From positions 62,001-126,000 of the forward strand of contig NZ_JARXHY010000007.1 of assembly GCF_031127815.1 (NCBI RefSeq): a stretch of DNA of 64,000 bases, given 5' to 3'. The notes under the pieces were generated by a model. That model saw nothing but the letters and a program-made list of their open reading frames with translations, did not search any database and was not told the DNA's origin. Below, one piece after another: positions 1 to 64,000 of the stretch. Made by a program: the position numbers and the translations under genes. The first letter of the stretch is position 1, and each line of letters opens with the position of its first letter. The stretch comes from Pelagicoccus sp. SDUM812003 (lineage in GTDB: Bacteria > Verrucomicrobiota > Verrucomicrobiia > Opitutales > Opitutaceae).

Positions 1-1
1 G

Positions 2-3000
2 GAATCGATCACGCCGGATCCGAGCACCCTCTTCGAGGTAGTGGATGGTCAGCTCGCCGTTTCTGGAGATGGATTTGGCGGGTTGGTAACCCAAGGCGCG
101 TATCGCGATTACGTGGCCGTTCTCGAATTTAAATGGGGAGAAAACACCTTTGGCAACAAAGTGGGGAAAGCGAGGCACGCTGGCCTAGTCCTGCACAGTG
201 TAGCTCCTGATCCGGAGTCACCTAATCCGCTGCAGGTTGGAACCATGATCCAGATTCTTGAAGGAAGTCTTGGAGACATTTTCTCGATGGCGGGGACGGG
301 AGTCTCTCCATCGCTGGCGGCATTTGTTTCTCAGGTCGCGTGTATCGAAAACAACTGGAATTGCTACGATGGTATCGTGTGGGATTCGAACGGCGCCTTG
401 CAGACGTTCGCGGATGGCAAAGACGTTATCCACTGGAGCGGCTGGGATCCCAACTGGCAGGACGTCACCGGCTATCGGGGGCAAAACGACGTCGAGCGTC
501 CCGAGGGCGACTGGAATCAAATGGTCGTCGTTGCGGACGGAGACCTGCTCCAAATCTTTGTGAACGGGATCAAGGTCAATGAAGCCATGTCGGTCGATCC
601 GATGTTCGGAAAGCTTCAACTCGCGGTGATCCGAGCTGAGTACCACGTGAAGCGGTTCGACCTGCTCCCGCTGGGTGGAGCCCCTGGACCGCTGATCACT
701 CAATCGGAGATTCCAAGCGGTCAAGTTTCCCTGCCTTACGCCCACGCCTTGAATGCGGTGGACCTGGCGTCCCTGAGTGGATGGAGCGTGGTCGCTGGAT
801 CCCTGCCTGATGGAATTGATCTTGATACGACCACTGGCGAGCTAAGTGGCACGCCCACGAGCGCGGGAAGTTTTTCCTTCACCGTAGAAGTGGTTGATGA
901 AAATGGGGCCACGGATCGAGCAGACTACACTTTGGTCGTCGATGAGTTGGACTCCTCGCTGCTGACCGACGGTCTGGTGCTCAGACTGGAGGCCGACGCT
1001 AGCGTGCAATACAGCGGAGGCGCCAAGGTGAGCGCTTGGACGGATCAATCCGGAAACGGAAACGATCTCTACGGCTACGGCGATCCCACAATCCTCTTCG
1101 GAGCGACCCCTTCCAATCGCGCTGCGGTATCCTTTGACGGAGCGGGCGATAAGCTGGAGCGCAGTCTCGCGGACGGCGCTATCCAGGGGCTACCGGTCGG
1201 CAACGCCGACAGAACCGTGTTCATGTTGGCTCGCTATCGCGGCGGCTCGGCTTGGGCGGGATTCGCGTATGGAGAAGGCAGCCCCAACAAGGCTTTCGGA
1301 CTGCTGGCGAAGCAGAAGACCGGCGAGCTTGTGCTGACTGGCTGGGGGCTTGAAAACGACCTGATCTCCAGCTCGGTGGGTTATGGCAACGCTTGGCTGA
1401 TTCATACCGGCATGGTGGATTCGGGCATCGCCACTCACTATCGCGATGGAGCCCAAATCGGACAGTTCGCCCATGTATACGATACTGGCGTGGGCGAGAT
1501 CGTCATTGGCGAGGAAATCGCGAACTACGGTTTCGTCGATATGGATGTGGCAGCGTTGCTGGTCTACGACCGGGCTCTTTCGCTGTCCGAACGCGTGCAG
1601 GTTGAAAGCTATTTGCAGGAAACCTATCTCTCGTCGCAGCCTGGAAACACCGCTCCGACGCTGGACATTTCGAGTCCGGCGGACGGAAGCTCGGTCGACG
1701 AAGACGTCCAGATCAACTTCGCCGCCACGGCCTCTGATTTGGAAGACGGTGACTTGTCGGCTAGCATCGAATGGGTCTCCGACTTGGACGGCCCGATCGG
1801 TACGGGGGCTTCGATCGCCACCAGCTTGAGCGTCGGCCAGCATGTCGTGAGCGCGACTGTCAGCGACTCGGGAGGTCTGCCGGCGTTTGATGCGGTGGGC
1901 GTGCAAGTCAATGCGGTCATCGAGGGCAACCTCATCACCGAGGGGCTTGTGCTTCGTCTGGAAGCGGATGATTCGATCGTCACGAGCTTTGCCGATAATG
2001 TTGCTGTTTGGCAGGATCAATCCGGTCAAGGCAATCACCTGACCGCTTACGGGGCTCCGCAGATTCTTGTCGATGCCACACCTGCGGGCGGTGTCGCCAT
2101 CTCTTTGGACGGCGAAGGCGACAAGCTGGAACGCTTGGTTTCGGAATCCATCACAGGACTTCCGGCGGGTGCGAGCGATCGCTCGATGTTCCTCGTGGCT
2201 CGCTACCGTCCGGGAAGCGCCTGGGCTGGAGCGACCTATGGCCAAGGCTCGGGCAACCATTCCTTCGGACTTATCACGAAACTTCCGGCAGGGGAGCTCG
2301 TGCTGCAGGGATGGGGAACGCCGAACGACCTGATCTCGAAGACCCGAGTCTTCGGCGCTGGCTGGCTTGTGCACGCGGGCATCGTGGATTCGAATGTGGG
2401 AAGCCACTTCAAGGACGGCCAGCTTCTGGGACAATGGAACCACACCTACGACACCATCATCGAGGAAATTGTCATTGGCGAAGAAATCGCCGGTTTCGGC
2501 TTCGCTGATATGGATGTAGCCGCGCTGCTCGTGTACGATCGAGCCCTGTCGGAGGTCGAGCGTCAAGAAGTGGAGCTGTATCTATCGAATAAATACATGA
2601 CTGCTTCGACGAGCAACGAGTCGCCCCAGCTTCTGGTGACGTCTCCGCTCGATGGCAATTCCTATCCCACCACGCAACCATTGACGCTTTCTGTGGTGTC
2701 GAGCGATGCTGAGGACGGGGACCTGTCCGCGCTCACGGTCTGGTATTCGGATGTGGATGGATTCCTTGGTGTCGGCGCTTCGATAGAGTCGACCCTCTCG
2801 GCCGGATCGCACGTGATCTACGCGACCGTGATGGATGCTTTGGGAGTACCTGTTTGGGATACGGTATCCATAACGGTCGAGGAACCTGACGAGACTCCTA
2901 CCGTCACGATCACAAGCCCGACCACCGGTGCCCAGTTCTTCGATACGGATACTGTCACGATTTCCGGAACCGCTTCGGATCCGGAAGATGGAGATTTGAC

Positions 3001-4396
3001 GAGCTCGATCGTTTGGACCTCGAGCATCGACGGGGCGTTGGGATCTGGAGCCAGTGTAGATGTAGGGCTTTCGATCGGCTCCCACTTGATCGAAGCCACT
3101 GTCACGGATGGAGCCGGCTCCGAGGCAAGCGATACGATCACCATTGAGATCGTTGACGAGCCGAACTCCGCGCCGACGGTCAGCATCGCATCGCCAGCGA
3201 ATGGCGCCTCATTCAGCGAAGGAGATCAGGTCACGCTGAGCGCGACCGCCTCCGATGCGGAGGATGGAAACCTTTCCTCGGCGGTGACTTGGGCGTCTGA
3301 CCGGGACGGAGCTCTCGGCGTAGGAGCGACTCTGTCCGTCAGCAGCCTATCCGTTGGCACGCATGTCATATCCGCCTCGGTGAAGGACTCGGAGTCGGTG
3401 GAAGCCAGCGACTCGGTAACGGTGAGCGTCGCCGAGTTGGTCAATGAGCCGCCAGTCCTGACTATCCAAAGTCCGGCTTCAGGTTCAGCAGTTGCCGCTG
3501 GGCAGAGCATGACCTTCACCGCCACTGCGCAAGACCCTGAGGACGGAAACATAGCTGGAGCTATCGTTTGGAGCTCTTCAAAGGACGGCGCCTTCGGAAC
3601 GGGCGCTTCGGTTTCCGTGTCGCTTTCCGCCGGGACGCACACCATCACGGCGTCGGTCACCGATTCGGGTGGGGAGTACGATGATGCCAGCCTGAGCTTC
3701 ACGGTGGTGAGTGGTGGATCGCTCGTTTCGTCTGGACTCGTGCTGCGATTGGAGACCGACATGTCGCCCTCCACCATTAGCATCGCCTCCGGCACCACGA
3801 TATCAGGTTGGGCGGATAGTTCGGGCATGGGCAACAACCTTGTTGCATCCGGCAATCCGACCGTTGCGCTCAGTCTAACTCCGTCGGGCAGCCCTGCTCT
3901 TCAGCTGGATGGCGTCGGTGACAAGCTATCTCGGGTAGGCGGCGTGACCGGCCTGCCGGCAGGAAACGCCAACCGTACCGTCATCGTGCTCGCTCGCTAC
4001 CGGGATGCGGACACCACTGCCGGAGTCGCATATGGTTTCGGCGCCGAGAACCAGACTTATGGGCTCGCGGTCGATCCCAGAAACGGCGCCCTGACGGTGC
4101 AAGGCTGGGGAGGCGCGAACGATTCCGTGAGCGGAACGAACGTTTTCAACACGGGATGGCTGGTACATTCAGGCGTCCACGAATCGGGAACCACCAAGCA
4201 CTATAAGGACGGCGTCGTAATCGACACTTTTGATCATAGTTTCGCGACAGTGGTGAATCGAATCGTCATCGGCGCGGAGATTGCTGATAACGGCTATGTA
4301 GACATGGATATAGCCGCAGTGCTCATCTACAATAGAGCGCTCTCTCAGGCAGAGAGAATCCAGGTGGAAATGTATTTGTCAGGCAAATACTTCTAA
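2..4396 (+). CDS. Large secreted LamG/Ig-like repeat protein, 5' end missing
   Basis: The frame is open from the window edge, so the true start lies upstream; a GTG at 41 is only the first internal start codon. Counting from that GTG, residues 1-210 look like a concanavalin-type 3-keto-disaccharide hydrolase (DUF1080) fold, with WNQMVVVADGDLLQIFVNG as the typical strand. Residues 216-300 are a He_PIG-type Ig domain. Three LamG-like domains follow (about 311-530, 636-857, 1232-1451), each opening with LVLRLE and containing W-DQSG-GN or a variant. Five Ig-like repeats of about 92 residues (starting near 536, 859, 950, 1042, 1135) carry the pattern SP-G, DxEDG, W-S--DG--G-G. No C-terminal sorting signal is visible; the protein ends on the last LamG. 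It is probably extracellular, binding or acting on carbohydrate, but its substrate cannot be read from the sequence. Confidence 0.85.
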   Translation, partial: ESITPDPSTLFEVVDGQLAVSGDGFGGLVTQGAYRDYVAVLEFKWGENTFGNKVGKARHAGLVLHSVAPDPESPNPLQVGTMIQILEGSLGDIFSMAGTGVSPSLAAFVSQVACIENNWNCYDGIVWDSNGALQTFADGKDVIHWSGWDPNWQDVTGYRGQNDVERPEGDWNQMVVVADGDLLQIFVNGIKVNEAMSVDPMFGKLQLAVIRAEYHVKRFDLLPLGGAPGPLITQSEIPSGQVSLPYAHALNAVDLASLSGWSVVAGSLPDGIDLDTTTGELSGTPTSAGSFSFTVEVVDENGATDRADYTLVVDELDSSLLTDGLVLRLEADASVQYSGGAKVSAWTDQSGNGNDLYGYGDPTILFGATPSNRAAVSFDGAGDKLERSLADGAIQGLPVGNADRTVFMLARYRGGSAWAGFAYGEGSPNKAFGLLAKQKTGELVLTGWGLENDLISSSVGYGNAWLIHTGMVDSGIATHYRDGAQIGQFAHVYDTGVGEIVIGEEIANYGFVDMDVAALLVYDRALSLSERVQVESYLQETYLSSQPGNTAPTLDISSPADGSSVDEDVQINFAATASDLEDGDLSASIEWVSDLDGPIGTGASIATSLSVGQHVVSATVSDSGGLPAFDAVGVQVNAVIEGNLITEGLVLRLEADDSIVTSFADNVAVWQDQSGQGNHLTAYGAPQILVDATPAGGVAISLDGEGDKLERLVSESITGLPAGASDRSMFLVARYRPGSAWAGATYGQGSGNHSFGLITKLPAGELVLQGWGTPNDLISKTRVFGAGWLVHAGIVDSNVGSHFKDGQLLGQWNHTYDTIIEEIVIGEEIAGFGFADMDVAALLVYDRALSEVERQEVELYLSNKYMTASTSNESPQLLVTSPLDGNSYPTTQPLTLSVVSSDAEDGDLSALTVWYSDVDGFLGVGASIESTLSAGSHVIYATVMDALGVPVWDTVSITVEEPDETPTVTITSPTTGAQFFDTDTVTISGTASDPEDGDLTSSIVWTSSIDGALGSGASVDVGLSIGSHLIEATVTDGAGSEASDTITIEIVDEPNSAPTVSIASPANGASFSEGDQVTLSATASDAEDGNLSSAVTWASDRDGALGVGATLSVSSLSVGTHVISASVKDSESVEASDSVTVSVAELVNEPPVLTIQSPASGSAVAAGQSMTFTATAQDPEDGNIAGAIVWSSSKDGAFGTGASVSVSLSAGTHTITASVTDSGGEYDDASLSFTVVSGGSLVSSGLVLRLETDMSPSTISIASGTTISGWADSSGMGNNLVASGNPTVALSLTPSGSPALQLDGVGDKLSRVGGVTGLPAGNANRTVIVLARYRDADTTAGVAYGFGAENQTYGLAVDPRNGALTVQGWGGANDSVSGTNVFNTGWLVHSGVHESGTTKHYKDGVVIDTFDHSFATVVNRIVIGAEIADNGYVDMDIAAVLIYNRALSQAERIQVEMYLSGKYF

Positions 4397-4528
4397 TGGA
4401 ACTGATCCAATCGGGATTTATCGGAATGTCCGCATAAAGTATCTAATCAGTGAATACGTACGTATCTCAAATGATCTCTTGTAAAAAAACAATGAACGAA
4501 GTCGTTTCGACAGTTTGACCGGTCGGAA

Positions 4529-4568
4529 GGACTCGAGGCGGCATTCTGTTGCCGGCCGCATCGAGTCC
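4529..4568 (+). other. Strong stem-loop upstream of the sugar transferase gene
   Basis: Arms GGACTCGA (4529-4536) and TCGAGTCC (4561-4568) pair perfectly. Inside them GGCGGCA and TGCCGGCC pair with one bulge. No T-run follows, so this is not a standard intrinsic terminator. It lies about 35 bases before the ATG at 4604 and could be a 5' leader structure of the exopolysaccharide operon or a weak terminator of the LamG gene. The rest of 4397-4603 shows no gene. Confidence 0.45.
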
Positions 4569-4603
4569 GCGGACTTCAGGAATTTCCAACTCTTGTATGT
4601 GAT

Positions 4604-6040
4604 ATGAGCTCCTATCAGAATCTATCAAAACCCAGTAGGCGAGGTAGCCCTCTGTTCTACTTGTTACTCATCCCAGACCTTTTGCTGTACGGTCTGGCCA
4701 TGCTGCTGGCCTTTCAGATTCGGTTCGGCTTTGGCTATGAATGGTTCCCGGTGACGGGCCCACGAAACGAATTCAGCGAGTACTTGCCGCATTTTCTTGT
4801 GGGCGTGGTCGTCTTCATGTACCTCGCCAGTTCCCAAAAGCTCTACGAGCCGGAGAACATGTTTCGCATCGGACAGTCGGTTCGAAAGGTTCTGAAGGTG
4901 AGCGTGCTCTGGGGGATAATCGTGCTGGGCATCGTGCTGTTCGTGAAGCTCGAGCCAACCATCTCGCGCATGTTCTGCCTGGTGAGCGTCTTCTGTCTCG
5001 CGGTGCTGCTTAGCTGTTCTCGTCTGGCGCTGCTGGTCTCGCTTCTCTTTTCCAGGGAGTGGCTTGCGAGCCATTTCCAGAAGCGCATGGCAGTGGTCGG
5101 CTGCGGCCCCGAAGCGATGAAGTTCATGTCGAAGATCAATTCGAACACGACTTCGCTGTATCGCGCGGTGGGAGCGATCAAGACGGGTTCCAAGAGCTGC
5201 TACTGCGCCGGTTGCAAAGCCTGTCTGGGTTCGATAACTCAGGATCTGGACCGATTGATCGATCGTTACGATATCGAGGCGATCATGATAGCGGATCCGA
5301 GCATGACATCGGACGAAATCATGCGCGTCGCCAAGGTTTGCGAGCGCAGGTTCGTCGATTTTCAGATGCTGCCAAACTTCTTCGAAGTATTCACGAGTTG
5401 CCTACAGCTCAAAAACATCGAGGGGCAGCCGGTCATGGGATTGTCGGAAATGCCGCAGAACAGAATCCTAGCCCGCATCGCCAAGCGGAGTCTCGACATC
5501 ATGGGCTCGCTGATTGGCCTGATGATTTCGATACCGATCTATTGCGTTCTCATTCCGCTGATCAAGACGGAGTCTCCCGGGCCAGTTTTCTACAAGCAGA
5601 CTCGAGTCGGGCAGAAGGGACGTCACTTCACGATCTACAAGCTCCGCTCCATGCGCACTGACGCCGAAAAGGATGGCAAGGTCGGCTGGAGCACGCAGAA
5701 CGATTCGCGCCGCACGCGCGTCGGCGAATTCATGCGCAAGTGGAACCTGGATGAAATCCCGCAATTCTGGAACGTCTTCATTGGCGACATGAGCCTGGTC
5801 GGTCCTCGGCCGGAGCGTCCCGAGCTTATCGAAAGCTTCCAGTATCAGATTCCTTACTACCAGAGCCGACATGCCGTGAAGCCTGGCATGACAGGCTGGG
5901 CCCAGGTGCATGGATTGCGTGGCGATACGAGCATCGAGGACCGCATCCGGCACGATTTGCAATACATCGAAAACTGGAGCCCCTGGCTGGATGTCGTTAT
6001 TCAGATTCGAACCTTCTTCAACTACAAGGGAGCTGCCTAG
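4604..6040 (+). CDS. Exopolysaccharide polyprenyl glycosylphosphotransferase (WcaJ/WbaP type)
   Basis: This protein primes polysaccharide synthesis by moving a sugar-1-phosphate from UDP-sugar to undecaprenyl phosphate on the inner membrane. The 478 residues give several N-terminal membrane helices (about 15-145), a Rossmann-like CoA-binding-type domain with GCGPEAMKF (about 160-270), and a C-terminal bacterial sugar transferase domain. The latter opens with KRSLDIMGSLIGL, has the re-entrant hydrophobic helix, and contains SPGPVFYKQTRVG, YKLRSM, DEIPQFWNV and LVGPRPERPE, all hallmark motifs. Length is normal for the family. It is the first gene of the polysaccharide locus; the sugar transferred (glucose or galactose) cannot be told. 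ATG 4604 has no clear Shine-Dalgarno. Confidence 0.93.
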   Translation: MSSYQNLSKPSRRGSPLFYLLLIPDLLLYGLAMLLAFQIRFGFGYEWFPVTGPRNEFSEYLPHFLVGVVVFMYLASSQKLYEPENMFRIGQSVRKVLKVSVLWGIIVLGIVLFVKLEPTISRMFCLVSVFCLAVLLSCSRLALLVSLLFSREWLASHFQKRMAVVGCGPEAMKFMSKINSNTTSLYRAVGAIKTGSKSCYCAGCKACLGSITQDLDRLIDRYDIEAIMIADPSMTSDEIMRVAKVCERRFVDFQMLPNFFEVFTSCLQLKNIEGQPVMGLSEMPQNRILARIAKRSLDIMGSLIGLMISIPIYCVLIPLIKTESPGPVFYKQTRVGQKGRHFTIYKLRSMRTDAEKDGKVGWSTQNDSRRTRVGEFMRKWNLDEIPQFWNVFIGDMSLVGPRPERPELIESFQYQIPYYQSRHAVKPGMTGWAQVHGLRGDTSIEDRIRHDLQYIENWSPWLDVVIQIRTFFNYKGAA

Positions 6041-6107
6041 CGGCAGATCCCGCCGCGTCCGCTTCCCAAAGCTTCTAGACGTTTCGAAACGTGAGCTCGC
6101 ACCCCAT

Positions 6108-7373
6108 ATGATTATGAAAAAAGCGCCTTCAACTGTATCCGAATCACTATTACGAAAATCCGCTTGGACGGATCCGAATCGAGTCGATGACCTGGCGAAG
6201 AAACCTGCCGTAGGCTGGCGGGGTGGGCTCAAGCTTTTTACGCTTGCGTTCGTTTCATTGTCCGGCGTTGCCGCGCTTGAGGGCGCTTTGAAAATTGGGA
6301 GCGACGCGGTGCTGACGACGGAGGTGCAGGGGGTAGCGGAGTATCACTCTAACGTATTTCGCCGCGACAAAGGGTTGGAGGTCATTTTGCCTGTAGAAGA
6401 TGATTGGATACGCGAAGGGCGAGTCCGCTTCAATTTGAGCAACGACACGGAGGAGAGCGCGGGGCAAGCCAGGTTGACGAGCGGCGTTCGCCAGCTGTGG
6501 TTTTCCGAAAACAGCCAGCTCGATACGGCACTGTTCGATATCGAAGGTTTGATTGGTTACGAAGGGGCGAGGGTTCGCAGCTCTCTCTCTTCCTTCTATG
6601 TTGAGAACTCGCTTCCGGACGAAGACTTGAGGGATGACACGGGCTTGCTTGATCGGTCCAACTTCAAGGTCAACTGGGATACGACCTATCAGATGACGGG
6701 GGCGTCCATCTTCAAGTTCAGAGCGGACTACTCCGATATTACGTACGAGGATCCGCCGAACCGGGACTTCAACGATCGGAGCTCCTACGGGGTGAATACC
6801 AAGCTGCTCTTCGACGCGACTTCCAGGTTCAATGTCGGGCTGGGCGGGAAAGCCCGCTGGTATTCCGTGGACATCGGCAGCGACTGGGAGGACGCGGCCA
6901 TGTTTCTCAGCGTGGAAGCGGATGTTGCGGCTGACTTCGAACTGGAAGCGAACCTGGGCTACGGCTCGCAGAGCTTCGACATGATTGGCATCGAATCCAA
7001 GGATAGCGTCTTCGCGGCGATTTCCGCCAAATGGAATCCGACGGCCGATACCGATTTGGGAGTGGGCTTCGAAAAGGACTTCGATTCAGGCGGCACCGGC
7101 AACGCTCTCGAGTATTCCAGGGCGGAAGGCTTCTGGCGCTGGCGCGTCAGCAACGCCCTGACGGTCGACACCAGAGCGATCTATCTCGAGCGCTCCTATC
7201 AAGCCAACGAGCGCGAAGACAACATATTGCGGACGACGGCGGCTTTGAGATGGGACGGAGAAGGACAATGGTTTGGCGAGTTTCGGCTCAGCTACGATGA
7301 AAACGACTCAAGCATCTTGGGTTTCTCGTACGAGGATTTCGTGACCAGACTCATGGCGGGCTATCGATGGTAG
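6108..7373 (+). CDS. Outer-membrane beta-barrel protein of the polysaccharide export locus
   Basis: The frame is open further upstream, but ATG 6108 (or ATG 6114) gives a sensible start: a basic N-region and then a hydrophobic stretch around GLKLFTLAFVSLSGVAAL as a signal sequence with an unusually long n-region. The remainder is alternating polar/hydrophobic beta strands separated by acidic turns, and the chain ends in GYRW with the terminal aromatic residue expected of outer-membrane barrels. It sits between the priming transferase and the Wza-like gene, the place where EpsL/BBP2-type barrels occur in other exopolysaccharide loci. The likely role is the outer-membrane exit pore or part of it. 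No close family is recognised, so the function is inferred from fold features and position. Confidence 0.75.
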   Translation: MIMKKAPSTVSESLLRKSAWTDPNRVDDLAKKPAVGWRGGLKLFTLAFVSLSGVAALEGALKIGSDAVLTTEVQGVAEYHSNVFRRDKGLEVILPVEDDWIREGRVRFNLSNDTEESAGQARLTSGVRQLWFSENSQLDTALFDIEGLIGYEGARVRSSLSSFYVENSLPDEDLRDDTGLLDRSNFKVNWDTTYQMTGASIFKFRADYSDITYEDPPNRDFNDRSSYGVNTKLLFDATSRFNVGLGGKARWYSVDIGSDWEDAAMFLSVEADVAADFELEANLGYGSQSFDMIGIESKDSVFAAISAKWNPTADTDLGVGFEKDFDSGGTGNALEYSRAEGFWRWRVSNALTVDTRAIYLERSYQANEREDNILRTTAALRWDGEGQWFGEFRLSYDENDSSILGFSYEDFVTRLMAGYRW

Positions 7374-7416
7374 CGTGTTTGATCCTAAGAAATATATAAA
7401 AAGAGGGAGAAAGGAA

Positions 7417-8013
7417 ATGAATAATGCTAGCAAAAGCTTACGAATCGCAGCGATAGCGATAGCGTGCGTTCTGTTTGGAGCGACGATTGCCTTTTCGCAG
7501 ACGAAAAACTATAAATTGTTTTCGGGGGATATATTGAGGTTCACTGTATACATGGAGCCGGATATCACCACCGAAGCGCGAATCGAAACCGATGGCACGT
7601 TTATGTTGCCATTCGTGGGAAAGGTCGATGCCGCGGGCAAGACCCTGAGCGAATTGCAGGAGTCTCTATATGTGAAGTACGATGGCGACTATTTTATAAA
7701 TCCTCAGATCAATCTGAGAATTATAGAATACGCCCAGCGCACGGTGCAAGTGCATGGCCAGGTCGGGAATCCGGGACTGGTGGCGATCGCTCCCGATGCG
7801 GAACTGACCTTGATGCAGGCTATCGCGGAAGCAGGGGGGTTCACCAGAAGGGCGGAAGAGCGAAAGGTGCAGATCACGCGCGATGGCGAGATCGTAAATC
7901 GGCTGTTTCGCCTGAATCCTGACTCGCTGGCCAAGCAGGACATGGATAGCAGCGATGCTCAGTTCAAACTGCAGCCCGGCGACATCGTGTTCGTGCCGGA
8001 ATCGCTTTTCTAA
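7417..8013 (+). CDS. Short polysaccharide export protein (Wza/OPX family, periplasmic type)
   Basis: ATG 7417 is preceded by a good Shine-Dalgarno (GGGAGAAAGG, 7405-7414), so I prefer it to the GTG at 7375. The 198-residue product has a signal peptide (hydrophobic IAAIAIACVLFGATIAFS). A Poly_export domain follows (YKLFSGDILRFTVYMEPDIT, DGTFMLPFVGKV), then one SLBB domain (VHGQVGNPGLV, LTLMQAIAEAGGFT) and the closing LQPGDIVFVPES. E. coli Wza is about twice this length, with extra SLBB repeats and a C-terminal amphipathic helix that spans the outer membrane; both are absent here. Such short OPX proteins are thought to work with a separate outer-membrane barrel, and one is encoded just upstream. 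Confidence 0.92.
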   Translation: MNNASKSLRIAAIAIACVLFGATIAFSQTKNYKLFSGDILRFTVYMEPDITTEARIETDGTFMLPFVGKVDAAGKTLSELQESLYVKYDGDYFINPQINLRIIEYAQRTVQVHGQVGNPGLVAIAPDAELTLMQAIAEAGGFTRRAEERKVQITRDGEIVNRLFRLNPDSLAKQDMDSSDAQFKLQPGDIVFVPESLF

Positions 8014-8030
8014 CCCGAGGGGATGCTTGA

Positions 8031-8597
8031 TTGAAAATGAATCAACAATACCAACTGGATCAAAACGGGCAGGAGCGTGTGGCGGAGCATTGCCAAGACT
8101 GGTACTGCGTCAGGACCAAGGTGGGGCAGGAGATGCTCGCGGTTTCCTGCCTGCGCAAGGAGGCAGGTCTGGAAGCGTTTTCTCCGCGCATCCGCTACAA
8201 GCGGGTGACGCGTTCCGGGAAGCGCTCGGTGGTGAAATCGCTGTTTCCCGGCTACCTCTTCGTACTCTGCTCGCTGAGAGAAAGCTTTCGCCATGTGCTG
8301 TCGAGAAAGGGAGTCGTGGAGTTCGTGCGTTTCGGCGGTCGAATTCCCACCTTGCCGGATACCTGCATCGAGGAGCTGAGAAACGCCTACGCCCATTGGG
8401 ATGACGTGCTGACAGTCGAGCGGGGAACCCTGCTCAAGGGCGACTACGTCGAGATCGTTGACGGCGCCTTCCTTGGTATGGGAGCCGTGGTGCGCGAGTA
8501 CCTGCCGGAGTCGGACCGGGTGAAGATCCTGATCGACCTGCTGGGTCGCGAGGTTCCGGTATCGGTTCCTTATACGGACGTGAAGAAAACGGGATGA
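8031..8597 (+). CDS. NusG-family specialised antiterminator (RfaH/UpxY-like)
   Basis: The 188-residue protein has the NusG N-terminal (NGN) domain: WYCVRTKVGQE, about 24-34, then SLFPGYLFV, about 69-77. A C-terminal KOW domain carries KGDYVEIVDGAFLGMGAVV (about 139-157). A housekeeping NusG normally sits beside secE and rplK; this copy is inside a polysaccharide locus, as RfaH, LoaP and UpxY regulators often are. It probably binds RNA polymerase to keep transcription going through the very long downstream operon. The start may be TTG 8031 or ATG 8037. It lies 17 bases after the OPX gene, so both are in one transcription unit, and it converges on the HAD gene with a 13-base gap. Confidence 0.88.
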   Translation: MKMNQQYQLDQNGQERVAEHCQDWYCVRTKVGQEMLAVSCLRKEAGLEAFSPRIRYKRVTRSGKRSVVKSLFPGYLFVLCSLRESFRHVLSRKGVVEFVRFGGRIPTLPDTCIEELRNAYAHWDDVLTVERGTLLKGDYVEIVDGAFLGMGAVVREYLPESDRVKILIDLLGREVPVSVPYTDVKKTG

Positions 8598-8610
8598 AGC
8601 GACGGGACGG

Positions 8611-9093
8611 TCAGGTCGCGCGTTTGCCGATGACATTGTTGTCTCCATCGGCCTCGCTGTCCAGCAGGGGAGCCTGGGGCTTGCCGGAGAGACTGGCGCT
8701 CAAAATGGCTTTGCCGGTGTTTTCGATAACTTGAACCGCTCTGTCGTCCCAGTACTCGGCCATGTCGAAATCCTTCACATTCGTTACATCCAGATCGGGA
8801 AACCCGTGCTTCGCGAGCCATCGCTTCACGTGGCCAACCCCTTCCTCGCTGCAGGCGCGCGCGGTGAAGATCTTCACCCGAAAGCCTTTGTCGATCCACT
8901 CCATGACGCGCTCTTTCATTCGCGGTACGGGCGGGCCGATGTGCTCCATGCCGCGCCATCCGTGGTACTCGGCGAGCGTGCCGTCTAGATCCACCCCGAT
9001 CCAGCCGCGCTTCCTCCGCTTGTCTGGTTGGGAGACGCTTTGGGGCTGGGCGGGCTTTGGGCTGGTGAAGAGCCTTTTGATGATGTTCTTCAT
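8611..9093 (-). CDS. HAD-superfamily phosphatase-like protein
   Basis: ATG at 9093 (MKNIIKRLF) is preferred to the longer frame opening at 9168, because the extra 25 residues resemble no domain. The 160-residue protein shows HAD motif I, GVDLDGTLAEYHG (about 32-44), with both aspartates. A motif II-like segment (VKIFTARA) and an acidic motif (NVKDFDMAEYWDDRAVQVIEN) follow. The C-terminal 30 residues are low in structure. This type of small HAD protein occurs widely in bacteria and phages; the substrate is unknown. It is the only minus-strand gene within the polysaccharide locus and separates the NusG-like gene from the Wzc-like gene. Confidence 0.8.
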   Translation of the reverse strand: MKNIIKRLFTSPKPAQPQSVSQPDKRRKRGWIGVDLDGTLAEYHGWRGMEHIGPPVPRMKERVMEWIDKGFRVKIFTARACSEEGVGHVKRWLAKHGFPDLDVTNVKDFDMAEYWDDRAVQVIENTGKAILSASLSGKPQAPLLDSEADGDNNVIGKRAT

Positions 9094-9580
9094 GTTGTAT
9101 GGAAAGATATATAAGGATATGACCCAGTGCGAGGATGAAATTTTACGGGAGAAAGCTTTGATGAACAATTATGATAAAACGAAAGGAGAGGCGTTTGTCA
9201 TCTTTTCCATTACGCGATGATGGCTTAGAGCCTGTCGTGTGTGGAATATGATAAATGCTGATTGATTAGGCGGCTGGGCGCCACTAGCTTTTGCCGCATA
9301 GAAATATTCTCGTTTGTCGCGTGAAGCGTTGGAGCTTCGCGGTTCGCTGGCAAGCGATTTGCTACAAATATATAATTCGAAACTCATTTGGCGACTGCCC
9401 ATTCAAGAAGGAATGGCGCCAAAAATGGCGGTAGCGTGTCTATATCGGACAAAAGGTCGCATTTCCCGCCGGCGACTTCCGAATGGCGACGAGTCGATGA
9501 GTCCTGCGGGATGTCGACCAAGACGAATACGGCCTGAGCCGATCGATGGGTTTTAACAATCTAACTAACTAACTAAGCGT
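9094..9580. other. Non-coding leader region before the Wzc-like gene
   Basis: No convincing gene is found in these 487 bases. A hairpin with GAAGC/GCTTC arms is at 9323-9338, extended by CGC/GCG. AT-rich patches lie near 9100-9180 and 9365-9380. Four tandem CTAA units (9561-9576) end four bases before the ATG at 9581, where a Shine-Dalgarno would be expected. The region probably holds the divergent promoters for the HAD gene and for the large downstream operon. A short open frame at 9314-9556 has no protein-like features. Confidence 0.5.
9561..9576 (+). repeat. (CTAA)4 tandem tetranucleotide repeat
   Basis: Four perfect CTAA units lie immediately before the start codon of the Wzc-like gene at 9581. 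A change in unit number would alter the spacing of the leader to the start codon. Confidence 0.85.
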
Positions 9581-11893
9581 ATGTCCAACTTTGAACAGAG
9601 AGATCGATTTGATTCCAGCGATCGCAATCCGGCAGGAGCCAACGGAAACGGGTCCTATCCCTATGGCGCCTCGCGTTCGGCGGGTCAGCCGAGCTATTCG
9701 TCCAGCTCGCGCAAAGGGACCTCCAAGGACCTAACCATGGTCGATCTGATCAATCAGATACGAAACATGTTCGCCATCCTGCGGCGTCGGTTCTTCGCCG
9801 GCCTTTTCGTCGCGGCTATCGTGGCGGTGGGTCTAGGCTCCTTTTTGCTCAGAGAGCCGCCTGAGCAGACCGCGATGACCACCATTCTCGCTCAGAGCAC
9901 CTTCGATGAGGTGCTGAACAGAGCGAACGTGGCGACCGGCGGGAAGGACGACGATCAGGAGATGTTCCTCATCAATCAGCTTTCCTTTCTGAAAAGTCGC
10001 CGATTCGCCGACATGGCGGCCAACGAATTCACCGAGGAGGAGAAGAAGCAGTTGCTGACCCCTTATCTGGAGCAGGGCGAGACGTTCACGGAAACGGGAT
10101 TCCGTAATCTGGTGGGCTCCAAAATGGGCGCTGACCGCGAGCGCGATCGGGAGCTGTTCATCATCTCGTTCCGGCATCGCGATCCTGAACTGGCGAAGCT
10201 GGCAACGGATCGCATCGCCTCCAAGTTCGTCAGCTTCCTGCAAAACGAGACCAAGAACGCGAACCGGGAAGCGGCCCAGAGCTTGACCCGTCAGGCTGAG
10301 ACGTTGGAGGAGGAGATCTCGTCCATCAACGAGAAGATCAGGGCCTACAAGCTGGAGAAGAAGATCACTTCGATCGAAGACACCACCGAGCTCCTGCAGG
10401 AGCGTTTGGCCTACATCGAAAAGAGCCAGACCCAAGCGTCCATCGAACGCGCGACCATCGAAACCCAGCTCGCGGGAGCCAAGGTCGCGATGGAAAACAG
10501 CCAGACGCCATTCGCGAATCCGACCCTGGCGAGCTACGGAAACAACGAAGAGCTTCGCAAGAAGCGCGTGGACCTGATGGTGGAAAAGAAGGCGCTTTCG
10601 TCACGTTACGGTCCGAAGCATCCGGCGATGATCGAACTGACTAACGAGATCGAAGGATTGTCCGAGGCGATTCAGGAAAACTTCGCCTTGGCCTACGAGG
10701 AACTGGAAAGCCAATACGATATGGCCCTCAAGCAGGAAGCGAAGCTGCGTAAAGAGCTGGATCGCAGCTTCAGCGAAAGCCAGGAGATCGACGCCCTCGC
10801 CGACCGTATCCGCCGCTTGGAGGAAGAGGCCAGAGCCAAGGCCTTGGCCCTCGCCGAGGTTTCCCAGAGAGCCAGCATGGCGGATGTAAACAGCTCGCTG
10901 CCTGCTGATGTCATGCGGGTCATCGACTCCGCCTATATCGACAGCCCCTTCCTTTCGGAATACAAGCTTAACATCATCTTTGTATCCGGTTGTTCACTAC
11001 TAGCACTTTTCGCGGTGCCGTTGACGCTTCATTGCTTCGACGACAAGCTGAAAAGCGCTACGGACGTCGAAGTGGAGCTGGACCAGGACTTGATAGGCGG
11101 CGTGCCCAAACTGTCGCGTACGCGAAAGAAGGACCGTCCTCACGTGGTGAGGGATCGAGTCGACCCCTCCAAGGTGGAGCCATTCATGTCGACCATCGTT
11201 CAAATGGAGCTGCTTTCTTCTCAGGAGAGCTCGTCGCGCACCTTTGTGGTGACAAGCACCATTCCGGGCGAAGGCAAATCCACCATAGCTTCGAACATTG
11301 CTTCCGGCTTCACTCAGCTGGGACGTAAAACGCTCTTGATCGACTGCGATCTCAGGCGTCCGAGCCAGCATTTGATGAACGGCATCGACAGCAAGCGCGG
11401 TCTCGTCTACTGGTCGAACGCTGGCTATTCTCTGGAGCAGGACCTGTTTAGCGTCGACTCGCCGCTCGGTATCCACGCATTGGATGACGGCACTCATTTG
11501 CTGCCCAGTGGCGGCTCCTGCGTGCACCCGACTAAAATACTGGTATCCGCTCATTTCGGACGCCTCTTCGACGCCCTACGCGAGCACTACGATGTCATCA
11601 TCGTGGATACGCCACCTGCGGGACTCTTTCCGGATTCGTTGATCGTTTCTCAGCAGCCGGGCGAGACCTTGCTCGTCGCTCGGGAGGAAAAGGCCAAGTT
11701 GCCTAAGATTCGCCGAGTGATAACCGATATCAACAAGACCAACGCTCCTCTTCTTGGAATGGTGCTCAACGCGTTCTCAGCCTCGAGCTTGAATGCTCGC
11801 GTCGCTGATAAATACACGTATCGAGATTACGGATATAAGATGAAGAAGGGCAAGCGACCCAAGACCAAGGGCCGTCGTGTGCCAGTGGCGTGA
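9581..11893 (+). CDS. Polysaccharide chain-length regulator/tyrosine autokinase (Wzc/BY-kinase)
   Basis: The 770-residue inner-membrane protein has a Wzz-like first transmembrane helix (about 70-90) and a long periplasmic coiled-coil region rich in E, K and R (about 200-440). A second transmembrane helix follows (about 465-485), then a cytoplasmic BY-kinase domain. The kinase shows Walker A GEGKST (K at 566), Walker A' LLIDCDLRRP and Walker B VIIVDTPPAG. The C-terminal tail has a tyrosine cluster YTYRDYGY (about 745-753) followed by a very basic end, as expected for transphosphorylation. It controls chain length and export together with the Wza-like protein. The N-terminal 55 residues are a low-complexity S/G/N-rich extension. 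The start codon follows the CTAA repeat without a Shine-Dalgarno. Confidence 0.94.
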   Translation: MSNFEQRDRFDSSDRNPAGANGNGSYPYGASRSAGQPSYSSSSRKGTSKDLTMVDLINQIRNMFAILRRRFFAGLFVAAIVAVGLGSFLLREPPEQTAMTTILAQSTFDEVLNRANVATGGKDDDQEMFLINQLSFLKSRRFADMAANEFTEEEKKQLLTPYLEQGETFTETGFRNLVGSKMGADRERDRELFIISFRHRDPELAKLATDRIASKFVSFLQNETKNANREAAQSLTRQAETLEEEISSINEKIRAYKLEKKITSIEDTTELLQERLAYIEKSQTQASIERATIETQLAGAKVAMENSQTPFANPTLASYGNNEELRKKRVDLMVEKKALSSRYGPKHPAMIELTNEIEGLSEAIQENFALAYEELESQYDMALKQEAKLRKELDRSFSESQEIDALADRIRRLEEEARAKALALAEVSQRASMADVNSSLPADVMRVIDSAYIDSPFLSEYKLNIIFVSGCSLLALFAVPLTLHCFDDKLKSATDVEVELDQDLIGGVPKLSRTRKKDRPHVVRDRVDPSKVEPFMSTIVQMELLSSQESSSRTFVVTSTIPGEGKSTIASNIASGFTQLGRKTLLIDCDLRRPSQHLMNGIDSKRGLVYWSNAGYSLEQDLFSVDSPLGIHALDDGTHLLPSGGSCVHPTKILVSAHFGRLFDALREHYDVIIVDTPPAGLFPDSLIVSQQPGETLLVAREEKAKLPKIRRVITDINKTNAPLLGMVLNAFSASSLNARVADKYTYRDYGYKMKKGKRPKTKGRRVPVA

Positions 11894-11968
11894 GTCACAA
11901 ACGAAGTGCCGGACTCTCGGCTGGGTAAGGCTGAGCCGGTTCGACTTTGCGAATGCGGAGACTGAGAT

Positions 11969-13267
11969 ATGAAAAGCGAGGATTCACTCCCCATGTTGGC
12001 TGGTGAAATAGGAGAAGGCGTTCGCGTGAAGCGAGCGGAGATTCCTGTCGCTCACAGGCGTTGCCTGATGCTGCTGCAAGGAAACGAGGGTTACGGCGTT
12101 CGCCGCGCCGTTCTCGACCTTTCGAAACAGCTTGTTCTCAATTCGGTGGAGCTCCACTTTGTCGCTATGCGCTCCGGACCGTTCGTTGCGGAGCTGAAGG
12201 GGCTCGCATATCCCGTGACCGTGATGGAACAGGCGACCTCGGAGGGGATAAGACGAAAAGGCTTCGGATTCGTGCTGGGGTGCATTGCTGTCTTTCGGCA
12301 GTCGCTGACCGCGAAGCGACGCCTTGTTTCAATCATCGAAGACGTCAAGCCGGACTGGATACACCTTCCGGTAGCGTCGCTACTCATACTGGCGGGCTTG
12401 GCGGGACGCACCGCGAAGCGACCTGTGTATTGGCATTTGCACAACACAGTGGTGTCCAAGCTTCCGATGCGGCTGCAGCCGCTTTGCTACCAGCTGATCT
12501 GCAAGCTCGCTAAGGTCACGCCCATGGGCAACAGCCAGCATACGGCCGCCTCTCTGGGCGATGCTCTTTGCAAGCCTGAGGTTCTGTATCCAGGTGTGGA
12601 TACGCAGTTTTTCAATCCCGATCGCGTGAAGGCGCCGCTTCGAAAGTCCGATTTCGGTTTCGAGGAAACCGTGCCGTTGTTCGCCATCGTGGCGAGAATG
12701 AATCCCAGCAAGGCTCAGGACCGTGTGGTAGAGGCTGCCATAGGACTCCTGGCTGAAGGGAAGCGCCTTAGCCTGATGCTGGTGGGCGGCCCGCTTGATT
12801 CGGACTACAGCGTTTCGTTGCAAAAAACAATTGATGCAGCCGGCGCAGGGGAGGCTATCAAACTGGTTGATCGAGTCGAGGACCCACGTCCGTACTTTCA
12901 GTTGGCGGATGTCGTGATCAACAGTCGCAAGGATGCGGAGCCGTTTGGACTGTCCCTCGTCGAGGCCATGCTGATGGAGCGTCCCGTTCTGGCCTACGCG
13001 CTCGGCGGACCGTCGGAAACGGTGGGCGTGGGCGTCACGGGCTGGTTGGTGGACGAGCCTACGGTGGAGGGCTACCGCCGCGGAATCATTCAGGCGTTGA
13101 AGGATGAAGCCAGATGGAAATCGATGGGCGCAGCCTCAAGGGCTCGGGCAGCGGAACGTTACTCCCAAGAAATCACTACAGCCCACTACTTGAAACTGGT
13201 CGCGAGTCGCGACACGTCGGTTCGCTCGAAACGGAGCGATTGGGCGCGAGGTGGCGTTGTCGCCTAA
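11969..13267 (+). CDS. GT4-family glycosyltransferase
   Basis: This 432-residue GT-B glycosyltransferase has an N-terminal acceptor domain (GNEGYGVRRAVLDLSKQL) and a C-terminal Glycos_transf_1 domain. The latter includes FAIVARMNPSKAQDRVVEA and LMLVGG, and the nucleotide-sugar motif DAEPFGLSLVEAM (about 323-335), which supplies the EX7E pair. It probably adds one sugar of the repeating unit on the cytoplasmic side; donor and acceptor are not predictable. The last 25 residues are basic and disordered. A 75-base gap separates it from the kinase gene. Confidence 0.9.
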   Translation: MKSEDSLPMLAGEIGEGVRVKRAEIPVAHRRCLMLLQGNEGYGVRRAVLDLSKQLVLNSVELHFVAMRSGPFVAELKGLAYPVTVMEQATSEGIRRKGFGFVLGCIAVFRQSLTAKRRLVSIIEDVKPDWIHLPVASLLILAGLAGRTAKRPVYWHLHNTVVSKLPMRLQPLCYQLICKLAKVTPMGNSQHTAASLGDALCKPEVLYPGVDTQFFNPDRVKAPLRKSDFGFEETVPLFAIVARMNPSKAQDRVVEAAIGLLAEGKRLSLMLVGGPLDSDYSVSLQKTIDAAGAGEAIKLVDRVEDPRPYFQLADVVINSRKDAEPFGLSLVEAMLMERPVLAYALGGPSETVGVGVTGWLVDEPTVEGYRRGIIQALKDEARWKSMGAASRARAAERYSQEITTAHYLKLVASRDTSVRSKRSDWARGGVVA

Positions 13268-13362
13268 GTCTGGATACAAGAGACCGGATTGGAAAATCGG
13301 TCGTAGCTCGCTGCATGCTTCGTCAAGTGGCGGATAGGTTGGAATTTTGAGTTTCGAAAACT

Positions 13363-14223
13363 ATGAACTTCAGAAAGAATGTCGTCTTGAAGAAGGCTTG
13401 GCGCTACGGGGCTGCGGTGCCGCGCGCCTTTAGCTCGGCCACGGCGCGACCAAGCGCCTGGAGGCAGAACCCGCCGGTGCTGGCGAACTCCTTTCCTAAA
13501 AGCGGGACTCACCTGCTTCAGCAGATCCTGAGCGTATTGCCTGGCATGAAGGATTGGGGAGGCTTTTGGGCCTCCCAGCCGTCTTTCACCTTCCGGGAGA
13601 TCCAGCCTGAGGCCATGTCGCGACGGATCAGGCGCGTCAGTCCGGGCGAGCTGGTCTGCGGACACCTGTACTACAGCGACCAGGCGAAGGAGGCATTGGA
13701 AAGCAGGCACGTGGCTCACTTCTTCATCTATCGTGATCCACGCGATGTAGTGGTTTCGGAAGCTCACTATTTGGGTGAGATGAATCGCTGGCACAAGCTG
13801 CACTCGCGATTCAGCAAGCTGCCGACGAGAGCGGAGCGATTGCTTCTCTCCATCAAGGGACTGCCGAAGGAGGACATCTACTATCCGAACATCGTGGAGC
13901 GATTCTCTCGGTTCACGCAGTGGATCGAAGATCCCAACGTCTGCTCGATCAGCTACGAGGATCTGATTTCGGAGAACAAGTACCAGACGATCGAAAAGAT
14001 CATCAAATTCTACTGCTCGAGATCAGGTTACGACTATCCAGTTGAAGCCCTCATCCAGCGGGCCTGCGAGGCGATCCAGCCATCGAAGTCTCACACCTTC
14101 AGGCGTGGCGGCAGCGGAGGGTGGAAAAGCGAGTTCGATGGGGGCGTCAAGGAGCTGTTCAAGCAGATCGGCGGCGCCGAGCTGGTGATGAAGCTCGGCT
14201 ACGAGAAATCAGTCGAATGGTGA
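13363..14223 (+). CDS. Sulfotransferase (PAPS-dependent, Sulfotransfer_1 type)
   Basis: The 286-residue protein carries the 5'-phosphosulfate loop NSFPKSGTHLLQQIL (about 45-59), with the lysine-serine pair that binds PAPS. The 3'-phosphate motif FIYRDPRDVVVSEAHYL (about 122-138) is also present, with Arg and a downstream Ser. The C-terminal part contains FRRGGSGGWKSEF, matching the R-KG-x-G-x-W-K/N motif of the family. It probably transfers sulfate from PAPS to a sugar hydroxyl of the polysaccharide or its lipid-linked precursor. It lies between two glycosyltransferase genes on the same strand. No signal peptide, so cytoplasmic. Confidence 0.9.
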   Translation: MNFRKNVVLKKAWRYGAAVPRAFSSATARPSAWRQNPPVLANSFPKSGTHLLQQILSVLPGMKDWGGFWASQPSFTFREIQPEAMSRRIRRVSPGELVCGHLYYSDQAKEALESRHVAHFFIYRDPRDVVVSEAHYLGEMNRWHKLHSRFSKLPTRAERLLLSIKGLPKEDIYYPNIVERFSRFTQWIEDPNVCSISYEDLISENKYQTIEKIIKFYCSRSGYDYPVEALIQRACEAIQPSKSHTFRRGGSGGWKSEFDGGVKELFKQIGGAELVMKLGYEKSVEW

Positions 14224-14312
14224 TTCGTCGCCAATCGATTGCCATCAACGCTTAGCGGCGGGGCTCGCGTCACCGAACGGAGCTGCAGCGAAACATAAGA
14301 CAAGGAACTTGT

Positions 14313-15590
14313 ATGAAGATTCTGATACATGACTATGCTGGACACGCGTTTCAGATCCAGCTCACGCGGGAGCTCGCGCGGCGCGGATTCGAAGTCGTGC
14401 ACGCCTACGCGGGCGGATTGCTGACGCCGCAAGGGGACATGCAGCGCGTCGATGGCGATCCGCCTGGCCTCTCCTTTCGAGAAGTGCCGATGGATAAGCG
14501 GTATCGAAAGAACAAGTACAAGTTTCTGAAACGACGCGGATACGAGGTCGCTTACGGGAAGGAGCTGCAGCGGGTCATCGAGGACGAGCGGCCATCGATC
14601 ATTTTCAGCGGGAACACCCCGTCCGAGCCGCAATTGATGGCGGTCAAGCTTGCGAACGAGCTTGGCATTCCGTTCGTTTCCTGGGTTCAGGACTTCTACA
14701 GTGTCGCGGTGAAGAAACTGGCGGCTCGCAAGTCGCGAATTCTAGGGCGGCTGGCGGCGATCTACTATACCGAGGTGGATCGGCGATGTTTCAAGCGTAG
14801 CGCGCGCACCGTTGCGATCAGCGAAGATTTCATCCCGACGCTGGCCGAATACGGCGTTGATGCCCGCGACATTTCGGTGATTGAGAACTGGGGAGCCATC
14901 GCCGAGATCCCGATGCTTGGAAAAGACGTGTCATGGGCCCGCGAATACGGGTTTCATGACAAGAAGGTTTTCTTGTACACTGGAACCATGGCCATGAAGC
15001 ATAATCCTGATTTGGTGCTTCGTCTCGCCCAGCGCTTTCACAATGACCCGGAGGTTCGCGTGGTGGTGGTCTCGGAAGGGCCCGGCGCGGACTACTTGAT
15101 GGAGCAAAAGCCTATCCGGGGATTGAGCAATCTGGTCATCCTGCCGTTCCAATCCTTTGACGTCCTGCCGCAGGTGTTCGGAGCTGCGGACGTGATGATC
15201 GCCCTGCTCGAGGAAGACGCCGGTGTCTTTTCGGTGCCGTCGAAGATCCTGAACTATCTTTGTTCGGGCAAGCCAACCCTTGCGGCGATCCCCAAGGAAA
15301 ACCTCGCGGGGCGCATCTTGGAAAAGAATCGAGCGGGCATCGTGGTCTCTCCCCGAGACGCCGAAGGCTTCGCTCAGGCGGGCGAGGACCTGATCGACAA
15401 CGAAGCCCTGAGGTTGGAGATGGGAGCGTGCGCTCGACGCTACGCGGAGGAAAATTTCAAGGTAGAGATCGTTGGCGACAAGTTTCAGCGAGTGATCAAT
15501 CAGGTGCTGGGAACCGAAAAGACGAGTCCTGCTCGCCAGATGCTGGCGGCCAACGCTCTTCGCGAGGAGGCAAGAAGCTTTAGCGAATAG
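14313..15590 (+). CDS. GT4-family glycosyltransferase (WcaI/WbuB-like)
   Basis: The 425-residue product begins MKILIHDYAGHAFQIQLTRE, a WcaI/WbuB-like N-terminus. It also has SWVQDFYSVAVKKL and VIENWGAIAEIP, typical of transferases such as WcaI and WbuB. The C-terminal GT4 domain contains VFLYTGTMAMKHNPDLVLRLA, LVILPFQSFDVLPQVFGAADVMIALLEEDAGVFSVPSKILNYLCSG in broken motifs, and an acidic donor-binding loop. Its likely role is transfer of one sugar to the lipid-linked repeat. AGGAAC at 14302-14307 may act as a ribosome-binding site. Confidence 0.9.
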   Translation: MKILIHDYAGHAFQIQLTRELARRGFEVVHAYAGGLLTPQGDMQRVDGDPPGLSFREVPMDKRYRKNKYKFLKRRGYEVAYGKELQRVIEDERPSIIFSGNTPSEPQLMAVKLANELGIPFVSWVQDFYSVAVKKLAARKSRILGRLAAIYYTEVDRRCFKRSARTVAISEDFIPTLAEYGVDARDISVIENWGAIAEIPMLGKDVSWAREYGFHDKKVFLYTGTMAMKHNPDLVLRLAQRFHNDPEVRVVVVSEGPGADYLMEQKPIRGLSNLVILPFQSFDVLPQVFGAADVMIALLEEDAGVFSVPSKILNYLCSGKPTLAAIPKENLAGRILEKNRAGIVVSPRDAEGFAQAGEDLIDNEALRLEMGACARRYAEENFKVEIVGDKFQRVINQVLGTEKTSPARQMLAANALREEARSFSE

Positions 15591-15597
15591 GTTCAAT

Positions 15598-16425
15598 ATG
15601 GAGTCGCTTATGAACAGTATCCAGGAACTTGGTACGAGGTCGCCCAGCGCCGGGACGTCCCGCGTGAAGACCCGAGGAGTGATCTACGTCGTAACTGGGG
15701 GCAGGAGCTATCTCGGGGAGTTGGTTTCCTCCGTGAAAAGTCTGCGTCGCCATGAGCCGGACATCCCTGTAACCGTTTTTTCCCGCTACAAGCTGCCGTC
15801 TCGCTACAGGCTTGAACGCCGCGAGGTGGACCCTGATCTCAATCCGCACAAGCTCAAGGTGCGCTGCTTGCGCGAGTCTCCGTATGACGAGACGCTTTTT
15901 TTGGATACCGACACGTCTATCAAGGGAAAGGTGTCGCCTTTGTTCGACGAGCTCAAGCAGCACGACTTTTGCGTGGCTCATTCGCATGTGGCGGACTACT
16001 CTCGTCGACCTCCTTTGCTGCTGGATTTGGTGAAGGCTGATGGATACAACACTGGAGTGCTGCTGTTTCGCAAGTCCGATCCGACCTCGCTCTTTCTCTC
16101 CAAATGGGAAGGGGCGGTCATGGCGCATGATCCGAAGGAGATGTGGGCCGGTCACTACGGCGACCAGTACTTCTTCACCGAGCTGGTCAATGGTACGGGA
16201 GTGGCTGATTCCGAGCTCAAGTTCGGGATCCTGGACAACGTCAAGTGGAACTGCCGGGGCATCGCTTCGGAGCACGTTCGCAAGATCAATCGCTGGTCGG
16301 ACGTGAGGATCTTTCATCACCGCACCAGCGGCATGAAGATTCGGAAGCTGATCTACTCCATCACGGATTTTCCGACGGCGAAGGTGATCGCTGGCAAGGG
16401 GCTTCGGCTCATGAGGCTGAGATGA
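15598..16425 (+). CDS. GT-A-fold glycosyltransferase-like protein
   Basis: The 275-residue protein has an N-terminal nucleotide-binding beta-alpha pattern (GVIYVVTGGRSYLGELVSSV) and a DxD motif in the strand LFLDTDTSIKG (about 100-110), as used to bind divalent metal and NDP-sugar. A later YNTGVLLFRKSD resembles the NAG/NTG acceptor motif of GT8-like enzymes, and GDQYFFTEL is also GT8-like. It starts 7 bases after the previous gene. It is probably a sugar transferase acting on the same polysaccharide, and it is the only GT-A-type enzyme in the locus; the exact family is uncertain. Confidence 0.8.
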   Translation: MESLMNSIQELGTRSPSAGTSRVKTRGVIYVVTGGRSYLGELVSSVKSLRRHEPDIPVTVFSRYKLPSRYRLERREVDPDLNPHKLKVRCLRESPYDETLFLDTDTSIKGKVSPLFDELKQHDFCVAHSHVADYSRRPPLLLDLVKADGYNTGVLLFRKSDPTSLFLSKWEGAVMAHDPKEMWAGHYGDQYFFTELVNGTGVADSELKFGILDNVKWNCRGIASEHVRKINRWSDVRIFHHRTSGMKIRKLIYSITDFPTAKVIAGKGLRLMRLR

Positions 16426-16513
16426 CCCCGGGTTCGGGAGCGACAGGTCGTATGCGCGCAGCGAATACGTCTGTTTTAAGTTCGCCAGTTGAGCTGCGAA
16501 GGGATTGAATGGT

Positions 16514-17863
16514 ATGAGTGTCAGTCGTCACATTATGACTTATGATAGCCGAAGAAGCTATGCGGGGCCGGTTGAGGAATCCTCGGATGGCGGTTACCTA
16601 GCGAAAGCGGTGCTGGTCACTCTTTTCGCCTGGGCGTTGCTGGGAAAGCAGCTGCTGTTCATGCTGGCGATCGTCTTGAACGTGCCGACCCGTGTGCTTA
16701 CGATCCCATCGCACATGGCCACGGTGGGGTTGGCGCTGGCCTCGGTGGTGGTGGTTTTTTTCGCCACCCGTTTCCGCTACTTTCCGCTGCATTGGATCGT
16801 GCTGCCATTCAGCGCCTTCTGGATGTTCTACTTCATGCGCATCGTGATCGACTACCAGGCGCAGGGGTCGATGTTCGCCCCGCCGAAGGACGCGACCTAT
16901 TCGGTCAGCTACATCGCTCAGAAAGCGATTGGCACCTGTCTGTTGCCTTCCGTCGCGGTATTGCTGAACACGCATTGGGCGGCCTGGCGAAAGACGCAGA
17001 CGGTTTGCTTCACCATGGCGGTGCTGATTGCGGGTTCCTTTTTCGCGATCTACCGGGAAAACATCTTTTCTTTCAGTGGGAGAATGAATCCGGGCGATGA
17101 AACGGGCGATTTCGCCACGATCAGCTCGCTCCAGCTGGGGTACTCGGGGCTGGTGTTGCTGATCTTCTTCCTGTTCATGTACTTCTCCGAACGGCCCAAA
17201 AACGTTTGGAAGGCGCTCTTGCTCTACTCGGTAGGGGCGGTGGGCATGCTGCTGATCGTTGGCAGCGCCTCGCGCGGACCGGTGGTTGGCTTCGTCTTCA
17301 TGGCGGTGCCGTTCGGCTTCTCGCTGTTCTTTCGTGGCGAGCCCGGCAAGTTTATCAAGTTTGTGGTCGGTGTGGCGACCTTCGGAGCGATCGCCCTGAT
17401 CGCCGCTCAGCTGACGGGCAGCAGCGTGTTCGATCGTTTGCTCAGCATCCATCACGATGTGGTTTCACAGTCGGACCAATCCGATCGGCTCGTCTTCTAT
17501 GAGAACGCGTGGAACTCCTTCCTGGAGTCTCCGATCATCGGATCGCAGTCTTCGCTGGGAGGTTATGCCTACCCGCACAACTTGATTCTCGAGTCGCTGA
17601 TGGCGGTGGGGATCGTCGGCACCATCCCGCTGCTCGTCGTGATCGGATACGCCTTCTACTGCTCGTGGGCGCTGCTGGTGCGCTATCCGAAGCTCGGCTG
17701 GCTGTCTCTGGCTTTCTACGCCTACTTCTGTGGCTCGCTCTTTTCCGGTTCCCTTTTTTCGAACGCGGCATTCTGGATTTCGATGGCTGGCACGATTTCG
17801 GCCTATCAATGGGCGGCGAGAGAAATGGATGAGCAGGAGGAGGAAGAGGCCCTTCGCTCCTGA
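16514..17863 (+). CDS. O-antigen ligase/polymerase-like membrane protein (Wzy-like)
   Basis: ATG 16514 is chosen because AAGGGA (16499-16504) is at good spacing; the track of codons allows TTG 16505. The 449-residue product has roughly ten or more hydrophobic helices and a large loop containing FSFSGRMNPGDETGDFAT. It also has the VGSASRGPVVGFVF segment, where an Arg follows a Gly/Ser-rich turn as in Wzy and WaaL proteins. The C-terminal 15 residues are acidic. As the only O-antigen_lig-like protein in a locus with a flippase and a chain-length regulator, it is most likely the Wzy polymerase that joins repeat units in the periplasm. Confidence 0.85.
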   Translation: MSVSRHIMTYDSRRSYAGPVEESSDGGYLAKAVLVTLFAWALLGKQLLFMLAIVLNVPTRVLTIPSHMATVGLALASVVVVFFATRFRYFPLHWIVLPFSAFWMFYFMRIVIDYQAQGSMFAPPKDATYSVSYIAQKAIGTCLLPSVAVLLNTHWAAWRKTQTVCFTMAVLIAGSFFAIYRENIFSFSGRMNPGDETGDFATISSLQLGYSGLVLLIFFLFMYFSERPKNVWKALLLYSVGAVGMLLIVGSASRGPVVGFVFMAVPFGFSLFFRGEPGKFIKFVVGVATFGAIALIAAQLTGSSVFDRLLSIHHDVVSQSDQSDRLVFYENAWNSFLESPIIGSQSSLGGYAYPHNLILESLMAVGIVGTIPLLVVIGYAFYCSWALLVRYPKLGWLSLAFYAYFCGSLFSGSLFSNAAFWISMAGTISAYQWAAREMDEQEEEEALRS

Positions 17864-17925
17864 TCGAGGGGGTGGCTCCCTGGCTCATCTCCTGCCGGGC
17901 GTTCCTCCCGAAAAGGGTCTAGTTT

Positions 17926-19098
17926 TTGAATAAGATGAACGAGAAGATCGTATTTTTGATGTCCCACCCGAGGCATGCCAGGATGTGGCGTCGGGCGAAA
18001 CGCGTGCAGCCGCATTTTCAGCAGTCGCAGGTTCTCGCCTTCGACCGAGAGATCTCCACCCCGGCCAAGCACGGCGACTATGTTTCGCTAGGGAACATCG
18101 CCAACCGAAACTACCTGTCTCGGCTGGGGAGCTTGTTCAAGGCGTTTCGCATCATCAGAGCGTCGGTGAAGAGCGCCAGCGCGGTGTATTGCTTCAGCTT
18201 GGATCTCCTTTTGCTCGCATGGGTGGCCTGCCTGACCTCGCGGGCCAGGCCGAAATTCGCCTACGAGGTGGCCGACATTCGAGACGCCCTGGTCGGCAAA
18301 GGCGTCGCCAGCGCGGCGCTGCGATTTCTGGAGCGCTTTTTGATCCGCCGCGTAGCGGTGGTCGCCTTCACCTCGCGGCATTTCTACGAAGGCTATTTTC
18401 GCGAGGTGCAGCGTTTCGATTCCTTCCCTCATGTGGTCATCGAGCACAAGCCGGAGCTTCCCCGGCAGATCCGCGATTCGATCGAAAGGCCAGCAGGTCT
18501 TCCGAGACCCATTACGGTGGGCTACTTCGGGCTCATGAAGAGCGTCGCCTCGTTCGAATTGCTCGTGGAGCTCGCAAAGCGCTCCCAAGGCGCTGTTCGA
18601 GTCCTCTTTCGTGGGATGTTCGTGCCGCCCCTCGATGAAGCGCAGTGCCTAAAGACGATAGATGAATACGCTGAGCTTTCCTATGGAGGACCCTATAAAT
18701 CTCCGGCGGACTTGCCTAATATGTATCCGCAAGTTGATATCGTATGGGACGCATATAACGAAACGGAAAACTCGCGTTGGCAAAGAACGACTCGTTTTTC
18801 CGAATCTCTTTTCTTCAAAAAGCCGCTTATCGTTAACATCGGAACGCAAGACGAGCGCATCGCTCGGCAATATAACTTAGGGTTAACCGTTGATATAAGC
18901 GATCCCGAATCGGTTGTTGAGGCTCTGTTGGGAATTCGCGAAGAAGACTATCTAGAGTGGTGCGAGAGCTTCGATCGCTTGCCGGATTCCATGCTGTATT
19001 ATGGTGATGAATACAGCTCTTTGGTGAAGGCGCTGAAGCCCGAAGGGTCTGGGCTGCAGGGGAGCTTCGCGGTATCCCACGCACCGTCTCACAGCTAG
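17926..19098 (+). CDS. Glycosyltransferase, GT-B type
   Basis: The 390-residue product may begin at TTG 17926 or ATG 17935; an AAAAGGG at 17911-17917 fits either loosely. It begins with KIVFLMSHPRHARMWRRAKR, then shows FAYEVADIRD and VAFTSRHFYEG in the acceptor domain and VGYFGLMKSVASFELLVELAK at the start of the donor domain. The family motifs are weaker than in its neighbours, but the overall length and pattern fit a GT4-like enzyme. From about 18640 to 18900 the DNA becomes clearly AT-richer and uses codons such as ATA and TTA that are rare elsewhere in the gene, suggesting a mosaic 3' part. Confidence 0.75.
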   Translation: MNKMNEKIVFLMSHPRHARMWRRAKRVQPHFQQSQVLAFDREISTPAKHGDYVSLGNIANRNYLSRLGSLFKAFRIIRASVKSASAVYCFSLDLLLLAWVACLTSRARPKFAYEVADIRDALVGKGVASAALRFLERFLIRRVAVVAFTSRHFYEGYFREVQRFDSFPHVVIEHKPELPRQIRDSIERPAGLPRPITVGYFGLMKSVASFELLVELAKRSQGAVRVLFRGMFVPPLDEAQCLKTIDEYAELSYGGPYKSPADLPNMYPQVDIVWDAYNETENSRWQRTTRFSESLFFKKPLIVNIGTQDERIARQYNLGLTVDISDPESVVEALLGIREEDYLEWCESFDRLPDSMLYYGDEYSSLVKALKPEGSGLQGSFAVSHAPSHS

Positions 19099-19326
19099 GG
19101 ACACGTAAGGTTTGGTGGATCCCTTAGGAAAGCCTACGGAGACGGGCGGAAATTTTTTTTCGAAGGGCTTGAGTCGTAAATTTTTCTATAAGATTCAGTC
19201 AATGAAGCGATTAGAAAGGGGATGGGGGAACTTGATATAGAATCGGGCGTCTGTTCGCCGTTTAAACGATATGTGAATTGAAATTCATGTCGCGATTCGT
19301 GTTCGAATTCGTACGAAAAAGCGACG
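19099..19326. other. Promoter-like intergenic region
   Basis: This 228-base AT-rich gap has several A/T runs (for example 19152-19160) and no gene. It separates the glycosyltransferase block from the secreted beta-helix protein gene and may hold its promoter; no precise boxes can be assigned. Confidence 0.35.
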
Positions 19327-21831
19327 ATGACCCATCCAACGATGATAAGAACCAACTTCAACCAAACGACTAAAAGTACGAGCTTTAGTAGTAGCAGATG
19401 TTCTTGGATCGTTTCACGTGCACAGGAGAGTTCGGGCTTTGGCCAATCTCGTGCGTTCGCGAAGCGATTCATGGCGCTTGTAGCTGCGGTGTTCGTATCC
19501 TCTTCATTCTATTCCAACGCGGAGGCTGCCCATACCTATATGGAGGTTTCCAATGGGACGCTAAGTTTCCCCTCGGACCAAAACGGGTACAAGATTCCCG
19601 ATTTCTCCTATGCCGGTTACGAAAACTCCAACAAGGATCTGCCGGAGTACGGCGTTCACTACCAAGCGAAGGTCACGCTGAACAATCCTAGCGGAAACGA
19701 GACCTGGCGCGTGCAGAACGCGGTGGATCAGGTCGCTGCGATGGGACTCAACCAGTATGGCTACCGCGGCGCGGTGGTGCTGGGACCGGGCACCTGGGAT
19801 GTTGACACCATTGAAATCAAGAAAAGCGGTATCGTCATTCGCGGCGCCGGAGAGGGCTCCACGATCATCGAGAGCCACGTTCCCGATGGACGACCGGCTC
19901 AATCGATCCTGGTTGGTGAAATCATGTCTCCGGATCCGAACCAGCTGTTCATGGACGGTCGTTCCGGCTCGAAGTGGGACATCACCGACAGCGTGGTCGA
20001 CGTGGGAGATCGTTCCTTCAACGTGGAGTCCGGTCACAGTCTCACGATCGGCGACTCCATCGTGATCGAGCATCCCTGCACCTCGGCTTGGCTCTCCGCC
20101 ATCGGCGGCGGCGCTCCCTATCCCAAGAACTGGGGCGTAGGAGAGGTGCCGATACGCTACGTTCGCAAAGTCACTGCTGTCGAAGGAAGCAGGATCACCA
20201 TCGACGCCCCTGTTTTCTACTCGTTGGTCAAGGCGCGCTCGCAGTGCTTCGTCTACAAGTATACCGGAAACCCGATCAACAAGGTGGGAATCGAAAACCT
20301 GACCATCGATCACAAGACCAACTCCAACATCGACCAGGGGCACCAGAACCACTGCGTGAAGTTTGGCAAGGTAGACAACTGCTGGATGAGAAACGTCAGA
20401 GCCCAGAACTACAAGGCCCAAGGGATCGTGGTCCGGGAATCGAGCCGCGTGACTTTCGACAACGTTGACGTGACCGATCCGCACGCGGAAGTGAAGGCCG
20501 CTCACCGCTACGGAATCTCCTTTCGCGGCGCCCAGTTGATTTTGGCCAAGGATAGCTACGGACGCAGAAATCGCCACCAGTATATCGGCGGGGGCCATGC
20601 CATGGATTCCGGAAACGTCTTCGTTCGCTGTATCGCAGAGGACAACTACGGGGCTTCGGAGGACGGCCACCAGCGCTGGGCGAACGGCACCTTGTTCGAC
20701 GCTTGCGTCTTCCGGCAAGTGGGAAGCCCGGAGTCCAACACCGGCAAGTATTTCGACCAGAAGATGCTATGGATGGGTAACCATGGCGACAACAGCAATG
20801 GGCATGGTTGGGCGTCCGTCACCGGCGTCGCTTACAAATGCCGCGTGCAATCCGGCGGCTACGCCATCGTAGCCAAGCCTCCCACGGGGATGAACTACGT
20901 GATCGATTGCGAAGGCGATTTCAGATCGAGCCACTCCGCTCATGGCGACTACCCGGGAGCTCTCAACATCAGCACTTCGGGCACGCTGCCGGAGAGCCTG
21001 TTTGAAGCTCAATTGGCGCAGCGGCTTGGCAAGACCGCTCAAGCTATCTGGTCGACCCAGCAGGATGCTTTGGATTTCGAGTACCAGCTCGTGGGGTCGG
21101 AATCGGATCGCACCTTCACTCTCACCAACACCGGCAGCGATACGCTCAGCGGTTCGATCGACGTGGACAGCTCTGTCTTTTCGATCGTCTCCAGCAAGAG
21201 CTTCAGCGGCCTCGCCCCAGGCAGCGATCTGACGATTCACGTTAGGTATCAGCCCAGCGAAGCGGGGTCTGACAGCGCCACCTTGACCGTATCCAGCGAC
21301 AGAGACTTTCAAGTCGTTTTGGGCGGCGTGGCCGTCGAGGCCCAGGAGAGCAATCTGCTTCTGGCCGACTCGGGGACTCTGCTTGGAGCCATGGCCGATT
21401 ATGGCGACTACATCACCACTACCCTCAAAGACGAAGGCTATGCCGTTTACGCTGTCTCGGTGGCGCAGGCCGGCGAATACAAGCTAGTGGCGGAGGTCAA
21501 CGCCTCCGCAGAGGGCAGCAACTCCTTCTATCTCGCCATAAACAAATTGCCGAGCTCAGCCGAGGACACCTGGGACGTGGTCACGCTTACCGACGGATTC
21601 GAGCTGCGCGAAGTATCGCTGCGAGGCTCTGGAGCCTATAACGCTCCGGAATTCGAACCCGCGACTTGGGAGCTGGCAAAGGGCGTTCACTACATTTATC
21701 TCCGTGGTCGTGAAACGGATACGCAATTGCGTCAGCTTACGCTGATGTCTACTGCCGATGCAGGGGGGGCCGCCCCGGTCCAGCCTACGACTTTGGATGT
21801 GAAGGAACTTGTCGGCGACGACAACACATAG
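19327..21831 (+). CDS. Secreted right-handed beta-helix protein with ASH-like and CBM-like domains
   Basis: The 834-residue frame has an unusually long S/T-rich n-region before a clear signal sequence (MALVAAVFVSSSFYSNAEAA); ATG 19471 is therefore an alternative start. Residues about 140-560 form a pectate-lyase-like right-handed beta-helix, with VVLGPGTWDVDTIEIKKSGI, VIRGAGEGSTII and many short N/D-G-V turns. Residues about 585-672 look like an ASH/HYDIN-type Ig domain (FTLTNTGSDTLSGSIDVD, VRYQPSEAGSDSATLTV). Residues about 675-815 resemble a CBM6/35-type beta-sandwich (GEYKLVAEVNASAEGSN, GVHYIYLRGRETD). It may trim or modify the polysaccharide as a lyase, epimerase or hydrolase; catalytic residues are not identifiable by eye. 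Confidence 0.85.
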   Translation: MTHPTMIRTNFNQTTKSTSFSSSRCSWIVSRAQESSGFGQSRAFAKRFMALVAAVFVSSSFYSNAEAAHTYMEVSNGTLSFPSDQNGYKIPDFSYAGYENSNKDLPEYGVHYQAKVTLNNPSGNETWRVQNAVDQVAAMGLNQYGYRGAVVLGPGTWDVDTIEIKKSGIVIRGAGEGSTIIESHVPDGRPAQSILVGEIMSPDPNQLFMDGRSGSKWDITDSVVDVGDRSFNVESGHSLTIGDSIVIEHPCTSAWLSAIGGGAPYPKNWGVGEVPIRYVRKVTAVEGSRITIDAPVFYSLVKARSQCFVYKYTGNPINKVGIENLTIDHKTNSNIDQGHQNHCVKFGKVDNCWMRNVRAQNYKAQGIVVRESSRVTFDNVDVTDPHAEVKAAHRYGISFRGAQLILAKDSYGRRNRHQYIGGGHAMDSGNVFVRCIAEDNYGASEDGHQRWANGTLFDACVFRQVGSPESNTGKYFDQKMLWMGNHGDNSNGHGWASVTGVAYKCRVQSGGYAIVAKPPTGMNYVIDCEGDFRSSHSAHGDYPGALNISTSGTLPESLFEAQLAQRLGKTAQAIWSTQQDALDFEYQLVGSESDRTFTLTNTGSDTLSGSIDVDSSVFSIVSSKSFSGLAPGSDLTIHVRYQPSEAGSDSATLTVSSDRDFQVVLGGVAVEAQESNLLLADSGTLLGAMADYGDYITTTLKDEGYAVYAVSVAQAGEYKLVAEVNASAEGSNSFYLAINKLPSSAEDTWDVVTLTDGFELREVSLRGSGAYNAPEFEPATWELAKGVHYIYLRGRETDTQLRQLTLMSTADAGGAAPVQPTTLDVKELVGDDNT

Positions 21832-21857
21832 GAGAACGATTTAGGAACGAGTCGATC

Positions 21858-21883
21858 TAGCGTATCCAGCTTTCGGTACGCTA
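21858..21883 (+). terminator. Possible weak intrinsic terminator
   Basis: Arms TAGCGTA (21858-21864) and TACGCTA (21877-21883) form a 7-bp stem with a 12-base loop, followed by TCTTTC. It lies 27 bases after the beta-helix gene. The T-tract is short, so termination would be partial. Confidence 0.4.
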
Positions 21884-22197
21884 TCTTTCAGAATGCGGCT
21901 ACCGGTAGACCTGGTAGTCGCGTTCGCGTGTACGCGACCTTGTCTTTTCGGTCTCCAGCGCGATCGGTTCGCGTACTTCGATATGCAATTCAGCTCGATT
22001 CACGCCCACGACTTGGGGCAATCCTCGAGAACGAATCCGTCGAGTTCGGGCTGCAAAGCGATCGCTCGCGAGATTTATGTTTTCGAGTTTCCGCGAATTG
22101 GAAAGTAGAGCGCGTCTCAGCTAGACGAGCGTTGCCAGGTTGCGGTTCGCATTCGCGACCATTGGCCCTGTTTGTTCACCTATACCCAACCTCAAAT
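21884..22197. other. Gap without a convincing gene before the methyltransferase
   Basis: The methyltransferase frame stays open back to 21928, but the encoded residues are R/S-rich and show no domain, so I treat it as untranslated. No repeat or promoter stands out. Confidence 0.4.
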
Positions 22198-22980
22198 ATG
22201 ATAAATGCCATGTCTCTCATCTCTAAGATCGAAACTGCAAGCGCCATTAGCCGCGGGTTCATTTGCATGACCGGATACACCGTAGCGAGCCCGTTTCATC
22301 GTCCGTCTCGCCTACGCTTCCTAGAAGCGGCTCGAGAACGGTTCAGCGTCTATTTGAGGGAGCCAACCTTGGAGCGCGTGGCGGTGTCGGAGCTAGTGGA
22401 TACGGTGGAGGAAATCGTATTGCGCCATAGCATCGCTGGCGAGTGGCAGGTGACCCTGCCGGAACTGGCCGTTCTCGTAGGCATCGCCAAGTCTCGCTCC
22501 GTATCCAATATCTTCGAGATCGGAACCTTCGATGGCAGGACGTCGCTGAACCTCTCCTTGAACAGCCCTAGCGCCGCGATACGGACGATCGACCTGCCAG
22601 ATGGAGTCCCAGGCTCTCCAGGCGGAAAGAAGCCGGGGTCGCTGATCAGAGAGCGCGTTCAGGAAGGCGCGATCGAGCAGCTGTTTGGCAATTCGCTCGA
22701 GTACGATTTCTCGCCTTGGTATGGAAAGCAGGACTTTGTATTCATCGATGCAGGACACAGCTATCGAAATGCCTTGGCTGATTCGAAGACTGCCTTGAAG
22801 CTGGTCGAGGGGCAGGAGGCCATTATTCTGTGGCATGACTACGCATCGATGCCCGGGGTTACGCAGGCGGTTGAGGAAACGTGCGCTCAGATCTCCAGCG
22901 ATGTGACCACTGGTTGGATCGAGGGGACTTCGCTCGCGTTTGTCGTCTCCCGGCCCGGTAGTCCGATCCGATTGAAGTGA
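22198..22980 (+). CDS. Class I SAM-dependent methyltransferase (Methyltransf_24 type)
   Basis: ATG 22198 or ATG 22210 gives a product of about 260 residues; I prefer 22198. SAM-binding motif I is IFEIGTFDGRTSLNLSLN (the E-x-G-x-x-x-G pattern). A later DFVFIDAGHSYRNALADSK holds the acidic residue and His typical of the Methyltransf_24 group, and IILWHDYASMPGVTQAVEE completes the core. Proteins of this family within polysaccharide loci often methylate sugars or transfer groups to glycan ends. The substrate is unknown. Confidence 0.82.
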   Translation: MINAMSLISKIETASAISRGFICMTGYTVASPFHRPSRLRFLEAARERFSVYLREPTLERVAVSELVDTVEEIVLRHSIAGEWQVTLPELAVLVGIAKSRSVSNIFEIGTFDGRTSLNLSLNSPSAAIRTIDLPDGVPGSPGGKKPGSLIRERVQEGAIEQLFGNSLEYDFSPWYGKQDFVFIDAGHSYRNALADSKTALKLVEGQEAIILWHDYASMPGVTQAVEETCAQISSDVTTGWIEGTSLAFVVSRPGSPIRLK

Positions 22981-23104
22981 ACAGCGGCCGCACCGCTGGC
23001 GCGAATGCGATTTCAACTATCGACTCCGGGTTTCGAGATCGATTGGCAGGAGAGCTGCTTGAGGTAATCGAAGTCTGTGTAGTTAAGGAATAGATACGGC
23101 ACGC

Positions 23105-24379
23105 ATGAGAATACTTTTGGTAACTTGGGTTGCACCGGTGCCTACAAGCATCGGCGGCAGCCAGCGGACAAACCTGCTCCATCGCGCCTTGAGCGAGCTG
23201 GGCGAGGTCGAGATGATCGTTCTATCGTCGGCAACGAGGTATACGGAGGAGCAGTGGCGGGTCATGAAGGACCGTTTCGGTCTAGTGGGGCGCATCCACT
23301 TGCCCAAGGCCTTCGAGAGGTCTCCTTGGAAATACCTGCCGCTTCCCCAGCGATGGAAAAACAAGCTTGGGCATAATGTGGAGGGTAGCCGCCGATTGCT
23401 GGCTACCGACCCGCGACTGAAAAACGCTTTGGAGTCCATGGTCGATTTGAGTCGCTACGATGTGGTCGTCGGCAGGTACGCCCGATCGATTGCCGCCTTG
23501 GGCTTGCACGAGAACGCGAAGCCGCCGGTGGTGTTGGATATCGACGACTGGGATCCGGACAAGTATCGCTCACGGCTCAGCGGGAAGGTGAGCGCTTGGG
23601 AGCGACTGATCCTCGGCTGGCACCTACGAAACATCGAGAAGGCGTCGCCGAGCGTCATCGCTGGCACGCGAGCCCAGTGGGTTTCCAACCCATCGAATCT
23701 CGAGGAACCGCTCGTTTCTCGAGCCAGGCTCTTGCCGAATATTCCCTTCGAGGCGGAAGGCAGCGATCTGGGGGACTTCCCGCTTCCGGAAGGAAAGGTG
23801 TTGATGACCATTGGATCCTATCAGCATCGCCCGAACGCTCTCGGTGTTGATTGGTTCCTGAACGAGGTCTGGCCAATGGTCGTAGCGGCGGAGCCGGGCG
23901 CGACGTTTCGCGTTTATGGCAGCCACTTGAGCTCTTCCATGCGGGATCGGTGGTCTCGGGTGAAAAACGTCGAGGTGATCGGATTTGTGGATACGGTTGA
24001 GGAAGCCTACCGAAACGCGGTCGCTACGGTGTGCCCCGTCAATGATGGAGCGGGTACGAATATCAAGATACTGGAGTCGCTCAGACATGGACGTCACTGC
24101 TTTTCAACTACGACCGGAGCGAGAGGATTCGACGATCTAGTGGAGGAGGACGTCGTAGGGGCGTTTTCGGACGCCGAGACGATGGCCCGAGCGATCGTGG
24201 AATCCTTGGGAAACCGCCAACGTTTGCCCGATCTCGGGGAGCGAGGACGAACCTTGGTCGAAGAGCGGTATTCCTACGCGATGTTTTCGACCGTGGTACG
24301 AGAAGGCATCGAGGACGCTCTGGGCAGGTCGATCGGTGGAGCGCCGATAGCGCAAGAGCGTCGTAAGGCGCTGGTTTAG
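23105..24379 (+). CDS. Glycosyltransferase, GT4/Glyco_trans_1_4 type
   Basis: The 424-residue protein starts MRILLVTWVAPVPTSIGGSQ, the glycine-rich acceptor-domain opening. It has VVLDIDDWDPDKYRSRL before the hinge, then LMTIGSYQHRPNALGVDWFLNEVWP, a signature of the Glyco_trans_1_4 group that includes TIGR03087-like exopolysaccharide transferases. VCPVNDGAGTNIKILESLRHG carries the donor-binding motif. It probably adds one sugar of the repeat unit. Followed 23 bases later by a sulfotransferase gene. Confidence 0.9.
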   Translation: MRILLVTWVAPVPTSIGGSQRTNLLHRALSELGEVEMIVLSSATRYTEEQWRVMKDRFGLVGRIHLPKAFERSPWKYLPLPQRWKNKLGHNVEGSRRLLATDPRLKNALESMVDLSRYDVVVGRYARSIAALGLHENAKPPVVLDIDDWDPDKYRSRLSGKVSAWERLILGWHLRNIEKASPSVIAGTRAQWVSNPSNLEEPLVSRARLLPNIPFEAEGSDLGDFPLPEGKVLMTIGSYQHRPNALGVDWFLNEVWPMVVAAEPGATFRVYGSHLSSSMRDRWSRVKNVEVIGFVDTVEEAYRNAVATVCPVNDGAGTNIKILESLRHGRHCFSTTTGARGFDDLVEEDVVGAFSDAETMARAIVESLGNRQRLPDLGERGRTLVEERYSYAMFSTVVREGIEDALGRSIGGAPIAQERRKALV

Positions 24380-24402
24380 TCACAAAACTCAAGCTGCAGC
24401 TT

Positions 24403-25260
24403 ATGAATATGAAAACGGAAGTGGAACGCAGGCGTCCTTCTATGGATCCGACGCCATGGAATTACCGAGAGCCCAAGCTGGATCTACACCACCGCTACAA
24501 AGGCTATGTCAACGAGGTCAAATCGTTGATCAATGCCGGGATGTCGATTGCTCGAGGGAAGTACAGCAAGCCTGACTCGCGATTCGTCATATTTGGCCGG
24601 GAGCGTTCCGGCTCGACCCTACTGGTACGCTATCTGGATCAGCACTCCCAGATTCATTGCTGTGGTGAGATCTTGCGATCGCGCATGCTCTGGCCGCACG
24701 GGCATCGGGATCGCTGCCTCAATGCTGGCACGAAGCCGGTGCGGGGCTTCAAGCTGCTCAGCTACCAGGTTACGCAGGTGCATGGGCAGCGGCCGGACGG
24801 CGGCTACCTGAAGCGTCTGTCCGAAGAGGGCTTCAAGGTCATATACCTGCATCGCGACAACTACTTTCGTCTTGCTGTATCCAATATCTACGCGCGCTTG
24901 AGAGGCGCGTTTCATCAGGAGGCGTCTCGCAGCGCTGAGGCAAAGCGCGAGTCTTTTGTCTTCGATCCCAAGGTGTTGGTGAACTGGATGGAAGGGGCTG
25001 AACTCCGGACCCGAGAAGAATTGAAGCTGCTCGAGGATGTCGATTTTCTAGAGGTCGAATACGAGCGCGACTTGTCGAATCAGGAGACGCACCTGCGCAC
25101 CCTGAAGCGCGTGTTCGATTGGCTGGAGGTCGAGCCGGAACCCCTTTCCCTCGCTTTGAAGCGAATCACCCCGAAACGATTGGACGAAATCATCGAGAAT
25201 TACGACGAGGTTGTGGAAGCGGTTTCCAAAACGCGCTACGAGCGATTTCTCGAAAAGTAG
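24403..25260 (+). CDS. Sulfotransferase (Stf0/Sulfotransfer_3-like)
   Basis: The 285-residue protein has the PAPS 5'-loop FVIFGRERSGSTLLVRYLDQ (about 62-81), in which R-x-x-S-G-S-T replaces the P-K-S-G-T form. This RSGSTLL version is typical of Stf0 and nodulation NodH-type enzymes. VIYLHRDNYFRLAVSNIYAR (about 147-166) is the 3'-phosphate binding segment with Arg and Ser. The C-terminal half is rich in E, R and L, with a VDFLEVEYERDL segment. It probably sulfates a sugar in the glycan. It differs in subfamily from the gene at 13363. Confidence 0.87.
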   Translation: MNMKTEVERRRPSMDPTPWNYREPKLDLHHRYKGYVNEVKSLINAGMSIARGKYSKPDSRFVIFGRERSGSTLLVRYLDQHSQIHCCGEILRSRMLWPHGHRDRCLNAGTKPVRGFKLLSYQVTQVHGQRPDGGYLKRLSEEGFKVIYLHRDNYFRLAVSNIYARLRGAFHQEASRSAEAKRESFVFDPKVLVNWMEGAELRTREELKLLEDVDFLEVEYERDLSNQETHLRTLKRVFDWLEVEPEPLSLALKRITPKRLDEIIENYDEVVEAVSKTRYERFLEK

Positions 25261-25336
25261 AACACCGTCGAGCGGTCTGCCGATCGCGATGCTCAAGCAT
25301 CGAAACGGCCTTTCACGAGTTCACTGAGCGTTACAT

Positions 25337-26830
25337 ATGTCCCTTAAGACGAAAACCATAACAGGCGCCCTTTCCACTGGATTCGGACAGGGGGTGAAGG
25401 TCGTCTTGCGCCTTCTTTCGATCGCTGTCCTGGCGCGTTACCTCAGCCCGGAGGACTATGGCTTGGTCGCCCTTGTGACCTCCATCGCGGGGATTCTCGC
25501 GATCTTCCAGGAAGCGGGACTATCCACTGCCATTTTGCAGAAGCCGGAAGTCAACCAGATCGAACTGAGCAGCATCTATTGGACGAACGTGGCATTAGGC
25601 TTCGCGGTCTTCGTCCTGACCGCAGGGTTCGGACCGATCGCTAGCAGGATATTCGATCAGGAACTGCTCGTGTATTTGCTTCCTTGTTACGGTCTTGCAG
25701 CGTTTATTCGAAGCTTCACGGTGCAGCGCGTGACCTTGTTGCAACGGGAAATGAAATTTACGGAGCTGGTGAAGGCGGATCTGATCAGCTTGGTGGCGAG
25801 CACTGTTGCGGCGATCGTAGCGGCCATGAACGGATTGGGCGTGTGGTCTCTGGTCGTTATGAATCTTTCCTACACTTTGATCTACAATCTGATGGTTACG
25901 GTCTATCAGAAGTGGCATCCAGATTTTCGATACCATCATGCGTCCGCCTTGCCCTTGCTTCGTTTTGGGGCTTCGATCATGGGGTCTAAACTGATTGGTC
26001 GCATCGGAGAGAGCTTGGACGCGATCATAGTGACCTATTTCCTAGGAGTCAGTCCAGCAGGCTACTACAATCGGGCCCAGAGCATCCTGAACGGGCCGAT
26101 GCGGCAGATCGTCAATCCGATCATTTCCGTAGCTCGCGCCGGGACGTTTCGCGCGGCAGATGAACGCGCCAAGCTGGAAAAGGCGGTGGGGCTGGTACTG
26201 ACGCTGACCTCTTTGGTATGCGGCTCGATCGTATTGCTGTCGTTCGCTCTTGCGTATCCAATTGTCATGACGTTGCTCGGTCCGGAATGGGCGCTTTGCG
26301 TTCCGTTGTTCATGGCCCTTGCGCCCTTCGCCTTGATCGAACCGTGCTCCTCTTATTTGACCACGGTTCTGGTTTCGCGGGGGGACGCCGCGGCATTGTT
26401 CAAGTGGAAGCTGTTCAGCGTGACGACAATCGTCATCAGCTTGTTCATCGGTTTGAAGTGGGGGATCTTGGGAGTGGCCTGCTCGTATTCACTTTCTGGG
26501 CTCTTTGTTCGATTCCCGCTACTCTTCGCCTATTCCTCTCGAAAGATCGGCATCCCGTTTCTCCGTCTGATGAGTGGCGTGCTTCCCTCTCTGGCCGTGG
26601 GCGCTCCGTTGATCGCGATCAATCTGATCGCCTATCTGCGGGACCAGGAGCCCGGACTGTTGCAGTCCACTTTGCTCGCTCTCGTGACCATGAGCGTGTA
26701 TTGGGGAGCGATGTGCTTTTTCGAAAACACTCGGGAGGCGGTGACGCTGCTCACGAATCGTTTGTTTCAAGTCATGCCTTTCAAGCCATTGAGGCGGCGC
26801 ATGCAGTTAGCCTGGTCGCGCGGCCGCTGA
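25337..26830 (+). CDS. Polysaccharide flippase, MOP superfamily (Wzx-like)
   Basis: The 497-residue integral membrane protein has about 12-14 hydrophobic helices. It shows the typical N-terminus of the WzxC group: TITGALSTGFGQGVKVVLRL, followed by VLARYLSPEDYGLVAL, which is the AR-L-P-DYG motif. RFGASIMGSKLIGRIGESLD and VSPAGYYNRAQSI are further WzxC-like signatures. It moves the undecaprenyl-linked repeat unit across the inner membrane. The only flippase in the locus, pairing with the Wzy-like gene at 16514. The C-terminus is basic. Confidence 0.93.
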   Translation: MSLKTKTITGALSTGFGQGVKVVLRLLSIAVLARYLSPEDYGLVALVTSIAGILAIFQEAGLSTAILQKPEVNQIELSSIYWTNVALGFAVFVLTAGFGPIASRIFDQELLVYLLPCYGLAAFIRSFTVQRVTLLQREMKFTELVKADLISLVASTVAAIVAAMNGLGVWSLVVMNLSYTLIYNLMVTVYQKWHPDFRYHHASALPLLRFGASIMGSKLIGRIGESLDAIIVTYFLGVSPAGYYNRAQSILNGPMRQIVNPIISVARAGTFRAADERAKLEKAVGLVLTLTSLVCGSIVLLSFALAYPIVMTLLGPEWALCVPLFMALAPFALIEPCSSYLTTVLVSRGDAAALFKWKLFSVTTIVISLFIGLKWGILGVACSYSLSGLFVRFPLLFAYSSRKIGIPFLRLMSGVLPSLAVGAPLIAINLIAYLRDQEPGLLQSTLLALVTMSVYWGAMCFFENTREAVTLLTNRLFQVMPFKPLRRRMQLAWSRGR

Positions 26831-26872
26831 TGACGGTGGAGCAAGGGGAACGAACCCGGTTGGAAATCGGTT

Positions 26873-28030
26873 ATGCCCATGAGATTCAGTTTTGTACATT
26901 TCACTTTGCCTGATGAGGCCGAGAGCGGGATCGTGCGCTACGGCCGGCATCTGGCAGCTCAGGCCTCCTTGGAGGAAGAGGTGACGGAGATCGCTCTGAC
27001 TTTGGGCAAGCAGTCCGGACGGTTCGACGTTGGGCAGGTCGAGGGTGATCTCGGGCGAATGGTTTTCCAGTTCTCACCTTATTATCATCCCCAGGCCTGC
27101 ATCGAGGCCATGCGGGCTCTTGTTCGGAAAACCTCAGGGGATCCGGCCAAGCATCTGATCATCGTGCACGACTCGAATCGACTGGCCAGTCCTTTCAATC
27201 AGTTCACCCGGTTCCGCCGCTTGCTGCAGTTGAAGCTTTGGTCTCGGGCGATTCAAATCAAGAGAGTCGGGGACCAGCTGAAGCGCTTTCTCCGGGACGC
27301 TCTCCCGACGAAGTTCGCGCTGAGCGCGTTCGACCAGAAGCAGACCGTCGAGCTCTCGGCCCGATTGGCCTATGACTGCGTATCCGTGCCGCATTTCGTC
27401 GAAGAACCGAACTTCTCGTTTGATAACGAGGATGCGAAAAAAAGCCTCGGACTCGAAGGCAAGCAGGTGTTGACGATACTCGGATTCCTGTCGCCGCACA
27501 AGCGACACAGGCTTTCGCTGCAGGCCCTAAGCCACCTGCCAGAAAACTATCATCTCGTGCTGGCGGGCGGCGCCACCGACTTGAGCGGCTCCTACTTTCG
27601 CTCGATCGAGGAGTCGATCGAAGAAATGGGACTGGCGGACAGGGTCACCATCACCGGCTATTTGCAGGAACGCGATCAGGCCTGCTACATTGGCGCTACC
27701 GACTTGGCGATCTGCCTTTATCGGGGAGGGGCCGCGTCCGGCTCGCTTTCGACCTGGATCGCTCACCGGAAGCCGATTCTCGTTTCGCAAGTCCAAGAGC
27801 TATCGCTTTACAATGAAACGGCTCCCGGCGCCCTTGAAGTGCTGACGAGCGACGACCCGATTTCGCTGGCCGGGAGGATCCAGTCGATCCTAGAAGGCCC
27901 GATCGACGACGAGCTCTCGGCGCTCGCCCAGCTGAAGACCGAACTGTCGCTCGAGCGGACGTGGGAAACCTACCGAAAATGCCTCGTCGAGTCGGAGGAG
28001 GGGTTCTCCAGGCTCGTGCCGATGGCGTAG
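26873..28030 (+). CDS. GT4-family glycosyltransferase
   Basis: The 385-residue product opens with MRFSFVHFTLPDEAESGIVRYGRHLA (broken here: RFSFVHF, then GIVRYGRHLA), a GT-B acceptor-domain start. The donor domain is clear: VLTILGFLSPHKRHRLSLQAL, HLVLAGGATDLSG, VTITGYLQERDQACYIGATD, then AICLYRGGAASGSLSTWIAHRKP. The G-x-x-S-G-S-L-S segment in place of E-G-F/x-G indicates a variant nucleotide-sugar site. It lies 42 bases after the flippase gene and probably acts on the same repeat unit. Confidence 0.88.
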   Translation: MPMRFSFVHFTLPDEAESGIVRYGRHLAAQASLEEEVTEIALTLGKQSGRFDVGQVEGDLGRMVFQFSPYYHPQACIEAMRALVRKTSGDPAKHLIIVHDSNRLASPFNQFTRFRRLLQLKLWSRAIQIKRVGDQLKRFLRDALPTKFALSAFDQKQTVELSARLAYDCVSVPHFVEEPNFSFDNEDAKKSLGLEGKQVLTILGFLSPHKRHRLSLQALSHLPENYHLVLAGGATDLSGSYFRSIEESIEEMGLADRVTITGYLQERDQACYIGATDLAICLYRGGAASGSLSTWIAHRKPILVSQVQELSLYNETAPGALEVLTSDDPISLAGRIQSILEGPIDDELSALAQLKTELSLERTWETYRKCLVESEEGFSRLVPMA

Positions 28031-28075
28031 GCGTGGTTTGCGGGCGCTGGGCTATGAATTTCGAAGTAGTAGGCT

Positions 28076-28816
28076 ATGATTATCTCCAACAACAATCGCT
28101 ATATATTCGTGCACATCATGAAGGCCGCGGGCACGAGTGTGACGGACGCTTTGAGCAAGCGTCTGGACTGGCGGGATTTGGCCTTGGGAGGGACGGAGCT
28201 CGGCGAGCAGATCCATCACTTCTACAATGCTCACTGGGGCGTGGGAAAGCACAGCATGGCGCGAGAGATCAAGGCTCTGGTGGGTGACGAGGTTTGGGAG
28301 GACTATTATACGTTTTCCTTCGTCCGCCATCCGTTTCCGCGGGCCGTCTCGCTGTACAAGTACATCCAGCGCTTCGCGGAGCAGGAGAGGGTGCCTTGGT
28401 GGAAAAGCGCCTTGCGGGCGGCGGCTGGAAGAAAGAAGCGTTTTCGCAGGAATCGGTGGCTGAATGACCTGCCGGAGGCCAAAGCGTATTTCGAAACGAG
28501 TTCCTTTTCCACATTCATACGCCGAGCTCACGAGGTGGGCGCTTTGGGCATGAAGCCTCAGGTCGACTGGGTGACCGACGAGGAAGGAAACGACATGCTG
28601 GACTTCGTGGGAAAGGTGGAAAATTTGGAGGCCGACTTCGAACGAATCGTTCAATCGGTCGGTCTGGAAGGCGTGCAGCTGTCGCGCGCCAACAAGTCCA
28701 CGTATCAGAAACCTTGGTACGAGTACTTCGCGGATGAAACGGACTTCCAGTTTCTGTCCGAAGTGTTTTCAGAGGACTTCGTCCATTTCGGCTACGACGC
28801 TTCTCGTAGACGGTAG
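28076..28816 (+). CDS. Sulfotransferase family 2 (carbohydrate sulfotransferase-like)
   Basis: The 246-residue protein has YIFVHIMKAAGTSVTDALSK (about 9-28), the HIPKTAGTS-type PAPS loop of Sulfotransfer_2 enzymes with Met for Pro. The 3'-phosphate motif is FSFVRHPFPRAVSLYKYIQ (about 80-98). FVGKVENLEADFERIVQSVG (about 179-198) is the third conserved segment, and a C-terminal acidic-aromatic YFADETDFQFLSEVFSEDF matches the family end. Animal members are heparan/chondroitin O-sulfotransferases. It probably O-sulfates a glycan residue here. A third sulfotransferase subfamily for the locus. Confidence 0.9.
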   Translation: MIISNNNRYIFVHIMKAAGTSVTDALSKRLDWRDLALGGTELGEQIHHFYNAHWGVGKHSMAREIKALVGDEVWEDYYTFSFVRHPFPRAVSLYKYIQRFAEQERVPWWKSALRAAAGRKKRFRRNRWLNDLPEAKAYFETSSFSTFIRRAHEVGALGMKPQVDWVTDEEGNDMLDFVGKVENLEADFERIVQSVGLEGVQLSRANKSTYQKPWYEYFADETDFQFLSEVFSEDFVHFGYDASRRR

Positions 28817-28914
28817 GCCGGGGTCGTCTTCGCTCTTTTTTAGATCAATCGCCCTCGCGGGTTTTCGTTTTCCGGTGAGGTCGCGGTCAGAACATCCAAC
28901 GATCATCTATAGTG

Positions 28915-30813
28915 ATGAAAAGGAATCGGTTCAGTCGATTTGCGCTCAGCGCGCTAACGCTTCTTCTGTTCGCCGTGTCCGTCTGGGTATTTTTGAAGGC
29001 GGAACGCGTGCTTCATCCGCTCGAATTTTCCGAGGAGTTCGAGCTGGAGGAACTCGCCTATTGCTACGACCTGAATGATATGGGCGTAGCGGATGTCAAC
29101 GATGACAGAAACTACGACATCTTCACTCTCAATCACAGCAATCGTCAGCTGCTGATGCTGAAAGGGGAGGATGGAGCGTACCGAGATCGCCTTGTGGAGC
29201 TGGGGCTTTCGCAAAGCAAGGCCTTCCCTGGCGTCGAAGGCGGTTGGGAGGTACCCCCGATCGAGGAGGAAGGCTTTTATATCTACTGGGATCGAGGAAA
29301 GCTGGTATTGAAGACGGCGTTCGGCTTCGAGGTGTCAGGTCAGGTGCGCTTGCCGAGAGAGCTGAAGTTCGATCTGAGCGGGGAGGTGACGATGAGCGAG
29401 CTGGGCGATCATGACATTGGCTTCCGATTCGATGGGGATGGGGAGATCGTCATATCATCCTGGGAATACTATTTTCTTCCGATTTTCGAACTGGATAAGG
29501 ACGTGTCGTTGAAATCTGTATACGTGGGGCCGAAGCGTGCGAGCCCGACTCAGCCAACGTTCGAGCTTCCTGAACAGGATCGTCACACCATGATTTGGGC
29601 GGATTTCGATGGAGATGGCAGGACCGACGTGCATATCGCCAGAGGGGGCGATCAGGGAATGCTCGCCGATACCCACCCGGACGCCATGGATGAGCTTTAC
29701 CTGTTCCGCGACGACGCCTTCGTCGAAGTGACGGAAAGTACCGGCATGATGAAAAACGGAATGCCGGCGCGCAGCGCCCAAGGCATGGACGTGGATGGCG
29801 ACGGAAAGATCGATCTGTATGTGGTGAACGGTCGCGCTTGGGAGCCGAACAAGAACGCGCCGAACCAGCTCTTCGCGCGAAAGGACGAATTGAGATTCGA
29901 GGAAGAGGCGCATCGCCATGGGCTCGATGTCCCGGGAGATGGAGTGGTCCAGTGGATCGATTGCGACAACGATGGCGATATGGATATGGTCTGGGGCGCG
30001 GAGGACAAGTTGTCGCTTTTCCGCAATGTCGAAGGACTGTACACGGAAGAACGTCTCGCTCCGCTCGAGAGCAAGCCGCACAGCATGACCGCTAGCGACT
30101 TCGATCGAGATGGCGACATCGACATCTTTGTCGTCTCAGAGGCGGGTAACGTTCTGCTGTTGGGCGAGGCGGGTGGCTTCGTTCCGGTTTCGCCCGATCG
30201 CTACGGTTTGCCGACGCGGAGCGACGTGGCGAACTGGGTGGATTACGACAACGATGGCCGGGTGGATCTGCATGCCTTGCCTCAAGGATTGTTCAAGCAG
30301 GGGGAGGACGGAACGTTCGCCCGGACTGGCTTGCTTTCGCTGCGCATCAGTCGCAAGGCGTTCTGCTCCTGGTTCGATGCGGACAACGATGGCGATCGCG
30401 ATATGCTGCTCGCTCTGATGGATCCCTTCGAGGTCGCCTTCGACCGGATCAAGCGGAAATTCATCGAGCCCGACGGCATTTTCAAGCCGAAGCTTTGGCG
30501 GGTGTATCTGATCGAGAACAACGTATCCACGAAAAACAACTGGCTCGAGGTGGAACTCGTCGGGCAGCGAGGAAACCGTCCAGCGGTTGGAGCTCGGGTG
30601 GTGCTGGATACGGCTGACGGGCAGGTGCAATCGTTTGTCTGCCACGCGGAGGGATCGTTGCATTCCCAAGGGCATTATCGGCTGTATTTCGGTCTTGGCG
30701 AAGCTGAGCGATACGAGTCGCTCAAAGTCGTCTGGCCGAACGGGGTAGTGGAGGAATTTGGACCCGGCCCAGCGAACCAGCTGCTTGTATTAGAAAACTC
30801 TGACAATAGTTGA
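28915..30813 (+). CDS. Membrane-anchored FG-GAP/VCBS repeat protein with ASPIC/UnbV C-terminus
   Basis: ATG 28915 is preferred to the adjacent GTG 28912. The 632-residue protein has an N-terminal signal anchor (FALSALTLLLFAVSVWVFL, about 9-27). Repeated D-x-D-x-D-G-x-x-D calcium-binding loops follow (DFDGDGRTDVH, DVDGDGKIDLY, DCDNDGDMDMV, DFDRDGDIDIF, DYDNDGRVDLH, DADNDGDRDML), predicting a beta-propeller. The last 95 residues are an ASPIC/UnbV domain (NWLEVELVGQRGNRPAVGARV, VVWPNGVVEEF). Residues about 95-200 form an inserted beta-rich region not matching a repeat. Such proteins bind carbohydrate or protein outside the cell; here it may organise the polysaccharide at the surface. Confidence 0.85.
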   Translation: MKRNRFSRFALSALTLLLFAVSVWVFLKAERVLHPLEFSEEFELEELAYCYDLNDMGVADVNDDRNYDIFTLNHSNRQLLMLKGEDGAYRDRLVELGLSQSKAFPGVEGGWEVPPIEEEGFYIYWDRGKLVLKTAFGFEVSGQVRLPRELKFDLSGEVTMSELGDHDIGFRFDGDGEIVISSWEYYFLPIFELDKDVSLKSVYVGPKRASPTQPTFELPEQDRHTMIWADFDGDGRTDVHIARGGDQGMLADTHPDAMDELYLFRDDAFVEVTESTGMMKNGMPARSAQGMDVDGDGKIDLYVVNGRAWEPNKNAPNQLFARKDELRFEEEAHRHGLDVPGDGVVQWIDCDNDGDMDMVWGAEDKLSLFRNVEGLYTEERLAPLESKPHSMTASDFDRDGDIDIFVVSEAGNVLLLGEAGGFVPVSPDRYGLPTRSDVANWVDYDNDGRVDLHALPQGLFKQGEDGTFARTGLLSLRISRKAFCSWFDADNDGDRDMLLALMDPFEVAFDRIKRKFIEPDGIFKPKLWRVYLIENNVSTKNNWLEVELVGQRGNRPAVGARVVLDTADGQVQSFVCHAEGSLHSQGHYRLYFGLGEAERYESLKVVWPNGVVEEFGPGPANQLLVLENSDNS

Positions 30814-30857
30814 GGCGCGTCTTTCCACTCCGTCGAGTGTGGAGCGCCACCGGTTTT
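30814..30857 (+). terminator. Probable intrinsic terminator
   Basis: GGCGC (30814-30818) pairs with GCGCC (30844-30848), and inside it CCACTC and GAGTGTGG pair around a CGTC loop. GGTTTTT (30851-30857) follows. It lies directly after the FG-GAP protein stop codon, so the two last sulfotransferase genes may have their own promoter or depend on read-through. Confidence 0.55.
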
Positions 30858-30890
30858 TAATAATCAAACAATACTCCAAGAAGAGCGTTT

Positions 30891-31694
30891 ATGGGAAAGG
30901 AGACTAACAACTCGGAAGAGTCAGCGGTGGATTTCAGGGAATGGATCAGCGTCGCCAGCGAAATCTCTCGCTGGTCGACCGACCGCTTCTGGGAAGTTTG
31001 TGCCCGAATTGCGAATACAGATGGAGCGGGCCCTGTCGAGGTAGACAAGATCGCATGGATCTGCTTCCCAGCGAGTGGCTTCTCCTACTGCAGCAAACTG
31101 CTTTCGCGGCACCCTGAGATCTATTCCCTGACTCGACCGCTCGAACATTCGCACGATAGCAGTCGTCTCAGCGGCAAGAAGTTTCTCGCTCAGATTCGCA
31201 AGCTGGAGGCGAAGGCTGCCGATCGGGTGTTGAGCTTTCCAGTGTATCCGGAACTGCTCAGTCGCATCGAATACGTGCGCCACGTGCTGGCGGACCGGAA
31301 GACCTTGAAGGTGGTTTTTCGGCGAGATCTATTGGGCGACTATCTGAAAAGCAGCAACGGACGCTACAGCACGCGTCGGGCGCAAGGCAGCGAAGCTGAC
31401 GATGCGAGGGAGAAGGAGCGCTCGGAGATCTTTCAGTATTTGCTAAGTGTCGGAGGGATGCTGAGCCAGGCGGAGCTTTTTCTGATGCGCACTCAGCAGC
31501 CGTATGGAGTTTGCGCATACGAGGACGTCGCTCGGGGGAAGACGGCGGAAGATCGCTTGCGAGCGATGATCGACGAGATTGTCGCTTCCAAGGCGGACTT
31601 GGGCAAGCGCTTCCAGAAAGAGCGCGACGAGCTGGGGGAGCGCGGTGCGTCCGGGCGCCGAAAGCTAAACTATTTGAACCATGCTAGGCGCTAG
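30891..31694 (+). CDS. Divergent sulfotransferase-like protein
   Basis: The 267-residue product is not a textbook family member. IAWICFPASGFSYCSKLLSRHP (seen in parts: ICFPASGFSYC at about 57-67) resembles a PAPS 5'-loop in which the usual K-S-G/T is reduced to A-S-G. LKVVFRRDLLGDYLKSSNGRY (about 140-160) resembles the 3'-phosphate motif of Stf0-like enzymes, with RRD and a downstream Ser. It has no signal peptide. It sits between two genes of known glycan context and next to another sulfotransferase. It could be an active divergent enzyme or one that has lost catalysis, since the PAPS-binding lysine is missing. Confidence 0.55.
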   Translation: MGKETNNSEESAVDFREWISVASEISRWSTDRFWEVCARIANTDGAGPVEVDKIAWICFPASGFSYCSKLLSRHPEIYSLTRPLEHSHDSSRLSGKKFLAQIRKLEAKAADRVLSFPVYPELLSRIEYVRHVLADRKTLKVVFRRDLLGDYLKSSNGRYSTRRAQGSEADDAREKERSEIFQYLLSVGGMLSQAELFLMRTQQPYGVCAYEDVARGKTAEDRLRAMIDEIVASKADLGKRFQKERDELGERGASGRRKLNYLNHARR

Positions 31695-31769
31695 GTCGAA
31701 CCAAGGGCGCGCATGGTTTTGAAATGAATAACGCACGAGAGAAACAATCGAAGTGGAAAGTAAACAGGG

Positions 31770-32759
31770 ATGAAGAATCTTACAGGATTATATAGCGCGA
31801 TCGACAAGCGGCTTAAGGGAGGGACGCTTTCCGTTCGTTTGGCGCTTGCCAACCAAGTCGCCAAAGCGAACCCGCCCTCGAAGCGAGGGGTCGCGGTTTT
31901 CGGCACCGAATTTTCAGGAACGTCGTGGGTGGGAAAGGCGTTGGCCTACTCGCCGGATGTCGCTTTCTACCATAGGCCGAACGGCACCAACGACTTGTCG
32001 GCGCAATACGAGATCGAGGCCAGTCGCTACTTGCTCCCGAGCGATGATGACGGATTTGAGGATCACAATTTGCGCCAAGCTTTCAACGGGCGATTCGTGG
32101 GTCTGAACGAGTTGAGCGCCGACGCGATCGATCTGCGTCGCCGTGGCGACTACCGGGTGCTGGTGGAGGAGGTGGCGAGTTTTCTCTCCATCGAATGGGT
32201 TGCTCGGAAATGGGCTCCGCAGGTGGTAGTGGTGACGCGTCATCCGTGCTCGCATGTTCGCTTGGCTCAGAATCAAGGTGCCGCCGAATCCGAAGCGAGA
32301 CAGCTGAATCGGATCCTAGACTGCGAAGCGCTTCGTTCGGGAATCCTCGAGCCGCATCTGGATCGGTTGAGCGAGCTCAAGCGGCCGATCGAGCGCTCTG
32401 CCGCCCTGTGGGCGATCAAGAATCTGGTCGCTCATGACGCGTATTCGAGAAACCCGGATTGGGTCTTCGTCAAGTACGAGGATCTTTGTCAGGATCCGAT
32501 TCAGCGATTCAAGGAACTCTACGAGGAGCTTGATCTGGAATGGAATCTGGGCGCGGAAGACTACTTGGAGTACGTGAGCTCGGATGGGTGCCAGCCTTTC
32601 GTAGGCGTCGAGCCTTTGAACTCGAAGCAGGTCAATCGCTGGAAAAACGAAATGTCGGCGGACGACATCAGAACCATCATGCGTGTCGTCGAGCCCTTTG
32701 GGCTGCCGAGCTACGAAAGGAACGTCCTCGAATCGGGGGGCGTGGCGCTCAAGCCCTGA
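31770..32759 (+). CDS. Sulfotransferase-like protein
   Basis: The 329-residue protein has GVAVFGTEFSGTSWVGKALA (about 38-57), a PAPS loop of the form T-E-F-S-G-T-S-W. VVVVTRHPCSHVRLAQNQG (about 151-169) is the 3'-phosphate motif with Arg and His-Pro. A later VKYEDLCQDPIQRFKELYEEL (about 233-253) is the conserved YEDL segment that follows in sulfotransferases. The C-terminal NRWKNEMSADDIRTI also fits the family. No signal peptide. It is the last gene of the polysaccharide locus, ahead of a strong terminator. Confidence 0.82.
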   Translation: MKNLTGLYSAIDKRLKGGTLSVRLALANQVAKANPPSKRGVAVFGTEFSGTSWVGKALAYSPDVAFYHRPNGTNDLSAQYEIEASRYLLPSDDDGFEDHNLRQAFNGRFVGLNELSADAIDLRRRGDYRVLVEEVASFLSIEWVARKWAPQVVVVTRHPCSHVRLAQNQGAAESEARQLNRILDCEALRSGILEPHLDRLSELKRPIERSAALWAIKNLVAHDAYSRNPDWVFVKYEDLCQDPIQRFKELYEELDLEWNLGAEDYLEYVSSDGCQPFVGVEPLNSKQVNRWKNEMSADDIRTIMRVVEPFGLPSYERNVLESGGVALKP

Positions 32760-33253
32760 CCATCGTTCGCGGCGAGGCGCTCCGATTGCGCTCGATCCGT
32801 GGCTGCTCGCCGCTCCAGGGCTACCGTCGTTTGACAGCCGGCGGCTCGCTACCCAGAGCGGGATAGATTTCCCTATAAGTTTACGTTTTCACGTGGGCCC
32901 CCTCCGTCAGGAGGGGGCCTTTTTCGCTTTCGGCGGTCGAGTGGGCAGCCGTGCCGGTTTCGCAGCGAGCGCCGACCTGTCGGAGCTGGGCGAGGGATTG
33001 CTGCTGCGGGGGAAGCGGTTTTGACGGCTTTCAGGTGGCCGGGTGGATGATTCGTAAGGGGAAAACGCCGGGTTTTTAAGCTAAGCTGCAGATCTACAGA
33101 GGGTTACGAGAAATCGGCCAGATCGGTTGCCTATTTGAAAATCTGATTTCAGGTATTGGCTTGCTTTAGTCAGAGTAATAAGAATAAAAGAAATAAAGGT
33201 ATTTATTGTACGAAATCCCTTTTTCCCCTAGCCCAAGCGTCTTACACCAAGCA
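32760..33253. other. Intergenic region between the polysaccharide locus and the cbb3 cluster
   Basis: These 494 bases hold the strong terminator at 32896-32924, a GC-rich stretch (32940-33020) and a small AAAAC/GTTTT hairpin near 33061-33076. An A/T-rich tract (about 33160-33215) upstream of ccoS probably contains the cluster promoter. No FNR-type TTGAT-N4-ATCAA box was found. An imperfect inverted repeat of TGAAAATC/GATTTCA form lies near 33135-33152. No gene is supported. Confidence 0.45.
32896..32924 (+). terminator. Intrinsic terminator ending the polysaccharide locus
   Basis: GGCCCCCTCC (32896-32905) and GGAGGGGGCC (32910-32919) form a perfect 10-bp stem around a GTCA loop, followed by five T residues (32920-32924). 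Confidence 0.93.
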
Positions 33254-33427
33254 ATGAACGTACTTTTCCTAACGGTATTCGTGGGCCTTATCCTCGTAGG
33301 CTTCGCTATCGCTTTTTTCGCCTTCACGCGTCGCTCCTCTGCGAGCAGCAGTCCGGAGCGCGACAGTCTGATGCCGTTGGAAGACGAGAAGGTGGTCCGC
33401 CCTGGCTCGAGTCGCCGCGGGGAGTGA
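33254..33427 (+). CDS. ccoS: CcoS-like cbb3 oxidase assembly protein
   Basis: ATG 33254 gives a 57-residue protein: a single transmembrane helix (LFLTVFVGLILVGFAIAFFAF, in two parts) followed by a short cytoplasmic tail with PERDSLMPLEDEKV. CcoS proteins are about this length and share the helix-FFAF/W then D-x-x-x-P-x-x-D/E layout; they are needed for cofactor insertion into the oxidase. The sequence match is only partial, so much of the case rests on its place 51 bases before ccoNO. CcoS usually sits beside ccoI at the other end of the cluster. Confidence 0.7.
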   Translation: MNVLFLTVFVGLILVGFAIAFFAFTRRSSASSSPERDSLMPLEDEKVVRPGSSRRGE

Positions 33428-33478
33428 CGTTTTCCCGTTTCATTTTCCAAGAACCCTCCTGAATAACCTATCGACACA

Positions 33479-35782
33479 ATGAGCGATCAGAAACGCGTAA
33501 TCGAATACGACGATCAGACTGTACGCATGTTCATGATAGCCTCCATCTTCTGGGGCGCTGTGGGCATGCTGGTAGGAGTAATCGTCGCGGCCCAGCTGAA
33601 CTTTCACTTCCTGAACTTCAATACGGAGTGGCTGACTTTCGGACGGCTTCGTCCGCTGCACACCAATGCGGTGATTTTCGCTTTCGTGGGCAACATGATG
33701 TTCGCTGGGGTGTATCACTCCACGCAGCGTTTGGTGAAGGCCCGACTCGGGTCCGACTTTCTCTCCAAGCTGCATTTTTGGGGCTGGCAGCTGATCATCG
33801 TCTCCGCCGCCATCACGCTGCCCTTGGGGCTGACGCGCGGCAAGGAGTACGCGGAGCTGATTTGGCCGATCAATATCGCGGTCGCGCTGATCTGGGTCGT
33901 CTTCGGAATCAATTTCTTTTGGACCCTCGCCAAGCGGAACGAGAAGTCGCTCTACGTCGCCATCTGGTTCTACATCGCGACCATCGTGACGGTGGCCATG
34001 CTCTACATCGTCAACCACCTCTCCATCCCAACCAGCCTGCTTCACTCCTATCCGGTTTTTGGCGGGGTGCAGGACGCTCTGGTGCAATGGTGGTACGGCC
34101 ATAACGCGGTGGCGTTCTTCCTGACCACGCCGATTTTGGGCATCATGTACTACTACATGCCGAAGGCGGCCAACCGCCCGGTGTATTCGTATCGATTGTC
34201 GGTAGTGCATTTCTGGTCGCTGGTCTTCATTTACATCTGGGCGGGACCGCACCACTTGCTCTATACGGCGCTTCCGGGCTGGCTGCAGCAGCTTGGCATG
34301 ATCTTCAGCCTGATGCTTTGGGCTCCGTCCTGGGGTGGCATGCTCAATGGTCTGCTCACTCTGCGTGGGGCGTGGGACAAGCTGCGCACCGATCCGGTAC
34401 TCAAGTTCTTCGCGGCTGGGGTGACCTTCTACGGCATGGCGACTTTCGAGGGACCGCTGCTGTCCATCCGCTCGGTGAACGCGCTGGCTCACTACACGGA
34501 CTGGATCATAGGGCACGTGCATGCTGGCACGCTGGGTTGGAACGGCTTTATGGCAGCGGGCATGTTCTACTTTCTGGCGCCGCGGCTCTGGAACACCAAG
34601 CTGTACTCGGTGCCCATGGCCAACATGCACTTCTGGCTGGGGCTGGTGGGCATCCTGCTCTACGTGGCGTCGATGTGGGTGTCTGGGATTACCCAAGGCT
34701 TGATGCTCAACAACGCAGACGAGCAAGGCATCCTCGCGTATCCAAATTTCCTGGAAACCTTGCAATCCATCCGTCCGCTCATGCTGACGCGTGTGGTAGG
34801 AGGCGGCCTCTATCTCGCTGGCTTTCTTTTGATGGCCTACAACATCTGGAAGACCATGCGATCCGGAGAGAAGGTAAACGGCGTCTGCGAGGTCGCGGAA
34901 AATCCGGAAAAGGGCAAGGCCATGGGCTTGGGCGCCGCAATCGCCCACCCGGCGTTCCTCTACTCCGCTGGTCTAGTGGTTTTCTCCTGTCTCTGGCTGT
35001 TTGGCAGCGGAGGCGTGGAGCTGGTCGGCTTGGTATTGACGGTGGCGGTGACCATGCTTTGCGTGGTGCACTTCGCTCGCAGCGGGGATTCCTTCGCGGC
35101 CTGGTACGACAAGCTGCTGGAGAGCTCCTTCCCGTTCACGGTGCTGGTGCTGGTGGCTGCGGCGACGGGTGGCATCATCCAGATCGTGCCGCTGGTGAAC
35201 GTCGATCGCGACAGCGTGGTCGAAGACAAGCTGCAGAAGGTCTACACGCCTTTGGAGCTCGCCGGTCGGGACATCTACGTCGCGGAGGGCTGCTACAACT
35301 GCCACTCGCAGATGATTCGCCCGTTCGTGGCCGAAGTGCGTCGCTATGGCGAGTACAGCCGATTGGGAGAATCGGTTTTCGATCATCCCTACCAGTGGGG
35401 TTCGCGTCGAACGGGGCCTGATCTGGCGCGGCTCGGGGGCAAGTATCCAGATTCCTGGCACTTCGACCACATGCTGAATCCTCGCTCCACTTCGCCGGAT
35501 TCGAATATGCCGAACTACCCGTGGCTTTTCGAGAAGTACACCGACTACGCTTCGCTCAGTTCGAAGATACGAGTGCAGAAGATTCTGGGCGTGCCGTTCG
35601 AGGATCTGTCTCCCGCCGAGATCGACAAGATGGCCAAGGAGCAGGCGAAGGAGATCGCCGAGAATCTCGAGTCCCAGGGCAAGGAGGTCGATCCGGACAA
35701 GCAGATCGTGGCTTTGATCGCCTATCTGCAGCAGTTGGGCGATTCGGAGGACTTCACACCGGAGGTCGCCGCGGCGAAGTAA
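33479..35782 (+). CDS. ccoNO: Fused cbb3-type cytochrome c oxidase subunits I and II (CcoN-CcoO)
   Basis: The 767-residue inner-membrane protein joins CcoN (about 1-470) and CcoO (about 500-767). CcoN has twelve or so helices with the heme and CuB ligands PLHTNAVIFAFVGN (about 60-73), WWYGHNAVAFF (about 204), GPHHLLYTALP (about 256) and GHVHAGTLGWNGF (about 344). CcoO has a membrane anchor and one heme c site, CYNCHSQMIRP (about 605), followed by YQWGSRRTGPDLARLGGKYP. It reduces O2 to water with high affinity and pumps protons under low oxygen. Separate ccoN and ccoO genes are the norm; the fusion is continuous with no stop codon. Confidence 0.96.
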   Translation: MSDQKRVIEYDDQTVRMFMIASIFWGAVGMLVGVIVAAQLNFHFLNFNTEWLTFGRLRPLHTNAVIFAFVGNMMFAGVYHSTQRLVKARLGSDFLSKLHFWGWQLIIVSAAITLPLGLTRGKEYAELIWPINIAVALIWVVFGINFFWTLAKRNEKSLYVAIWFYIATIVTVAMLYIVNHLSIPTSLLHSYPVFGGVQDALVQWWYGHNAVAFFLTTPILGIMYYYMPKAANRPVYSYRLSVVHFWSLVFIYIWAGPHHLLYTALPGWLQQLGMIFSLMLWAPSWGGMLNGLLTLRGAWDKLRTDPVLKFFAAGVTFYGMATFEGPLLSIRSVNALAHYTDWIIGHVHAGTLGWNGFMAAGMFYFLAPRLWNTKLYSVPMANMHFWLGLVGILLYVASMWVSGITQGLMLNNADEQGILAYPNFLETLQSIRPLMLTRVVGGGLYLAGFLLMAYNIWKTMRSGEKVNGVCEVAENPEKGKAMGLGAAIAHPAFLYSAGLVVFSCLWLFGSGGVELVGLVLTVAVTMLCVVHFARSGDSFAAWYDKLLESSFPFTVLVLVAAATGGIIQIVPLVNVDRDSVVEDKLQKVYTPLELAGRDIYVAEGCYNCHSQMIRPFVAEVRRYGEYSRLGESVFDHPYQWGSRRTGPDLARLGGKYPDSWHFDHMLNPRSTSPDSNMPNYPWLFEKYTDYASLSSKIRVQKILGVPFEDLSPAEIDKMAKEQAKEIAENLESQGKEVDPDKQIVALIAYLQQLGDSEDFTPEVAAAK

Positions 35783-35798
35783 ACGAAAAGGAGCTCAC

Positions 35799-35954
35799 AT
35801 GTTTCAAAGAGTTGAATACAGCGAGTGGCACACGCTCTTCCCTAAGATCGGCTTTCTCCTCTTCTTTCTCGCGTTCGTCGTCATCGTTTGGAAGGCGGCG
35901 AAGATGAAGAAAGGGGATCGTGATCGCTCGAGTCGCATGCCGCTCGATGACTAG
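35799..35954 (+). CDS. ccoQ: CcoQ-like small subunit of cbb3 oxidase
   Basis: This 51-residue frame begins [19 protein letters not shown] and has one transmembrane helix ([17 protein letters not shown]), followed by a basic then acidic tail ending RMPLDD. An excellent Shine-Dalgarno (AAAAGGAG, 35786-35793) precedes ATG 35799. Size, single helix and position between ccoNO and ccoP identify it as CcoQ, which stabilises the oxidase. Its tail resembles that of the CcoS-like protein (MPLED). Confidence 0.85.
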
Positions 35955-35989
35955 TCGTACAGAAAAACGAATACAGAGAATTTCCCAAA

Positions 35990-36514
35990 ATGAATCAGCA
36001 CAACAGCGAAGAGAATATCCGCGAGCACAGCTACGACGGCATTCAGGAGTTTGACAAGAGTCTCCCGAATTGGTGGCTGTTCACCTTGTACGCGACGATC
36101 GTTTTTGCCATCGCCTACTGGGCTTACTATCAGAAGTCGGACCTTGGCATGGATCAGCGCGAGGAGTTGGAGGCGGCTTTGGAGAGGATCGAAGAAAACG
36201 TGGCGAAGGCCAAGGCGGAAGCCGGCGTGATCGACGACGACTCTTTTTGGGCGATGGCGAAGGATCCCGAATTCGTTTCCGCCGGGCAGCAGGTTTACTC
36301 CGCCACTTGCTCGTCCTGCCATGGTCCCTCGCTCGAAGGCGGCATCGGGCTCGCCCTCAACGACGACGAGTGGAAGCACGGCTCGAATCCCTTGGCGATC
36401 AAGGAAGTGGTGGCCAACGGCGTCGCCACCGCGGGCATGCCGGCTTGGGGGCCAGTGCTGGGGGATGAAAAGGTGAACCAGGTGGTCGCTTTCATCCTCA
36501 GCAAGCACCAGTAG
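35990..36514 (+). CDS. ccoP: CcoP subunit of cbb3 oxidase, one-heme form
   Basis: The 174-residue protein has the CcoP N-terminal domain: [15 protein letters not shown], then a transmembrane helix [19 protein letters not shown] charged linker (about 60-85) leads to one class I cytochrome c domain with CSSCHG (about 107-112), distal MPAWG (about 151) and VAFILSKHQ at the end. Classical CcoP is about 300 residues with two hemes. Only one heme c is present here, a shortened form known from some other phyla. It takes electrons from soluble cytochromes and passes them to CcoO. Confidence 0.93.
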
Positions 36515-36612
36515 GAGCGGGGCTGGGAATATCGTTTCGCTAGGGCCGGGCGCTCACGTATTTGGCGAGCTGTCCGGCTTGTGGCGTTGTGGCGAATGAA
36601 AGGAGCCGGTGA

Positions 36613-36702
36613 ATGCAGATCATCCGTTTTTATGCCATCGAATTGCCCTGCGGTCCGATATCCTTACAATTTAGTCAGGATTTTTTTCGCTTCCCGAAAT
36701 AG
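36613..36702 (+). CDS. Possible 29-residue leader peptide
   Basis: ATG 36613 is preceded by AAAGGAG (36598-36604) at good spacing and gives 29 residues (MQIIRFYAIELPCGPISLQF then SQDFFRFPK). No family is recognised. A 5-bp hairpin with a T-run (36660-36687) lies inside it, so translation of the peptide could influence transcription into ccoG. A chance frame is quite possible. Confidence 0.25.
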   Translation: MQIIRFYAIELPCGPISLQFSQDFFRFPK

Positions 36703-36734
36703 AAGGGGTTTAGCTCGTTTTGAGATTAGAGACC

Positions 36735-38138
36735 ATGAGCAGCAATGTGACGAATCGAAAGCCGAACAGGGATTCGCTGACGGCGGTGAATGATGACGGG
36801 TCGCGCTTCATCATTCATCCCTCGGATGTGAGTGGGCGCTTCACGCTTGCCCGCAAGGTTTCGGCATACGCGCTCATTTTGGTCTACGCCGCTCTTCCGT
36901 GGGTGCAGATCGGCGGCTATCCGGCCGTGTTTCTGGATACCAACGCCATGCGGTTCCATTTCTTCGGCATGACCTTCGCTTCGCAGGATTTGTGGCTGGC
37001 GTTCTTTCTCATCACCGGTCTGGGCTTCGGCCTCTTTTACGTAACCGCCTTGCTGGGTCGCATCTGGTGCGGCTGGGCCTGCCCGCAGACCGTTTTCCTG
37101 GAGCATGTCTACCGGCGCATCGAGCGATTCATCGAAGGGGACGCCATCGCTCGCCGCAAGCTCGACAGCTCCCCTTGGGGACCTCGGCGAATCTGGAAGC
37201 GAGGCTTGAAGCACGCGGCGTTTCTGGGGCTCTCCTTGCTGCTGGCGCACATGTTCATGGCCTACTTCGTTTCGGTGCCTGGCCTGTGGGATATGATGCG
37301 TGAAGCCCCGGCGGAGAACTGGAAGGTGTTCCTGTTCGTTTTCGCGTTTTCCGGAGTTCTCTATTTCAATTTCGCCTGGTTCCGGGAGCAGCTTTGCATC
37401 GTGATCTGCCCGTACGGGCGACTGCAAAGCGCTTTGATCGACGAGCATTCCATGGTGATCGGCTATGACGAGAAGCGGGGCGAGCCGCGCGGCAAGGCCA
37501 AGGACGAGGCCGCTGGCGACTGCATCGACTGCAATCGCTGCGTGCAGGTGTGTCCGACTGGAATCGACATCCGCCAAGGGCTGCAGATGGAGTGCATCGG
37601 CTGCTCCGCTTGCATCGACGCCTGCGATACCGTGATGGACAAGCTCAAACGAGATCGCGGTCTGATCCGCTATGACTCCATGGAAGGTCTGGCGGGCCGG
37701 AAGACCCGATACCTGCGTCCGCGCATGATTCTCTACACGGCGCTTCTGCTGCTCGGCGCAGTGGTCCTGGCCTTTTCGCTGCAGGGACTGGGCTCGGCGA
37801 GCATGACGGCCTGGAGAACCCCAGGCGCTCCGTATTTCACCAACAATGAGCTGGTTCGAAACCAGTTTATGGTCCGCGTGACCAACAAGAGCAACGAAGG
37901 CAGCTTCTACCGTCTGGAGCTGGACAAGCAGCTGCCGGAGGCTCGCGTGATGGGCGTGGGCGAGCCGTTTTTCATCGACGGAAACGGCGAGCTGGTGAAA
38001 CCGGTGGTGATCGTGGTGGATCGAGACCGCTATACCGGCGGTTTCTCCATGACGGTCAGGGTGGTGGACGATCAGGGGAAGACCTTGATGCAGCGGCCCC
38101 TGGAGTTCATCGGGCCGACCAAGAAGCTGGCGAACTAG
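36735..38138 (+). CDS. ccoG: CcoG/FixG-type polyferredoxin cbb3 oxidase accessory protein
   Basis: ATG 36735 (MSSNVTNRKPN) is chosen over TTG 36720. The 467-residue membrane protein has about five helices and the motif GRIWCGWACPQTVFLE in the first half. Two [4Fe-4S] ferredoxin sites, CIDCNRCVQVCPTG (about 263-276) and CIGCSACIDACD (about 287-298), follow, then a C-terminal Ig-like FixG domain (RNQFMVRVTNKSNEGSFYRL). CcoG is a copper reductase that helps supply Cu(I) for the CuB centre. Located 220 bases after ccoP, possibly with its own promoter. Confidence 0.95.
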   Translation: MSSNVTNRKPNRDSLTAVNDDGSRFIIHPSDVSGRFTLARKVSAYALILVYAALPWVQIGGYPAVFLDTNAMRFHFFGMTFASQDLWLAFFLITGLGFGLFYVTALLGRIWCGWACPQTVFLEHVYRRIERFIEGDAIARRKLDSSPWGPRRIWKRGLKHAAFLGLSLLLAHMFMAYFVSVPGLWDMMREAPAENWKVFLFVFAFSGVLYFNFAWFREQLCIVICPYGRLQSALIDEHSMVIGYDEKRGEPRGKAKDEAAGDCIDCNRCVQVCPTGIDIRQGLQMECIGCSACIDACDTVMDKLKRDRGLIRYDSMEGLAGRKTRYLRPRMILYTALLLLGAVVLAFSLQGLGSASMTAWRTPGAPYFTNNELVRNQFMVRVTNKSNEGSFYRLELDKQLPEARVMGVGEPFFIDGNGELVKPVVIVVDRDRYTGGFSMTVRVVDDQGKTLMQRPLEFIGPTKKLAN

Positions 38139-38146
38139 GAGTGGCC

Positions 38147-38305
38147 ATGAGCGAAAAAACGGAGAGCAAGGCCAAGGGCTGGAAAACCCTGGGCGTCTGG
38201 GTGACGCTGGCGTTCGTCCTATTGGTCGGGGCGTGGGCGGCGTTGATCGCCATCGCCTCGAAGAACGCTCCCGAACCCGTGCCGCTTGAGCGGACGACCG
38301 ATTGA
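38147..38305 (+). CDS. 52-residue membrane protein in the CcoH position
   Basis: ATG 38147 starts 8 bases after ccoG and its TGA overlaps the next ATG (TGATG at 38303-38307), which signals translational coupling. The product has a basic N-terminus (MSEKTESKAKGWK), one helix (TLGVWVTLAFVLLVGAWAALIAIA) and a short polar tail. FixH/CcoH, normally about 150-170 residues with one N-terminal helix and a periplasmic domain, is expected exactly here. This protein keeps only the helix. It may be a minimal CcoH or an unrelated small subunit. Confidence 0.75.
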   Translation: MSEKTESKAKGWKTLGVWVTLAFVLLVGAWAALIAIASKNAPEPVPLERTTD

Positions 38306-39009
38306 TGGGCGAGGAGGGAAATCTGTACGCTCTGTTGAATCCGGCTGCCGCCTTTGTGGCGGGAGCGGTTGCGAGCCTGCACTGCGTCGGAATGTGCGGT
38401 CCGCTCAGCTGCGCCCTGATCGGAGAGAGGAATGGCGTCCGAGCGATGGGATCCCACGGCGTGTACCATGCGGGACGATTGATTTCCTATTCTCTGCTGG
38501 GCCTTGTGGCTGGGGGGCTCGGGGCAGGAGTGGTCGGCTGGGTGGGAACGAATCCCGCTCGCTTGGCTCCCTGGGCGCTGATGGCGTTTTTCCTGGCCCT
38601 GGCGTTTGGACTGGATGGAGTGGTGACGCGGTGGCAGGCCAAGAAGGGGTATGGCCGAAAATGGGTACAGCGCGCGTACCGGCTTTCCGGATACCAGCGT
38701 GGTTTTTCCTTGGGGTTGGCGACTCCTCTCATCCCTTGCGGTCCTTTGTACCTGATGCTTTGGGCAACGACCCTGAGCGGTTCCTATCAAAACGGACTGT
38801 TGGTGATGGCTTCGTTCTCTCTGGGAACCATGCCACTGCTCTTGCTGGCTCAAAGCGGTTGGTCTTGGCTATCGACCCGTCTCACTCCCTCTCGTTTGTC
38901 CTACCTTCGAAGGGGCTTGGCTTTGGTGGCGGTAGGCTTGCTTTGCATGCGGGCATTCATGGATACGGGCGTGGACGCCCTTTTGTCGGAGGATGCGCTA
39001 TGCCGCTAG
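38305..39009 (+). CDS. TauE/SafE (DsbD_2/UreH-like) membrane transport protein
   Basis: The 234-residue protein has about six helices and the two hallmark segments of the DsbD_2 type: VASLHCVGMCGPLSCALIG (about 24-42) and SLGLATPLIPCGPLYLM (about 134-150), with paired Cys and a Pro-Cys-Gly-Pro. HAGRLISYSLLGLVAGGLG is also typical. Genes of this family are regularly found between ccoH and ccoI and are thought to help copper or redox handling in cbb3 assembly. It overlaps ccoI by 10 bases. Confidence 0.87.
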   Translation: MGEEGNLYALLNPAAAFVAGAVASLHCVGMCGPLSCALIGERNGVRAMGSHGVYHAGRLISYSLLGLVAGGLGAGVVGWVGTNPARLAPWALMAFFLALAFGLDGVVTRWQAKKGYGRKWVQRAYRLSGYQRGFSLGLATPLIPCGPLYLMLWATTLSGSYQNGLLVMASFSLGTMPLLLLAQSGWSWLSTRLTPSRLSYLRRGLALVAVGLLCMRAFMDTGVDALLSEDALCR

Positions 39010-41375
39010 AGCGCGAGCTGGGGCAGGCCAAGCAGGGGCAAGTCGCTTGCCAGCACTGCGGCACGCGCTTTCATCCTGTCGACCCGGGGGAAACGTTTTG
39101 CTGCGCTGGTTGCGAGTACGTGTATCGAATCATCAAGGACGAGTCCTTGGATCGGTTTTACGAGCTGAGGGGCGAGGTTTCGCAGCCGGTCGGAGCGAGC
39201 GTTTTCGGAAACGCCGACTACAACTGGTTGGTCCCGCTGATTGAAGCGGCGGAAGCCCGGGGCGAACTCGCGTCGCTAAGCCTCGCTCTGGAAGGCGTAT
39301 CCTGCGTGGGCTGCGTCTGGCTGGTCGATCACCTGTTTTCCGATCTGCAAGGAGGCGTCTCCTGCCGCGTGAACGTGCAGTATGGGACTTTCGACTTGGA
39401 GTGGCGCTCGGGCAAATGCGACGTGTTGGGATTTGTTCGCCGGTTGAAGCAGTTCGGCTACCGCGTCTGTCCGGTTCGCCAATCGAGGGAGTCGGAGTCG
39501 AAGCAAGTGGTTTGGAAACTGGGGCTGGCCGGGGCCTTCGCCTTGAACGGCATGCTGTACACGTTGCCTGCCTATCTGGGCATGGAGCCGGGCTTCGTGG
39601 TGGCCATGCATTTCAATTGGCTTTCGGCATTCTTCGCGACGCTGAGCCTGGTGTTTTGCGGGACCTATTTCATCGGCAGAGCGGTTCGGGCGGCGCTGCA
39701 GGGAATCGCCCACCTGGATCTGCCGATATCGCTCGGCATCGTGTTCGCGTATTTCGTGAGCTGGTACGGGATGCACCAGAAGAACGACGCCCTGGTGTAT
39801 TTCGACTTCGTGTGCACCTTCGTCTTTTTGATGCTGGTGGGACGCTGGCTGCAGGTCGTGGCGATCGAGCGAAACCGGAACCGACTGGCGGACATCATGC
39901 TCGAAGCGCCGGAGGTGGAGGTGGAGGCGAGCTCCGGAGCCCGAGTGAAGGCCAGCGCGGACCAGCTTGGAACGGGAGACCGCTATTGGCTCGGTTCTGG
40001 ACAGCGCGTCCCGGTGCGCTCGCGCTTGCTGAGCGCCCGAGCCAGTCTTGGCATGGATTGGATCAGCGGGGAAACCGAATCGAAGCTGGTGGAAACTGGC
40101 GGCGAGGCCCCTTCGGGCGCCGCGTTGGAAAATCAGTTCAGCGTCAAGCTGGAGGCTCGGGAGCCTTGGGATGCGTCCCTGCTTGCCCGGCTCTCTCGTC
40201 GTTCCGCTCGGTCCCGCGAACGCGACGAGATTGCCCAGCGATGGATTTTTCGCTATCTGCTGGCGGCCTTTGCCCTCGCGGTGGGTGGGGGCGCATTCTG
40301 GTGGAGGTTTTCAGGGCTGGGAGATGGGCTGAAGGTTTTCATCTCGATCTTGGTGGTTTCCTGCCCGTGCGCCTTGGGAATCGCCTGGCCGTTCGCCGAC
40401 GAGATCGCGTTGGCTCGACTGAAGCGCTCGGGCGTTTTCGTGACCACGCACTCGCTTTGGAACCGCATTTCTCGCATCAGACGCATCGTCTTCGACAAGA
40501 CCGGAACCTTGACGCGATCCGCGTTGACGCTGCTAAACCCGAGCTGCCTGGATTCGCTGAATCCTGCCGCGCTCGAAGCCCTGAGCGCGCTCTGCTCGCT
40601 CTCCCGGCACCCTGTTGCGTCGACCATACGAGAGTGCCTGATGGCAAAGGGACGTTTCGTCGATTCTACTGCCGAGCAACAAGTCGATGAGCAAATCGGG
40701 CAAGGGCTGGAGTGGAGCAACGGAGCCCAGATCTGGCGTCTGGGGCGGACGGCTTGGGCGCTTTCGAAAGAGGAGTCCGACCGGACCGGCACGGTATTGA
40801 GTTTGAATGGGAAACTCGTGGTGGAGCTTCTGTTTGAGGATCAGCCCTTGCCGGATTCTCTGCGTGAGCTGCGAGCCCTGAAAAGCAAGGGCTTCGCGCT
40901 CTCCATTCTCAGCGGGGACCGTCAATCCAAGGCGGTCAAGATTGGTCGCATGCTTGGGCTGTCGGAGTCGGACGTCTTCGGCGAAATGAGACCGGAGGAA
41001 AAAGCGTCCTGGCTGCAGACCCACGAGCCCCATGAATGCCTGATGGTGGGAGACGGGGCCAACGACACCCTGGCTTTCGAGCTGGCCGCTTGCTGTGGGG
41101 CGCCGGCTAACGAGCAAGGCATCGTAGCCGAGCGGGCGGACTTCCACTACCTCGGAAGCGGCATCCAAGGGATCCGTTTGGTGGTCGAGATGGCTAAGCG
41201 ACGCAGGTCGGCGGTGCTCGCCCTCATGGCCTTCGCTCTCGCCTACAACGTTTTCGCTATCGGTCTTTCGTTGGCTGGCTGGGTGACGCCGCTGATCGCC
41301 GCAGTGCTCATGCCCTTGAGCTCGATTGCCAGTTTGGGAATCGTTTGGGCGGCGATGGGCGTCGCGCGGCGCTGA
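39000..41375 (+). CDS. ccoI: CcoI-type copper-exporting P1B ATPase
   Basis: ATG 39000 is chosen because it starts a complete metal-binding N-terminus inside the longer open frame; it overlaps the previous gene by 10 bases. The 791-residue protein begins with a cysteine-rich domain (CQHCGTRFHP, CCAGCEYVY), then an HMA-like domain with GVSCVGCVWLVDHLF (about 99-113). Membrane helices, an SGETES actuator motif, the ion-channel CPC (455-457), the phosphorylation site DKTGTLT (D499), SRHPVAS and MVGDGAND follow. It delivers copper for the cbb3 oxidase CuB centre, as its place in the cluster shows. Confidence 0.95.
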   Translation: MPLERELGQAKQGQVACQHCGTRFHPVDPGETFCCAGCEYVYRIIKDESLDRFYELRGEVSQPVGASVFGNADYNWLVPLIEAAEARGELASLSLALEGVSCVGCVWLVDHLFSDLQGGVSCRVNVQYGTFDLEWRSGKCDVLGFVRRLKQFGYRVCPVRQSRESESKQVVWKLGLAGAFALNGMLYTLPAYLGMEPGFVVAMHFNWLSAFFATLSLVFCGTYFIGRAVRAALQGIAHLDLPISLGIVFAYFVSWYGMHQKNDALVYFDFVCTFVFLMLVGRWLQVVAIERNRNRLADIMLEAPEVEVEASSGARVKASADQLGTGDRYWLGSGQRVPVRSRLLSARASLGMDWISGETESKLVETGGEAPSGAALENQFSVKLEAREPWDASLLARLSRRSARSRERDEIAQRWIFRYLLAAFALAVGGGAFWWRFSGLGDGLKVFISILVVSCPCALGIAWPFADEIALARLKRSGVFVTTHSLWNRISRIRRIVFDKTGTLTRSALTLLNPSCLDSLNPAALEALSALCSLSRHPVASTIRECLMAKGRFVDSTAEQQVDEQIGQGLEWSNGAQIWRLGRTAWALSKEESDRTGTVLSLNGKLVVELLFEDQPLPDSLRELRALKSKGFALSILSGDRQSKAVKIGRMLGLSESDVFGEMRPEEKASWLQTHEPHECLMVGDGANDTLAFELAACCGAPANEQGIVAERADFHYLGSGIQGIRLVVEMAKRRRSAVLALMAFALAYNVFAIGLSLAGWVTPLIAAVLMPLSSIASLGIVWAAMGVARR

Positions 41376-41564
41376 AAGGAGCGATTCCAGCAAGCTCCCA
41401 TGCCTCGAAACGCCCGCCGCTAAGGGAGATTCGCGAGCGATGACCGGGGTATTAACCCATCTTTACGCTGGAGAGCGATGGATTAGCTAATTTTATCCTG
41501 AAGGGCTTCTAATATAGGAGAATAAAAGACAAACTTATCTAAATTTATGTTGAAATGCCCCGTT

Positions 41565-41865
41565 CTTATTCTACGTTCTTCATCAGTTTCGAGGACATCG
41601 TCAGGCAAGCCTCGCGAGGCTCGAAACGAAAACATCAATTTCTGTCAGGCACATACGAGCCAGTTGGATTAGGCACAGGCGGGGAAGCCTTCTAAGTAAG
41701 GCTTCCCTCAACTGCCGGTCCGGTTCGAAACCCGAAAACCCTTTTATTGCAGATATCGAAACAATCCGGTCCGAAGGACGAATCTGCTAGAATTTCTTGG
41801 TGTAAAAGCGTTGTTCAATCGCGCCTGTAGGCGAAGTTTCGTGCTTCGCCTACAGGTCTTTTTTT
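41565..41865 (+). ncRNA. Candidate structured small RNA ending at an intrinsic terminator
   Basis: The evidence is structural only: three independent stem-loops and a final perfect terminator lie on the + strand, downstream of an AT-rich promoter-like tract and without any open reading frame. The 5' end is a guess. It does not show the signature segments of RNase P RNA, tmRNA or SRP RNA. It could alternatively be the long 3' end of the ccoI transcript. Confidence 0.4.
41824..41865 (+). terminator. Strong intrinsic terminator
   Basis: CCTGTAGGCGAAG (41824-41836) and CTTCGCCTACAGG (41844-41856) pair perfectly over 13 bp around a 7-base loop, followed by TCTTTTTTT (41857-41865). No gene ends nearby; ccoI stops about 450 bases upstream. 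Confidence 0.95.
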
Positions 41866-41926
41866 GTCCGAATGCCGAGGAATTTCGCGCTCGCGTAATG
41901 AAGAATTAATCACAAAAAAGTCTTTA

Positions 41927-41945
41927 TTGAGTGACGATCACTCAA
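41927..41945. promoter_or_regulatory. Perfect palindrome upstream of rrf2, likely operator
   Basis: TTGAGTGA, CGA, TCACTCAA: two perfect 8-base half-sites with a 3-base centre, ending 26 bases before the Rrf2 start codon. Rrf2 proteins bind as dimers to such dyads and often regulate themselves, so autoregulation is the simplest reading. I did not find the same dyad upstream of ccoS or ccoG. Confidence 0.6.
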
Positions 41946-41971
41946 CATAAGCTATCGGATTAGACTCTCTT

Positions 41972-42421
41972 ATGTTTGGATACGGAAAAATGGCGAATTA
42001 CGCGATCGCGAGCTTGAGCTACCTCGCGGCGAACTATCACAAGGACGGGTTCAAGGCGAATTCGCAGACAATCGCAAAAGCTCGCAATCTGTCGCGCCCG
42101 CTTGTGGGCAAGCTGATGTCGCAGATGTCGACGGCGGGGCTGGTTAACGGCACACCCGGCCCGGGCGGTGGGTTTTATCTTTCGAAGTCGCCTTCGGAGA
42201 TTTCTCTGCTGGAGATCGTGCGTCTTTTCGAGAAGGTGGAGGAGTCTCTGATGTGTCCGTTTGGTCCGGGGTGGTGTGGCAACGGCGATCCGTGCCCGTT
42301 CCACTACGAGCTGGAGGACAAGCGCGACGAGATGCTGTCTTGGCTTTCCAACACCAATTTGCAGGTGTTCGCGGACCATCCCATCAAGCCGGATCGCGGC
42401 TACGGCGTGGAAGCGTCCTGA
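41972..42421 (+). CDS. Rrf2-family transcriptional regulator with three cysteines
   Basis: The 149-residue protein has the Rrf2 winged helix: YAIASLSYLAANY near the N-terminus, then the recognition helix in NLSRPLVGKLMSQMSTAGLV and the wing GPGGGFYLSKSPSEISLLEIV. Three cysteines, C95, C102 and C108 (C-x6-C-x5-C within CPFGPGWCGNGDPC), form the site that binds an iron-sulfur cluster in NsrR, RirA and IscR. It therefore probably senses NO, iron or redox state. It lies downstream of the cbb3 cluster, whose synthesis such a sensor could tune. ATG 41990 is an alternative start. Confidence 0.9.
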   Translation: MFGYGKMANYAIASLSYLAANYHKDGFKANSQTIAKARNLSRPLVGKLMSQMSTAGLVNGTPGPGGGFYLSKSPSEISLLEIVRLFEKVEESLMCPFGPGWCGNGDPCPFHYELEDKRDEMLSWLSNTNLQVFADHPIKPDRGYGVEAS

Positions 42422-42606
42422 TCCGTACGCGAGGGGCTGCCTCTCGATTGGGATGAGCGCCTCCGCTGGCGTTTGGCGGGTGGATCCTCCGCTCCGGCTA
42501 TTTGTGAGGAAAGCTCAAAGCGCTGTGAAAAGTCCTGCCTCCGATTGAACTCGCGCCTGCGTCTTGTAGGTTCTGGTCGAACTGACGCCGTTTTCACCAG
42601 AACAGA

Positions 42607-45012
42607 ATGCCTGACGAGGATTTCGCACCTAGATTAGGTCGTGACGAACTGTTGCGATTCGCCGAGCTTGGACCCGATTCGCTGACCCGTATCTGGGATC
42701 AGATCGAGTACTTGATGGTGCTGCTGCAGCCGGGCACGGAAGAGATTCCGATCGTCATCGCCGACTGCAACAAGGCCTGGTGCGTGGCGCATGGATACGA
42801 GCGGGAGGAGCTGATCGGCCGCTCGATCGATATGCTCGAGGTAGTTCCCTGGACTAAAAACCTCGGCACGGACTGGTTCGATACGATACGGGATCAATGC
42901 CATGCTGGAGAGGCCCTGCACCGAACCAAGGATGGCGAGACGCTGCTGGTCGACTTCACGGTTTTCTCCCTCGAATCGGAGGGCCGGACGTTCGCCTTGG
43001 GAATCGATCGCGATATCTCCATGGGGGGCGATCGCGAGAGGGAGATGCGCCAGTCCTTCGCTCGATGGTTTTTCGCCATGGAAGCGAGCGAAGAAGGCAT
43101 TTGGGATTGGGATCTTGAGAGGGACGAGATTTGGGTCTCGCCTCGCTGGAACGCCTTGCTGGGTAGGCCAATGGTTTCGGAGCGTCTTTCGCGACGGATT
43201 TGGCTGAGCGGAATTCATCCGCATGATGCCTCGGCCGTGACCGCCGCCATTTTGGAGACGCTGGAGGGAAAACGGAATCGAATCGCGCTCGAATACCGTT
43301 TTCGCAAGCCGGATGGTGCGTGGATCTGGCTGAATGCCAAGGGGAAGATCATGCGCGATGAGGACGGGGCAAGTGTGCGCATGCTAGGCACCTTGACCGA
43401 CATCAGCGAGCGGAAGCGGGCTGCGGAAGAGCTGGAGAAAGCGAAGGTGCAAGCGGAAGCGGCTAGCGTGGCCAAAAGTCAGTTTCTAGCCACCATGAGC
43501 CATGAGATTCGCACGCCGCTAAATGGCATAATGGGAGTGTCTCACCTTTTGGCTGGGACGCAGTTGGACGACGAGCAGCGCCGCTACCTTGAGACGGTGC
43601 ACAAGAGCGGAGAGGCGTTGCTCTCGGTGATCAATAGCGTGCTGAGTTTCTCCAAGATCGAATCAGGAGTTCTGGAGTTGGAGAAGCGCCCGTTTGATCT
43701 GCTCGCTTGCATCGAGAGCGCCTTCGACGTGGTCGCCCCTTTAGCGAAGGAAAAAGGCCTGGAGGCATCTCTGGATATCGACTCCGGCTTGCCCAAGGAG
43801 GCGGTGGGCGACGGGCCGAAGCTCGGGCAGGTGCTGATCAACCTCCTGGGAAACGCCGTCAAGTTCACGGAAACGGGATCGGTCGAGCTGAGGGTAGCGA
43901 AGCGGGAGCTGCCGATGAGCGGCGAGCGGCGCTTAGCCACCCTTGTGTTCGAAATCGTGGACACCGGGATCGGGATCCCATCGTCGCAGGTGGGCAGATT
44001 GTTCGCCCCGTTTTCCCAGGTCGATGCGTCGGCGAATCGTCGCTATGGAGGCTCGGGGTTGGGCTTGGCGATATCGAAGCGCTTGATCGAAGGCATGGGC
44101 GGCTACATCGAGATCGAAAGCTCGGAAGGCGCGGGCAGTCTGTTTCGTTGCGTGCTTACATTGCCGGTTTCGAACGCCGAGGCTTTGGAGGAAGCGTCCA
44201 TTCTTCGCGGCAAGCGAGCCCTAGTGGCTATGGCGGCCTCGCGGGCTCGGCACGTCCTGATGGATTTTCTCCAGCGTTCTTCGGTGGAAACCCATGTGTT
44301 CGAGAGCGAGCAGCAGACGCGTTCGCTTCTGAGTGGCGCCGATGGTCTCGACTTCGCTTTGGTCGACGCGGAATGGGAGATGGATGACGGCAGCCCCCTA
44401 GCGGAGCAGTTGGCCAAAGGACTGGGAGGAAAACCGCTGCCTACGCTTCGTCTCGTCTCGTCCAAGGATGCCAGCGCTCCGCGAGAGCCGATGTTGGAAT
44501 CGGTGTATCGTCCCATCAAGCTGCGGCAGGTTGTGGTCTGTTTGAAAAAGCTGCTCAGCCCTCCTGATCTCAGTCCGCCATGGACTCGGGAAGCGGAAGG
44601 TTTGGCGGCGGCGAGCGAAAGCGAACTCAAAGCCGAACGCGTGCTGATCGTGGAAGACAATCCGGTGAACAGCTTCGTGGCGAAGAAGCTGTTGTTGAAG
44701 TTTGGATACGATTCGGAAGTCGCCGAAGATGGCTTTCAGGGTGTGGAGAAAGTCGAAAAGCTGCACTTCGATATCGTTTTTCTGGACCTTCATATGCCGG
44801 GTATCAATGGGTTTGAAACCTTGGAGCGCATCCGGAAGGTGTGCCGAAATGGTCGCCCAATGCCGTGGGTGATCGCTCTCACCGCCAACGCCTTGGATGA
44901 GGATCGGGAGCGCTGCTTGGACTTCGGGATGGACGACTTTCTCGGCAAGCCGATCCATCCGAAGGCCTTGAAAGCGGCCTTGGACAGGGCGACGCGAAGA
45001 GACCGCGCTTAG
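42607..45012 (+). CDS. Hybrid sensor histidine kinase (PAS-PAS-HisKA-HATPase-pseudoREC-REC)
   Basis: The 801-residue protein has no clear membrane helices, so it is probably cytoplasmic. Two PAS domains (about 25-135 and 148-280, the second with WDWDLERDEIWVSPRW) precede HisKA with the phospho-accepting H299 in SHEIRTPLNGIMG. HATPase_c follows (NLLGNAVKFTETG, DTGIGIP, GGSGLGLAIS; about 400-525). Residues about 535-650 form a divergent receiver-like domain without a phospho-Asp. The C-terminal receiver has LIVEDNPVN and phospho-Asp D727 in FLDLHMPG. Its output partner is not encoded next to it. Confidence 0.92.
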   Translation: MPDEDFAPRLGRDELLRFAELGPDSLTRIWDQIEYLMVLLQPGTEEIPIVIADCNKAWCVAHGYEREELIGRSIDMLEVVPWTKNLGTDWFDTIRDQCHAGEALHRTKDGETLLVDFTVFSLESEGRTFALGIDRDISMGGDREREMRQSFARWFFAMEASEEGIWDWDLERDEIWVSPRWNALLGRPMVSERLSRRIWLSGIHPHDASAVTAAILETLEGKRNRIALEYRFRKPDGAWIWLNAKGKIMRDEDGASVRMLGTLTDISERKRAAEELEKAKVQAEAASVAKSQFLATMSHEIRTPLNGIMGVSHLLAGTQLDDEQRRYLETVHKSGEALLSVINSVLSFSKIESGVLELEKRPFDLLACIESAFDVVAPLAKEKGLEASLDIDSGLPKEAVGDGPKLGQVLINLLGNAVKFTETGSVELRVAKRELPMSGERRLATLVFEIVDTGIGIPSSQVGRLFAPFSQVDASANRRYGGSGLGLAISKRLIEGMGGYIEIESSEGAGSLFRCVLTLPVSNAEALEEASILRGKRALVAMAASRARHVLMDFLQRSSVETHVFESEQQTRSLLSGADGLDFALVDAEWEMDDGSPLAEQLAKGLGGKPLPTLRLVSSKDASAPREPMLESVYRPIKLRQVVVCLKKLLSPPDLSPPWTREAEGLAAASESELKAERVLIVEDNPVNSFVAKKLLLKFGYDSEVAEDGFQGVEKVEKLHFDIVFLDLHMPGINGFETLERIRKVCRNGRPMPWVIALTANALDEDRERCLDFGMDDFLGKPIHPKALKAALDRATRRDRA

Positions 45013-45109
45013 AGCGAGCGTCGTTCATGCAGTCGCTGAAACGCCTCTCGCCAAGCGTGTCGAAGCGCTGGCGTGTGAGGCGGCGCTTGCTCCAGGACCT
45101 TGAGGGCGA

Positions 45110-48100
45110 TCAAAGCGAGAGGTAAGGAGCTGTGATGCTGCGTTTGGACTTTCGGAGACCCGCCAAGGGACCTTGATAGAGGATTTTTCCTCCCTTCGGA
45201 CCGCCGCCGGGACCGACCTCGATGACGTAGTCCGCCTCCTGAATGAGATCCAGGTGATGCTCGATGACCACGACGGTGTGGCCTTGATCCACCAGCTTTT
45301 GCAAAAGAAGAATCAGCTTCTCGCAGTCGCTGAGATGGAGACCGATGGTTGGCTCTTCGAGCAGGTAGAGGTTGGTGCGGGCGATGCCTCGACTGCGCTC
45401 CGTGTAGCTTTGCAGCCCTTTGGCCAGTTCCGTGACCAGCTTCAGGCGCTGCGCTTCTCCGCCGGAGAGCGTAGGGCTGCTCTGACCGAGCGTGAGGTAG
45501 CCTAGGCCGGTCTCCACCATGAGTTGCATGATTTCTCCTAGCTGGCTATGGAAGTCGAAAAACGTGGCCGCTTCCTCGAAGGACATCGACAGCACATCCG
45601 CGATGCTCTTGCCCTTCCAATGGAGATCCAGCAGCTCGGGGCCGTAGCGCGAGCCGCCGCAATCCTCGCAGGTGACGTAGGTATCGGGCATGAAACTCAT
45701 TTCCAGCTTAACCCGGCCAGCTCCGGAGCAGGTCTCGCATCGACCGTGCGCGGTGTTGAACGAAAACCGTCCCGGCTTGTATCCACGCATCTTGGACTCG
45801 GGCAGGCTAGCGAAGAACTGTCTTATAATATCGAATACACCCAAATAGGTCGCAGGCGTGGAGCGTGGGGTTTTTCCGATAGGACTCTGATCGACTTCGA
45901 TGACGGAGCGAAAACCGGCTGCCCCGGATAGGGATTCGAAGAGGACCTGGCCTTCGTTGCCTTCGATGGAAGGTCCTTTGCTGGCGAAGGTCTTCCCAGT
46001 TGTCCTGTCCTTTTTCGACTTGATGGCGAAGGACGTCGCAGGGCCAAGAAGGTCGCGTATGAGCGAGGATTTGCCCGCGCCTGAGGCTCCGCACACCATA
46101 GTGAGGCGATTCTTCGGGATGTGAACGCTTTGCTTGCTTAGGTTGCGGAAGGTGACTCCGGAGAGCGACAGGAACGCTGCTCCGGGCGTTTTCGATCGAG
46201 TGGTCGCTTTGGAAGTGGCGCGGTACTGGCCTCGAAGAGGATGGCGGATGCCCGCTTTGAGGTAGCGCCCGGTGAGCGACGCCTCATTGCTCTTCAGCTC
46301 CGCTACGGTGCCTTGAGCGATCAGCTCGCCTCCGTGGATGCCCGCTGCCGGGCCAAGGTCTATGATGCGATCGGCATGTTCCATGGTCGCATCGTCATGT
46401 TCGACGACCAGAAGCGTATTCCCTTTGCCTTTGAGGCGCTTGAGGGTCTCGATCAGTCGGTCGCCATCGCGAGCATGCAGACCGATGCTTGGCTCGTCGA
46501 GAACGTACAGCACGCCGGCGAGATTGGAGCCGAGTTGAGCGGCCAGGCGTATACGTTGTGCTTCGCCGCCGGAAAGGGTCTGAGTCGGACGGTCGAGTGA
46601 AAGGTATTCAAGACCGACCTGGTCGAGGAAGCGCAAGCGCTCGTGGATTTGCGAGACGATGTCGCGGGCGATGATCTTTCCGCGAGTGTCCAGCTTGAGC
46701 TTCTTGAGGGTAGCGAGCAAGGCGCTCGGGTCCTGGGCTAGAAGCTGGGGGAGGGATATTTTGTCACCGTTTTTCAGATACAGATAGACATGGCGGCTGG
46801 TCCGGTTGAGCCGTTCGCCATCGCAGTCGGGACAAACGATCGCGGAGTCTTCCTCCTCGGAAGAGTCGTCGGCTCCGATGGCCTTGGCGAGCTCCTCGTC
46901 GTCTTCCAACCGCTCTCGCATCCAAGGGTAGATGCGTCCGTGTCCGCGACAGGTCGGGCACCAGCCCTTGTGGGAGTTGAAGGAGAAGTCCTTCGGATCG
47001 AGCTCGGGCAGCGCTTCTCCCGTTTCCGGGTCCATGCGAGTGGTGGACAAGTAGTGAATGGACGAGGCGTCGGCGGAGCGAGCGCTGGTCGTCGGGATGA
47101 CGAGAGCGGTTCCTTTGCCGCGTTGCAGCGCTTCCTTAAGCAGGGCAGCGAGTCGGGTGGCGTTGGCTTTGCTTTTGGAAGCGAGCGGTTTCAGATCGGC
47201 GATGACGACCTCGATATTGTGCTCCTTGTAGCGGTCGAGCTTCTTGAAGTCGTCGGTGAAGATCAACCGGCCGTCGACTCGCATCATTTCGTATCCGTGG
47301 TCTGCGATCCAGTTTGCGATGGGCTGGTGGTGGCCTTTTCGGTTGCGAATCAAGGGCGCGAGCAGGTACAGCTGCTTGGCTTTTTTCGCCGCTGGACTCG
47401 TAATGATAGTCTGGAGACGATTCTTCAACTCGCTCTCCGTTTGAGCGAGTAGCGGGTTTCCGGATACGGGGGTGTGAGGGATGCCAAGGCGCGAGTAGAG
47501 AAGGCGAAGGTATTGAGCGACTTCCGTGATAGTGGCTACGGTTGATTTGCGTGAACCGCGTGTGACGCGTTGCTCGATCGCTACGGTGGGCTGGATCCCT
47601 GTCAGCTGGTCGAGGTCGGGACGGGGAAGCTGCTCGACAAATTGCCGGGCGTAAGGAGACATCGACTCCATGAAGCGCCGTTGACCTTCGCCGAACACGA
47701 TATCGAAGGCCAAGGTCGACTTTCCGGAACCGGAAACTCCGGTCACCACAGTGAACTCGTAGTGAGGAATGGATACGCTGATGTTTTTCAGATTGTGTTC
47801 TCGGGCTCCGGTGACGGTGAGGCAGGAGGACAGGGCAGTCCGAGACCCATCGGTCTGGAGAGCGGAGGGATTGTAGGGTTTGGGGGCTTCGGCTGCGAGG
47901 CGTTCGTTTCCGCTCTCGAACTCGGCTCTCAGGTACTTCGACGTTTCGGTGCTGGCGGTCTGGGCGCAGGATCGAGGCGTGCCTTGGAATACGACGCGTC
48001 CACCGTCGCTGCCGGCGTCCGGGCCCATTTCGATGATCCAATCCGCGCACTTGAGCACGTCTATGTTGTGCTCGATGACCATCAGGCTGTGCCCCGAGTC

Positions 48101-50815
48101 GACGATGGTCTGCAGCACGCCGAGCAAGCGTCGCACATCGTGCTTGTGCAGACCGGTGGTCGGCTCATCCAGTAGGATCAGCGATCCTGTGGCACCGGCT
48201 TTTTTTGTCGAGCTTGCGAGGTATTTGACCAGCTTGAGCCGCTGGGATTCGCCACCGGACAGGGTGTTGAGCGGCTGTCCTGACTTTAGGTAGCCGAGGC
48301 CGACCTGATCGAGTGCTGCCAGTTTGTCGTGGATTTTAGGATACTCTGAGAAGAGCTCCATGGCTTGGTGAATGGTGAGCTCGAGCAGGTCGGAGATGCT
48401 GTGGTCGTGGAAGGTGATTTCGAGCAGCTCTTTCTTGAAACGTTTTCCATCGCAATGCGGACAGGGCACGTAGACGTCGGAAAGAAACTGCATCTCGATC
48501 TTCTCGTAGCCGAGTCCCTTGCAAGGCTCGCAGCGACCATCGCCCGCGTTGAAGGAGAAACTGGATGCTGTGTATCCGTTCGCTTCCGACGCGGGAAGCT
48601 TTCCGAAGAGCTTGCGAATCTCGTCCCAGGCTTCGACGAAAACGATCGGGTTCGACCGCGGGGTGCGCGAGACGGGGCTTTGGTCGACCAGAACGACTTC
48701 GTCGAAGTCGATGTCATGCGTGAGGGAGACGATCTCCGCCGGGTCGTCGACCAGTTTGCCCTCCTGAGCCAGCAGGTTTTGGTGGATCACTGCGTTGAGC
48801 AAGGTGGACTTGCCGGAGCCGGAGACGCCGGATAGGCAGACGAAACGTTGCAGCGGCATGTCGATCGAAAGGCCGCGGATGTTGTGCTTGGACGCTCCTT
48901 GAATGCGCAGCTTGGGGTGCCTGTCTCTGTTTTTTGACTCCGCAGTCGCCACGGGGCGCGTTTGCTCGGGAGCGGGAATCCGCTTTCGTCCGGAGAGGTA
49001 GTGTCCTGTGATGGATTCGCTCGAGGCGCGCAGCTGGTTTTGATCCCCTTCGAACACGATCCTGCCGCCAGCTGCTCCTGGTTCGGGACCGACCTCGATG
49101 ACGTGATCCGCCGCTTGGATCATGGATTCGTCGTGTTCCACCACCACAACCGTGTTGCCGGCATCGGTGAGGGTGCGCACGATCGTGATGAGGCGGTCGA
49201 TGTCGCGGGCGTGCAAGCCCACGGAAGGCTCGTCAAGGACGAAAAGCGTGTCCACCAGGGACGCGCCGAGGCATGAGGTGAGGTTGACGCGTTCCACCTC
49301 CCCGCCGGAGAGGGTGCGGGCGGGACGGTCCAAGGTGAGGTAGCCGAGACCGACGTGGTTGAGGTAGCGCAGGCGCGACAGAATGGCGTCGCGAGCGATG
49401 GCTGCTTGATTGTTCTGGTGGGAGGCGCGGTCCGCGGCGGCTCGGGAGCTGCCTTCGATCAGCGGGAGCAGGTCTTTGATGGGCAGTTGGTAGAGATCCG
49501 GTAGGCGAAGATCCTGCCATTTCCAGCAGAGCGAGTCCGGCTGCAAGCGGGTGCCGTCGCAAATGGGGCATTTGACGTAGGCACGGTAGCGGGAGAGGAA
49601 AATGCGAACGTGCATCTTGTAGGTGTTCTTCTCCAGCCAATCGAAGAAGCCCTTCACGCCGTACCAGGTCGAACCATCCCACTGCTCGTCCGTGTCGCTT
49701 CGCTCGCGATAGGACGGCTCGCCGTTTACGACGATGTCCTGCTGTCGCTTGGTAAGCGTGTTGAAGGGTTTTGTCGTTGAAATCTTGAGACGGCGGCAGG
49801 CCCTGATGAGGTCGTTTTTCGACTCACCGTAGACCTTCCCTTCGAAGGCTTTCACCAAGCCTTGTTCGATGGAGAGGTTGGTGTCGGGGATGGCGAGTCG
49901 GTAGTCGATTTCGATGACGCGACCGAAGCCGCGGCATTTCGGGCATGCTCCGATGGGCGAGTTGAAGGAGAACAGCGGTGGGCTGGCGGGACGGTAGGTC
50001 TTTTCCGAAGAGGTCGATCGAAGGCCGCGGACGTAGCGGGCTCGCTCTTCGCCGGACTTTTCGAGGAGCTGCAGTTCGCCCTGGCCGAACTCGAGGGCCG
50101 CTTCGGCGGCTTCGAGAAATCGCGCCCGTTGCGTATCGGATATTTGGATTCGATCCTGGACTATCAGAATCGACGCGTCGCCCGCCCAGGCTTCGGAGGA
50201 CTTCGCGCTCTCGTCCTCGATCCTGTGCAGAGACGGGAGCTGCGAGGCTGCGTCTTTCTTGAAAAAGCGGGAGTAGCCCTGGGCCTTCACTGAGGCGAGG
50301 ATTTCCGGCCAGCTGAGCTTTTTCGGCTTTTTGACTTCGAAGGCGACGACAAGCGATTCCTCTGGAAAACGGGCCAAGGCCTTTTGCCATATGGTCTGAG
50401 GATTGTCGTCGTGTATTGGCTCGTTGGTGACAGGATCGAAAAGCGTGGCCGCGTGGGAGAACCAGACCTTGAAGAAGTCGGTCAGCTCGGTCATGGTGCC
50501 GACGGTCGAGCGTGAGGTCTTGATGGTGTTCTTCTGCTCGATGGCGATGGAAGGGCGCACGTTTTCCGCTTCGTCGAGGTCCGGCTTCTCCAGCAGGTCG
50601 AGGAACTGGCGGGTGTAGGCGGAGAAGGTCTCCACGTAGCGTCGCTGGCCTTCGGCGTGCAGGGTATCGAAGACCAGGGAGGACTTGCCCGCTCCGCTTA
50701 GTCCGGTGACGGCGATGTATTTCCCGAGCGGAATGTCGACGTCGATGTTCTTGAGATTGTTCTGTCTGACGCCGCGCAGGCGGATGGCGTCGGGCTTGCT
50801 GTGGCTGGAAATCAT
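45110..50815 (-). CDS. uvrA: Double-length UvrA, excinuclease ABC subunit A
   Basis: The 1901-residue protein is two complete UvrA units in tandem, the second starting near residue 998. UvrA finds bulky DNA damage and loads UvrB in nucleotide excision repair. Four ATPase modules are present: Walker A near 38 (GLSGAGKS), 665 (GVSGSGKS), 1027 (GVSGSGKS) and 1577 (GASGAGKS); LSGGE signatures near 505, 852, 1413 and 1785. Each half also keeps its zinc modules ([14 protein letters not shown] and [28 protein letters not shown] and [14 protein letters not shown]). Normal UvrA is about 940 residues; double forms are known in Chlamydia. The fourth Walker B reads LYLLEEP, with Glu where Asp is usual. 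Confidence 0.96.
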
Positions 50816-50870
50816 AGAGTGTTGGCACCGATGGTTTCGTTCGGATGGCGAGGCGCGCGACGCGAAAGCG

Positions 50871-51968
50871 CTAGGCGTCTGTCAACAACGATTCGCAAAG
50901 CCGGAAGTAGGCGTTGGTCTGCGATTCGAGCGAAAAGAGTCGCCGGGCATTGTCGCGCGCGGACTCGGACATGCGCAGTCTTAGGTCAGTTTCTTGGAAA
51001 AGCGTTTGCAGGGCGTCGAGAAACGCGGGCTCGTCCCCATGGGGAATGAGGAATCCGGAGGACTGGTCCCGGAAGGTTTCAGACACGCCGTTGACGTCGT
51101 AGGCCACCACTGGCAGGCCGGCCATCTGGGCTTCCACCAGAAAGTTGGGCAGGCTTTCTCTTTCCGAGGCGTGTACCGCGACGTCGGCGGAGGAATAGAG
51201 CGATCGAGGGTCTTTGAGCAGGCCAGGGAAGGAAACGCGCTGCGCTACGCCGAGTCCATGGGCCAGGGCTTGGCAGCTCGGACGGTTGGGCCCTTCGCCA
51301 GCCAGGGTGAGCCGCCAGTCGATGGTTTCTGGAAGCTGGGCGCAGATGCGGATGAGCCTGTCCTGTCGCTTCTGCGCCCGGAACATGGAGACTGAAACCA
51401 GATGAAAAGCGTTCGGCGGGGAGGCTCGCTGGCCACGATCGGTAGGCGCGAAGCTGGGGATGACGGTTTCGAAGTCGCGCACGCAGCCGTTGTGGATGAC
51501 GTGGCTGGCTTCGGGCCGGTCGATGGAAAAATCGGTCGCCAGTCGGCGCAGGGCTTCGTGGCTGTTGGCGACGATTGCGTCCGCGCGCTGCAGCGCCTTG
51601 CGATAAAGCCACGGGATGCGCCGTCCCGTGCGGAAGGTGGCGACGACGCGGTAGGAGCGGTGGCGTTTTCCCAGCAGCAGTCCGGCGTGGCAGTTGGCCA
51701 TGCGACCCATGGGCAGGGCTACGTCGACCTGCAGCGACTCGAGCAGGCGGTGAAGCCCGGGGGCGAACCAGTCGACGCGCAGCGGACCTTGCGGTAGGGC
51801 ATGCAGGCGCACCGATCGCTCGTCGATTTTCTCCTCGAGCGCGCCGCCGGACTTGAAGACGATCAGGTGGGTTTCCACGCCCTCGAGGGCTAGGCCGTGG
51901 GCGATGGCGAGAGCTTGCTGCTCGGTGCCGCCGCTGCGAAGGGTGTCTTGGATGATGGCGAGGCGCAT
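50871..51968 (-). CDS. GT4-family glycosyltransferase
   Basis: ATG at 51968 (MRLAIIQDTLRSGGTEQQA) is a typical GT4 opening; the frame continues up to 51998 but the extra ten residues add nothing. The 365-residue product has VANSHEALRRL and VIHNGCVRDFET in the first domain. HLVSVSMFRAQKRQDRLIRI, LTLAGEGPNRP, VSFPGLLKDPRSLYSSADV and HASERESLPNFLVEAQMAG follow, the last supplying the EX7E pair. It probably works in cell-surface glycan synthesis. It lies 55 bases upstream of uvrA on the same strand, and away from the main polysaccharide locus. Confidence 0.9.
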   Translation of the reverse strand: MRLAIIQDTLRSGGTEQQALAIAHGLALEGVETHLIVFKSGGALEEKIDERSVRLHALPQGPLRVDWFAPGLHRLLESLQVDVALPMGRMANCHAGLLLGKRHRSYRVVATFRTGRRIPWLYRKALQRADAIVANSHEALRRLATDFSIDRPEASHVIHNGCVRDFETVIPSFAPTDRGQRASPPNAFHLVSVSMFRAQKRQDRLIRICAQLPETIDWRLTLAGEGPNRPSCQALAHGLGVAQRVSFPGLLKDPRSLYSSADVAVHASERESLPNFLVEAQMAGLPVVAYDVNGVSETFRDQSSGFLIPHGDEPAFLDALQTLFQETDLRLRMSESARDNARRLFSLESQTNAYFRLCESLLTDA

Positions 51969-52115
51969 GGTGGGTAGGGGGCACGAGCTTTGGGCCATGA
52001 GCGCCGCCTAGGCAAATCGATTGTGGGCTCCGGCCCTTTGGCGGCTAGGGAACCCCGAGGCGACAGGGCTGTTTTATTCTCGCATGAAGAGAGAAGGAAA
52101 GCTGGAGTGGGGCGC

Positions 52116-52586
52116 ATGAGTAGAGGCGGAACAGAAGGCTTCTCGTCGATCGTGAAACGATGGCTGATCAGCGGCCTGGGCATCTGGGTGGGCAGCTCCT
52201 TCGTGGAGGGCATCCAATACGAGGACACCCTGACGCTGGTCATCGTGGTGTTGCTGCTCGGCCTTTTCAACGCGGTGCTGAAACCCCTGCTGGTGCTGCT
52301 GGCCCTGCCGTTCGTGGTGCTCACCTTCGGCATCGGAATTCTGTTCATCAATGCTTTGCTCTACCTGTTTGTCGGCAACTTGGTCGACGGGTTTTATGTG
52401 GACGGGTTTGGGTCGGCCTTTTTCGGAGCCCTTTTCGTCTCGGTGCTCAATCTTCTCTTCGCGGGATGGATTGGCGGCGGGGGCAGGACCGTCTCGGTGA
52501 GAACGGGGTCGTCGGGCGGCGGAGCCAAGCGGCATGGTCGGCCGGGCGGTCGCGTAAAGGCCAAGGACGACGTGATCGACATCTAG
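52116..52586 (+). CDS. Phage holin family 4-type membrane protein
   Basis: ATG 52116 follows GGAGTGGGG (52104-52112) and gives 156 residues with four hydrophobic helices. SGLGIWVGSSFVEGI, VIVVLLLGLFNAVLKPLLVLLALPF in parts, and FGIGILFINALLYLFVGNL match the Phage_holin_4_2 (PF04020) family. Despite the name, this family is widely chromosomal and its role is unknown. The C-terminal 40 residues are a G/R/K-rich soluble tail. It is divergent from the glycosyltransferase gene, with a 147-base gap. Confidence 0.87.
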   Translation: MSRGGTEGFSSIVKRWLISGLGIWVGSSFVEGIQYEDTLTLVIVVLLLGLFNAVLKPLLVLLALPFVVLTFGIGILFINALLYLFVGNLVDGFYVDGFGSAFFGALFVSVLNLLFAGWIGGGGRTVSVRTGSSGGGAKRHGRPGGRVKAKDDVIDI

Positions 52587-52709
52587 GGCGCCCAGGCGAT
52601 GCGCCGGAGTCGACCGGAGGCTTCCAGCGTACTTTTGGGCGTTTGCGCTAGACATGACGCAGCCTGAGGGGTATCCGCTTGGGTCCTCAACACAGGAGTC
52701 TTTTTCAAT

Positions 52710-54107
52710 ATGGCTGACAAAAAATACGATTTGATTGTGGTAGGAGGCGGCCCCGCAGGCTATGCGGCCGCGATACGCGCCGGACAGCTCGGCAAGAAGG
52801 TGGCGTGCGTGGAGATGGAGCGCGCCGGAGGCACCTGTCTCAACTGGGGTTGCATCCCGAGCAAGGCCTTGCTGAAAAGCGCCGAGCTCATCCAATCGAT
52901 CAAAAAGGCCGAGCAGTTCGGCATCAAGGTCGGCGATGTCGAATACGATTTCGAGAAGATCATCAAGCGCTCGCGCGGCGTGGCGGACCAGATGGCCAAG
53001 GGTATCGAGTTTCTCTTCAAGAAGAACAAGGTCGACTACGTGGTCGGCAAGGCCCAGCTGACGGACGCCAAGACGGTCAAGATCGTGGAAGGCGAGAGCA
53101 AGGGCCAGGAGTTCAAGACCGACCACGTGTTGCTGGCCACCGGTTGCCGGGCCCGTCGTTTGCCATTCCTGCCCAACGACGATCCGGACCGCGTGATGAC
53201 CTCGCGCGAGGCGTTGGTGATGAAGAAGCAGCCCAATTCGGTGGCGATCATCGGCTCCGGGGCCATCGGTGTGGAGTTTGCCTATTTCCTCAACGCCTTC
53301 GGCACGGAGGTGACCATTTTGGAGATCATGCCGCAGCTGGTTCCTGTGGAAGACGAGGAGATCGCCAAGACCTTGGAGAAGGAGTTCAAGAAGCAGGGGA
53401 TCAAGAACGAGCTGGGCATCGAAATCAAAAGCGCCGAGCTCACCAAGGACGGCGTGCAGATCGTGTACAGCAAGAAGGGCAAGGAAACCACCCTCGAAGT
53501 GGATGTGGTGATCCAGGCGGTCGGCGTAGCCGCTTATCTCGACGGCGCGGTGAATCCCTCTTTGAACCTCAAGACCGAAAAGGGCTTCCTGGTGGTGGAC
53601 GACAGGTACATGACCAACGTGGCAGGCATCTACGCCGCAGGCGACATCATCGGTCCGCCCACTTTGGCTCACGTCGCGACCTTCGAAGCGGTGCAGGCAG
53701 TCAACGGAATGTTTGGCGCGTCCAAGCCGCGTCGCGTGAAGAATTTCCCAGGAGCTACCTACTGCCAGCCTCAGATTGGCAGCACCGGTCTCACCGAAAA
53801 GCAGGCCAAGGAAAAGGGCTTGGACTTCAAGGTGGGCAAGTTCCCCTTTGTGGCCTCCGGCAAGGCGGTGGCGGGCAACCATTCGGAAGGTTTCGTCAAG
53901 GTCATCAGCGACGCCAAGACCGGTGAAATCTTCGGGGCCCACGTCATCGGGCGGGACGCCACGGAGCTCATCACTGAATACTGCCTGGCGATGGAGATGG
54001 AGGGCACCATCGACGAGATCCACGGCACCATCCACGCTCACCCGACCATGAGCGAGGCTCTGGCCGAGGCCGCGGCGGATACGCACCACGAGGCGATCCA
54101 TATCTAG
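52710..54107 (+). CDS. lpdA: Dihydrolipoyl dehydrogenase (E3)
   Basis: The 465-residue flavoprotein has the FAD-binding VVGGGPAGYAAAIRA (about 10-24) and the redox-active disulfide GGTCLNWGCIPSK (C43 and C48). It also shows the NAD-binding IIGSGAIGVEFAYFLNAFG, YAAGDI, and the C-terminal HAHPTMSE with the catalytic His-Glu pair. It reoxidises lipoamide in 2-oxoacid dehydrogenase complexes or the glycine cleavage system. AGGAG (52694-52698) precedes the start. No E1 or E2 gene adjoins it, so it probably serves several complexes. Confidence 0.96.
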   Translation: MADKKYDLIVVGGGPAGYAAAIRAGQLGKKVACVEMERAGGTCLNWGCIPSKALLKSAELIQSIKKAEQFGIKVGDVEYDFEKIIKRSRGVADQMAKGIEFLFKKNKVDYVVGKAQLTDAKTVKIVEGESKGQEFKTDHVLLATGCRARRLPFLPNDDPDRVMTSREALVMKKQPNSVAIIGSGAIGVEFAYFLNAFGTEVTILEIMPQLVPVEDEEIAKTLEKEFKKQGIKNELGIEIKSAELTKDGVQIVYSKKGKETTLEVDVVIQAVGVAAYLDGAVNPSLNLKTEKGFLVVDDRYMTNVAGIYAAGDIIGPPTLAHVATFEAVQAVNGMFGASKPRRVKNFPGATYCQPQIGSTGLTEKQAKEKGLDFKVGKFPFVASGKAVAGNHSEGFVKVISDAKTGEIFGAHVIGRDATELITEYCLAMEMEGTIDEIHGTIHAHPTMSEALAEAAADTHHEAIHI

Positions 54108-54261
54108 TCATCGCCGCATCGCCGGATCGTTTTTTCGAAGCGCTCGCTCCCAGTACGGGACGCGGGCGTTTTCGCATTGGAAAGAATCGCTTTGGGGAAA
54201 ACGGCGCCGCTTTGGACTGGACTTTCCCCCGCAGCTCGCGAAAAGCTTCCGGTCTGCGATT

Positions 54262-54336
54262 GCTCCTGTAGTTCAATGGATAGAACATCGGTTTCCGGAG
54301 CCGAGGATGTGGGTTCGATTCCCGCCGGGAGTACCA
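54262..54336 (+). tRNA. tRNA-Arg (anticodon CCG)
   Basis: A 75-base tRNA including an encoded CCA. The acceptor stem pairs GCTCCTG with CGGGAGT. The D arm is GTTC/GAAC. The anticodon stem TCGGT/GCCGA encloses loop TTCCGGA, giving anticodon CCG for codon CGG. The T arm contains GGGTTCGATTCCC. Confidence 0.96.
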
Positions 54337-54552
54337 GCGATGGTGGCTTCGCCAGACCATGGCGCGAGGAGGTCGAGTCAGACGGTCAATCCGCAGTTTC
54401 TTTGCCTTGGCAGGCCACGCCTCCATCACGGTGCGGAGCCGATTTAGGCGTTTTTTGGCCGGAAGATTGGACTGCGTGATCTTGCTAAATAGCTTATGCG
54501 TGATCACATATATGGCTTCCCCCGTAGTTTTGAACGTATCGCTTGTCGCTGA

Positions 54553-55011
54553 ATGGAAAATCTATCCGTCGAATCAGTAGTGCCTGACCCGATCCGGCAG
54601 TTCTCCATTTTCATGGAGAACAAGGTCGGGCGCTTGTCGGACATCTTCCGACTGTTTGGCCAGCGCGAAATCCACGTGCTCGCCTTGACGACTTTGGACA
54701 CCACCGATAGCGCCATCACGCGTGTGGTGGTCGACGATCCGGATCAGGCGAGGGAGCTCTTGCATGAGCATGCGATCGCTCACAGCGAGAGCGAAATTCT
54801 CGCGGTCGAGATCGCAGGAGAGCATGACATCGGCAACGTGCTCGGCGCCCTGCTGGAGACGGAGATAAACATCCACTACATCTACGCGTTCGTGAGTCGC
54901 CCAATGGGAAAGTCGGCCTTGGCCATGAGCATCGAGGATATCGATCTCGCAGTCCACATTTTGAATACGAGAAACATCAAGGTGCTCACGCGGAGAGACA
55001 TCTCGCGCTAG
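54553..55011 (+). CDS. Tandem ACT-domain regulatory protein
   Basis: The 152-residue protein is made of two ACT domains. The first is FSIFMENKVGRLSDIFRLFG (about 17-36) and the second is VEIAGEHDIGNVLGALLETE (about 82-101), followed by YIYAFVSRP and SIEDIDLAVHIL. ACT domains bind small effectors, often amino acids. The protein resembles stand-alone ACT proteins of the acetolactate synthase small subunit or HdpA type, but no enzyme gene adjoins it. It lies 44 bases before the adenylate-kinase-like gene, probably in one operon. Confidence 0.86.
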   Translation: MENLSVESVVPDPIRQFSIFMENKVGRLSDIFRLFGQREIHVLALTTLDTTDSAITRVVVDDPDQARELLHEHAIAHSESEILAVEIAGEHDIGNVLGALLETEINIHYIYAFVSRPMGKSALAMSIEDIDLAVHILNTRNIKVLTRRDISR

Positions 55012-55055
55012 AGCTCCAGCCTACCTCCAACCACTCAAAGCGAACCAGTAGTTAG

Positions 55056-56291
55056 ATGAGCGATACCGCCGAAGGCGATAGCCAAGACAGCAAGACTCCA
55101 ACCTTAGACAATCCCATCCGCCATCAGGATTTGGAGGTGAAGGATGCCCAAATCATCTTCAATACGGTGTGGAGCCGTCTTGAGGAGAAGTTCGGACGCT
55201 CGCGACTTCACTTTCCGCAGGAGCTGATTCTGCTCGGCGGCGCCCCCGGGGCGGGTAAGGGTACCAACACTCCGTTCATCAAGGAAGTGCGCGGCCTGAC
55301 CTGCGAACCGATCGTGGTGAGCTCCCTGCTGGATACGCCGGAGATGCGTCGCATCAAGGACTCGGGAGGCATGGTCGGCGATACGGAAGTGATCGGCATC
55401 CTTCTGGAGAAGCTGCTGGAACCGGAGTATCAGGACGGAGCTATCCTGGACGGATTTCCGCGCACCTTCGTGCAGGTGGAATGCATGAAGCTCCTCTACC
55501 ATAAGATGATTCAATTGAGGGCTGAGTATTATAACTCCGGATACAGGTCGAAATTTCGCCAGCCTCTGATCCATATCATGATGCTCTTCATCGACGAGAA
55601 GGAGAGCGTGGCCCGCCAGCTCAAGCGCGGTCGCGAGATTCATGACCACAACGAGGAGGTGCGCCGGACGGGCGTGGGCGACCTTCTCGAGGAGCGCGCC
55701 ACAGACCTGGACCCCTCGGCGGCGAAGCGACGCTACAAGGTCTTCAAGGAGCGGACCTACGATGCGCTGCAATCGCTGAAGGAGATCTTTCACTACCATT
55801 TCATCAACGCCCAGGGCGACCTGGCCGAGGTGCGGCAGAACATCATCAAGGAGCTCCAGTATCAAAGCTCCTTGGAGCTGGACCCGCGCACCTTCGAATC
55901 GCTGCATCGACTGCCGATCGCCAGCAAGATCGTGGAGCATGCCCGACAGCAGCTGGTGCGTCGTCTCGACCAGTACGAGATGGAGTACACCGAGCAGTTT
56001 CACGAGGTCCTCGATTTCATCGAAACGAACATCATGCCGATCGTGAAGCATCATGCTATCACCGGTGTGGCCCATATCAACACCGAGGATCGGCGCCTGG
56101 ACAGCTCGCTCTCCATGGCCATGCTGATCGATGTCTTTTCCGAGCGCGGCTACCACGCGTCGGTCGATCTGCACAAGATCGAGGTGCCGGAGGCATTCGA
56201 CACCGACACGGGCTACATTCGCTGTCGCACCAAGAAGGTCTGGCGCATCCAGATCCGCTTCAAGGGTTCCGAAATCCGCCGCGGTTCCTGA
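55056..56291 (+). CDS. Adenylate kinase-like nucleoside monophosphate kinase with C-terminal extension
   Basis: The 411-residue protein has the adenylate kinase P-loop LLGGAPGAGKGTNTPF (about 53-68) and the NMP-binding AILDGFPRTFVQVE (about 129-142). A LID/closing region has KRGREI, then DLLEERATDLDPSAAKRRY and IFHYHFINAQGDLAEV. Typical Adk is about 215 residues. The extra C-terminal 170 or so (ARQQLVRRLDQYEMEYTEQF, then HINTEDRRLDSSLSMAMLID and a basic end) match no domain I know. It could be a phosphotransferase of another substrate or a regulatory fusion. Confidence 0.82.
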   Translation: MSDTAEGDSQDSKTPTLDNPIRHQDLEVKDAQIIFNTVWSRLEEKFGRSRLHFPQELILLGGAPGAGKGTNTPFIKEVRGLTCEPIVVSSLLDTPEMRRIKDSGGMVGDTEVIGILLEKLLEPEYQDGAILDGFPRTFVQVECMKLLYHKMIQLRAEYYNSGYRSKFRQPLIHIMMLFIDEKESVARQLKRGREIHDHNEEVRRTGVGDLLEERATDLDPSAAKRRYKVFKERTYDALQSLKEIFHYHFINAQGDLAEVRQNIIKELQYQSSLELDPRTFESLHRLPIASKIVEHARQQLVRRLDQYEMEYTEQFHEVLDFIETNIMPIVKHHAITGVAHINTEDRRLDSSLSMAMLIDVFSERGYHASVDLHKIEVPEAFDTDTGYIRCRTKKVWRIQIRFKGSEIRRGS

Positions 56292-56497
56292 GCTTCCAGG
56301 CTCCGCGATTCTACGCGCATGCGAAATCGCTTGCTCCTCGGCAGAGGAAACTTGCGCGTGGGTTGGGGATTCCCTAGACAGGTTGAACAATTTCTTTCCG
56401 CGGCCCTATCGATTGCGGTCGTTTCACCTGTTTTCGTGAAAACCACATTCGCAACACCCTCCAATTTCGCGATTGTTCGCGCCCCTGTAACACTCCC

Positions 56498-57142
56498 ATG
56501 ACCAAATCTCAGCTCAAAGTCGTAGTGGCGGAAGACGAGACGCTCTTCCGAGACTTTCTCGTACGTATCATAAGCCAGCGCTTCGGTTTCGAAATCATTG
56601 GGGAAGTGGCCACAGGCGAGGAGGCGTACCGGCTTTGCAACGATCACCATCCGGACTTGGTCATCCTCGACCTGCGCCTGCCGGGCATCACCGGGCAGGA
56701 GCTAGCGGAGCGCTTGATCGAAGAGCAGCCCGATGTGAAGATCCTCATCATCTCGTCGGTGGAGGACCAGAAGCGCATCGGCTCGCTGCTGCAGATGGGA
56801 GTGACCGGATTCCTCAACAAGAAGGAGGAGTTTTCCGTTTTCGAGCAGGCGATCGAAGCGGTTGCCAACGGCAACATATTTGTGAAAGCCTCCGCGCAGA
56901 CCGTCTCGGATTCGCCGGATGTGCTGGACCAGAAGGAGTTGCTGGAGACCTTGAGCGATCGCGAAAAGCAGATCGTGGTCTTCGTGGCCTCCGGCATGAC
57001 CAACAAGGAAATCGCTCAGGAGCTCGGTCTGAGCATCAAGACGGTGGAGTCCCATCGCAGCAACATCGCCAAGAAGCTGAAGATCTTCGACATCGCCGGA
57101 GTGACGCTCTTCGCGGTCCGCACCGGATTGGTCACCCTCTAG
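56498..57142 (+). CDS. NarL/FixJ-family response regulator
   Basis: The 214-residue protein has a receiver domain (VVVAEDETLFRDFLV, phospho-Asp in LVILDLRLPGITG at about residue 54, and the conserved Lys in NKKEEFS). A C-terminal LuxR-type helix-turn-helix follows (LSDREKQIVVFVASGMTNKEIAQEL, in two parts, then LSIKTVESHRSNIAKKL). It is a DNA-binding transcription regulator. The hybrid kinase gene 39 bases downstream is a likely partner. Confidence 0.94.
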   Translation: MTKSQLKVVVAEDETLFRDFLVRIISQRFGFEIIGEVATGEEAYRLCNDHHPDLVILDLRLPGITGQELAERLIEEQPDVKILIISSVEDQKRIGSLLQMGVTGFLNKKEEFSVFEQAIEAVANGNIFVKASAQTVSDSPDVLDQKELLETLSDREKQIVVFVASGMTNKEIAQELGLSIKTVESHRSNIAKKLKIFDIAGVTLFAVRTGLVTL

Positions 57143-57181
57143 ATACCACCTTTTCATCCCCCCTTCGCCCTGCTCGAGTAG

Positions 57182-59089
57182 ATGAGTTGCCTTTTCCTGT
57201 TCAACGCCGAGGACCAGATCCTGAAGCTTTCAAGCGAGTTGCTCAAGGTGTTGGACTATGAGGAAAACGAGGCTCGCGGGTCCGACTTCAGCAATTTCGT
57301 GGTGGAGGATTCGGCCCGCTTCAAGCCGGAGCCCGGCATGACCATCGACCAGCCCGGCTACCTGAGGCGAAAAAGCGGGGAGATCGTGGAGGCCCAATTC
57401 CGCTGCGAATGCCTCGACAAGCAAAGCGGCTTGTATGCCATGGAAGTGACGCTCGATCGGCCAAGCGACAAAGACGATCGCTCCAACGGTCAATCGCAGA
57501 GCGGGGACGAGAGCGGGCTGGAGTTTCTCACCACTGTCAGCCACGAACTGCGCGTCGCGCTCAATGGCGTAATCGGCTTCTCCAACCTGCTGGGATCGAG
57601 CAACCTCAACGAGGATCAGCGATCGATCCTCGAAAAGCTGCAATCCTGCAACTTCCTGCTCAAAGGGCTGATAAACGACGTGCTCGAGTACTCCCGCGTC
57701 GCGACCTCCAAGATCGATCTCACCCCTGAGACCGTGCACCTGGAGAGCTTCGTTAGGGACGTCACTGAGCTCTTTCGGGAGCGAGCCAGCAAAAAGGGCT
57801 TGGAGCTTAAGGTAACGCTCGAGGACGAGGTCGACCGCACTATAGCCATCTCGAAGCTTCGGGTGACTCAGGTGCTGAGCAACCTCATCTCGAACGCCAT
57901 AAAGTTCACGGAGGTCGGCTGGGTGGGGCTAGCGGTTTCGGTCACAAACGAGACCTTGTCCCTCGACGTGCAGGATACCGGTCCAGGCATCGAGGAAAGC
58001 GAGCGCGAGTCTGTATTCAAACCTTTCGTACAGTTCGGCAAGGACTCGGGCTCCTCGGAAGGTTCCGGTCTCGGTCTGGCCATCAGCAAGGGGCTAGTGG
58101 AAAAGATGGGTGGCACCTTGCGATTTTCGACGCCCGCGACGGGCGGCAGCCTGTTCGCCGTTCGCTTGCCTTTGGCGCAGGGCGTGGACCTCAAGAAGCC
58201 CCGGAAAGCCACCGTCCCGAATCCCCGCAGGATGCGATCGAAGGCCCCCGTGGCCAGATCGAAGGAGGACACGCGCCACATCCTAGTGGTGGAGGACAAC
58301 CAGCTCAACGCCGATATCCTGAGCCACTTTCTCAACGACTACGGCGCGACCTTCGAGTTGGTGGACAACGGACGTTCCGCCGTCGACAGGTATCAGGATG
58401 ATAAGTACGATCTCATTCTCATGGATGTGATGCTGCCTGAGATGAACGGGTTCGAAGCCACGGAAGCTATCCTAGCCAAGTCGCGTCGCCCCGCTCCAGT
58501 GCCGATCATCGGAGTCACCGCTAAGGTCTTTCGTCGCGACCAGCTGCGCTGCATCGAATCCGGCATGGCGGAAGTGGTGCACAAGCCAGTCGATTTCAAG
58601 CACCTGCGCGAGGTGCTGGACTTTCACCTCTACGGGAAGAAGCAGAGTCCGGCTCCGGTACAGAAGGATGCGGATCGGGTGGGAAGAGCAAAGCCCGCCA
58701 AGGAATCCATGCAGCGTTCGGGCGACGATGCCTTCAACGCCAACACCTTGGAGGAGTATATCGTTCGCATGAAGTCCGGCGGCGCGAGTCGTAATGAGGT
58801 TGTGAATACGGCGCTGCAGATCGTCGACGCGGAGGTGCAAAAGCTGCTCGATACCATCGAGAGCGGAGACCGGAAGGAGACCGGCTTGCGTGCCCATTCG
58901 CTCAAGGGCGCGTTGGCTTTGCTCGGGGCCCGGGGAATCCTCGATTTGTCCAAAGGCTTGGAGATCCTCGCGGGAGACGAAGGGACGCCGATCCGAAAGG
59001 AACATTGGAAAGCCCTGATCTCCGCGGCGTACTCGGAGTTCAAGGACGCCATCGCGAAGTATCTGGAAACGACCAGCGCCGCTTCGTGA
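57182..59089 (+). CDS. Hybrid histidine kinase with receiver and HPt domains
   Basis: The 635-residue protein has a short PAS-like N-terminus (about 1-95) and HisKA with H121 in SHELRVALNGVIGFSN, where VA replaces the usual TP. HATPase_c follows (NLISNAIKFTEVG, DTGPGIE, GSGLGLAIS; about 220-340), then a receiver (LVVEDNQLNADIL, D415 in ILMDVMLPEMNGFE) and an HPt domain with H572 in LRAHSLKGALALLGA. No membrane helices, so cytoplasmic. This His-Asp-His relay could pass phosphate on to the NarL-type regulator encoded just upstream. Confidence 0.93.
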   Translation: MSCLFLFNAEDQILKLSSELLKVLDYEENEARGSDFSNFVVEDSARFKPEPGMTIDQPGYLRRKSGEIVEAQFRCECLDKQSGLYAMEVTLDRPSDKDDRSNGQSQSGDESGLEFLTTVSHELRVALNGVIGFSNLLGSSNLNEDQRSILEKLQSCNFLLKGLINDVLEYSRVATSKIDLTPETVHLESFVRDVTELFRERASKKGLELKVTLEDEVDRTIAISKLRVTQVLSNLISNAIKFTEVGWVGLAVSVTNETLSLDVQDTGPGIEESERESVFKPFVQFGKDSGSSEGSGLGLAISKGLVEKMGGTLRFSTPATGGSLFAVRLPLAQGVDLKKPRKATVPNPRRMRSKAPVARSKEDTRHILVVEDNQLNADILSHFLNDYGATFELVDNGRSAVDRYQDDKYDLILMDVMLPEMNGFEATEAILAKSRRPAPVPIIGVTAKVFRRDQLRCIESGMAEVVHKPVDFKHLREVLDFHLYGKKQSPAPVQKDADRVGRAKPAKESMQRSGDDAFNANTLEEYIVRMKSGGASRNEVVNTALQIVDAEVQKLLDTIESGDRKETGLRAHSLKGALALLGARGILDLSKGLEILAGDEGTPIRKEHWKALISAAYSEFKDAIAKYLETTSAAS

Positions 59090-59103
59090 GCCGGAGCGGT
59101 CTT

Positions 59104-59718
59104 CTATCCGGTGCGCACGTGCGTCTGGCGCTCGAGATAGAGGCGTAGGGATTGAAGAGCGGAGCTTTGGTGGGACTTTTCCATGCTCAGCTCGCCAAGC
59201 GGCGTATTCAGGATTTCACGCACGGAACGACGCGTGGGGGCGTCGAGCTGGCTGGCCCACTCCTCGAGCAGAGGATAGCCCTCGTCGCGGCTGAACACGA
59301 AGAAGGTCTTCAACAGGATAGCTTCGCCTGGCAGGTTGCGATCGAGCGCGTCGTACGCCTTTTCCGCGAGTCGGAAAGTGGAGAGGGCGTTGTCATCGTG
59401 AATCGGATTGCTGAGCAGGAAGTTGGATAGCTGAGAGGCCGCTTCCAGGCTCGAATAGCTGCGCCCGATGCCCTGCCGTTTTTTCGCGTGGCTGAAATCG
59501 GTCAGGAAGCCCGTTTGCTTGCCCGGCTTCAGGTCGAGCTTGGCCTCGCCTTGATCGAAGAGATCGATGCTGAAGCGCGTGGACTTGCCCGGCTTGCGCA
59601 TCATTGCGGAGAGGGCGCCCAAGTCGGGACAAAGCAGTTGCGCTCGCAGGTACTTTTCGCCCGAAGGGGTGATTTTCAGCACGATCGCATCCGGAACGAT
59701 GACCGCTTGATTGGGCAT
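59104..59718 (-). CDS. RecO-like DNA repair protein
   Basis: The 204-residue protein starts with an OB-fold-like segment (AIVLKITPSGEKYLRAQLLC, then GALSAMMRKPGK). It continues with GIGRSYSSLEAASQLSNFLL and ALSTFRLAEKAYDAL, which fit the helical region of RecO, where a tyrosine-rich helix pair follows the OB fold. RecO loads RecA on SSB-coated DNA together with RecR. The zinc-binding cysteines of many RecO proteins are missing and the similarity is weak. It begins 9 bases after the DUF502 gene on the same strand. Confidence 0.5.
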   Translation of the reverse strand: MPNQAVIVPDAIVLKITPSGEKYLRAQLLCPDLGALSAMMRKPGKSTRFSIDLFDQGEAKLDLKPGKQTGFLTDFSHAKKRQGIGRSYSSLEAASQLSNFLLSNPIHDDNALSTFRLAEKAYDALDRNLPGEAILLKTFFVFSRDEGYPLLEEWASQLDAPTRRSVREILNTPLGELSMEKSHQSSALQSLRLYLERQTHVRTG

Positions 59719-59727
59719 CGACGAAGA

Positions 59728-60396
59728 CTAGTCCTTGGTCACGACCTTGTCCTTGAAGGCCAGCGACTCCGCCACGGGCGGGTAGGCGGGAGCGACCGCG
59801 CCGCCAGAGATGATCAGTTTCATCCCCTGTCCGACCGTCATGTCCAGCACCGTGATCTCGCTTTCGGGCAGCATCACCAGAAAGCCGCTGGTGGGATTGG
59901 GCGTGGTAGGCACGAAGACGTTGTGCAGGTCCTTTTCGGTGCGGTACTGCACCTCGCCCTTGGAGGTGCCGGTGAGGAAGCCGATGGCATGGCAGCCCGC
60001 CTTGGGGAACTCGATGAGCACCACCTTTTGAAAGACAGCGCGATTCTGCGAGCTGAAGGTTTCCACGATCTGCTTCACCGAAGTGTAGACCGTGTTGATG
60101 ATAGGCACGTTGTTGAGAAAGCGGTCGCCTAGGTTGATGAGGTACTTCGCGATGAAGTAGCGGGACATGAAGCCCAGCACGGTGATGAAGGTCAGCACGA
60201 TGATGGTGGCCAAGGTGTTCCAAAGCATGCCGAGGCCCTGGCGGGAAATCAGATCCTCCGGGATGAAAAACAGCAGCTGGTCGCGAGCGCTGCCTCCGAT
60301 CTTGATCACCAGCCAGTTGAAGACGAAGAAGGTGATGCCGATCGGGGCGAGGAGAACGATTCCGGAGAAAAACGATTTTCGGATGTTTGCAAGCAT
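59728..60396 (-). CDS. DUF502-family membrane protein
   Basis: The 222-residue protein has two transmembrane helices (FFSGIVLLAPIGITFFVFNWL, in two parts, about 9-29, and LWNTLATIIVLTFITVLGF, about 58-76). A soluble domain follows with VPIINTVYTSVKQIVETFSS, VVLIEFPKAGCHAIGFLT and FVPTTPNPTSGFLVMLPESE, which together define DUF502. Function unknown; homologues exist in many bacteria and plants. It is divergent from the SNF2 gene, with an 80-base gap. Confidence 0.93.
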   Translation of the reverse strand: MLANIRKSFFSGIVLLAPIGITFFVFNWLVIKIGGSARDQLLFFIPEDLISRQGLGMLWNTLATIIVLTFITVLGFMSRYFIAKYLINLGDRFLNNVPIINTVYTSVKQIVETFSSQNRAVFQKVVLIEFPKAGCHAIGFLTGTSKGEVQYRTEKDLHNVFVPTTPNPTSGFLVMLPESEITVLDMTVGQGMKLIISGGAVAPAYPPVAESLAFKDKVVTKD

Positions 60397-60476
60397 GTCA
60401 GAGGAAACGACTGGGAGGAAAGACTGCGGGTTTGTCCAGCTTGGTACACCCCAAAACGGACGAGGTTTCCAAATAG

Positions 60477-63050
60477 ATGCAAAGCGAAAAGCTTGAAGGG
60501 CTGGAATCGGCTTTTCAAGATGGCCGGTTTATGAATTGGAAAGGGGCAAATCGGCTTTATTCGCGACAGTCGCTCGAGCGCTGGAGCGCCCGCATGCAGG
60601 GCGGCTGGGAGCATGGTTTCGCCCCGGAGGCCCTCAAGCAGGGCAGGCGCCTCTACAAGAAAGGGCTTATCAGCGAGATCTCGCTCAACGAGGACGACGT
60701 GATCATGACCTGCAAGCAGGGCAAGCTGGAGAGCTACTCGGTGGTGGAGTGGCGGGATCGCAGGCTGAGCGTGCGCTCTTCCAGCTCGGACGAAACCTGG
60801 GGCAAGGCGATTGCGGTGGCCGGAATGCTGGAGATCGAAGAGCTGCTGGCGGACGAGGACCTGACCATCCTTTCCTACGCCTCCGTGGATGAGGTGCACG
60901 AAGGCGAGGGGGAAACGACTGACGGACGGGCGGAAAAAGAGGCCTTGTCGGGCGTTTTTGGAGACGGATCGAGCAAGACGCGCACCTTGCACCTGGTTCT
61001 GGACACGCACTTCAAAGGGCTCATCTGCGAGGCGTATTGGCTGAGCGATGACGGGACGCGGGTCTCGGCGTTGAGCCTCGAAGATGGTTCGCCGCGCGCC
61101 AACACCTCCGAGGAGCGCGGGCGCCTGATCATGCTGGCGGCCCGGGCCCGCAAGTCGCATTTCGTCTATTCTCCGGAGTTCGGAGGCTACTTGCTGCAAA
61201 ACCTGCGCGAAGTGGTCTATTTCATCCAGTCGGTATGGCCGACCTGGAAGCCGCGCTTCTCCACCGAGGAGCGCGAGAACGTGAGGCATATCCAGAAAGG
61301 GGTGACAGAGATCAAGCTCGGGGCCCGCGCCAGCCGCTCGCGACAGGGAGGCCTGGACATCCAATGGGTTTTCGATTCGGGCAAGAAACTGCTCGACATG
61401 GGATTGGCGGACGAACTGCTCGGTCGCGAGGAAGAGCCGATGCTGGTGCCCGAACTTGGAGTGGTGAAACTTTCCGACGAGTCGCGTCGCCTGCTGGAGA
61501 CCTGGCGCGACATCGAATCGGACGGCGATGGCAGCGGCCAGCTCTACCAGCTCTTTTCCTTGTTCGCCGATAGCTCCTCGTCGGTGGAATTGTCGCCGGA
61601 GCTGAGCGATTGGAGATCGACTTTGCTGGGCGAGGGGGACTCTGACGAGCCCCCGCTGAAGCTCCTGGACTGTCTACGTCCGTATCAGAAAAGTGGAGTC
61701 GAGTGGATGTCTCGCTTGTTGCGAAACGGCTGCCACTGCCTGCTGGCGGACGAAATGGGTCTGGGAAAGACGGTGCAAGTCATCGCCTTGCTGCTGGCGA
61801 ACCGAAAGGAAGGGCAGCGCGCCTTGGTGGTCTGTCCGGCTAGCGTGGTGCCGGTGTGGATCTCGGAGTTCGCCAAGTTCGCTCCCCAGCTGAAGGTCGG
61901 GCGTTTCGGACCCAAGCCTCGCGGCAAGGACAAGGAGCTCGACGTGAGCGTAATCAGTTTCGCCATGCTTCGCACCCGTATCGAACGAATCCTGCGCGAG
62001 ACCTACGAGTTCGCCATCATCGACGAAGCCCAGTTCATCAAGAACCCGGATTCCAAGGCGTCGCGCAGCTGCCGCCGGATCCATGCCAACAAGCGCATCG
62101 CCCTGACCGGCACCCCCATCGAAAACAAGCCGCTCGATATCTGGCCCACCTTCCAGTTTCTCATGCCTGGCCTGCTGGGCTCGCGGCAGCAGTTCGAGCG
62201 GCTGTACGCGGAAAACCCGGGCGCCTTCAAGGCCCGTCTCAAAACGCAGATCTCCCCCTTCATGCTGCGCCGCACCAAGAAGGAAGTGGCCTTGGAGCTG
62301 CCGGACAAGGTGATCATGACTCAGACCTGCCCCGTCACGCCAGCCCAGGCTCGCGAGTACTCGCGCATCTGCACCGAAGGCATCGCTCGCTTGGGCGACG
62401 ATCTCGGCTCCGCCCTGCGAACCAATCGCTTCGCCACCTTGAGTTTGCTCACCCGGCTTCGCCAGGCCAGTTGCGATCCGCAGCTTTTGCCCTGGGTGGA
62501 AGCGGGCATCGAGGACAGCGGCAAGCTCATGGTGCTGCTGGAAAAGCTGATCGAAGTGCTGGGCACGGGACACAAGGTGGTGATTTTCAGCCAGTTCGTA
62601 CGCTTTCTCGCGCGGGTGAGGGAGATGATCGAAGCCTCGTTTCCCGAACTGCCGATCTTCGAGCTGACCGGTTCGACCCAGAACCGCGAGCAGCCGGTGC
62701 GGGAGTTCCAGGAGTCGAGCCAGACCGCCGCCATGCTGGTCAGCCTCAAAGCGGCCAGCGTGGGCATCACGCTTCATTCCGCAGACTACGTCTTCCTGCT
62801 CGACCCCTGGTGGAATCCAGCGGTGGAAAGCCAGGCGATCGACCGCGTGCATCGCATCGGCCAGACCAATACCGTCTTCGTCTATCGCTTTATCGCCGAA
62901 GGCACCATCGAAGAGAAGATCCAAGCCTTGCAGGCCGAAAAGCGCGATCTCTTCGATTCCCTCATCAGCGAGTCAAATCAAGGCGCCGATCTGGTGGTGA
63001 GCGGGGTGCGCTCCCTGCAGACCCTGCTGGCCCTCGCCCAAAGCAGCTAG
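60477..63050 (+). CDS. SNF2-family DEAD/DEAH helicase
   Basis: The 857-residue protein has a SWIM-like N-terminus (FAPEALKQGRRLYKKGLISE) and a middle region of unknown fold. A Swi2/Snf2 ATPase follows: LRPYQKSGVEWMSRLL (about 400), Walker A ADEMGLGKTVQVIALLLANR in parts, Walker B IIDEAQFIKN, TGTPIENKPLDIWP, FMLRRTKKEV, and the helicase C domain with FSQFVRFLARV, SLKAASVGITLHSADYVFLL in parts, and DRVHRIGQTNTVFVYRFI. It uses ATP to move along or remodel DNA-protein complexes. In the SWIM domain the zinc cysteines are replaced by serines. Confidence 0.94.
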   Translation: MQSEKLEGLESAFQDGRFMNWKGANRLYSRQSLERWSARMQGGWEHGFAPEALKQGRRLYKKGLISEISLNEDDVIMTCKQGKLESYSVVEWRDRRLSVRSSSSDETWGKAIAVAGMLEIEELLADEDLTILSYASVDEVHEGEGETTDGRAEKEALSGVFGDGSSKTRTLHLVLDTHFKGLICEAYWLSDDGTRVSALSLEDGSPRANTSEERGRLIMLAARARKSHFVYSPEFGGYLLQNLREVVYFIQSVWPTWKPRFSTEERENVRHIQKGVTEIKLGARASRSRQGGLDIQWVFDSGKKLLDMGLADELLGREEEPMLVPELGVVKLSDESRRLLETWRDIESDGDGSGQLYQLFSLFADSSSSVELSPELSDWRSTLLGEGDSDEPPLKLLDCLRPYQKSGVEWMSRLLRNGCHCLLADEMGLGKTVQVIALLLANRKEGQRALVVCPASVVPVWISEFAKFAPQLKVGRFGPKPRGKDKELDVSVISFAMLRTRIERILRETYEFAIIDEAQFIKNPDSKASRSCRRIHANKRIALTGTPIENKPLDIWPTFQFLMPGLLGSRQQFERLYAENPGAFKARLKTQISPFMLRRTKKEVALELPDKVIMTQTCPVTPAQAREYSRICTEGIARLGDDLGSALRTNRFATLSLLTRLRQASCDPQLLPWVEAGIEDSGKLMVLLEKLIEVLGTGHKVVIFSQFVRFLARVREMIEASFPELPIFELTGSTQNREQPVREFQESSQTAAMLVSLKAASVGITLHSADYVFLLDPWWNPAVESQAIDRVHRIGQTNTVFVYRFIAEGTIEEKIQALQAEKRDLFDSLISESNQGADLVVSGVRSLQTLLALAQSS

Positions 63051-63429
63051 AGCGCCCCGTTTCCTCGGCAAATCGTGGCCCAGGATGCGTCTTTCAGCCC
63101 CCGAAACGCCAGCTCGACGCGGACGCCCTTGCCATGGGAGCGATCCATCAGGGAAATCTGATGACTAAATTCGCTAAAAACCTCTACGCGCGGCGTAAAA
63201 CGGTTTTCAAGAGCCGACCCGCTCTGAGCGATTTCCGCAAAATCACGATGGAATCGAGGACTAGAATCGGTTTCTCGCCTTCTCCAAGACCCTGCTAGAC
63301 AGCAATCTGAGGGGATGTCGGCTAAACAATAGGTAAATCCTATGAATAGCATGCTTCGTAAGTATTTCCGATTATGGATGCCATGACGTATACTACTGGC
63401 GAACAAACACAAACCAGAGGGAAAACAAC
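63051..63429. other. Intergenic region with a possible promoter
   Basis: No gene is supported in these 379 bases; an open frame from 61856 running through 63298 is a shadow of the helicase gene. A -10-like TATACT (63389-63394) sits 17 bases downstream of a weak TTCCGA (63366-63371), fitting a promoter for the small gene at 63430. Positions 63300-63380 are AT-rich. Confidence 0.4.
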
Positions 63430-63600
63430 ATGAACGAAGCAACGAAAACACGAATCATCGCAGGGAGCGCCGCTGCCATCCTCTTAGCCGGAGTAGCGAC
63501 ATTGCTCATGCCCAAGGCGGCAGGCGTTCTGGCAGGGCTGGCCATTGCGGGCGCTTTGGCAGGGCTCAGCGCCTTGGAGTCGAAGAAGCGGGCCTACTAA
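63430..63600 (+). CDS. Small 56-residue membrane protein
   Basis: ATG 63430 follows AGAGGGA (63416-63422) and gives 56 residues: a charged start (MNEATKTR), two hydrophobic segments (IIAGSAAAILLAGVATLLM and AAGVLAGLAIAGALAGLSAL) joined by PK, and a basic end (ESKKRAY). The segments are rich in small residues, suggesting a helical hairpin. No family recognised. It has its own promoter-like sequence and is followed by the structured region at 63641. Confidence 0.65.
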   Translation: MNEATKTRIIAGSAAAILLAGVATLLMPKAAGVLAGLAIAGALAGLSALESKKRAY

Positions 63601-63959
63601 GCTAGGCGGTCATCAGAACTTTCATTTGAGGTAGCAAACAGCAGCATGGCTTCGTTGCGAAACGTGGGCCGGCCGTCCTAGGGAGGGAGGAAACGCTCTC
63701 GGCGCTTCGCGAGGAGCCATGCTGCGATCACTTTTTTTTCGGGTAACGAATAACGATTGCTAGCAATCCTGGGCGTCACGCGCGCCCAAGGCAAACAAAG
63801 CGAGCCTGCTTTGGGGAGGGACCTCGGAGCAGGCTTCTTCGTGTCCGGAGTCGGCCTGATTCGTAAAAAACGACGCCTAGCCGCTGCCTTGCTTAGGTTG
63901 CTGGCGGTCGTGTCGTTATCATAGGGATCGCTAGCCTCGCAATCTCCTCCTGTAGCACT
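63601..63959. other. Structured intergenic region
   Basis: No gene is supported in these 359 bases. It holds the long inverted repeat with T-run (63641-63739), a 14-base palindrome GATTGCTAGCAATC (63755-63768), and a hairpin AGCCTGCT/AGCAGGCT (63803-63810 with 63828-63835) followed by TCTTC. Confidence 0.5.
63641..63739 (+). ncRNA. Candidate small RNA or long terminator stem
   Basis: GCAGCATGGCT (63641-63651) and AGCCATGCTGC (63715-63725) pair perfectly over 11 bp, with GCGAA/TTCGC pairing again inside (63657-63661 with 63706-63710). Six bases after the right arm comes a run of eight T residues (63732-63739). The enclosed loop is too large for an ordinary terminator. It shows no SRP, 6S or tmRNA signature. 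It may be a small RNA, or the 3' end of the 63430 transcript. Confidence 0.4.
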
Positions 63960-64000
63960 ATGTCTCAATCCACCATTCCGCTCCTTGATACCGTTGGCCA
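63960..64000 (+). CDS. Start of a gene cut by the window edge
   Basis: ATG 63960 opens a frame that runs to the edge, reading MSQSTIPLLDTVG. The LLDTV segment resembles the beginning of 1-deoxy-D-xylulose-5-phosphate synthase (Dxs), which often opens with LLDTINSP or a variant, but 13 residues are not enough to name it. No Shine-Dalgarno is visible. Confidence 0.35.
   Translation, partial: MSQSTIPLLDTVG

Follow-up and report, generated by a model that had tools for sequence, protein, structure and literature searches.

The window analysed here is the whole stretch of 64,000 nucleotides at bases 62001-126000 of contig C7, in a genome of 5.75 Mb that is 97.5% complete. Its polysaccharide locus is best read as one for a sulfated exopolysaccharide, because a complete Wzx/Wzy locus carries members of three Pfam sulfotransferase families and PAPS genes are found elsewhere in the genome. 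Five sulfotransferase candidates are considered, designated ST1 to ST5 in order of position: three are probably active and two are doubtful, since ST1-ST3 keep the donor residues and ST4 and ST5 are without the loop cation. Overall, we consider it likely that a Wzx/Wzy exopolysaccharide is sulfated by ST1, ST2, and ST3, with ST5 probably deficient in donor binding and ST4 probably a diverged relative. Among Wzx/Wzy sulfated-exopolysaccharide loci, a kind already known, the locus is a rich example that has perhaps partly decayed.

Gene content of the locus

All genes assigned between 4604 and 32759 are on the + strand and form a one-strand Wzx/Wzy exopolysaccharide locus (ORF list and profile searches), with intergenic gaps of 7-228 bases from 13363 onward. 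By Pfam and NCBIfam matches, the Wzx/Wzy set is complete: an initiating sugar-phosphate transferase (Bac_transf, 4604-6040; PF02397, E 1.7e-68), a Wza-like polysaccharide export protein (7375-8013; PF02563, E 9e-19, plus SLBB), a Wzc-like co-polymerase with a tyrosine autokinase domain (9581-11893; TIGR01007, E 6e-33, above cut-off), a Wzy-type polymerase or ligase (16505-17863; PF04932, E 2.4e-10), and a Wzx-type flippase (25337-26830; PF13440, E 1.9e-63). A BBP2-like outer-membrane beta-barrel is encoded at 5910-7373 (PF10082, E 5.4e-7), where the true start is probably inside the ORF. Four glycosyltransferases are clear (11969-13267, PF00534, E 1.2e-25; 14313-15590, PF13439, E 7e-14; 23105-24379, PF13692, E 5e-17; 26873-28030, PF00534, E 7e-11) and one or two more are probable, with a weak match at 17926-19098 (PF13579, E 8e-4, under cut-off). 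A nucleotide-sugar transferase-like protein is encoded at 15598-16425 (PF03407, E 4.8e-5, barely above cut-off).

The remaining genes include a methyltransferase (21928-22980; PF13578, E 2.7e-8) and a beta-helix protein with a choice-of-anchor D domain (19327-21831; NF012200, above cut-off). The latter also matches a hyaluronan lyase model (NF058554) at E 2.6e-7, far under its cut-off; it may act on the polymer as a polysaccharide lyase or an epimerase. An FG-GAP repeat/UnbV_ASPIC protein (28912-30813; PF13517, PF07593) sits amid the polysaccharide genes, flanked by the sulfotransferase-like ST3 and ST4.

From this gene content and these family assignments we infer a sulfate ester, its positions, and an order of steps. 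The 4604 transferase would start repeat units on a lipid carrier, and about five to seven glycosyltransferases would extend them. Sulfate would be added by ST1, ST2, and ST3, most likely in the cytoplasm, using PAPS made by CysD, CysN, and CysC encoded elsewhere in the genome; methyl groups would possibly be added by the locus methyltransferase. The 25337 product would then flip the units, and the 16505 product and the Wzc-like co-polymerase would together polymerise them; export of the polymer would fall to the beta-barrel and the Wza-like protein.

The sequence-only reading had placed the PAPS synthesis genes outside the window, and cysD, cysN, and cysC were indeed found elsewhere in the genome, on contig C20: an APS kinase gene (cysC) at 45254-45706, with proteins like CysN and CysD encoded at about 53.2-55.5 kb. 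CysN, CysD, and CysC also serve sulfur assimilation, so their presence is permissive evidence only. Family searches found six further sulfotransferase-like genes in the genome. Two of the six are in a second polysaccharide cluster, on C26 (L068/L069), which has a Wza-like protein. The window's sulfotransferases are short, whereas a further sequence, L002 (C24:32746-33339), lies in a long open frame of 898 aa whose protein has a strong Sulfotransfer_3 domain (E 3.6e-46).

The five sulfotransferase candidates

ORFs are present at all five proposed positions (13363, 24403, 28076, 30891, and 31770), all on the + strand. Their codon-position GC resembles that of neighbouring genes (GC3 0.69-0.77), and all five frames are intact. 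Three are above the curated cut-offs of three different Pfam families: ST1 (13363-14223) in Sulfotransfer_1 (PF00685, E 1.5e-13), ST2 (24403-25260) in Sulfotransfer_3 (PF13469, E 4e-10), and ST3 (28076-28816), of carbohydrate type, in Sulfotransfer_2 (PF03567, E 7.5e-16). Against an order profile, made from the sequences of 50 sulfotransferases in the host's order, ST2 scored E 1.6e-13 and ST3 E 1.4e-36. The interleaving of the candidates with glycosyltransferases, Wzx (PF13440), and a Wzy-type protein (PF04932) is likewise seen in the Pfam matches.

Residues that contact the donor in solved sulfotransferases include a Lys or Arg in the PAPS loop and the 3'-phosphate residues. ST1, ST2, and ST3 keep both: the loop cation in PKSG, RSGST, and MKAAGTS, respectively, and the 3'-phosphate Arg...Ser pair in RDPRDVVVS, RDNYFRLAVS, and RHPFPRAVS. 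In ST1, the loop (FPKSGTH) and YRDPRDVVVS are accompanied by GHLYY, whose His falls where the catalytic base is usually found, and RRGGSGGWK; this loop was misplaced when the sulfotransferases of the window were aligned with one another. ST2, which is Stf0-like, has a RERSGST loop, LHRDNYFRLAVS, and the 3'-phosphate motif named above; its PF13469 match is strongest over the loop region, and the Stf0 model is narrowly under its cut-off. In ST3 (loop HIMKAAGTS, 3'-phosphate motif FVRHPFPRAVS), the Sulfotransfer_2 match spans the full length, and phrog_3347 is matched at E 5e-16. It is the sole Sulfotransfer_2 protein found in its own genome, and the resemblance to glycans of eukaryotes or algae proposed in the sequence-only reading would derive only from the family of this one protein. 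On these motifs, all three are probably active as sulfotransferases.

Enzymes in these sulfotransferase families can also use acceptors of other kinds, and the families of ST1 and ST2 both include non-polysaccharide enzymes. The sulfate might go to a lipid, LPS core, protein, or small molecule rather than to the polymer. In a PDB sequence search the nearest match to ST1 was a cytosolic SULT (SULT2A8, E 9e-5), and ST2 weakly matches a trehalose 2-sulfotransferase model; PDB sequence searches with ST2, ST3, and ST5 found nothing firm. The candidate genes are, however, intermingled on a single strand with those for glycosyltransferases, Wzx, and Wzy, and other loci of the order also pair such genes with glycosyltransferases, so that an acceptor off the polymer appears unlikely.

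ST5 (31770-32759) falls just under the cut-off for Sulfotransfer_3 (25.9 bits against 27) and matches Sulfotransfer_1 at E 0.0026, but against the order profile it scores E 5.4e-16, and it is a member of the sulfotransferase superfamily and fold by sequence comparison. Its donor site is another matter. Its two best relatives, in G064:C24 and G147:C17, have one motif pair each (HDRSGTSWVGK with RHPYPVIQS, and SHRSGTTWVGK with RHPLAFCSS, respectively), while ST5 itself has TEFSGTSWVGK and RHPCSHVRLA. In the alignment, Phe and Ala replace the loop Arg and the 3'-phosphate Ser kept by both nearest relatives, and donor binding has probably been lost.

ST4 (30891-31694) is an orphan. It matches no Pfam family, even at E 10, and nothing in the other libraries searched; its HMMER score against the order profile is only 5.5 bits, a value equalled by 3 of 1000 shuffled sequences. 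No convincing relatives were found in genome contigs, viral contigs, phages, plasmids, 177 genomes of the order, or 252 of the family. Two observations nonetheless connect it to sulfotransferases. By hhalign it aligns to the PAPS-loop columns with a score of 25.2, though the probability is only 14.5%; the controls reached at most 19.6 (non-sulfotransferase proteins of the window) and 18.1 (100 shuffles). The motifs of ST4 (FPASGFS at 59, RRD at 144, YED at 210) are also similar in order and spacing to those of ST2 (loop at 66, HRD at 150, YE at 220), with Ala in the loop where Lys or Arg is expected. A single-sequence AlphaFold model has a pLDDT of 39.8, too low for a fold reading. ST4 is probably a diverged sulfotransferase relative that is without the loop cation.

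Of the five sulfotransferases originally proposed, profile searches thus back those at 13363, 24403, 28076, and 31770, with weak support for 30891; placement outside the sulfotransferase fold, considered for several candidates, was rejected for these four, leaving at most one (30891) in doubt rather than three or more. Motifs resembling those of a PAPS site had been reported in all five, which is confirmed for ST1-ST3 but not for ST5 (Phe, Ala) or ST4 (loop Ala), and the loss of these residues in ST4 and ST5 suggests lost activity. The further step, to a highly sulfated polymer with several sulfation positions made by five working enzymes, is not supported, because two of the five are without the basic PAPS-loop residue. 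It could still be that all five are active, each sulfating a different position, and that ST4 and ST5 bind PAPS with altered residues. Five intact frames with normal codon-position GC, and the superfamily membership of ST5, are in keeping with this, but in ST5 the loop Arg and 3'-phosphate Ser conserved in its relatives are both replaced, and ST4, with its loop Ala, is not established as a family member; we regard heavy sulfation by five enzymes as improbable. More improbable still, ST4 and ST5 could be pseudoenzymes that organise or gate ST1-ST3, or could use a non-PAPS donor, resulting in patterned sulfation.

Genomic site and distribution in the order

A cbb3 oxidase operon starts at 33479, after the locus. 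Its first gene (33479-35782) encodes fused cbb3 subunits I and II (COX1 and FixO), a fusion conserved in all eight genus genomes examined. The fused protein is 85-88% identical in seven congeners, and DNA similarity to these begins at 33183-33254 of the window, a sharp end to synteny just upstream of the oxidase gene. None of the locus genes was found upstream of the oxidase operon in the seven congeners, within the 11-40 kb fetched (some stretches being ended by contig ends), nor was ST4 found in these genomes by genome-wide search. The seven have another gene block in common at this site, a protein of which has its best match in the present genome on C17, at 84% identity. Since the locus is missing upstream in the congeners and their block has its match on C17, the polysaccharide locus at the oxidase site is an acquired or rearranged region.

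This setting bears on ST4 and ST5, which could be relics in decay where an acquired polysaccharide region ends, with only ST1-ST3 of any consequence. They are the last two genes, both without the loop cation; ST4 has no convincing relative in the 252 family genomes; and the locus is absent upstream of the oxidase operon in the seven congeners. Their frames, however, are intact, and their codon-position GC is normal. Decay at an edge is a real possibility, if one to which we would give somewhat less than even chances.

Sulfotransfer_1, _2, and _3 were matched in 68, 40, and 75, respectively, of 177 genomes of the order. In at least 24 of the 177, a 20-kb stretch holds two or more sulfotransferases, and in at least six or seven it holds three or more (seven if two close genes in G133:C58, merged in the grouping, are counted separately). 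ST5 was added by hand to the Pfam matches for this grouping, and the counts are a lower bound. The maximum per 20 kb among the matches listed is four, in the present locus and in G106:C67. In three other loci of the order that were read, sulfotransferases are mixed with glycosyltransferases in all three, and with sugar epimerases in two. The multi-sulfotransferase locus is consequently not unique, two to four recurring among loci of the order, and the present one marks the upper end of a continuum rather than an exception to it.

Few sulfated-polysaccharide loci outside the cyanobacteria have been studied. The present one combines three sulfotransferase families in one complete export locus, and such loci recur in the order. 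It offers good candidates for bacterial glycan sulfotransferases, and its degraded copies suggest turnover of sulfation genes.

Comparison with known systems

Within the order, G106:C67, G064:C24, and G147:C17 likewise have three to four sulfotransferases among glycosyltransferases, but they differ in gene content, and ABC transporters adjoin two of them. G064:C24 and G147:C17 hold the closest relatives of ST5, with the PAPS-loop Arg kept, unlike in ST5 itself.

Among published systems, the synechan (xss) cluster of Synechocystis sp. PCC 6803 encodes a Wzx/Wzy sulfated polymer, experimentally shown, and has two sulfotransferases of distinct subfamilies (PMC8205485). The two loci are alike in their Wzx/Wzy machinery and in having distinct-subfamily sulfotransferases inside, with about eight glycosyltransferases in synechan. 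They differ in that synechan has two sulfotransferases, as against three intact and two doubtful ones here, and has its own sensor and regulator genes, none of which were seen in the present locus; and its sulfated polymer has been demonstrated, while the one here is predicted. The sulfated capsule cluster of Vibrio sp. KMM 8419, with 80 genes, has three sulfotransferases (PMC11641403) and similarly combines several such genes with glycosyltransferases, but export is by an ABC transporter and the PAPS genes are in the cluster, where the present locus has Wzx/Wzy and PAPS genes elsewhere. The statement in the sequence-only reading that one or two sulfotransferases are usual agrees with the published clusters found (two, PMC8205485; three, PMC11641403), but not with the two to four that recur in the order. 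In Pontiella sulfatireligans, for which an N-sulfated exopolymer has been measured, the sulfated GAG-like cluster has one sulfotransferase, with three in the genome, and no family mix is reported there (PMC7356697); like the present locus, it is a cluster of glycosyltransferases with a PF13469 sulfotransferase.
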